Notes under the pieces: model-generated
What the model was told of the DNA's origin: nothing
Database searches by the model: none
What the model saw: the letters and a program-made list of their open reading frames with translations, nothing else
Shown: positions 1 through 26,593 of the stretch, piece after piece
Position numbering within the stretch: the first letter of the stretch is position 1
Layout of the letters: every line of letters begins with the position of its first letter
From: a virus
IMG/VR virus record: IMGVR_UViG_3300020477_000111
Coordinates: 1-26,593 of that record
Direction: 5' to 3' (one strand)
Length of the DNA: 26,593 bases
Position numbers and translations under genes: made by a program

Positions 1-633
1 GATTTACAACGTCAATTAGAACAAACTGAAAAGAAAAATGACCCGTATGCTGAACAAATAGAAGAATTAACTAAAAAAGCAATTCAAAAAATTGATTATA
101 CTAAAGTTAACGAAATGGAAGACTTACACAGACACCAAGAGTTTTTATACAAATTATTAACAGCAAAAGATTCTTTTATTAGAACTAGAATTATAGAACA
201 AAATTTAACATATCTAAATCAACGTTTAGCATTTTTCTTAGGCAAAGTGAAACTGCCACACACAGTTGTTTTCCAATCAGACTTGACTGTGCGTATTGAA
301 GAACTTGGTAGAGAACTAGACTTTGATAATTTAAGCAGAGGCGAAAGAAACAGATTGATATTAAGTTTAAGTTGGGCATTCAGAGATGTATGGGAATCAC
401 TTTATCAACAGATCAACTTGTTGTTTATTGATGAACTTGTAGATGCTGGTATGGATATATCGGGTGTTGAAAGTTCAATGGCGGTGCTAAAAGACATGAG
501 CAGAACACAACAAAAAAATATATTTTTAATATCTCACAAAGACGAATTGGTAAGCAGAGTAAATTCAGTACTAAAAGTTGTAAAAGAAAATGGATTTACA
601 AACTATGCTAATGATGTTGAAATTATTGTTTAG
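1..633 (+). CDS. gp46: Recombination endonuclease subunit gp46 (Rad50/SbcC-like), C-terminal part
   Basis: The frame is open from base 1, so the gene begins left of the window; 210 codons plus stop are visible. The segment is the C-terminal half of an SMC/Rad50-type ATPase. A charged coiled-coil stretch comes first, then the ABC signature LSRGE (331-345), Walker B LLFIDE (418-435) with a following D-loop-like segment, and the H-loop histidine in ISHKDE (codon 535-537). In T4, gp46 with gp47 forms the Mre11-Rad50-like complex that processes DNA ends for recombination-dependent replication. Its 3' end overlaps the convergent minus-strand gene by 11 bases. Other SMC-like ATPases share these motifs, but the T4-like context makes gp46 the best call. 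The Walker A half is outside the window. Confidence 0.87.
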   Translation, partial: DLQRQLEQTEKKNDPYAEQIEELTKKAIQKIDYTKVNEMEDLHRHQEFLYKLLTAKDSFIRTRIIEQNLTYLNQRLAFFLGKVKLPHTVVFQSDLTVRIEELGRELDFDNLSRGERNRLILSLSWAFRDVWESLYQQINLLFIDELVDAGMDISGVESSMAVLKDMSRTQQKNIFLISHKDELVSRVNSVLKVVKENGFTNYANDVEIIV

Positions 634-1426
634 AAATAATTTTTCCTATTCCCCATAAATTATTATTATTATCTTTTAATACATGACAACTATTTGTCTG
701 TTGTAAAGAATTTTGTTTAGCAATTTTTTCATTTGCTTCACTATATTTGTTCCAAGCATAATCTTTTTCAACATTATTCATAATAAAAGAACCACACGTG
801 ATTGCTGTGTGATGCATTTGATCCCATTGGTTCATAAGAGTAATACTATCAATTGATTTTTGTCTACTCCATCTTAATCCTATTCTATTCCATTGTAAGT
901 CAAGTCCTTTTCCAATACTCATACCAAAACTTTGTATGTTTGGATGATCAAAATCAAATTCAATATTTCTAGCAGATTGGAACCAAGCACCGTCTATATG
1001 AATATTAATATTTCTTTCTTCACAGATCTTTAAAATTTTATCCCATTCTGGATGTATATCGCAATATTGCCATATGGGTAAACTTATTATCAAAGGTACA
1101 TTCTCTTTTAATTGATCTATTTGTGTTGGACGTTTTCCGTTAAGTGTATAATAAAGATATTCGTTTGGAAGGTGCTGTATTTTCCACCCATATCGCAGAC
1201 AAGTTGCCTCTATAAAATGCGTACAACCTAACATTACATCCATATGAGTAAATTTGTCCCATCCAGACAAGTTGTTTAATTTTGTACTTTGAAACCATTC
1301 GTTTGCTTGTAAAATAAAGTCTTTTGATTGCACTTGTTTTTGATTAGTTGCAAAAAAATCATTTTTTATTTTCAAAAGATATTTGTCTTCAATTGGATAT
1401 AATGTTTTGCTAACTGAATCTGACAT
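623..1426 (-). CDS. PLP-dependent aminotransferase-like protein (fold type I, short)
   Basis: 267 aa. The middle looks like the large domain of a fold-type I PLP enzyme. The segment IHIDGAWF holds D145, in the place of the aspartate that contacts the pyridine nitrogen. It is followed 28 residues later by SIGKG with K173, the expected Schiff-base lysine, then WNRIGLRWS as in aminotransferases. A preceding stretch PLIISLPIWQYCDIHPEW resembles the segment leading to the cofactor aspartate. At 267 aa it is much shorter than typical class I/II enzymes (about 400 aa), and little of the C-terminal small domain is left. It may be a minimal or catalytically altered form. The start overlaps the end of the upstream oxygenase gene by 17 bases, so the two are probably co-transcribed and coupled. 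Substrate unknown. The fold call comes from motifs only. Confidence 0.55.
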   Translation of the reverse strand: MSDSVSKTLYPIEDKYLLKIKNDFFATNQKQVQSKDFILQANEWFQSTKLNNLSGWDKFTHMDVMLGCTHFIEATCLRYGWKIQHLPNEYLYYTLNGKRPTQIDQLKENVPLIISLPIWQYCDIHPEWDKILKICEERNINIHIDGAWFQSARNIEFDFDHPNIQSFGMSIGKGLDLQWNRIGLRWSRQKSIDSITLMNQWDQMHHTAITCGSFIMNNVEKDYAWNKYSEANEKIAKQNSLQQTNSCHVLKDNNNNLWGIGKIISKQ

Positions 1427-1955
1427 ATAAACTTGTTCTCCCGTCTTTTATAATTTCCTCGACTCCATGATAACTATGTTCATTATTAAGCAAAGCATAT
1501 CCAAAATTTGCTTTGAACGGAAACGTATATAATTCTTTTCTTGTCTTGTCATATAATGTTGTGCCTTTGTTATCGTTGCTAAGATACACTTGTAAATGTA
1601 ACTTAATTCTAGAGTCATCAACGTGTGGTGTTAATTTGTAACCCTTACCATCAATCCAAACATCAACTGATTCAAATTTTAAATTTGTATTAAACTTTTT
1701 TTCTAATGCTTTGGTAATTTGCGTATTCATAAAAAGTATTTTAATTTTTTTTAAATCAATATCATTATCAGACAATTTTACACGATTCAAATGTGTTTGA
1801 TTTTCTAATTTTTCAAAATTTTCTTTCTTGCTAACGTCTAAATTAAAGTTATTACCAAAAAAATTATCATATTCTTGGTAAACTAATCCTTCTAAATTTA
1901 CCAAAGGCGAATTTTCTATTGACAAAACCACTTCTTGTGTGCTTAAATTAAACAT
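1410..1955 (-). CDS. 2-oxoglutarate/Fe(II)-dependent oxygenase
   Basis: 181 aa. The metal and co-substrate signature is complete: H111-x-D113 (PHVDD), the distal histidine H163 (SYHGV), and R173 ten residues later for 2-oxoglutarate. Between them LHLQVYLSNDNKGTTLYD is a typical jelly-roll strand pair. Such enzymes hydroxylate proteins, nucleotides or small molecules, and small prolyl-4-hydroxylase-like versions are common in marine T4-like phages. It is the first gene of a two-gene minus-strand unit with the PLP-like gene, which suggests sequential modification of one substrate (inference). The promoter sits immediately upstream, leaving a leader of only a few bases and no Shine-Dalgarno. Family confidence is high; substrate unknown. 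Confidence 0.8.
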   Translation of the reverse strand: MFNLSTQEVVLSIENSPLVNLEGLVYQEYDNFFGNNFNLDVSKKENFEKLENQTHLNRVKLSDNDIDLKKIKILFMNTQITKALEKKFNTNLKFESVDVWIDGKGYKLTPHVDDSRIKLHLQVYLSNDNKGTTLYDKTRKELYTFPFKANFGYALLNNEHSYHGVEEIIKDGRTSLYVRFS

Positions 1956-1965
1956 ATGTTAATTA

Positions 1966-1994
1966 ATTATATCGTACGAACATAGGAAGGACAA
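1966..1994 (-). promoter_or_regulatory. Sigma70-type promoter of the oxygenase/PLP pair
   Basis: Read on the minus strand: TTGTCC (1994-1989), 17-base spacer, TATAAT (1971-1966). The oxygenase ATG (1955) lies 10 bases past the -10 box, so the predicted leader is about 3-5 bases. The -35 box overlaps the Shine-Dalgarno of the divergent plus-strand gene at 2001. Confidence 0.55.
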
Positions 1995-2000
1995 AAAGAT

Positions 2001-2189
2001 ATGTCACAAACACATGAACAGATCATGACAGAGATTCAAAACTACTCTGAAGAGAACGGCAAGTTCACAGAGAAGGGTGTTAAGGCATCTGCAACAAGAG
2101 CCAGAAAAGCATTAGCGAATCTTTCTAAATTGATCAAAGCAAGAAGAAAAGAAATTCAAGAGGCGAAAAACGCGGCTAAGGCGGCGTAA
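2001..2189 (+). CDS. Hc1/H1-like small basic nucleoprotein
   Basis: 62 aa, strongly basic. The pattern EKGVKASATRARKALANLSKLIKARRKEIQEAK matches the Hc1-type bacterial histone H1-like family, in which a KGxKxAxxRARKAL core precedes a basic amphipathic helix. Such proteins bind DNA non-specifically and may compact phage or host DNA. The start is supported by a good Shine-Dalgarno (AGGAAGGA at 1984-1991). The gene stands alone, divergent from the oxygenase pair and closed by a terminator 30 bases after its stop. The tail is alanine/lysine-rich, encoded with GCG-GCN alanine pairs. Confidence 0.7.
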   Translation: MSQTHEQIMTEIQNYSEENGKFTEKGVKASATRARKALANLSKLIKARRKEIQEAKNAAKAA

Positions 2190-2217
2190 AGAATTTTACT
2201 TGAATTAATTCAAATAA

Positions 2218-2248
2218 ACCCTCGGCTTTTACTAGTCGGGGGTTTTTC
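2218..2248 (+). terminator. Rho-independent terminator after the Hc1-like gene
   Basis: A 10-bp stem with two G-U pairs (2218-2227 with 2234-2243) and a six-base loop is followed directly by a short T run. It closes the single-gene unit at 2001-2189. Confidence 0.85.
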
Positions 2249-2679
2249 TATTTTAAAATACCCTTTGTAGATTTTTCTCTGAGAATTCCAGAACCGTGTA
2301 TTCGCACACGAATATGACCATTATAATAATCATCAGTTTCTAAAACTTTACGTGCAAACTGTTCTCTGGCTTCAATGTATGATAGTTCTGCTTTTGATTT
2401 GCAGTAGAAAAGTATTTCTCTTTTAAAATTATCTTTACCAAATTTTTCAATGTCCTCATTTAAAGCATCACTCGAACCATAGTAATGTTGCCAATCACTG
2501 GACACAGTGTACCTACGTTTGTTAACTCTGCCCTTTAAAGGTCTACGTGACTTTCTAAATCTTGCTAATTTTTTGCCAATATACATCCTACCATTGGTTG
2601 TATTTGTTATTTGATAAACAAATCCTACACAATCATTTGGTAATTCTATAATGTCTTTTCCTTGGTACTGCCAATTCAT
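2248..2679 (-). CDS. GIY-YIG family endonuclease (Seg-like)
   Basis: 143 aa from the chosen start; the frame is open to an ATG at 2745. The core GFVYQITNTTNGRMYIGKK carries the GIY (here FVY) and YIG elements. Downstream are basic residues for DNA contact and conserved-looking YYGSS, FKREIL and EAREQF segments, the last providing the expected glutamate. Related proteins are widespread in T4-like marine phages and are usually called Seg-like homing endonucleases. I chose ATG 2679 because the extra N-terminal 22 residues look non-homologous and a late-promoter motif (TTTAAATA) ends 5 bases upstream of this ATG. Next to it, facing away, is a structured non-coding region. Whether it is a homing nuclease or has a resident role in DNA processing cannot be decided here. 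Confidence 0.75.
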   Translation of the reverse strand: MNWQYQGKDIIELPNDCVGFVYQITNTTNGRMYIGKKLARFRKSRRPLKGRVNKRRYTVSSDWQHYYGSSDALNEDIEKFGKDNFKREILFYCKSKAELSYIEAREQFARKVLETDDYYNGHIRVRIHGSGILREKSTKGILK

Positions 2680-2684
2680 AATCA

Positions 2685-2692
2685 TATTTAAA
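2685..2692 (-). promoter_or_regulatory. Late-type promoter motif of the GIY-YIG gene
   Basis: Minus strand TTTAAATA, then TGATT, then ATG at 2679. The spacing of 5 bases places the predicted T4-type late start at or next to the start codon. No Shine-Dalgarno is visible. Confidence 0.5.
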
Positions 2693-2702
2693 GCCAAAAA
2701 GA

Positions 2703-2731
2703 TTGACCTTAAAAGAAAACTCATATAAACA
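2703..2731 (+). promoter_or_regulatory. Candidate promoter of the structured RNA
   Basis: TTGACC (2703-2708), 15-base spacer, TATAAA (2724-2729). The spacer is short for sigma70. The stretch TATAAACA (2724-2731) is also one mismatch from the late box TATAAATA. Either would start transcription near 2736-2738. Confidence 0.3.
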
Positions 2732-2736
2732 TATGC

Positions 2737-3080
2737 GATAGGCACATCACAATTTCAATCAGGCAAACATAGCATCTCGACCAGTGAGCAGGGAAATGCG
2801 GCTAACAAGCGACAGGTGAATCCCTTGATGCAAACAGCAAAAATGAAGAGGCTCTGAGAAAAAGCAACCTCAAGTCTATTATGAATTATCATACAAAGGC
2901 ATAGTAGGCTCGCGTTGGAAGTATGAGTTAACGGGTACAGCACAACCGCCCGGCCAATTTGGTAACGATGTATGGTGACTGCGAACTCGCCACATGGGTT
3001 AAAGTCAGTACGGCTAGAAATAGCCGTATTGTGACTGCTCATCTGCCACATAGGACGCAAATTGCGTTCAAGTTTTTTTA
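2737..3080 (+). ncRNA. Unidentified structured non-coding RNA
   Basis: No convincing gene lies here, and the base composition is visibly more G+C-rich than the neighbouring genes. Many local helices form on the plus strand: 2772-2776 with 2827-2831; inside it 2790-2794 with 2821-2825; 2932-2935 with 2949-2952; 2973-2978 with 2987-2992; and a perfect 8-bp stem 3009-3016/3021-3028 capped by GAAA, itself enclosed by 3004-3007/3032-3035. A 23-base element (2976-2998) recurs at 3032-3054 with 17 of 23 identities (TGACTGC...GCCACAT...GG). A stem plus T7 at 3053-3079 ends it on the plus strand. I tested it by eye against tRNA, tmRNA, RNase P, group I and group II cores without a match. Boundaries are estimates. 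Confidence 0.5.
3053..3079 (+). terminator. Terminator of the structured RNA
   Basis: Six-bp stem (3053-3058 with 3064-3069, loop AAATT) followed after three bases by seven T residues. It fixes the plus strand as the coding strand of the RNA. Confidence 0.55.
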
Positions 3081-3094
3081 TACTGCGTTAAGTT

Positions 3095-3123
3095 AAAAAA
3101 AGAAACGAGCGTAAGCGAGTTTC
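3095..3123 (-). terminator. Terminator of the minus-strand baseplate-side unit
   Basis: On the minus strand GAAAC (3123-3119) pairs with GTTTC (3106-3102), with an inner CG/CG pair, followed by seven T. A perfect 8-bp hairpin with loop GTA (3124-3142) lies just before it. It sits back to back with the plus-strand terminator. Confidence 0.55.
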
Positions 3124-3145
3124 AGATGGTTGTAAACCATCTTTG

Positions 3146-3277
3146 TTAGTTGGTTTTGATTGGTCCTAACTGTGCAAGTAGTTTGCCGATAGTTTCAGGT
3201 GATAATGGTTGAGTGTTCTTACTCTTCGTCTTCTGAGATTTCTTTTTGATCTTCTTCTTTTTCTGTCGAGTCTTCAT
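3146..3277 (-). CDS. Small lysine-rich protein overlapping the coiled-coil gene
   Basis: 43 aa. ATG at 3277, TAA at 3146-3148. The N-terminal 22 residues are almost all K, R, Q, S and T (for example KKKKIKKKSQKTKSK). They are read in the +1 frame over the acidic tail of the coiled-coil gene. The last 20 residues (QPLSPETIGKLLAQLGPIKTN) lie beyond that gene and look like an ordinary short amphipathic helix. An AAGGG Shine-Dalgarno (3287-3283) with a 5-base spacer precedes the ATG, stronger than that of the coiled-coil gene itself. It fills a stretch that otherwise would be a long untranslated tail before the terminator. No family recognised. A charge-driven partner of the acidic overlapping protein is a guess. 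Confidence 0.5.
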   Translation of the reverse strand: MKTRQKKKKIKKKSQKTKSKNTQPLSPETIGKLLAQLGPIKTN

Positions 3278-3539
3278 ATATGCCCTTAATTTTTTTTAAC
3301 GCATCTTGTAACAACTTGTCTTTGGTTTCGAGTTTGGCTTTTAGTGTGGCAATTTCTTTGTCTCTTTCCGCAACTCTATGACCCACATTCTGTACATCGC
3401 CCGTGGCGTGTTCTAATTTGATCATAACTTGTTTAAGTCTCGCCTCTTTGGTTTTGACTTTCGCTAGTGCCTCGTCTCTGTCTACAGTCAGGTCAGCGAT
3501 TTGGGTTTTGAGTTCTTTAACTAGATCTCGTTCAGACAT
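3219..3539 (-). CDS. Coiled-coil protein of unknown function
   Basis: 106 aa. Almost the whole length is predicted alpha-helical with heptad-like spacing (VKELKTQIADLTVDRDEALAK, then KDKEIATLKAKLETKDKLLQ-type repeats) and a very acidic C-terminus (EKEEDQKEISEDEE). Its position on the minus strand downstream of the hub gene gp26 suggests a tail or baseplate assembly role, but this is context only. No Shine-Dalgarno is seen at ATG 3539. A 17-codon reading frame starting at ATG 3574 overlaps the start in another frame and has a TATAAT box 6 bases upstream of it, so translation may depend on coupling. I do not recognise a named family. Confidence 0.55.
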   Translation of the reverse strand: MSERDLVKELKTQIADLTVDRDEALAKVKTKEARLKQVMIKLEHATGDVQNVGHRVAERDKEIATLKAKLETKDKLLQDALKKIKGIYEDSTEKEEDQKEISEDEE

Positions 3540-3593
3540 AATGTTCTGTAATTATCCGGATTTTTAGTTGCCATTAAAGTATTATATAATGAT

Positions 3594-3788
3594 TTAGAAG
3601 AAAGGTTGACCTGTTTTTTTGGTAGTAGCCATGTTTTCCTTTACCAATCCAGCCACTATTTCACGTTCTTCAGGCGATAAATTCAATGCTTCTTGCCATG
3701 TAACACCGCCTCTCATAAACCAACACACTTTTAGAATTTCTAATTTAATATTTTTTGCTTGACTATCGAAATCCTTTAGGTAGGTCAC
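3594..3788 (-). CDS. Small conserved-looking protein downstream of gp26
   Basis: 64 aa from a GTG start at 3788. The sequence ILKVCWFMRGGVTWQEALNLSPEEREIVAGLVKENMATTKK looks like a compact helical domain, and a short protein of this type ending in TKKTGxPFF is, as I recall, found beside the hub gene in marine T4-like phages. The frame is open upstream toward the end of gp26 with no ATG, so the true start could be an unusual codon slightly further upstream. It lies 29 bases after gp26 in the same direction, so co-transcription is likely. The role may be hub assembly or chaperone-like; this is inference. Confidence 0.55.
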   Translation of the reverse strand: MTYLKDFDSQAKNIKLEILKVCWFMRGGVTWQEALNLSPEEREIVAGLVKENMATTKKTGQPFF

Positions 3789-3817
3789 TATGTCAGAATC
3801 CGACTTTGTCAGTAATG

Positions 3818-4675
3818 TTATCCGAAAAAATTTGAGTTGTCAAATGTCATTGGTACTTCATAAGTTGCCGGGACACCTGCCTTTATTTGCTCATCTGTTG
3901 CTTTAAGTTTCTGTGGTGGAGTTTGTGCTTGTACTCTCAACTCCGAAAGTTTTGCTTCAATTTCTTTTATTGTTTTTGAATCTGCTTTGTTACAAAATTC
4001 AATAATTTGTTCTCTGTTAGTAACTGTGATTCCATCAGGCGTTGTAACTTCGCCAATTGAGTCCAACAACAAACTAAAATTAACTGTGTTCAGTGTTTCA
4101 AAACTTTTTGCAAAGGCTGTTTGTTTTTGTTCTTCTGTTAATGTGCTGGAATTAATTGTACCGTATATTTTTTGCTGTTCAAATCTTGCTATTTGAATTT
4201 TTGTTAGAGAATCGTATGTCAACGGATTAATTTTTATTTTAAATCCTTTGGATGTTGTTGCGTAATCTTGTATTTTGACTTTTCCTAGTTGTTCTAGAAT
4301 AGCAGACAAGTTGACTGTGTGTTCTTGTTGAGTACCTGTTACTGGAACGCCGAATTTAATATTCATTGTTTCACCATATGTGGCAATTCTTATTGCTAAC
4401 AAAATTGTGTCAGTGTCATAGTTCACCATTTTCCACGGATCCAGCAAGTTTGGCACACATGATTTAATCACGTCCACTGTGGCTTGACCGTTTATCATAG
4501 CATCAGGAGTTTTAAATGTCAGTTCGTCCTTTGCAGTCATTGGCAATATTGGTATTTCGCCTGTTTCTGACGGTGTAAAAACGTTTTTATCGTAGTACCT
4601 GCCCTCAGAAGGCAGTTTGATATAGATTGCTGGTTGTCTATAATACTTTTGTAACGGGTTGATATTTTCAGTCAT
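3818..4675 (-). CDS. gp26: Baseplate hub protein gp26-like
   Basis: 285 aa. The N-terminal part follows the T4 gp26 family pattern: LPSEGRYY near residue 21, ILPMTAKDEL, TPDAMINGQATVDVIKSCVPNLLDPW, and DTDTILLAIRIATYGE. The remainder is a helical extension, making it longer than T4 gp26 (208 aa). In T4 this protein belongs to the central hub of the baseplate. The minus-strand late box at 4725-4718 gives a leader of roughly 36 bases; no clear Shine-Dalgarno precedes the ATG. It heads the minus-strand unit that includes the 64-aa, coiled-coil and lysine-rich genes. Confidence 0.75.
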   Translation of the reverse strand: MTENINPLQKYYRQPAIYIKLPSEGRYYDKNVFTPSETGEIPILPMTAKDELTFKTPDAMINGQATVDVIKSCVPNLLDPWKMVNYDTDTILLAIRIATYGETMNIKFGVPVTGTQQEHTVNLSAILEQLGKVKIQDYATTSKGFKIKINPLTYDSLTKIQIARFEQQKIYGTINSSTLTEEQKQTAFAKSFETLNTVNFSLLLDSIGEVTTPDGITVTNREQIIEFCNKADSKTIKEIEAKLSELRVQAQTPPQKLKATDEQIKAGVPATYEVPMTFDNSNFFG

Positions 4676-4684
4676 TTTTTATTC

Positions 4685-4692
4685 TATAAATA
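4685..4692 (+). promoter_or_regulatory. T4-type late promoter (TATAAATA) for the tape-measure unit
   Basis: Perfect TATAAATA. The predicted start near 4699 gives a leader of about 57 bases to ATG 4756. It forms an inverted repeat with the opposing box at 4718-4725. Confidence 0.8.
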
Positions 4693-4717
4693 TACATTAA
4701 TTGCGTATATATGTCAA

Positions 4718-4725
4718 TATTTATA
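4718..4725 (-). promoter_or_regulatory. T4-type late promoter (TATAAATA) for gp26
   Basis: Perfect TATAAATA on the minus strand. It lies downstream of the plus-strand box, so the two promoters face each other and their first transcribed bases overlap. Confidence 0.75.
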
Positions 4726-4755
4726 TGCGTATATTAATAGGTGAAATAAACCCGT

Positions 4756-6777
4756 ATGGCAGAAGATACAACAGAAGAACTGGAGAAATTGCGTAAGGAA
4801 GTTGCGGCATTGTCTAAGACAATGAGCAGTTCCAGTAAGACTCTTTTAAAAGAATCAAGATCTAAAAAGATTTTTGTTAACCTTCAAAAAGTACTGAATA
4901 GAACTTACACTGATTACGAGAAAAAAGTAAAAGCAGGTGAGGGTACTCTACACGAATTTAGTGATGCACTAGAAGCCGGTAAAAAAGATGTAAAAAACTT
5001 TGGAATGGCATTAAAGGCAACACCATTAGGAATAGTGTCAGGTGCCTTAGGCTTTTTAAAAGATGCAGTGGTAGCCGTTGGTACGGCAATGATCAAAACA
5101 GCAATATCTTTATCAGATGTTACAAAAGACATTAGTAACCTTGAATCTTTACTTGAAGGGATGGAAGATATACCAGTTGCTGGAAAACTAATAAATGAGT
5201 TGGGAAGAGAAGTTGATGCAAACACCGAAGTGTTTATGCAACTAGCAAAATCAGGAGCATCGTTTGGTTCGTCAATTGTGATGTTAAGAAAGGCATCATA
5301 TGACGCCGGAATGCCGTTGGCAAAATTTACCGATCTAATAGGTTCTAATACTGGTATGTTAGCAAAACTGTTTGGCTCGGTGGACCAGGGTGTGCCTCAA
5401 ATTGCAGGTCTTACAAGAAGTCTCAGAGATATAACACAAAACGAATTTGCAAAATTTGGTTTGACACTTGAGGATACCTCTGGTTATCTAACAACCTTTT
5501 TAGAATTAGAAAGAGCAAGAGGTAACACAACAAGATTTACACAGGCTCAATTGTTGGATGGCACAAGAGAATACACAAAAAATTTAGTAACACTGAGTAA
5601 ACTTACAGGGCAAAGTGTTGAAGAATTAAACAACCAAAACATGGCCATGGCGGCAGATGGCGTATTCCAGTCACAGTTATCCAAGATGGCGGCCGGTGAT
5701 GCTAAAACATTATCACTAGGGATTAGTCAGTTACCCGGACCATTACAACAACTGGCCAAAGAAGTGATAGGACTGGGTGCACCTATAAGTGACACCAGCA
5801 GAGAACTTACAGCGATGTCAGGCGGTGCGTTCAATGAGGCTATCAAACAGTTCCAGAATACCGGAGACCTAGTTGCATTCCAGAACAGCATCAAAACCAT
5901 ATCAGGTAATGTGATGCAGAACGCCGAGGCGTTTGGTGATGCCGCACTTGCCGGTGGCGGATTTACCGAGGCGTTGAACGCAGTTGTGGCGGCAATTGGA
6001 GCGGCAGTTGATCCGGAAGACTTAGACAAAGAAATGACTGCACGAGGCGACAACATTGAGACCTTAGTGTCATTAAGAGATACAACAGATTTATTAAAAA
6101 CTGAGTTTGAAGATTTAAGATTTAAAATTTTAAAACCTTTTATATACGAAGATGGGCCTAAGTTGCTAGACGTAGTGGGCGGATTAGAAACAGGTATGAG
6201 GAAACTTCAAGAAGAAACCTTACCAAAATTAAATGCATGGATAGACGGGGTTTCTAAATCTGGCTTTTTCAAAAAAGACAACACAGAAACAGGAACTTCA
6301 ACTTCCAGTAACTTCAATTCTTACAAGGAACAAGCCAAAAGTTATGGTTATCATGAAATACCACCAGTAGGTACACCTGAGCATGACGATTGGATAAATG
6401 CTCAAATTAAACGTTATAAAAATTTTCAATTTAAAGATGGAACAGACGGATTCCAAAATTTTGGCACAGGAACTCCGGCAATGTTACACGGAGAAGAAGC
6501 AGTTGTACCAAAAGACAGTTTGTTTGGTACTGCTTTAACTATTTTAACACAGTTAAAAAACAAAGCAACAGCAACAACCACTGGTACAGGAGCCACTGCT
6601 GTTGCAGAAGATCAAACTGTGCATACAAGCAGTCTAGCAGAGTTAGTCAAGTTAAACGAATCTAACCAAAAGGTGGCAAATCACTTAAATAAATTAATAA
6701 CGATAGGGGCAATGACGGAGAAAAATACCAAAGACACAAAAAATAATCTTGCAAATGTAGGTAGTTCTCTAGTATAA
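4756..6777 (+). CDS. Tail tape-measure protein
   Basis: 673 aa. It begins with a helical, charged region containing coiled-coil (residues 1-80), then a hydrophobic glycine/alanine-rich segment (about 85-112, around ALKATPLGIVSGALGFLKDAV). A long helical body follows, with a second alanine-rich stretch near 400. The C-terminal segment DGTDGFQNFGTGTPAMLHGEEAVVP (about 560-585) matches the glycine-rich GF...G.pa.lHGeE motif common near the end of phage tape-measure proteins. In T4 the corresponding role belongs to gp29. ATG 4756 has AGGTGA at 4739-4744. It is the first gene of the long plus-strand late unit and ends six bases before the portal ATG. Tape-measure identity is inferred from architecture and context. 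Confidence 0.7.
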   Translation: MAEDTTEELEKLRKEVAALSKTMSSSSKTLLKESRSKKIFVNLQKVLNRTYTDYEKKVKAGEGTLHEFSDALEAGKKDVKNFGMALKATPLGIVSGALGFLKDAVVAVGTAMIKTAISLSDVTKDISNLESLLEGMEDIPVAGKLINELGREVDANTEVFMQLAKSGASFGSSIVMLRKASYDAGMPLAKFTDLIGSNTGMLAKLFGSVDQGVPQIAGLTRSLRDITQNEFAKFGLTLEDTSGYLTTFLELERARGNTTRFTQAQLLDGTREYTKNLVTLSKLTGQSVEELNNQNMAMAADGVFQSQLSKMAAGDAKTLSLGISQLPGPLQQLAKEVIGLGAPISDTSRELTAMSGGAFNEAIKQFQNTGDLVAFQNSIKTISGNVMQNAEAFGDAALAGGGFTEALNAVVAAIGAAVDPEDLDKEMTARGDNIETLVSLRDTTDLLKTEFEDLRFKILKPFIYEDGPKLLDVVGGLETGMRKLQEETLPKLNAWIDGVSKSGFFKKDNTETGTSTSSNFNSYKEQAKSYGYHEIPPVGTPEHDDWINAQIKRYKNFQFKDGTDGFQNFGTGTPAMLHGEEAVVPKDSLFGTALTILTQLKNKATATTTGTGATAVAEDQTVHTSSLAELVKLNESNQKVANHLNKLITIGAMTEKNTKDTKNNLANVGSSLV

Positions 6778-6783
6778 TAAAGT

Positions 6784-8517
6784 ATGGCTTGGAAAAAATA
6801 TTTTAAAGACGCTAATCTTTCTCCAATTTCAGGAGAAAAAGTACCTAATTTTGCGAAGAGAAATTACTCATCTTATTTGCCTGATGTTTACACAGGACAT
6901 CCAAATAGAATACAGAGATATTTTCAATATGACCAAATGGATTCTGATTCAGAAATCAATGCGGCATTAGATATACTTGCAGAATTTTCAACACAACAAA
7001 ACAAAGAAAACGAAACTCCATTTGATATTGTGTTCAAAGACGAAACTACAGAACACGAAGTTAAACTTTTAAAGAAAGCACTTCAACAATGGACAAAAGC
7101 AAACAAACTTACTAAAAGAATTTTTAGAATATTTAGAAATGCATTGAAATATGGAGACTGTTTCTTTGTAAGAGATCCAGAAACGTACAAATGGTTGTAC
7201 ATTGACAACGCAAAAGTTGACAGAATAGTTGTTAACGAATCAGAAGGTAAAAAACCTGAACAATATGTTGTAAGAGATATCAATCCAAACCTACAAAGAT
7301 TAAGTGCAACACAAATTACACCCAATCAAACATATGGTGGTGGTGGAACAACAGGTGGTGGTACTGCGGCATACGGTCAAAGTTATGCAAACGCAGGTGC
7401 AACTGCCAATATGTCAGGATTTGCTGGAACATCGGGTGGTAGATTCTACAGAACAATGAATGCGTACAACATAAATGCAGAACACGTTGTACATATGTCA
7501 ATGTCAGATGGTTTAGATAACTTATTTCCGTTTGGACAGTCAGTATTAGAACAAGTTTTCAAAGTTTACAAACAAAAAGAATTATTAGAAGACGCAATTA
7601 TCATTTACAGGGTACAAAGAGCACCTGAAAGAAGAGTATTTTACATCGACGTAGGTAATATGCCAACACACTTGGCTATGCAATTCGTTGAGAGAGTCAA
7701 GAACGAAATTAATCAAAGAAGAATTCCAAGCACATCAGGTGGTGTCAACTATATTGATGCAACTTATAATCCAATGAGTATTAATGAAGATTACTTCTTT
7801 CCGCAAACAGCAGAAGGAAGAGGATCTAAAGTTGATACACTACCGGGTGGTACTAACTTGGGTGAAATAGATGACCTTAAATTCTTTACAAACAAACTGT
7901 TCAGAGGTTTAAGAATACCAAGTTCTTATTTGCCAACTGGACCAGATGATTCACAACAACAGTACAATGACGGTAGAGTAGGTACTGCATACATTCAAGA
8001 ATTAAGATTTAACAAATATTGTGCAAGATTACAATCAATGTTGAACCCAACATTCGATGAAGAGTTTAAAATGTGGATAAAAAGCAAAGGTTACAACATA
8101 GACAATGGTATGTTTGAACTAAAACTTAATCCACCACAAAACTTTGCACAGTATAGACAGACAGAAATGGATCAAACTAGAATTCAATCATTTGTACAGG
8201 TAGCAGACTTGCCTTATATTTCTAAAAGATTTGCGTTAAAAAGATATCTTGGACTTACTGAAGAAGAAATGGCTCAAAATGCTGATCAGTGGGCAGAAGA
8301 AAACAATGTACCTCAAAGAAAACAAAGCAAAAATGCTCAACTTAGATCAGGTGGAGTATCCAAAGCAGGTATTACTTCGGATTTAGACCAATTTGAAGAG
8401 CCAACAGCAGAACCAGAAGCACCAGAACCGGGACAACCAGGAGCAGGAGCACCAGGCACAACACCAGGTGGTGGAGGAGTTATACCAGGTGGCACAGGTG
8501 GAGGAACACCTACATAA
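6784..8517 (+). CDS. gp20: Portal vertex protein gp20
   Basis: 577 aa. Strong T4-like portal features: NRIQRYFQYDQMDSDSEINAALDILAEF near the N-terminus, ALKYGDCFFVRDPE, and the hallmark TLPGGTNLGEIDDLKFFTNKLFRGLRIPSSYL segment. The dodecameric portal starts head assembly and is the DNA entry and exit channel. It is slightly longer than T4 gp20 (524 aa) because of a glycine/alanine-rich insertion (about residues 184-219) and a Pro/Gly-rich tail (about 535-577). The start overlaps a TATAATAA stretch (6773-6780) and lacks a clear Shine-Dalgarno, so translation may be coupled to the tape-measure gene, whose stop is at 6775-6777. Confidence 0.93.
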   Translation: MAWKKYFKDANLSPISGEKVPNFAKRNYSSYLPDVYTGHPNRIQRYFQYDQMDSDSEINAALDILAEFSTQQNKENETPFDIVFKDETTEHEVKLLKKALQQWTKANKLTKRIFRIFRNALKYGDCFFVRDPETYKWLYIDNAKVDRIVVNESEGKKPEQYVVRDINPNLQRLSATQITPNQTYGGGGTTGGGTAAYGQSYANAGATANMSGFAGTSGGRFYRTMNAYNINAEHVVHMSMSDGLDNLFPFGQSVLEQVFKVYKQKELLEDAIIIYRVQRAPERRVFYIDVGNMPTHLAMQFVERVKNEINQRRIPSTSGGVNYIDATYNPMSINEDYFFPQTAEGRGSKVDTLPGGTNLGEIDDLKFFTNKLFRGLRIPSSYLPTGPDDSQQQYNDGRVGTAYIQELRFNKYCARLQSMLNPTFDEEFKMWIKSKGYNIDNGMFELKLNPPQNFAQYRQTEMDQTRIQSFVQVADLPYISKRFALKRYLGLTEEEMAQNADQWAEENNVPQRKQSKNAQLRSGGVSKAGITSDLDQFEEPTAEPEAPEPGQPGAGAPGTTPGGGGVIPGGTGGGTPT

Positions 8518-8518
8518 G

Positions 8519-8526
8519 GTTAAATA
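8519..8526 (+). promoter_or_regulatory. Late-type promoter motif immediately before the 80-aa gene
   Basis: GTTAAATA, spacer CGAAT, ATG at 8532. The predicted start of transcription falls on the start codon. A weak AAGG lies 12 bases upstream of the ATG, so ordinary initiation on a longer mRNA is also possible. Confidence 0.45.
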
Positions 8527-8531
8527 CGAAT

Positions 8532-8774
8532 ATGAAACTAATGGAATTCTTTACATATGGACCAGAAGGTGCAAAAGAGGATAATACGTATGATCCAGAA
8601 CAAGATATTTCAATTTTAGACAAAGACGATACTAGAAAAACTCGACTTACACTCAAAGATATCAACTCTATGAGATTATCATCTGAAGAACACGATGAGC
8701 AACAAAAGGAAGAAGCAGTATTTGTCCAGAAAATGTATGGACAGCCAGCCGAAACAGATAATTTAGAGTTATAA
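8532..8774 (+). CDS. Conserved-type small acidic protein between portal and gp21
   Basis: 80 aa, acidic and hydrophilic. The central KDDTRKTRLTLKDINSMRL resembles a short conserved segment I associate with small proteins after gp20 in marine T4-like phages. No catalytic motif is visible. Placed in the head block, it probably takes part in prohead assembly, but that is context only. The stop codon overlaps the next start (TAATG), so the downstream gene is probably translationally coupled. Confidence 0.6.
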   Translation: MKLMEFFTYGPEGAKEDNTYDPEQDISILDKDDTRKTRLTLKDINSMRLSSEEHDEQQKEEAVFVQKMYGQPAETDNLEL

Positions 8775-9424
8775 TGGCAAAACCAGATAGGACTGATCAC
8801 GGGATTGCGTTCGTTCTCGGAAATGGAGAGTCTCGATCAGGCATTGAAATTGAAGATCTTAAACAGCATGGCAAAGTATTTGCCTGTAATGGTGTTTATA
8901 GAAAGGATAAACCCGACTTTTTAATAGCAGTAGACCCTAAAATGGTGTTAGAAATTGCTGAAAGTAACTATCCTATAGAGAATCAAGTGTGGTCAAACTT
9001 CAATGCTCAGTACAATAAAACTCAAAAAGTGCTGGATCATGTCAAATGGTTCCAACCTAGTTTGGGATGGAGCAGTGGTCCAACTGCTTTAAGAATGGCT
9101 TGTGATCGCAAACACAAAGAGATATACATACTGGGTTTTGACTATCAAGGACTTCCAAAAGACTCAAACAACAATAGATACAAGTTTAATAATATGTTCA
9201 AAGACACTCGTAACTACAAAAAGAGCAAAGATGAAGCAACTTTTTATGGTAATTGGATGAACCAAACTAAAAAATGTTTGGCAGATTTTGGTGACGTACA
9301 ATTCTATCGTGTAATCCCCAAAGGATGGTTCAATCCTAAAGATCTTAACTGGCGAGAAAATCTAAAACACCTTACTATCGAAGAATTTCTAGCAAAATTC
9401 AACCTACAAAAAAAATCTTCATAA
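8774..9424 (+). CDS. GT42 sialyltransferase-like / DUF115-like Rossmann protein
   Basis: 216 aa. FVLGNGESRSGIEIEDL (13-29) is a nucleotide-binding G-N-G-x-S loop. It is followed by GKVFACNGVYRKDKPDFLIAVD and then SSGPTALRMACDRKHKEIYILGFDY. The order matches the GT42 CstI/CstII sialyltransferase pattern (GNGPS...FRCN..Y...SG..A...A...KEIYL.G.D.Y) and the related DUF115 family. Proteins of this fold bind nucleotide sugars or similar diphosphates. It begins on the TAATG overlap with the 80-aa gene, inside the portal-to-capsid operon, where T4 has no such gene. A role in virion or host-glycan modification is speculation. Fold moderately sure, reaction unsure. Confidence 0.5.
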   Translation: MAKPDRTDHGIAFVLGNGESRSGIEIEDLKQHGKVFACNGVYRKDKPDFLIAVDPKMVLEIAESNYPIENQVWSNFNAQYNKTQKVLDHVKWFQPSLGWSSGPTALRMACDRKHKEIYILGFDYQGLPKDSNNNRYKFNNMFKDTRNYKKSKDEATFYGNWMNQTKKCLADFGDVQFYRVIPKGWFNPKDLNWRENLKHLTIEEFLAKFNLQKKSS

Positions 9425-9462
9425 AAGACGCCTTTTTACACCAATTACACCGCCGTTTTTAT

Positions 9463-9501
9463 CGATTTGTAGTAAATAATACTGCTTATAAGTACAAATC
9501 G
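9463..9501 (+). repeat. Inverted repeat around a late-type promoter motif
   Basis: A perfect 9-bp inverted repeat, CGATTTGTA (9463-9471) and TACAAATCG (9493-9501), with a 21-base loop. The loop carries AGTAAATA (9471-9478), a late-type box. ATG 9521 follows with an AAAAGGAG Shine-Dalgarno (9506-9513). Confidence 0.6.
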
Positions 9502-9520
9502 CATAAAAGGAGCACGTGTA

Positions 9521-10462
9521 ATGACAAATAAATTTGAATCGTTATTAGAATTACTAATCAACGAAGAAACTGACAAAGCAGAAGCACTTTTCCATGAAAT
9601 CGTAGTAGAAAAATCAAGAGATATCTACGAAGGTTTAGCGGAAGAGAAAGCAGAAGACAAAGAAGACAAAGTAGAAGAAACTAAAGAAGAAACTAAAGAA
9701 GACAGCAAAGAAGAAGTTAAAGAAACTGAAGCGTCGGCAGAGTCTACAGAAGAAAAAGTAGAAGAAGTTGCTAAAGAAGAAACTAAAGACGAAGCAGTTA
9801 AAGAAACTGAATCTACTGAAGAAGAAAAAACAGACGAGTCTGAAAAAACAGAAGAAGAGTCAATTGAAGAAGTTGGTGGCGACGCTACTGATGAATTAAT
9901 CAAAGACATTTCTGCTGACGAAGAAGGCGAAGGCGATAAAGCGGCTGACGATATGGCGGCTGATATGGATGCTGACGGCGAAGAAAACGGTGAAGACAAA
10001 GATGTTGAAGACAGAGTTGTTGATTTAGAAGATGCTTTAGACGAATTAAAAGCAGAATTTGACGCAATGATGGCTGACAAAGGTGATGAAGAAGGCAAAG
10101 AAGAAGAATCTTTAGAACCAGTTGTTCCAGCACAGGAAACTCAACCTGAAATGTCTATTGAATCAAAAGCAGAAACTAAAGAAACTGTTAAAGAATACGT
10201 AGACAAAAAATCAGCAGATAATAAAGACCATGCAGATAACAAATCATCTCCAGTTAAAACAGGTGGTGCTAAACAGGGCGGAACTCCAGTAAAAACTGGT
10301 TCAGGCGCTGAAGACAAAGGAAGAGCGGCACCAAAAGCAGAAGCAATGGGGAAATTTGCTAATAGTCCAGGCCAAGAAAAACACTTACCAGCAGGTGAGG
10401 CGAAGGCTGACACTAAAGATGGTACTGATGCATCTGCAAAATCTCCAATTTCTGGCAAGTAA
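9521..10462 (+). CDS. gp67: Prohead core protein, gp67-like N-terminus with long acidic region
   Basis: 313 aa. Residues 5-40 (LLELLINEETDKAEALFHEIVVEKSRDIYEGL) resemble the start of T4 gp67, a small core protein with a short helical head and a strongly acidic tail. Here the acidic part (about 42-200) is expanded into long runs of E, K, D, T and S, with a helix DLEDALDELKAEFDAMM near 170. The last 100 residues are G/K/A-rich and disordered. T4 gp67 is 80 aa, so this is a much enlarged version. In T4 the core is degraded by gp21 during maturation. A strong Shine-Dalgarno and a separate promoter suggest high expression. Identity rests on the N-terminus, composition and position just before gp21. 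Confidence 0.6.
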   Translation: MTNKFESLLELLINEETDKAEALFHEIVVEKSRDIYEGLAEEKAEDKEDKVEETKEETKEDSKEEVKETEASAESTEEKVEEVAKEETKDEAVKETESTEEEKTDESEKTEEESIEEVGGDATDELIKDISADEEGEGDKAADDMAADMDADGEENGEDKDVEDRVVDLEDALDELKAEFDAMMADKGDEEGKEEESLEPVVPAQETQPEMSIESKAETKETVKEYVDKKSADNKDHADNKSSPVKTGGAKQGGTPVKTGSGAEDKGRAAPKAEAMGKFANSPGQEKHLPAGEAKADTKDGTDASAKSPISGK

Positions 10463-10493
10463 TTGTCAATAATTGGAAACAAGGAGAGTTTAG

Positions 10494-11123
10494 ATGTCAC
10501 TTTATCTTAGAGAGCACCTAACATACGATCAGGCGAGAGTACAGATCTTACACGAAGGCCAAGATAACAAAGATTTGTACATGAAAGGTATCTGTATTCA
10601 AGGTGGAATTAAAAATGCTAACCAAAGAGTTTACCCAGTAAACGAAATTGGCAAAGCAGTTAAAACACTTAATGACCAGATCAGTTCAGGCTACTCTGTA
10701 TTAGGTGAAGTAGATCATCCAGACGATTTAAAAATTAATTTGGACCGTGTATCTCACATGATTACTGAAATGTGGATGGACGGACCAAATGGATATGGTA
10801 AAATGAAAATTTTACCAACACCGATGGGTCAACTTGTCAAAACTATGTTGGAATCAGGTGTGAAACTAGGCGTTTCAAGTAGAGGTAGTGGAAACATTAA
10901 CGAATACGGAAGCGGCGAAGTTTCAGACTTTGAGATCATCACAGTTGATGTTGTGGCCCAACCTTCGGCACCAGGTGCTTATCCTACGCCAATATATGAA
11001 CATCTTATGAATACAAAAGGTGGACATATGGCAAAGGGTCTGGCCGCTGAAGTTAGAAATGACGCAAAAGCACAAAGGTATCTAAAAGATGCACTAACCA
11101 ACATAATAAAGGACCTAAAATAA
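10494..11123 (+). CDS. gp21: Prohead core protease gp21
   Basis: 209 aa. The protease core is clear: GEVDHPDD with candidate catalytic H75, then GYGKMKILPTPMGQLVKTMLESG and LGVSSRGSG with candidate nucleophile S129 (or S128), and a following EVSDFEIITVDVV strand. This is the T4 gp21 (peptidase U9/S80) pattern. The enzyme cleaves core and capsid proteins after (L/I)-x-E during head maturation. Length matches T4 gp21 (212 aa). A good Shine-Dalgarno (AAGGAG) precedes ATG 10494. The stop is one base before the gp22 start. Confidence 0.92.
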   Translation: MSLYLREHLTYDQARVQILHEGQDNKDLYMKGICIQGGIKNANQRVYPVNEIGKAVKTLNDQISSGYSVLGEVDHPDDLKINLDRVSHMITEMWMDGPNGYGKMKILPTPMGQLVKTMLESGVKLGVSSRGSGNINEYGSGEVSDFEIITVDVVAQPSAPGAYPTPIYEHLMNTKGGHMAKGLAAEVRNDAKAQRYLKDALTNIIKDLK

Positions 11124-11124
11124 C

Positions 11125-12189
11125 ATGATAGACGCAATATCAAAACTTGTTGAATCTGGAGCAATCTCAGAAGATGTTCAAAAAAGCATTCAAGAGGCTT
11201 GGGATTCAAAAATCAAGGAAAATAAAGAAACTGTAGGTGCGGAACTGAGAGAAGAGTTTGCTAAAAGATACGAACACGACAAAGCAAACATGATCGAAGC
11301 AATAGACAAAATGATGACTGAGAAATTATCTGAGGAAATCACAAAGTTTGTTGAAGATAGAAAAGCACTTGCACAAGAAAAAATTGCTTACAAAGAAAAC
11401 GTAGGCGCTCATTCTGCCAAATTACAAGAATTTGTAATGAAAAAATTGGCTGAAGAGTTAAAAGAACTACATGGCGACCGTAAAGGTGTTCATGAGAACT
11501 TTAAGAAAATGGAAGAGTTTGTAGTAAACGCTCTTGCAAAAGAAATTAAAGAATTCCATGAAGACAAAAAAGGCGTTGTGGAGACGAAAGTTAAACTAGT
11601 AGCCGAAGCCAAAAAACAAATGGCTAAGATGAAAGAGGCTTTCGTAACAAAATCTGCTAAAGTTGTAGAGAATGCTGTTAACAAAAAACTTGCTGAAGAG
11701 TTAAAATCTCTGAAGGAAGACATTACAGCGGCAAGAGAAGTCAACTTTGGTAAGAAAATATTCGAGGCGTTTGCTTCTGAGTACCAGAATTCTTACTTAA
11801 ATGAGAAATCTGAGACTGCGAAGTTAATGAAAGTGGTTGATGAAACTACTTTGAAGTTAAAAGACGCTGAGAAGGCTGTCGAAGAGAAAAAAGCGGTGAT
11901 TGAATCCAAAGAGGCGGAAGCCAAAAGACAATCGGATTTGATGGAACGCAAGGAAAAGATGGCTGAGATGCTCAAACCATTGGGCAAAACAAAGGGTGAA
12001 GTTATGGCTCAACTATTAGAGTCAGTGCAAACTGACAAGTTACAGGCTTCATTCGACAAGTATCTACCTCACGTTATGGCTGAGAAACCAGTTGCATCAA
12101 CTAAACAAGTTATTAGTGAAGCAAAAGGTGACAGAGCCGTAAGAGAAGATGCTGAATTAACAAATATCCGTAAGTTGGCGGGTATATAA
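11125..12189 (+). CDS. gp22: Prohead scaffold/core protein gp22
   Basis: 354 aa, almost entirely helical and highly charged, with repeated segments such as FVMKKLAEELKELHGDRKGVHENFKKMEEF and FVVNALAKEIKEFHEDKKGVVE. The N-terminal half shows an internal repeat of about 45 residues (...LAEELKE...DRKG / ...LAKEIKE...DKKG). This matches the T4 major scaffold protein in composition, position and start (DAISKLVESGAISEDVQ), although it is longer than T4's (269 aa). It forms the internal core on which gp23 assembles and is destroyed by gp21. The gene has AAAGGA about 12 bases upstream and starts one base after gp21. Confidence 0.85.
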   Translation: MIDAISKLVESGAISEDVQKSIQEAWDSKIKENKETVGAELREEFAKRYEHDKANMIEAIDKMMTEKLSEEITKFVEDRKALAQEKIAYKENVGAHSAKLQEFVMKKLAEELKELHGDRKGVHENFKKMEEFVVNALAKEIKEFHEDKKGVVETKVKLVAEAKKQMAKMKEAFVTKSAKVVENAVNKKLAEELKSLKEDITAAREVNFGKKIFEAFASEYQNSYLNEKSETAKLMKVVDETTLKLKDAEKAVEEKKAVIESKEAEAKRQSDLMERKEKMAEMLKPLGKTKGEVMAQLLESVQTDKLQASFDKYLPHVMAEKPVASTKQVISEAKGDRAVREDAELTNIRKLAGI

Positions 12190-12214
12190 CAATAAACTAA
12201 GGGGAAAAGATCAA

Positions 12215-13387
12215 ATGTCAGAACTATTTGAATCTAAATGGAGCGAAACTAAACAGGCTCTAACTGAAGGTTTAGACGGCAACAAGAAAAAGACGATGGA
12301 TGTTATCTTAGAAAACACTAAGAAATATTTGTCAGAACAAGCAACTGCAGGTGCTACATCGGCAGGTAACGTTGCTACTCTAAACAGAGTGATTCTTCCA
12401 GTAATACGTAGGGTTATGCCTACTGTTATAGCGAACGAGATCGTTGGTGTACAACCAATGACTGGTCCGGTTGGACAGATCCACACACTAAGAATAAGAT
12501 ATGCAGACACAGTAAGTTCGAACACAACTGCTGGTGAAGAAGCATTATCTCCGTTCAAAATAGCGAAAGCATACGCTGGTAACCAGAACAACACAACTCC
12601 TAAAGCGGCTTCTACAGCATCTTTAGAAGGTACACCTGGTAAGAGATTATCAATTCAAATCTTGAAACAACCAGTTGAGGCGAAATCAAGAAAACTATCT
12701 GCAAGATGGACTTTTGAAGCGGCTCAAGATGCTCAAGCACAACAAGGTATAGACGTAGAAGCAGAAATCATGGCGGCTTTGGCTCAAGAGATTACTGCTG
12801 AGATTGACCAAGAAATCATTGGTTCATTAAGAACTTTGGCTGGCTCTGCCGCTGAAACTTTTGACCAAGCGGCTGTATCTGGTACTGCAACTTTCGTTGG
12901 TGACGAACACGCGGCTTTGGCTGTGTTAATCAACAGAGTAGCAAACCAAATCGCTACAAGAACTAGAAGAGGCGCTGGAAACTACGCGGTAGTATCTCCA
13001 ACTGCTTTAACTATTCTTCAATCAGCAACAACTTCAGCATTTGCAAGATCAACTGAAGGTACATTTGAAGCACCTACTAACACAAAATTTGTTGGTACGT
13101 TAAATGCTTCAATGAGAGTATACGTAGACGCATACGCGGCTGACGGTACTTCAATCCTAGTTGGTTACAAAGGTTCAAGTGAGGCAGACGCTCCGGCGTT
13201 CTACTGTCCTTACATACCTTTAATGTCAAGTGGCGTTGTTCTTGATCCTGCAACTTTCGAACCAGTTGTTGGTTTCCTAACAAGATACGGTTATGTTGAA
13301 TTAACAAACACTGCATCTTCACTAGGTAACGCGGCAGACTACGTTGGATTAGTAGCAGTAACTTCAGGAAACTTAAAATTCAAGTAA
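12215..13387 (+). CDS. gp23: Major capsid protein gp23
   Basis: 390 aa. The segment TLNRVILPVIRRVMPTVIANEIVGVQPMTGPVGQIHTLRIRY is the signature of T4-like major capsid proteins (HK97 fold), and the C-terminal GVVLDPATFEPVVGFLTRYGYVELT also matches. It is shorter than T4 gp23 (521 aa). Two candidate gp21 sites of the (L/I)-x-E type lie in the N-terminal region, ILE ending at residue 33 and LSE ending at 41; cleavage at either would remove a short delta peptide. AAGGGGA precedes ATG 12215. Alanine pairs are written GCG-GCN throughout. It ends the head block at a strong terminator. No gp24 vertex homologue is visible in this window. Confidence 0.95.
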   Translation: MSELFESKWSETKQALTEGLDGNKKKTMDVILENTKKYLSEQATAGATSAGNVATLNRVILPVIRRVMPTVIANEIVGVQPMTGPVGQIHTLRIRYADTVSSNTTAGEEALSPFKIAKAYAGNQNNTTPKAASTASLEGTPGKRLSIQILKQPVEAKSRKLSARWTFEAAQDAQAQQGIDVEAEIMAALAQEITAEIDQEIIGSLRTLAGSAAETFDQAAVSGTATFVGDEHAALAVLINRVANQIATRTRRGAGNYAVVSPTALTILQSATTSAFARSTEGTFEAPTNTKFVGTLNASMRVYVDAYAADGTSILVGYKGSSEADAPAFYCPYIPLMSSGVVLDPATFEPVVGFLTRYGYVELTNTASSLGNAADYVGLVAVTSGNLKFK

Positions 13388-13438
13388 GCCAAGGCTTACC
13401 AATTTTCGAAAAAAGGCGGCTTTATGTCGCCTTTTTTT
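13384..13438 (+). terminator. Tandem hairpin and rho-independent terminator after gp23
   Basis: First, GTAAGC/GCTTAC with loop CAAG (13384-13399; seven bases per arm if the loop shrinks to AA), overlapping the gp23 stop. Then a G+C-rich stem AAAAGGCGGC/GTCGCCTTTT (13411-13434) running into a T tract. The first hairpin may protect the abundant capsid mRNA. Confidence 0.85.
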
Positions 13439-13456
13439 GTGGCGGTACTTCCGCAA

Positions 13457-13464
13457 CTTAAATA
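13457..13464 (+). promoter_or_regulatory. Late-type promoter motif immediately before ATG 13471
   Basis: CTTAAATA, spacer TTTCAT, ATG. The gene follows the gp23 terminator, so it needs its own promoter. No Shine-Dalgarno is present, which supports a leaderless late transcript. Confidence 0.6.
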
Positions 13465-13470
13465 TTTCAT

Positions 13471-14139
13471 ATGTTTAATTTTGATGTTGAAATTTATGAT
13501 GGTATGCAACTGTCACACGGTAACTTTGCTGATTACATTAAAAATAAAATGGTACTTGTTTGCCCTAACGTTAGAATGTTAGCAAAACCTACATTAAAAT
13601 ATTTCCAATATGTTGAATCATTATTAAATTTACAACAATTAGATGAAATTATAATATTAGATAGTAGAGGTGATAAATTTTTTCATCCAACTGTGCATTC
13701 TTTCTTCCCAAAAATTACAACAATGTCTACTACTTCTAAAAAATACATAGAAGCACTGCAAAAACAGAAAAACAAATCACAAAGCCTTGATTATTTGCTA
13801 AAAAATTGGACATTCCAACAACTATTAAACAACAGTGAGATAGGATTTTGGGAACAACCACAAGATAATCATTGGACACATCTTACAAAAAATAAAAGGG
13901 CGATGCAAGAACTACTGCCTAAGGACAATACATATGATTGGAAAATAGTGGCAAATTTGTTTAGATCCAAAAGTGATTTTTGGAACGTTGCTAGTTACAA
14001 CTTTTTGTTCTCTGAAAAAGACGAAATAAGAGATAAAATGTTAACTGAAATAGGGCATAAACTATGGTATTTTAACCTGTATAACAACAAAGAATTAGAA
14101 GATACCATAATTGGTAATAATACAGAAAAAATAGCATAA
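13471..14139 (+). CDS. Unidentified late protein
   Basis: 222 aa, mixed alpha/beta. I do not recognise a family with confidence. The first 80 residues (EIYDGMQLSHGNFADYIKNKMVLVCPNVR... then DEIIILDSRGDKFF) have the rhythm of a thioredoxin/peroxiredoxin fold, but no CxxC or clear peroxidatic cysteine context is present, so this is weak. The middle is rich in K, N and Q and the C-terminal half is helical (for example LTEIGHKLWYFNLYNNKELED). It stands between two late promoters, before the DctP-like gene. A late promoter 6 bases upstream and no Shine-Dalgarno point to leaderless translation. Confidence 0.6.
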   Translation: MFNFDVEIYDGMQLSHGNFADYIKNKMVLVCPNVRMLAKPTLKYFQYVESLLNLQQLDEIIILDSRGDKFFHPTVHSFFPKITTMSTTSKKYIEALQKQKNKSQSLDYLLKNWTFQQLLNNSEIGFWEQPQDNHWTHLTKNKRAMQELLPKDNTYDWKIVANLFRSKSDFWNVASYNFLFSEKDEIRDKMLTEIGHKLWYFNLYNNKELEDTIIGNNTEKIA

Positions 14140-14142
14140 ATA
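14135..14142 (+). promoter_or_regulatory. Late-type promoter of the DctP-like gene
   Basis: CATAAATA overlapping the stop codon of the preceding gene. The predicted start near 14149 leaves about 15 bases of leader containing TAGGAGA before ATG 14164. Confidence 0.65.
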
Positions 14143-14163
14143 AAGCATTATAGGAGAACAGCA

Positions 14164-15102
14164 ATGGCAAGACAAAAAATTAAATGGTTATTGTTTCATG
14201 AACCAGCAGAACTTTTCATTAGAACTGCTGAAGATTTTCAGAAACATCTAGATACACTTACAAATAACAAGTATGAGATAGAGATTCTTACACTTACAGA
14301 CTACCAAAACAAGTATCTTGACGGTTTAATTTGTGATCCTTTCTTAGAATTGAAAGAAGGTAGAGTACAATGTAGCCAACTGTTTTCTGATATACTAGGC
14401 GATTATGACGCTACAGATTTTTATGCTTTATCAATGCCTTATCTATTCAAAGATCACGATCATGCATCAAGAGTTTTTGAAGGAGAAATTGGCAAATCAC
14501 TTTTTGCACATCTATATGAAAAGACACAGGTACGTGGATTATCATTTACATATTCAGGCGGATACAGATGCACAGCATCAAACACTCCTATAAGATCAAT
14601 AGAAGATTTTGCTGGCAAAACATATTCTAGATGGAGAAATCCTGTACACGCTGACATGATTGACATGGTAGGTGCAAAAAAAGTAGATCGTTTAACTGAT
14701 TCAAAAACAGACTGGGACAAAGTTAATGTTACACAAACAACTTACCCTAGATATCATGCTGATGCACACAGATCACAAAAATATGTTGCAGATACTAAAC
14801 ATTCGATGTATGTAACTTCAATTTTATTGAATGACAGTTTCTGGAGTTCGTTGAGTGCAGAAGATCAAACACATTTTACACAGGCTGGGTTTTTAGCGGC
14901 AAGAAAAGAAAGAGCACAATCAGTTGCTGACGCAGAAGAAATCAAGACTAGTGAATCTAAACAAGAAAAATTAGGTATTGAAGAAGTTATTACATGGCCA
15001 GAAGAAGAAATTAGCAAGTTAAAAACTTTATGGTCACCATTGTATGACAAATACAAAGACTTCTTTGGTAACGACATTTTAGATAAAATCAAAAAAATAT
15101 AA
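14164..15102 (+). CDS. TRAP-transporter substrate-binding protein (DctP)-like, without signal peptide
   Basis: 312 aa. The central region follows the DctP family: MPYLFKDHDHASRVFEGEIGKSLF (91-114), VRGLSFTYSGGYRCTASNTPIRSIEDFAGK (about 123-152), then RWRNPVHADMIDMVGAKKV, and later LLNDSFWSSLSAEDQTHFTQAGFLAARKERAQSV. In DctP proteins an arginine in the segment after the GK binds the substrate carboxylate; here R156 or R158 could serve, though spacing differs by one or more residues. The usual GVVDGxE segment is not recognisable. No N-terminal signal peptide is seen (MARQKIKWLLFHEPAELF), so the product should stay in the cytoplasm or be packed into virions. No TRAP membrane subunits are nearby. 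It has a late promoter and a good Shine-Dalgarno. Confidence 0.72.
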   Translation: MARQKIKWLLFHEPAELFIRTAEDFQKHLDTLTNNKYEIEILTLTDYQNKYLDGLICDPFLELKEGRVQCSQLFSDILGDYDATDFYALSMPYLFKDHDHASRVFEGEIGKSLFAHLYEKTQVRGLSFTYSGGYRCTASNTPIRSIEDFAGKTYSRWRNPVHADMIDMVGAKKVDRLTDSKTDWDKVNVTQTTYPRYHADAHRSQKYVADTKHSMYVTSILLNDSFWSSLSAEDQTHFTQAGFLAARKERAQSVADAEEIKTSESKQEKLGIEEVITWPEEEISKLKTLWSPLYDKYKDFFGNDILDKIKKI

Positions 15103-15117
15103 GTCACACATTACTGA

Positions 15118-15125
15118 TTTAAATA
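15118..15125 (+). promoter_or_regulatory. Late-type promoter motif immediately before GTG 15131
   Basis: TTTAAATA, spacer TCAGT, GTG. No Shine-Dalgarno. Same geometry as at 8519, 13457 and 16886. Confidence 0.5.
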
Positions 15126-15130
15126 TCAGT

Positions 15131-15841
15131 GTGCAATATTGTTTTCATCATATACCTAAAACAGCAGGAAGTAGTCTACAATTACGACTGGCTCATAGAG
15201 AATACATAGGACAATTACCAAAAGGTTCAACTTTAGTTGTGTATCCTTTGTATGGAGATAGAAGATACTACAGAGTAAGTGAAGATCCTGCATTCAATCC
15301 CAAAGAACCAATCAAACAAGCATTTCTTAGAACATATGAAAAACAATCTACTGGTGATGCATCAATAGTTTGTGGACATTATACAAACAGTGAACAGCCT
15401 GGCAAACATTACACTTGGATAAGACATCCTTTACACAGAGATATATCACATTTCAACTATGATAGTAATTACGGACACGAGTTAGATAAAGATTTTGCAA
15501 CTCATCTTTCATTAATGTCTGGCAATTTTATAACATTATGGATTTATGGAAAATATCTTGGACAAACTCATGCATTACCTATAGAAACAAAATATCAAAG
15601 AGCCAGAACTGCACTAAAAGAAAATTTTATAAAAGTTTTTGATTCAGATAAGTTTGAAGAATCGTGGGACGAAATTGCAAAAGAGTTAAATGTAACTCCT
15701 GAACCAAGATTACATTCAAACAGAGCAGGAGAAAGTTATAATCGTATTGTAAAATTTTCTAATTTGTCAAAAGACTTCCTTTATTGGCACCGAGGTTATA
15801 ACCGCTATGATTATCTTCTTTACGAAGAATTCTGTACGTAG
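15131..15841 (+). CDS. Sulfotransferase (PAPS-dependent family)
   Basis: 236 aa from a GTG start. HIPKTAGSSL (residues 7-16) is the 5'-phosphosulfate-binding loop of PAPS-dependent sulfotransferases. WIRHPLHRDISHFNY (96-110) gives the 3'-phosphate pair R98 and S106 with the canonical R-x7-S spacing. The SIVCGHY segment before it is also typical of the Sulfotransfer_2 type. The enzyme would move sulfate from PAPS to a hydroxyl on a glycan, lipid or protein; the acceptor is unknown. It follows the DctP-like gene by 28 bases but carries its own late-type motif. Late timing suggests action on virion or cell-surface structures (inference). Confidence 0.75.
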   Translation: MQYCFHHIPKTAGSSLQLRLAHREYIGQLPKGSTLVVYPLYGDRRYYRVSEDPAFNPKEPIKQAFLRTYEKQSTGDASIVCGHYTNSEQPGKHYTWIRHPLHRDISHFNYDSNYGHELDKDFATHLSLMSGNFITLWIYGKYLGQTHALPIETKYQRARTALKENFIKVFDSDKFEESWDEIAKELNVTPEPRLHSNRAGESYNRIVKFSNLSKDFLYWHRGYNRYDYLLYEEFCT

Positions 15842-15911
15842 ATAAAAAAATATTTTCACCTTCACTTGACTCACAGACCAAATGTGACATTATTATTACG
15901 AAAATCCGACT

Positions 15912-15919
15912 TCTAAATA
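15912..15919 (+). promoter_or_regulatory. Late-type promoter of the small membrane protein
   Basis: TCTAAATA. The predicted start near 15926 gives a leader of about 39 bases that ends in AAGGGAGG (15951-15958). The rest of the 15842-15964 gap holds no gene that I can see. Confidence 0.5.
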
Positions 15920-15964
15920 ATTCGAGTTTCATTAGAAACTTACATTTAGCAAGGGAGGTCCAAC

Positions 15965-16198
15965 ATGGATTATCTTAAAAGTGTAAAGGATTGGGCAAAA
16001 GGAATTGCTGACGTAGGAGTATCTTTAATTGCGTTAGGAATTGTTTTAGAAATCCTTTTCAACGGTCAAGGTATTCCGTTCTGGCCAAACGTTTCTGTAA
16101 TTGGAAACGTCCAGGGCGTACTGCAAGGTTTTTCAGATCAAGGTCTGATTGGCTTGGTAGCAGTTTGGATTTTATATCATATCTATAATCGAAAATAA
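15965..16198 (+). CDS. Small two-helix membrane protein, possible holin
   Basis: 77 aa. Two hydrophobic segments are visible, about residues 14-32 (IADVGVSLIALGIVLEILF) and 54-74 (QGLIGLVAVWILYHIY region). They are separated by a polar loop with NGQGIPFWP and NVSVIGN, and the protein ends in the basic NRK. Size, two helices and a charged end fit a class II holin, but small virion membrane proteins look the same and no endolysin is adjacent. A very strong Shine-Dalgarno (AAGGGAGG, 6 bases before ATG) and a dedicated promoter and terminator make it a single-gene late unit. Confidence 0.6.
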   Translation: MDYLKSVKDWAKGIADVGVSLIALGIVLEILFNGQGIPFWPNVSVIGNVQGVLQGFSDQGLIGLVAVWILYHIYNRK

Positions 16199-16226
16199 TA
16201 TAAAAATCTAGTAATACGTTAACCTC

Positions 16227-16277
16227 AAAGAGTGGTGTGAAACATAACTTCGGATTGTAAGCACCACTCTTTTTTTA
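16227..16277 (+). terminator. Terminator after the small membrane protein
   Basis: An 11-bp perfect stem (16227-16237 with 16262-16272) with a long 24-base loop, then a T tract. It is strong despite the large loop. Confidence 0.85.
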
Positions 16278-16303
16278 TGAGTGTTTTATCTTTACCAAAA
16301 TTC

Positions 16304-16311
16304 GATAAATA
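16304..16311 (+). promoter_or_regulatory. Late-type promoter of the cloverleaf-leader gene
   Basis: GATAAATA. The predicted start near 16318 is only about 7 bases before the first base of the cloverleaf, so the mRNA would begin with this structure. Confidence 0.55.
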
Positions 16312-16324
16312 CAAGCAGTCAATT

Positions 16325-16395
16325 GAGCCAACAACACAAAGTAGTTGGACTTATGCGGATTAAACCGCGTAGCAAGTAGAACTTGCATTTGGCTC
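16325..16395 (+). ncRNA. Cloverleaf (four-way junction) RNA element in the 5' leader
   Basis: All four helices are perfect or nearly so. The closing stem has 7 bp (16325-16331 with 16389-16395). Arm A has 4 bp and an 8-base loop (16332-16335/16344-16347). Arm B has 7 bp with one G-U and a 6-base loop (16352-16358/16365-16371). Arm C has 5 bp and a 5-base loop (16372-16376/16382-16386). Junction linkers are 0, 4, 0 and 2 bases. The shape and 71-nt length are tRNA-like, but there is no GG in the D-type loop and no TTC-type T loop, so it is not a normal tRNA. A competing helix, CCAAC 16328-16332 with GTTGG 16344-16348, would break the closing stem. AAGGAG (16401-16406) follows 5 bases later. Confidence 0.65.
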
Positions 16396-16413
16396 CATGT
16401 AAGGAGAAAAAAA

Positions 16414-16833
16414 ATGGGAAGACCTATCAAAAAGACTCTTATGTCAGCAGTAACAGACAGCGGTGGAGACGGTACAGCAGGTAGACTTGCGGTAACGGCT
16501 TATTACCCTTCAGGTGGTTCATTACAGCAAAATGATAATTCATTTATCGTTTCGCAAAGAGGATCTAAAAGATTTAAGATCCAACAAATGAATGACTCGT
16601 CTACAGCAGTATACACACTTATGGCAGTAGCACCAGGCTCATTATCAGCAGGTGAAATGTGCGTTAGATGTGTATTGAGTGACTCAACTGATTCATATGT
16701 TGAGAGATTTCACAACAGAACTGTACGTCACGGCAATGGTTCAACAACTGGACAAGTAACGTTCACGTTAGGAACTGAAGCAACTGACGAAGGCGTAGGT
16801 GCATCAGGAACTGGTACACTAGACGTAATCTAG
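16414..16833 (+). CDS. Small virion-type structural protein
   Basis: 139 aa from ATG 16414, chosen because AAGGAG lies at 16401-16406 and because the upstream in-frame extension runs through the cloverleaf. The start MGRPIKK, the central FIVSQRGSKRFKIQQ and LSAGEMCVRCVL, and the beta-rich serine/threonine composition look like small structural proteins of marine T4-like phages whose precise place in the virion I cannot name. It has no catalytic motif. Its own promoter, structured leader, strong Shine-Dalgarno and strong terminator suggest a highly expressed product. Candidates are a head decoration protein or a fibre accessory. Confidence 0.6.
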   Translation: MGRPIKKTLMSAVTDSGGDGTAGRLAVTAYYPSGGSLQQNDNSFIVSQRGSKRFKIQQMNDSSTAVYTLMAVAPGSLSAGEMCVRCVLSDSTDSYVERFHNRTVRHGNGSTTGQVTFTLGTEATDEGVGASGTGTLDVI

Positions 16834-16852
16834 TCAAACGACACGTGCTTAT

Positions 16853-16884
16853 AAAGGGGGGAGTTTTTACACTCCCCCTTTTCT
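16853..16884 (+). terminator. Terminator after the small structural protein
   Basis: An 11-bp stem with five or six G-C pairs (16853-16863 with 16872-16882) and a T-rich 3' side. The next promoter box begins just after it, at 16886. Confidence 0.85.
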
Positions 16885-16885
16885 T

Positions 16886-16893
16886 TATAAATA
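16886..16893 (+). promoter_or_regulatory. T4-type late promoter (TATAAATA) directly before the first fibre gene
   Basis: Perfect TATAAATA, spacer GTAGCAA, ATG 16901. This is the clearest case of a late box whose transcript would start at the start codon. No Shine-Dalgarno is present. Confidence 0.75.
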
Positions 16894-16900
16894 GTAGCAA

Positions 16901-18184
16901 ATGGCTAAAACTCTACGTACATCAGGTGATTACACTATAAAAGCAGGTGATGGGTATAACTCAGGATCTGGTACAAATTCTATCACACTTGATAGTTTAA
17001 ACGTAACTGTCAACGGTAATTTAACAGTTGGTGGTACTTCGTCAACAATTAGCACAACAAACACAGTAATTGAAGATAATATTATAGAATTACAAACAGG
17101 AATTTCAGCCAGTACAAACGATTCAGGAATCATAATTGAAAGAGGATCTACTGGAGATAATGCGGCAATAGTATGGGACGAATCTGCTGACACATTCAAA
17201 TTAGGAACAACAACTGCCACTGGCGCAGACAAATCAGGTGGCATAACTGTAACTGCTGGAGCATTAGAAGTTGCGGCATTAACAGCAACAACAGGAACAT
17301 TTACTGGTGCTGTTACATTATCTGGAGGAATTACTACAGGTGCAATAACAACAAACGAAATTGCAAGTAATGGCTCGAACGCAGATATAAACATTACACC
17401 ACAAGGTACAGGAAAAGTTGTAATAAACAACTTGTCTATTGATGGCGAACTAGGAAATATTACTACTGATAGTTCTAACATGGACATATCTCTTACACCT
17501 CATGGAACAGGTGGCATTCGTATTCCTGATGACATTCAATTACATTTTGGAAACGAAGGAGGATCATTTGGTGATCTTCAAATATGGCATGATGCTGGCG
17601 CACATAGTTACATTAGAGATCAAGGAAGTGGTGATATAAGAATACGTTCTTCAGGAGTAGATATTCGTGCTGATGATGATAGTAGAAGTATAGCAAGATT
17701 TGATGATGATGGCATGACTGTTGAACGTTTAATTATTCAAGATAATATAATTTCGTCGGCTTCAAATGCAGATATTGAAATTAGTCCTAGTGGAACTGGA
17801 AAAGTTGTAATAAACAATTTGTCTATTGATGGTGAACTAGGAAATATTACTTCTGACAGTTCTAACATGGACATAACTGTTACACCTCACGGAACAGGCG
17901 ACTTTAGAGTTGATGGACATATAGGTTTAAAAGTACAAGCAGGAGATGCCGCGGCAGATGGTGACCATGCTCACATTTACGCCAAAGATGATACTTCAAG
18001 TGCTGAAGTGTATGTTCGAGATGAAGCAGGAAACGTTACAAAACTTTCACCACACAATCAAAAAGGAAATTGGGAATACTTTTCTAGAAACGTAATAACA
18101 GGTAAAGTTGTAAGAGTCGATATGGAAGAAATGATTAGAGACATTGAAAAACTTACAGGTAAAGTATATATTAAAGGAGAATAA
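16901..18184 (+). CDS. Modular tail-fibre protein 1
   Basis: 427 aa, rich in G, T, S, N and I, with no cysteine cluster, typical of a beta-structured trimeric fibre. It contains the module VIEDNIIELQTGIS...GIIIERGSTGDNAAIVWDESADTFKLG (about 56-107), shared with two later fibre genes. A 46-residue unit SNADI.I.P.GTGKVVINNLSIDGELGNIT.DSSNMD occurs twice (17375-17512 and 17762-17899; period 387 bases). The C-terminal NQKGNWEYFSRNVITGKVVRVDMEEMIRDIEKL is helical and may be a trimerisation or attachment end. Translation probably starts on a leaderless transcript. The stop is two bases before the next start. Confidence 0.75.
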   Translation: MAKTLRTSGDYTIKAGDGYNSGSGTNSITLDSLNVTVNGNLTVGGTSSTISTTNTVIEDNIIELQTGISASTNDSGIIIERGSTGDNAAIVWDESADTFKLGTTTATGADKSGGITVTAGALEVAALTATTGTFTGAVTLSGGITTGAITTNEIASNGSNADINITPQGTGKVVINNLSIDGELGNITTDSSNMDISLTPHGTGGIRIPDDIQLHFGNEGGSFGDLQIWHDAGAHSYIRDQGSGDIRIRSSGVDIRADDDSRSIARFDDDGMTVERLIIQDNIISSASNADIEISPSGTGKVVINNLSIDGELGNITSDSSNMDITVTPHGTGDFRVDGHIGLKVQAGDAAADGDHAHIYAKDDTSSAEVYVRDEAGNVTKLSPHNQKGNWEYFSRNVITGKVVRVDMEEMIRDIEKLTGKVYIKGE

Positions 18185-18186
18185 TA

Positions 18187-18822
18187 ATGCCTAAGACATA
18201 TTCATTATTAAAAGTCGAAGACGGCGAAAGCACATATAAACCTCAACTAGACGACGACGTTGATGTACATAAAAAACAAGTGTTAGAAAAACTTGTTGTA
18301 AAAAATACATCCACAAGTGAAAATAATATATTGATGATCACTAAAGCAGATACTTCTGCCGCTGGTCCTCATATGACATTTGATAGAGATTCTGCCAGTC
18401 CAGCAAAAGGTGATCAAATAGGAAAAATACAATGGAAAGGCAGAAACTCCGACGGTGATCAAATCCGATATGCAAGTATTCATTCAATAATTAAAGACGC
18501 AACAAAAAACGGTGACGATTCTAACTTAACATTTACAATAAGAGTTGGTGGACAACATAAATCAATGTTAGTTGTACAAAACGATGGGGTACTTGTTCAC
18601 GTAGATAAACCGTTAATGTTACAGGCGGCAGGTTATAAAAAAATTAGATTGTTTGGTAGAAAGGCTACTGGAAGAAGAGATATTGATTTTCCAGATCAAG
18701 CCGGAACTGTAATGGTTAATGAATCAGGAAAAGTTATGGCAACTGACTTGCCAACAAGCGATCCTAACAACGAAGGCCAACTTTGGAACGATAGCGGTAC
18801 TGTAAAAATTAGTGCTGGATAA
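18187..18822 (+). CDS. Fibre-associated structural protein
   Basis: 211 aa. It shows beta-rich repeats and the motif DQIGKIQWKGRNSDGDQIRYASIHSIIKDAT...DSNLTFTIRVGGQ, a pattern I associate with fibre proteins of marine myophages, plus DIDFPDQAGTVMV, similar to the ...LPNKSGTLA pattern of the larger fibre at 20388. The end EGQLWNDSGTVKISAG is a typical fibre C-terminus. It has a good Shine-Dalgarno (AAAGGAG) and sits two bases after the first fibre gene. No enzyme motif. Probably a distal or accessory part of the same fibre. Confidence 0.65.
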   Translation: MPKTYSLLKVEDGESTYKPQLDDDVDVHKKQVLEKLVVKNTSTSENNILMITKADTSAAGPHMTFDRDSASPAKGDQIGKIQWKGRNSDGDQIRYASIHSIIKDATKNGDDSNLTFTIRVGGQHKSMLVVQNDGVLVHVDKPLMLQAAGYKKIRLFGRKATGRRDIDFPDQAGTVMVNESGKVMATDLPTSDPNNEGQLWNDSGTVKISAG

Positions 18823-18828
18823 TAAATT

Positions 18829-19275
18829 ATGAGATATAAAGAAATTGATATCAATATAAAAGCAATACCAGATGCTGAAGACGAAGCAATTTTAAATCAA
18901 TTAATTGGTTCAAAAAAAGCATCTGTTTCAACTGACACAGATGAAAAACCTGCAGATGATAATGGAGATAATCCAGGTAAAGTTGCATCAGATGATCCAA
19001 ACACTGTGCCATCAGTTTATCCACAACAACAAGAATTAGAACTTAAAAAACAAGAAGCAGGAAAAGACTTAGGACAATTTAATAATATTAATCAAGACGC
19101 AGACGAATCTGCACCTGACCAAGATGTTAGAAAAGACGAACCACTTGTAAAAGAGCCAGAAAAAACAGATGGTGCGGGAGGAAATCCAGGTGTCCCTGCA
19201 GGTATGAAGAACAAAGAACCAAAAAACGAAAGTGAATTTGTACAAAGACTAAAGACATTATCTGGCCAAAATTAA
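18829..19275 (+). CDS. Acidic low-complexity protein in the fibre cluster
   Basis: 148 aa. The first 30 residues (RYKEIDINIKAIPDAEDEAILNQLIGSKK) could form a small structured head. The rest is disordered and rich in D, E, K, P, N and Q, with a short helix at the end (NESEFVQRLKTLSGQ). No family recognised. The preceding stop is six bases away and no clear Shine-Dalgarno is seen, so coupled translation is likely. It might act as an assembly factor or linker for the flanking fibre proteins; this is a guess from location. Confidence 0.55.
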   Translation: MRYKEIDINIKAIPDAEDEAILNQLIGSKKASVSTDTDEKPADDNGDNPGKVASDDPNTVPSVYPQQQELELKKQEAGKDLGQFNNINQDADESAPDQDVRKDEPLVKEPEKTDGAGGNPGVPAGMKNKEPKNESEFVQRLKTLSGQN

Positions 19276-19284
19276 GGAGCGTAA

Positions 19285-20310
19285 ATGGCATTCAGAAAAC
19301 TAGTAGGTTCCTACAAAGACTACAACATAGCAACACACATTATTGAAAAAGGATATCTAGCAGTAGACGTTGACACTGGAAGTTTAAGAATTGGTGACGG
19401 CGAAACTGCAGGAGGTACTGAAATTGCTAACACTAGTGGCGGTGGTGGATCATCTACAAGTTTAGGAGATTTATCAGCAACTGGATCAACATTAACAGCA
19501 CCTTCAAATGCAAATTTAACATTAACAACATCAGGATCGGGTAGTGTTGTTGTTGATGATACATTTCAAATTGGTTCTGGTACTGGCGTAACAACAATAT
19601 TAGACGAAGATGACATGAGTTCTGACAGTGCCACAGCACTAGCAACTCAACAATCAATCAAAGCATATGTTGATAATAACAGTGGCGGTGGTGGCAGTAC
19701 AGGAGATGTTTCGTTTGTTGGAGCAACTATTTCAGCACCTTCAAATGCACCTTTAACATTAGTTTCATCTGGTGCGGCAGTTCAAATTGAAGGATTAAGT
19801 ATTGCAGGAAACGTTATTAGTACAACAGATTCAAGTGCAGGAATTGAAATTACAGGAAATTTAATACCAAGTGCTGATGGAATATATCAATTAGGATCAT
19901 CATCTAGAAGATGGCAAACAGCATATCTATCTGCAGAAACACTAGATATTGGTGGAGCAACTATTTCATCAGACGGAACTGGTACTATTGAAATTGCGGC
20001 AACAGGTGCTACACTACCAACTGGATCTAAAGTAAAGTCAGGTGATACAACCCAAGGGATACAGTTACAAGGAAAAACTTCTGCAACTGCTAACAGACCT
20101 ATACAATTAGTAAATGTGTATACTAGTGATGGCAGTACTTCGTTCACTGATGCTCAACTTTTGGCTACAGATGGCGATTTAGAACTAGAATTTAATGGCA
20201 CAGTTGAAGAAGTGCCAGTGTTTACAGAAGCAGGACAAACATTTACCTTAAACGACGGCAGTGCATTATCTACACAATATACGTCTAGAGTGACGCTGTT
20301 TCAATTCTAA
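19285..20310 (+). CDS. Modular tail-fibre protein 2 (Mtd-type N-terminal repeat)
   Basis: 341 aa. The N-terminus IIEKGYLAVDVDTGSLRIGDGETAGGTEI resembles the short LaxGE..vdtdTg.lriGDGt repeat of phage tropism-determinant and fibre proteins. Repeated units S(T/G)G...P SNA.LTL..SG follow, then a segment SATALATQQSIKAYVDNN that is shared with the 985-aa fibre. The C-terminal part includes DGIYQLGSSSRRWQTAYLSAETLDIGG, a known fibre module. Shine-Dalgarno AAGGAG precedes ATG 19285. A 48-bp stretch (19622-19669) is identical to 22324-22371. Confidence 0.72.
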   Translation: MAFRKLVGSYKDYNIATHIIEKGYLAVDVDTGSLRIGDGETAGGTEIANTSGGGGSSTSLGDLSATGSTLTAPSNANLTLTTSGSGSVVVDDTFQIGSGTGVTTILDEDDMSSDSATALATQQSIKAYVDNNSGGGGSTGDVSFVGATISAPSNAPLTLVSSGAAVQIEGLSIAGNVISTTDSSAGIEITGNLIPSADGIYQLGSSSRRWQTAYLSAETLDIGGATISSDGTGTIEIAATGATLPTGSKVKSGDTTQGIQLQGKTSATANRPIQLVNVYTSDGSTSFTDAQLLATDGDLELEFNGTVEEVPVFTEAGQTFTLNDGSALSTQYTSRVTLFQF

Positions 20311-20316
20311 TTTAAC

Positions 20317-20324
20317 CATAAATA
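20317..20324 (+). promoter_or_regulatory. Late-type promoter of fibre gene 3
   Basis: CATAAATA seven bases after the preceding stop codon. Predicted leader about 57 bases. The ATG at 20388 has no strong Shine-Dalgarno. Confidence 0.6.
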
Positions 20325-20387
20325 TTACTATAAAGCAAAGGGGAATGCATCCAACGAGTACAATAAGGTTGGGCACAGAACTAATTT

Positions 20388-21773
20388 ATGGCGGATAAAA
20401 CACCGGTACGGGTAGTCTATAACAATTCTAATGTGGCCACTGGATTGGCAGAATTCCAGTCGGGCGAAACAGTTCCAGTAGCAAGTGGTGGTACAGGTCT
20501 TTCATCAATTGGTTCAGCAGGTCAGGTATTAAAAGTAAATGCGGCGGCATCTGGATTAGAGTTTGGTGCTGAAGGTGATATCTCTATTACAAATTTAGTA
20601 GCACCCACAAACGCAGATTTAACATTCACAACATCAGGTACAGGTAACATAGTACTAGATGAAATCACAGTACGTGGTACAACATTTAGTTCAAGTGACT
20701 CATCATCAATTAACATAAACGAAGGTTTAATTGTAGATGGTACTTTAAACGTATCAGGTGCTGTAAGTTTAGCAGGATTAACGTATCCATCGTCAGATGG
20801 AAGTACAGGACAATTCCTTAAAACAGATGGTTCTGGAACGTTATCATTTGCAAACTTATCTCTAGGAGATTTAACAATAGTAGGATCAACTATTACAACA
20901 CCAAGTAATGCTGATTTTGTATTAGATCCAAGTGGATCAGGAAAAGTTAATATTAATGGTGCTTATACTCTACCATCATCTGATGGAAGTGCAGGACAAG
21001 TATTACAAACTGACGGATCAGGTGCAGTAACATTTGGTACAGTATCAGTTGGTGATTTTACATTTACAGGTTCAACTATAATTTCACCATCAAATGCAGA
21101 TATAACTTTAGATCCAAGTGGATCTGGTGATATTGCTCTTAACGCCAACACAACTATTACAGGAAATTTAACTGTTACTGGTACACAAACAACACTAGAA
21201 ACAACAACGTTAGTTGTTGAAGATCCATTACTAGAATTAGCAAAAAATAATTCAGGTGGTGTTGCTAACTCAATGGACCAAGGATTATTTTTTAATAGAG
21301 GATCATTAAGTAACGTTTCGTTTTTATGGGATGAATCAGCAGATCAATTCGTTTTTGCAGTAACATCTGGAGAAGATGGAACAACATCAGGTAACGTAAC
21401 TCTTGATTCATATGCAAATATACAAGCAGGAGTAGTTACAACTACTGGCAATGTAGTACTAGGAGAAGATGCTACAATAATTTTTGAAGGTGCAACTGAT
21501 AGTGCTAACGAAACAACCCTTACAGTTGTAGATCCAACAGCAGATAGAACAATCAGTTTACCAAATAAATCAGGAACATTAGCAACTACAGATGATACTA
21601 GTTTTCCAGAATCAACAACACCAACACACCCAGCGGCATCAGGAGATGCTGATTTGGGAGATCTAACAACATCGATCACTGACGCTTTTAGTGTTCCAAC
21701 AGCAGATTTGTATGATCAAATGGAGCCAAGAGGCTCAACAACATCAGTAGATCTAGGAAGTGTAGCATCATAA
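20388..21773 (+). CDS. Modular tail-fibre protein 3
   Basis: 461 aa. The N-terminus MADKTPVRVVYNNSNVATGLAEFQSGETV is a type I associate with the start of fibre proteins in marine T4-like phages. Next come two copies of a unit of about 62 residues, (P)SSDGS.GQ.L.TDGSG...F...S.GD.T..GSTI..PSNAD..LDPSGSG. It then carries the shared module LVVEDPLLELAKN...GLFFNRG...FLWDESADQF (about 283-325). A final LPNKSGTLATTD element precedes a short disordered end. All features point to a long beta-helical fibre. Confidence 0.75.
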   Translation: MADKTPVRVVYNNSNVATGLAEFQSGETVPVASGGTGLSSIGSAGQVLKVNAAASGLEFGAEGDISITNLVAPTNADLTFTTSGTGNIVLDEITVRGTTFSSSDSSSININEGLIVDGTLNVSGAVSLAGLTYPSSDGSTGQFLKTDGSGTLSFANLSLGDLTIVGSTITTPSNADFVLDPSGSGKVNINGAYTLPSSDGSAGQVLQTDGSGAVTFGTVSVGDFTFTGSTIISPSNADITLDPSGSGDIALNANTTITGNLTVTGTQTTLETTTLVVEDPLLELAKNNSGGVANSMDQGLFFNRGSLSNVSFLWDESADQFVFAVTSGEDGTTSGNVTLDSYANIQAGVVTTTGNVVLGEDATIIFEGATDSANETTLTVVDPTADRTISLPNKSGTLATTDDTSFPESTTPTHPAASGDADLGDLTTSITDAFSVPTADLYDQMEPRGSTTSVDLGSVAS

Positions 21774-21785
21774 TATGAATAACGC

Positions 21786-21793
21786 AATAAATA
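21786..21793 (+). promoter_or_regulatory. Late-type promoter of the 985-aa fibre gene
   Basis: AATAAATA. The predicted start near 21800 leaves a leader of about 13 bases that still includes TAGGAA before ATG 21813. Confidence 0.6.
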
Positions 21794-21812
21794 TAGGAAA
21801 TAGGAACAAATA

Positions 21813-24770
21813 ATGCCAACAACACTACAACTTAGAAGAGGAAACACTACACAAAACAACTCCTTTACAGGAGCGGCAGGTGAAATTTCTTTTGATACAA
21901 CTACTAATACTCTAAGAATACATGACGGATCAACAGCAGGTGGTTATCAAATTGTTAGTGCAACAGCATCACAGACTTTAACAAATAAAACTTTAACAAG
22001 TCCAACAATTAATGGCGGTACTTTTAGTGGTACTTTTACTGGAACAATTTCTCCAGGTGCAATTACTACAAACTCAATTACATCTAATGGATCAAATGCA
22101 GATATAAGCATTCAACCAAGTGGTACAGGTGATATAGTTTTAAGTGCATTAAGAGTAAATGGTACAACACTAGACTCATCAGATTCATCTACAATTAACA
22201 TAAATGAAAATACTATTGTTGACGGAACATTAACAGTTTCAGGTGCATTAGCATCATCAACAAGTTTAGCACTGGCAAGCGGTGCAACTGTTACAGCAAT
22301 ACTTGATGAAGATGCTATGGGTACTGACAGTGCCACAGCACTAGCAACTCAACAATCAATCAAAGCATATGCAGATACAAAAGCGGCACTAACAGGTTCA
22401 ACAGATAATACAATAGCAACTGTGACAGGTGCTCATGCACTTCAAGGTGAAGCAAACCTAACATTTGACGGAAGTACTCTTGGAATTTCTGGTGCGGCAA
22501 CTATTTCAACAACGTTAGCAGTAACCGGAGCGGCAACATTTACTGGTGGAGTTACAACAGGTGCTTTAACAACAAACGCAATTACTTCAAATGGTTCAAA
22601 CGCAGATTTAAGTTTACAACCAAGTGGTACAGGTGACGTACTAATCAGTGCGTTAAGAGTAAACGGAACTACACTTGATTCATCTGATTCATCTACAATT
22701 AATATTAATGAAGCATTAATAGTTGATGGTACAGCAACAGTATCAGGTGCATTAGCATCATCAACATCATTAGCATTGGCAAGTGGTGCAACAGTAACAG
22801 GTATAGCAGACGAAGATGATTTAACTTCTAACAGTGACACACTACTAGCAACACAGCAATCAATCAAAGCATATGTTGATGCACAGGTTACAGCATCAGA
22901 CTTAGACTTTCAAGGTGATTCAGGTGGTGCTCTTTCAATTGATCTAGATTCAGAAACAATGACGTTTACTGGTGGAACAGGTATTGACACATCAGGATCA
23001 GGCAACGCAGTAACGTTTGCAATTGATTCAACAGTTGCAACATTAACAGGTTCACAAACTTTAACAAATAAAACTATAACAAGTCCAACAATTTCAACAC
23101 CAACAGTAACAGGAACACTAACAGCAACTTCAGTTACAACAAATGACATTGTATCTAATGGTTCAAATGCTGATATTACTTTAGACCCAACAGGTACTGG
23201 AGATATTAATTTGACTGCAGGTGCAGATGTAAACTTACCAGCAGACATAGGATTAACATTTGGTAATGATGGTGAAAAGATTGAAGGTGACGGAACAGAT
23301 TTAACAATTTCAACTTCTAACAATGTAACAATAGATGCCGCGGCAGATATAATTTTAGACGCCGGTGGTGCTGATATTACTTTCAAAGATGACGGAACTA
23401 CTTTTGGTGGCATAACAAATAGTGGTGGTGAAGTTGTTATTAAATCAAGTTCATCTAGTACAACAGCATTAACATTTAGTGGTGCAAACGTTACAGGTGC
23501 TGGTACAATTACAGCAACAAGTTTTATAATGTCTGGATCAAATGCAATTACTGTCAGCGACAATCAGATTACAACTGGAGGATCCAACGCAGATATTAAT
23601 CTTGTTCCACATGGAACAGGTCAAGTTAAATTTAATGATGCTTATACATTTCCAACATCAGATGGTACTAATGGTACAGCACTTGTAACAGATGGATCGG
23701 GAGCATTATCATTTAGTACTGTAGGAGATGCATCTGCTAGTGACGACGGTGCCGGTGTTGCTATTGCGGATAAAAGAATTACATCAACAGCAAGAACAAT
23801 TGATTCATGGCATTCAACATTCCAAGACAGTGTTTTATATTATGTTGTATCAAATGATCACAATGAGGACTGTGTAAACATACAAAAAGTTTCAGTATGT
23901 CATGATGATACCACAGCATACATTAGTTCAGCAGGTGCTCAATCAAAAGCATCAACAACAATGACGGCATTTACAGCGGCACTAGATAACGATATGGTTA
24001 GATTAAAAGCGGCAAGTTCAAATGCTGTTGGCGGTACATTATCTTTTTACAAATTTGGATTGGGAGACAACACATCAACTGGAACATCAGGAAATGTAAT
24101 CATATCTCAAAACACAGATGTTGATTCAGCATCAGAATCACTTGTAAGTTTTGCTCATGGCACTTACAGAGGTGCAAAACTTTTCATTTCAATCAATAAC
24201 AATGCTAAAACAGAAGTAGGAAACGTTGAAGCACTTGTTGTTCATGACGGAAGTGATGCATTTATATCACAATTTGGTGGAATACAAACTGGAGATAATC
24301 CTTTGTTAACACTAACAGCGGCAATTGATGGCAGTAACGTTGTTGTTTCAGCGGCAGGTGGCGAAGCAAACTTAAGAGTAACTGTTCATGCAATTATGTT
24401 AAAAGACACAATGACTTCAGACGACGGAACTTATGCAAATACAGAAGCAATAGCACCTGTAACAATTTCATCTACTGCAACAGAAGTTGACACATTAGTT
24501 GAAGCATCAAACAACGGTGCTGTATATTATCTTGTTAGTAAAAATGCTTCTGAAGGCGCTTATGCAGTTAATGAAGTTTTTATGGCAATGGGATCAGGTG
24601 AAATAACAGTAGCAAGTGGTCCATTTGTGAGTACTAAAGGTACTAACCAACTAGCATTTACATCGGACTACAAAGACGATGTTGAAAACACAGGACAGTT
24701 ATTATGTGCATCCACATCAGGTGGATCAACAACTGTTAGTGCATACAGAATAAACTGTTTAGCGAAATAA
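21813..24770 (+). CDS. Large modular tail-fibre protein 4
   Basis: 985 aa. An Mtd-type N-terminal repeat (LQLRRGNTTQNNSFTGAAGE...LRIHDGSTAGGYQI) is followed by SQTLTNKTLTSPTI units. A duplication of about 110 residues appears at 22056-22385 and 22560-22887 (period 504 bases), containing NGSNADISIQPSGTG, SALRVNGTTLDSSDSSTININE and LATQQSIKAY. The C-terminal third (about 659-985) changes character into three related beta-sandwich-like units near 659-755, 776-865 and 892-985, each with a pattern like VYYLVS...EV.....AFIS...T....LTLTAAIDG....A.....G...... This end may be the receptor-contacting tip. It has its own promoter. Confidence 0.75.
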   Translation: MPTTLQLRRGNTTQNNSFTGAAGEISFDTTTNTLRIHDGSTAGGYQIVSATASQTLTNKTLTSPTINGGTFSGTFTGTISPGAITTNSITSNGSNADISIQPSGTGDIVLSALRVNGTTLDSSDSSTININENTIVDGTLTVSGALASSTSLALASGATVTAILDEDAMGTDSATALATQQSIKAYADTKAALTGSTDNTIATVTGAHALQGEANLTFDGSTLGISGAATISTTLAVTGAATFTGGVTTGALTTNAITSNGSNADLSLQPSGTGDVLISALRVNGTTLDSSDSSTININEALIVDGTATVSGALASSTSLALASGATVTGIADEDDLTSNSDTLLATQQSIKAYVDAQVTASDLDFQGDSGGALSIDLDSETMTFTGGTGIDTSGSGNAVTFAIDSTVATLTGSQTLTNKTITSPTISTPTVTGTLTATSVTTNDIVSNGSNADITLDPTGTGDINLTAGADVNLPADIGLTFGNDGEKIEGDGTDLTISTSNNVTIDAAADIILDAGGADITFKDDGTTFGGITNSGGEVVIKSSSSSTTALTFSGANVTGAGTITATSFIMSGSNAITVSDNQITTGGSNADINLVPHGTGQVKFNDAYTFPTSDGTNGTALVTDGSGALSFSTVGDASASDDGAGVAIADKRITSTARTIDSWHSTFQDSVLYYVVSNDHNEDCVNIQKVSVCHDDTTAYISSAGAQSKASTTMTAFTAALDNDMVRLKAASSNAVGGTLSFYKFGLGDNTSTGTSGNVIISQNTDVDSASESLVSFAHGTYRGAKLFISINNNAKTEVGNVEALVVHDGSDAFISQFGGIQTGDNPLLTLTAAIDGSNVVVSAAGGEANLRVTVHAIMLKDTMTSDDGTYANTEAIAPVTISSTATEVDTLVEASNNGAVYYLVSKNASEGAYAVNEVFMAMGSGEITVASGPFVSTKGTNQLAFTSDYKDDVENTGQLLCASTSGGSTTVSAYRINCLAK
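22056..22887 (+). repeat. Large internal duplication in the 985-aa fibre gene
   Basis: Unit 1 at 22056-22385 and unit 2 at 22560-22887 encode about 110 similar residues. The nucleotide match is diverged at third positions in most parts, so it is an old duplication kept for structure. Confidence 0.75.
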
Positions 24771-24773
24771 ATA
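24766..24773 (+). promoter_or_regulatory. Late-type promoter of fibre gene 5
   Basis: AATAAATA overlapping the stop of the 985-aa gene. Predicted leader about 45 bases. GGGAG (24810-24814) precedes ATG 24825; an ATG at 24817 is followed in frame by a stop after two codons. Confidence 0.6.
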
Positions 24774-24824
24774 CAAGCACGTAACTAATACGTAAATTAA
24801 CAATCATGCGGGAGATATGGAACC

Positions 24825-25880
24825 ATGACAACACGTAACTTTAGAGTTAATAATGGATTAGAAGTAGGTGATATTACAATATCAGCGAATGCTAACACCA
24901 TTACAGGCGGAGCGACAGCGGCACCAAATGCTGACGGTCAGTTCGCTAACAAAAAGTATGTTGACGACCAAATTAGTGCCATTTCAACTACTGCGATTAC
25001 AGTAAACAACACCAACGCAACTGTATCAGACTCAGGTTCAAACGGAACTTTGACTGTAACTTGTGACGGTAATACTGAATTAACAATCACTGACACAGCG
25101 GCAACGTTTTCAGGGAATGTGATAATCACAGGAGACTTAGAAGTAAATGGAACTAACACAATCGTTAACACTTCAACACTAGAAGTTGAAGATAACATTA
25201 TAGCAGTAAACAGAAACATTTCTGCGGCATCTGGTATGCCAGTATTAAGTGGTCTGAAAGTAAACAGAGGTGAAACATCATCAGCAACAGAAGAAGATCT
25301 TTTCTGGGTTTGGGATGAATCATTTGCAGATGACGGAACAACTACTTACGGTAACGCAGGTGGAGCCTTCTCGGCATTAAGAGCATCTTCAGGTGCTGAC
25401 AATGCCAGTGAAATAACAATATCAGAAGCAAATCTTGTTGATATTAGATGTAACGTTATTCACGCAACAGCGACAGCGGCTAACTATTCTGACGTTGGCG
25501 AGCGTTTCGAAGCAGACGCTCCTATGGCAGAAGGTGCAGTTGTAACACTAGGCGGTGAAGCAGAGATCACAGAAACAACATCAGAATTACAGGACACTGT
25601 ATTTGGTGTAGTTTCTACAATGCCAGCACTTAGAATGAACAACGGTGCAGGTAACGATGATTCACATCCATTTATTGCAATGACAGGTAGAGTACCAGTA
25701 AGAGTTCAAGGTACAGTAGAAAAAGGACAAAGACTTGTTTCTAGTTCAGTTAAAGGAACTGCAAGAGCAGTTGCAACTGGCGAATCAATCAATCCTTTCC
25801 ATGTAATTGGTAGAGCATTAGAAAGCAAAACTGATTCAGAAATTGGCCTGGTAAATTGTGTAGTGAGAACTAACAACTAA
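24825..25880 (+). CDS. Fibre protein with C-terminal Peptidase G2-like domain
   Basis: 351 aa. It starts with RNFRVNNGLEVGDITISANANTITGG and a PNADGQFANKKYVDDQI element. The shared module LEVEDNIIAVNRNISAASGMPVLSGLKVNRG...FWVWDES (about 122-165) follows. From about residue 221, YSDVGERFEADAPMAEGAVVTLGG, then VFGVVSTMPALRMNN, HPFIAMTGRVPVRVQGTVEKGQRLVSS and FHVIGRALES match the Peptidase G2/IMC-type C-terminal domain of phage fibres, which in studied cases cleaves itself after trimer folding. It ends the fibre operon at a strong terminator. Confidence 0.72.
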   Translation: MTTRNFRVNNGLEVGDITISANANTITGGATAAPNADGQFANKKYVDDQISAISTTAITVNNTNATVSDSGSNGTLTVTCDGNTELTITDTAATFSGNVIITGDLEVNGTNTIVNTSTLEVEDNIIAVNRNISAASGMPVLSGLKVNRGETSSATEEDLFWVWDESFADDGTTTYGNAGGAFSALRASSGADNASEITISEANLVDIRCNVIHATATAANYSDVGERFEADAPMAEGAVVTLGGEAEITETTSELQDTVFGVVSTMPALRMNNGAGNDDSHPFIAMTGRVPVRVQGTVEKGQRLVSSSVKGTARAVATGESINPFHVIGRALESKTDSEIGLVNCVVRTNN

Positions 25881-25907
25881 TAAATATTAATACTTTTTAA
25901 TAGAATT

Positions 25908-25938
25908 AAAAGGCGGCTTTCGGGTCGCCTTTTTTTTT
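25908..25938 (+). terminator. Terminator closing the fibre operon
   Basis: AAAAGGCGGC/GTCGCCTTTT stem (25908-25933) with loop TTTCGG and nine T. Stem and flanks are nearly identical to the terminator after gp23. On the minus strand the same stem is followed by TTTT and may also end the Nudix transcript. Confidence 0.88.
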
Positions 25939-26365
25939 AGACAATTAAATCTAAAATAGTTTGAAGTTTACCTTTAATTGCTTTGTTATTCAAAGTATTT
26001 TTTAGACCTGCGTGTAAATTTTTAGGCCAACATTCAAAAGCAGTCCAACAATATCCAGAATGTTCTTCATTTAATTTAGGAATAAATTCATTTTCAACTG
26101 CAATAAGATACGTATGAAAGAAAAATTTTTGATCATTTGAAGTGAATAATTCTAAAGGAATTACTTTTTTAAATACTGGCGTACTACCAATTTCTTCTTC
26201 AATTTCTCTTTTTAATCCTTCAAATGCTGATTCAGTAGTACGTGCTTGTCCACCAACTAATCCCCAACTACCTTGTGTTTTTTCGTCAGTTCTTTGCAAA
26301 AACAAAAAACGTTTTGTACTTGTAGCATAGAATAATGCACCTGAACAAATTATATTTTCTTTCAT
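25937..26365 (-). CDS. Nudix hydrolase
   Basis: 142 aa. A complete Nudix box GX5EX7REUXEEXGU runs from G39 to G60 (G-QARTT-E45-SAFEGLK-R53-E54-IE-E57-E58-I-G60). SWGLVGGQ precedes it, as in MutT-type enzymes. It hydrolyses a nucleoside diphosphate linked to some other group; the substrate (dNTP, ADP-ribose, NADH or RNA cap) cannot be told. The C-terminal part after residue 100 is helical. ATG 26365 lies 5 bases after a TATAAT box with no Shine-Dalgarno, so the transcript is probably leaderless. Single gene, convergent with the fibre operon. Confidence 0.85.
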   Translation of the reverse strand: MKENIICSGALFYATSTKRFLFLQRTDEKTQGSWGLVGGQARTTESAFEGLKREIEEEIGSTPVFKKVIPLELFTSNDQKFFFHTYLIAVENEFIPKLNEEHSGYCWTAFECWPKNLHAGLKNTLNNKAIKGKLQTILDLIV

Positions 26366-26370
26366 AACTT

Positions 26371-26399
26371 ATTATAACAATTTATTGTTATTTTATCAA
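26371..26399 (-). promoter_or_regulatory. Near-consensus sigma70 promoter of the Nudix gene
   Basis: Minus strand TTGATA (26399-26394), 17-base spacer, TATAAT (26376-26371), then AAGTT and ATG. The -35 box overlaps the stop codon of the upstream minus-strand gene. It is the best sigma70-type promoter in the window and suggests early expression. Confidence 0.75.
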
Positions 26400-26593
26400 G
26401 GAGTAGTTTCGTCTTGACCAGAATCAACGTTTCCAACATAACCACCGTCAATTACAATACTCCAATTACCAGCAGTATAAAGTCCTTCATATGATTTAAC
26501 CCATTCTGTTCCATTAAATCTATATTGTATTCCTGTATTAGAATTTGTAACGTAATGCTGTGTAGAATCAGGATCTGATGCATCAAAAACTTT
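26396..26593 (-). CDS. C-terminal part of a structural (fibre-like) protein
   Basis: The minus-strand frame is open from the window edge to TGA at 26396-26398, 65 codons plus stop. The visible protein (DASDPDSTQHYVTNSNTGIQYRFNG... then TEWVKSYEGLYTAGNWSIVIDGG) is beta-rich with G, T, N and aromatic residues, typical of short fibre or receptor-binding C-terminal domains. The gene begins beyond the right edge. The family cannot be named from this part. Confidence 0.6.
   Translation of the reverse strand, partial: KVFDASDPDSTQHYVTNSNTGIQYRFNGTEWVKSYEGLYTAGNWSIVIDGGYVGNVDSGQDETTP

What the first reader, a model, noticed from the sequence alone, without database searches (positions are those of the whole stretch)
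1..26593. GCAGC/GCTGC (GCWGC) appears to be completely absent from the window
Reading every line by eye across block boundaries I found no GCAGC and no GCTGC. GCGGC occurs more than 40 times and GCCGC about six times. With about 36% G+C (my estimate) base composition alone would predict roughly 15-20 GCWGC sites, and the many Ala-Ala pairs should add more. Single alanines mostly use GCA or GCT, but Ala-Ala is written GCG-GCN or GCC-GCN, even as GCC-GCG-GCA near 17948 and 23338 and GCG-GCG-GCA near 20541. This looks like purging of one degenerate 5-base site, for example under restriction of GCWGC (the TseI/ApeKI specificity) or because the motif is a regulatory or modification signal in the host.
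Basis: partly seen in the sequence, partly recalled or inferred. Interest (0 to 1): 0.72.

Follow-up and report, generated by a model that had tools for sequence, protein, structure and literature searches.

The report
Phage purged of restriction sites
This piece of a large, probably marine phage has lost every copy of at least three short DNA words of the kind that bacterial restriction enzymes cut, most likely so that it can infect hosts that carry such enzymes; the trick is known, but purging so many words so completely from so much DNA is striking.

Summary
GCAGC/GCTGC is absent from the window: 0 seen, about 18 expected from base composition, 30 from Markov models, 40 from synonymous codon shuffling. 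The two words are reverse complements, so this is one site. The window is a fragment of a T4-like phage whose nearest isolates are jumbo phages. Of 30 relatives in its clade of the portal tree, 27 lack GCWGC (0 of 283 expected in 236 kb). AGCT and RCATGY losses switch separately among relatives. In phage-like contigs of one GTDB bin, 218 kb not used for choosing the contigs hold none of about 725 expected copies of the three words, while related words are near normal and bacterial-type contigs of that bin show no avoidance. No phage DNA methyltransferase and no clear restriction enzyme was found. Best explanation: purging of recognition sites under several host type II restriction systems. The host is unproven; that bin carries two type II-like loci of unknown specificity, one AciI-like. 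The kind is known (Rusinov 2018); the completeness, number of words and amount of DNA are notable.

The parts
1..26593 (.). Region free of GCWGC (GCAGC/GCTGC), AGCT and RCATGY on both strands
   Evidence: 0 of each; codon-shuffle expectations 40.4, 77.3 and 10.5.
1..26593 (.). Compensating excess of GCGGC/GCCGC, mainly GCG-GCN and GCC-GCN alanine pairs (53 GCSGC; 49 of the 50 inside ORFs start on a codon boundary)
   Evidence: counts, frames; GCSGC 50 seen, 13.4 expected; 3.84-fold; the next highest one-base neighbour of GCAGC is GCACC at 1.40.
17948..17956 (+). Example of a dodge: Ala-Ala-Ala written GCC-GCG-GCA
20541..20549 (+). Example of a dodge: Ala-Ala-Ala written GCG-GCG-GCA
23337..23345 (+). 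Example of a dodge: Ala-Ala-Ala written GCC-GCG-GCA
6784..8517 (+). T4-like portal protein (gp20), used to find relatives and build the tree
12215..13387 (+). T4-like major capsid protein (gp23)
   Evidence: 66-73% identity in the 40 records listed, for example Phosso (469 kb), PA5oct (287 kb) and GAP32 (359 kb).

Best explanation
The window is part of a large T4-like phage whose genome has been purged, by selection, of the recognition sites of several type II restriction systems met in its hosts: GCWGC (or GCAGC), AGCT and RCATGY. Unmethylated copies of these words would be cut on entry, so variants with fewer sites survive; sites are lost, often by synonymous changes, until none remain, and new ones are removed as they arise. 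Shown: absence of the words, beyond codon and composition effects, here and in relatives; switching of the set among relatives; absence of the two main DNA-methyltransferase families in the phage DNA searched. Inferred: that the agent is host restriction, that separate systems account for separate words, and which hosts carry them.
For: Zero sites against 40, 77 and 10 expected with protein and codon usage held fixed. In the window's own clade of the portal tree (31 rows, support 100/99) 27 of 30 relatives lack GCWGC: 0 of 283.5 expected in 235,671 b pooled over those 27, the three with sites (L001, L024, L039) left out; they come from 25 metagenome ids. Whole contigs: 0/95 in 88 kb, 0/69 in 53 kb. 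In GTDB bin G050, contigs C10 and C5, picked by a portal or SufB match and not by the words, have GCWGC 0/82, AGCT 0/160, RCATGY 0/98 in 101 kb; the later-read 117 kb of C2, C6, C13 and C19, contigs picked because their first 20 kb lacked the words, have 0/89, 0/169 and 0/129. Specificity is sharp: ACATGC, ACATGT and GCATGC are 0 against 70.5, 49.8 and 14.6 while the other seven NCATGN contexts are present at 0.99-fold or more, as expected of an enzyme reading RCATGY. The words vary separately: at least 5 changes on the tree for GCWGC, 10 for AGCT, 8 for RCATGY; L056 lacks GCWGC but has normal AGCT, L068 lacks AGCT but keeps GCWGC. Bacterial-type contigs of G050 are not depleted (158/113, 721/686, 75/88), as expected of methylated host DNA. 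That bin has two type II-like loci on 27-30% G+C contigs. Elimination of type II sites is a documented strategy of lytic dsDNA phages (PMC6286503: abstract, Discussion and passages read).
Against: No host is proven. Phage contigs of this group sit in bins titled Neomarinimicrobiota, Betaproteobacteria, Pelagibacter, Rickettsiales and SAR86; C5-methyltransferases were found in 3 of 6 such bins, not in those of Betaproteobacteria, Pelagibacter and SAR86. No host gene could be tied to any of the three words; CCGC, the AciI site (recalled), is not avoided (407 seen, 268 expected). Aquatic methyltransferases assigned to GCWGC and AGCT had no partner nuclease in the one study found (PMC6329791, passages). 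L001, L024 and L039 keep the sites, with no protective gene seen in the parts searched (for 25 of 44 ORFs of the latter two). Contigs C13, C19, C12, C22 and C23 of G050 have little or no similarity to the viral proteins used (0-4% covered), so their phage origin rests on the missing words and on G+C. Two further depletions (HGCGCD, AGCCC) fit no enzyme I can name.
Confidence: 0.88

Rival explanations
1. The phage itself makes nucleases that cut the host chromosome at these words and has purged its own genome to be immune.
For: Bacterial-type contigs are full of the words while the phage-like ones have none. Some large viruses make restriction enzymes (recalled). PADLOC gave weak hits (E about 2e-5 to 9e-5) of phage ORFs to type I, type IIG, HNH and homing-endonuclease models that were not followed up.
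Against: No clear type II enzyme in 94 ORFs of the 88-kb relative G013 or in 183 ORFs of 130-650 aa from the G050 pool. The strong REase_II hit of G013 is endonuclease III. The mREase_IV hit of G013 is a ResIII/DEAD helicase, and the same model matches relatives that keep GCWGC (G017, G027, G037, G040) and 14 of 14 control genomes. The corresponding G050 hits were not typed by Pfam. Several words would need several enzymes, each switching with its word.
Confidence: 0.05
2. The host methylates these words and a modification-dependent nuclease of host or phage then cuts them, so the phage avoids becoming methylated.
For: GCWGC and AGCT are methylated in aquatic microbes by enzymes without a partner nuclease (PMC6329791, passages). 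GCWGC is named among sites of modification-dependent enzymes in PMC6286503 (passage).
Against: A host that cut its own methylated words would destroy itself. No modification-dependent enzyme was identified in the phage. PMC6286503 reports only weak avoidance for such enzymes.
Confidence: 0.03
3. The words vanish by mutation, for instance deamination of methylated cytosines, without selection against cutting.
For: All three words hold cytosines that can be methylated. AGTT, the C-to-T product of AGCT, is modestly raised (1.16-fold, z 4.3).
Against: The C-to-T products of GCWGC (GTAGC, GCAGT, GCAAC, ACAGC) are at 0.73, 1.18, 1.10 and 1.10 while GCSGC is at 3.84; W to S is not deamination. AGCA, not a deamination product of AGCT, rises more (1.26) than AGTT. 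A mutational process would hardly give exactly zero of several hundred sites.
Confidence: 0.01
4. A codon-pair preference, a regulatory signal or a sequencing/assembly artefact accounts for the absence.
For: Alanine pairs do use GCG/GCC.
Against: Codon usage held fixed still predicts 40 sites, and no G-CAG-C or G-CTG-C remains. AGCT and RCATGY do not depend on Ala pairs. The absence recurs in 27 loci of 25 metagenome ids and in 5 of 10 GTDB contigs (L099-L102 and L107, the last with only 3.2 expected), while close relatives have the sites.
Confidence: 0.03

Closest known systems
Recognition-site elimination in lytic dsDNA phages (Rusinov et al. 2018, PMC6286503: abstract, Discussion and passages read)
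   Same: Observed/expected under 0.1 with more than 15 sites expected, for short palindromic type II-like words, in a phage with no recognised methyltransferase. The paper calls such sites eliminated and reports complete or almost complete elimination in about one-tenth of viral genomes.
   Different: Here three or more words are gone at once, over 200-300 kb of contigs in one bin, and the set changes among close relatives. The paper pairs sites with known host enzymes; here the host is unknown.
Nucleus-forming jumbo phages (Chimalliviridae; review PMC12707154, passages read)
   Same: Very large phages that must survive host restriction.
   Different: Those shield DNA in a protein nucleus. The phages here are T4-like (gp20, gp23) and lack sites. 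A nucleus gene was not searched for.
Aquatic GCWGC and AGCT methylation (Hiraoka et al. 2019, PMC6329791, passages read)
   Same: The same two words are methylated (m4C) in lake Chloroflexi (GCWGC) and Thaumarchaeota (AGCT).
   Different: Those enzymes are listed without a partner nuclease and lie in other lineages; nothing links them to this phage.
AciI restriction-modification system (Arthrobacter citreus plasmid pAciIRM, CP053690)
   Same: One of two nuclease-like ORFs on G050 contig C15 matches a protein of the pAciIRM plasmid (33.6% over 100% of the ORF); both match halves of one PADLOC type II model and lie by two C5-methyltransferases, whereas pAciIRM has one long methyltransferase gene.
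   Different: Two ORFs instead of one (split or broken); specificity unknown; CCGC (AciI, recalled) is not avoided by the phage-like contigs.

Membership tests
Restriction-site avoidance/elimination in phages | Observed/expected below 0.1 with more than 15 sites expected | tested here: met
   Window: GCWGC 0/29.5, AGCT 0/60.2, RCATGY 0/26.4, the last only 10.5 by codon shuffle. G050 contigs C10 and C5: 0/82, 0/160, 0/98.
Restriction-site avoidance/elimination in phages | Not explained by protein sequence or codon usage | tested here: met
   Codon-preserving shuffles.
Restriction-site avoidance/elimination in phages | Words are orthodox type II (palindromic) specificities | tested here: met
   AGCT, GCWGC and RCATGY are palindromic on inspection; RCATGY is exact among ten NCATGN contexts. 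GCWGC could equally be an asymmetric GCAGC site.
Restriction-site avoidance/elimination in phages | The host encodes the cognate restriction enzyme | tested here: inconclusive
   Host unknown. One co-binned MAG has two type II-like loci of unknown specificity; 3 of 6 such bins have no C5-methyltransferase.
Restriction-site avoidance/elimination in phages | Lytic lifestyle | not testable with these tools
   T4-like genes suggest it; no complete genome or infection data.
Phage protected by its own DNA methyltransferase | Phage encodes a C5 (PF00145) or N6/N4 (PF01555) methyltransferase | tested here: not met
   0 of 46 phage records for each (46 of 80 loci given, mostly fragments). In G050 all five PF00145 matches lie on contigs C15 and C25 and PF01555 has none. 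Dam/D12 and other classes were not searched apart from PADLOC.
AciI-type restriction-modification (the G050 locus) | AciI-like nuclease beside two C5-methyltransferase modules | tested here: met
   PDLC03402 at 1.2e-28 and 2.7e-10, 0 of 14 control genomes; pAciIRM homologue. Whether the two ORFs form a working enzyme is not shown.
AciI-type restriction-modification (the G050 locus) | Same recognition site | not testable with these tools
   Specificity cannot be read from sequence here; CCGC is not avoided by the co-binned phage-like contigs.

The most novel reading that the evidence does not exclude
A group of T4-like jumbo phages found in many metagenomes uses total purging of several restriction words as its main anti-restriction strategy, with no DNA methyltransferase of its own. 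The set of forbidden words (GCWGC, AGCT, RCATGY, and perhaps HGCGCD and AGCCC) changes among close relatives, so it is a readable record of each lineage's host restriction repertoire. It could be used to sort phage from host contigs and to predict hosts of uncultured phages.
Probability: 0.45. Interest if true: 0.65.

Novelty: new member of a known kind. Interest (0 to 1): 0.52.

Why it matters
The paper on site elimination discusses small genome size as one reason why phages reach it more often than bacteria (PMC6286503). Here about 725 expected sites of three kinds are missing from 218 kb of contigs in one bin, so the strategy seems to scale to very large phages. Because the forbidden set differs among close relatives, it gives a way to follow host switches and to read the restriction repertoire of uncultured hosts from phage DNA alone.

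Tried and rejected
Host from co-binned MAGs: phage contigs of this group sit in bins with five different labels, so binning alone does not name the host. Host from phage-borne metabolic genes: the window's DctP matches bacterial proteins at only 19-28% identity, in 14 of 34 genomes, and in none of the seven bins that hold phage contigs. SufB of relative G013 is 78-85% identical to copies in G048 and G050 whose neighbours look phage-like by eye, 69% to copies in the two Neomarinimicrobiota bins and 63-70% to other genomes of G048's order. Neither names a host. Phage-encoded restriction enzyme: the strong PADLOC hits of G013 are endonuclease III and a helicase. Deamination: rejected. GGTACC as a further purged word: rejected. 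HGCGCD as a by-product of GCWGC avoidance: rejected, since L056 lacks GCWGC but keeps HGCGCD (17/27), and site-bearing relatives already run at about 0.6. RCGCGY: not claimed, absent also from eight relatives that keep GCWGC and AGCT (0/34) though present in three others (6/14). The first motif scan had a coding error and printed nothing; one search replaced it. The G047 methyltransferase lies on an 18% G+C stretch (L136) and was set aside because its neighbours look eukaryotic-virus-like by eye. PMC9516812 (marine methylation) holds neither GCWGC nor AGCT in its main text.

Fate of aligned sites: against L001, 2 of 2 GCWGC and 4 of 4 AGCT sites differ from the window synonymously. Against the more distant L024 and L039, codons are synonymous at 4 of 9 and 6 of 18 GCWGC sites and at 14 of 24 and 13 of 26 AGCT sites; the rest lie in codons that also differ in amino acid. 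None was kept.

Choice of the G050 contigs: C10 and C5 were found by protein matches. C2, C6, C13 and C19 were picked after because their first 20 kb lacked AGCT and GCWGC, so that part (80 kb) is circular; I therefore give the rest apart. Similarity to 280 viral proteins covers C10 to 78%, C24 72%, C2 71%, C26 56%, C1 37%, C21 27%, C6 19%, C3 15%, C5 7%, but C13, C19, C12, C22 and C23 only 0-4%. C11, C14, C16, C27 and C28 (32-44% G+C) have the words and no viral similarity. The probability of the novel case was lowered from 0.5 to 0.45 for this reason.


Full report
WHAT WAS CHECKED. The window (26,593 b, 36.4% G+C) has no GCAGC and no GCTGC, 47 GCGGC and 6 GCCGC. Because GCAGC and GCTGC are reverse complements, this is one forbidden site. 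Expected numbers are 18.5 from base composition, 27.6 to 31.6 from Markov models of order 1 to 3, and 40.4 +- 3.2 when each of 29 genes keeps its protein and its codon usage (minimum 31 in 1000 shuffles). Ala pairs use GCG or GCC in 49 of 49 cases although other alanines use GCA or GCT in 529 of 614, and no G-CAG-C or G-CTG-C remains.

MORE THAN ONE WORD. RCATGY is also 0, against 26.4 or 10.5 +- 2.4 (minimum 4). By codon shuffle GATC is high (93 seen, 75 expected), TGCA (127/148) and CATG (47/58) somewhat low, GCGC low (6/20), and GANTC, CCWGG, GGCC, GTAC and GGWCC near expectation.

WHAT THE WINDOW IS. An IMG/VR virus record with T4-like portal and major capsid genes. The best isolates are jumbo phages: Sinorhizobium phage Phosso (469 kb; capsid 73%, portal 54%), Agrobacterium phage Atu_ph07 (490 kb; portal 52%), Pseudomonas phage PA5oct (287 kb; capsid 68%, portal 49%) and others. 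That the window's own phage is jumbo-sized, and marine, is inferred from relatives and from the GTDB bins that hold them. Regions of 30 to 35 kb from Phosso, PA5oct and Vibrio phage 2.275.O have GCWGC 84/71, 65/24 and 62/35 and AGCT 216/129, 88/127 and 159/133.

RELATIVES. A portal search kept 80 IMG/VR loci, with more in the collection. In the window's clade of the portal tree (31 rows, support 100/99) 27 of 30 relatives have no GCWGC (0 of 283.5 expected in 235,671 b pooled), from 25 metagenome ids. The exceptions are L001, whose portal is 95% identical to the window's (8/9), L024 (36/24) and its sister L039 (59/48). Full contigs behave alike: 88 kb 0/95, 53 kb 0/69, 28 kb 0/29, 25 kb 0/30, 21 kb 0/28. 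The words are independent. L056 lacks GCWGC but has AGCT 91/80; L068 and L071 lack AGCT but keep GCWGC; L074 and L075 are low in AGCT and high in GCWGC. On the tree of 81 rows the fewest changes between absent and present are 5 for GCWGC (39 absent, 37 present, 5 not counted), 10 for AGCT (23, 39, 19) and 8 for RCATGY (11, 55, 15). A word counted as absent if 0 were seen with at least 3 expected, so some single absences in short loci, above all of RCATGY, may be chance; loci with a low but non-zero count were not counted.

THE LARGEST TEST. Ten GTDB contigs encode a portal 56-94% identical; five of them have no GCWGC, one of these with only 3.2 expected, and five have some. In the bin G050 (titled Rickettsiales bacterium MED657) several contigs of 34-41% G+C have no AGCT and no GCWGC, whereas 27-30% G+C contigs have normal numbers. 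Contigs C10 (portal) and C5 (SufB), found by protein matches, have GCWGC 0/82, AGCT 0/160 and RCATGY 0/98 in 100,808 b. The parts of C2, C6, C13 and C19 beyond the first 20 kb have 0/89, 0/169 and 0/129 in 117,302 b; the first 20 kb of each were what made me choose them. In all 298,110 b of these six contigs GGTACC is 31/36, GATC 1128/1179 and GTAC 768/921. Twelve pieces of bacterial-type contigs (220,998 b) have the three words at 158/113, 721/686 and 75/88. With codons held fixed in 252 kb of ORFs of the six contigs the zeros stand against 231, 567 and 133, while YCATGR is 197/174 and RCATGR 304/282. Contexts are exact: ACATGC 0/70.5, ACATGT 0/49.8 and GCATGC 0/14.6, all seven other NCATGN contexts at 0.99-fold or more. 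C10 and C2 are 78% and 71% covered by proteins similar to those of the viral records, C6 19%, C5 7% (with matches of 75-80% identity), C13 and C19 1% and 4%, so the phage origin of the last two is not shown by homology. C3 lacks GCWGC but has 7 AGCT (27 expected) and 1 RCATGY; C1, C12, C21 and C24 have 1-2 RCATGY; C22, C23 and C26 have none of the three words. More than one phage may be present.

GRADED DEPLETIONS. HGCGCD is absent from the six G050 contigs (0/129), the window with L019 and L020 (0/35), a set of L036-L060 loci (0/59) and the L016 set (0/43), although site-bearing relatives also run at about 0.6. AGCCC is nearly absent in the three sets that lack both AGCT and GCWGC (3/98, 0/15, 2/23) and runs at 0.48 to 1.3 elsewhere. 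I cannot assign either to an enzyme.

HOW IT LIKELY WORKS. Selection seems to act on the DNA word, not the protein: the excess is in the synonymous neighbour GCSGC (3.84-fold), not in the C-to-T products of GCWGC (0.73 to 1.18-fold); for AGCT the neighbours AGCA and AGTT are modestly raised, 1.26 and 1.16. Differences at aligned sites are synonymous in 6 of 6 cases against L001 and in about a third to a little over half against L024 and L039. No DNA methyltransferase of the two main Pfam families was found in 46 phage records; in G050 all five PF00145 matches lie on C15 and C25. PADLOC scans of 94, 64, 92 and 91 ORFs gave no clear restriction enzyme; the strong hits of G013 are endonuclease III and a helicase, and a few weak hits were not followed. 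The simplest mechanism is cutting of unmethylated incoming DNA by host type II enzymes and survival of site-free variants.

A POSSIBLE HOST, NOT PROVEN. Contig C15 of G050 carries, beside housekeeping genes (named by eye), two C5-methyltransferases and two ORFs matching the two halves of one type II restriction-enzyme model (PDLC03402, 1.2e-28 and 2.7e-10; 0 of 14 control genomes). One of them is homologous to a protein of the Arthrobacter citreus NEB 577 plasmid pAciIRM. The two ORFs may be subunits or one broken gene. C25 carries methyltransferase - HNH-like protein - methyltransferase; the HNH-like protein has no PADLOC match and resembles annotated HNH endonucleases over about a quarter of its length. 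Two systems of this kind would fit a host that forces a phage to lose several words, but their specificities are unknown, CCGC is not avoided, other bins hold similar phages, and 3 of 6 such bins have no C5-methyltransferase.

COMPARED WITH WHAT IS KNOWN. Site elimination is well documented. Rusinov et al. (PMC6286503) define it as observed/expected under 0.1 with over 15 sites expected, find it for orthodox type II sites mainly in non-temperate dsDNA phages, and report complete or almost complete elimination in about one-tenth of viral genomes. This case meets the numerical criteria. In Lake Biwa, GCWGC and AGCT are methylated in Chloroflexi and Thaumarchaeota by enzymes listed without a partner nuclease (PMC6329791). 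I found no paper on multi-word purging in jumbo or marine phages in the listings; I opened only PMC6286503, PMC6329791, PMC9516812 and PMC12707154, and subscription papers are mostly not in that library. I therefore file it as a new, unusually complete member of a known kind.

Noticed in passing
window 14164-15102 (+): A TRAP-transporter solute-binding protein (DctP, Pfam 4.3e-29) in a phage; no locus held at that time (L001-L109) has it, and only two fecal phage fragments match, at 24-29% identity, in the phage collection.
   Followed up: partly
L081:10429-11751 (-), L083:2749-4179 (-): An 88-kb relative carries a TctA transporter protein and a SufB Fe-S assembly protein. With the window's DctP this suggests that this phage group carries transport and Fe-S genes.
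   Followed up: partly
G050 contigs C6, C10, C13 or C19 (alignment A4): One ORF matches Pycsar cyclase models (1.5e-26) and four match viperin models (9.3e-17); one matches a QueC model weakly (1.2e-5).
   Followed up: no
window, L019, L036-L060 set, L016 set and G050 contigs: HGCGCD is absent and AGCCC nearly absent in some of the groups; GGCGCN is not. No enzyme with such a specificity is known to me.
   Followed up: partly
L043: CTNAG (DdeI-type word, name recalled) 0 of 26 expected in 8.5 kb, seen only in this relative.
   Followed up: no
window 2248-2688 (-): SegE-like GIY-YIG endonuclease (3.7e-36), possibly a homing endonuclease.
   Followed up: no
G050 (GTDB bin titled Rickettsiales bacterium MED657): The bin mixes phage-like contigs without AGCT and GCWGC with bacterial-type ones that have them; no contig with 19% or more viral similarity has either word, but C3 (15%) has 7 AGCT and several word-free contigs lack viral similarity.
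   Followed up: partly
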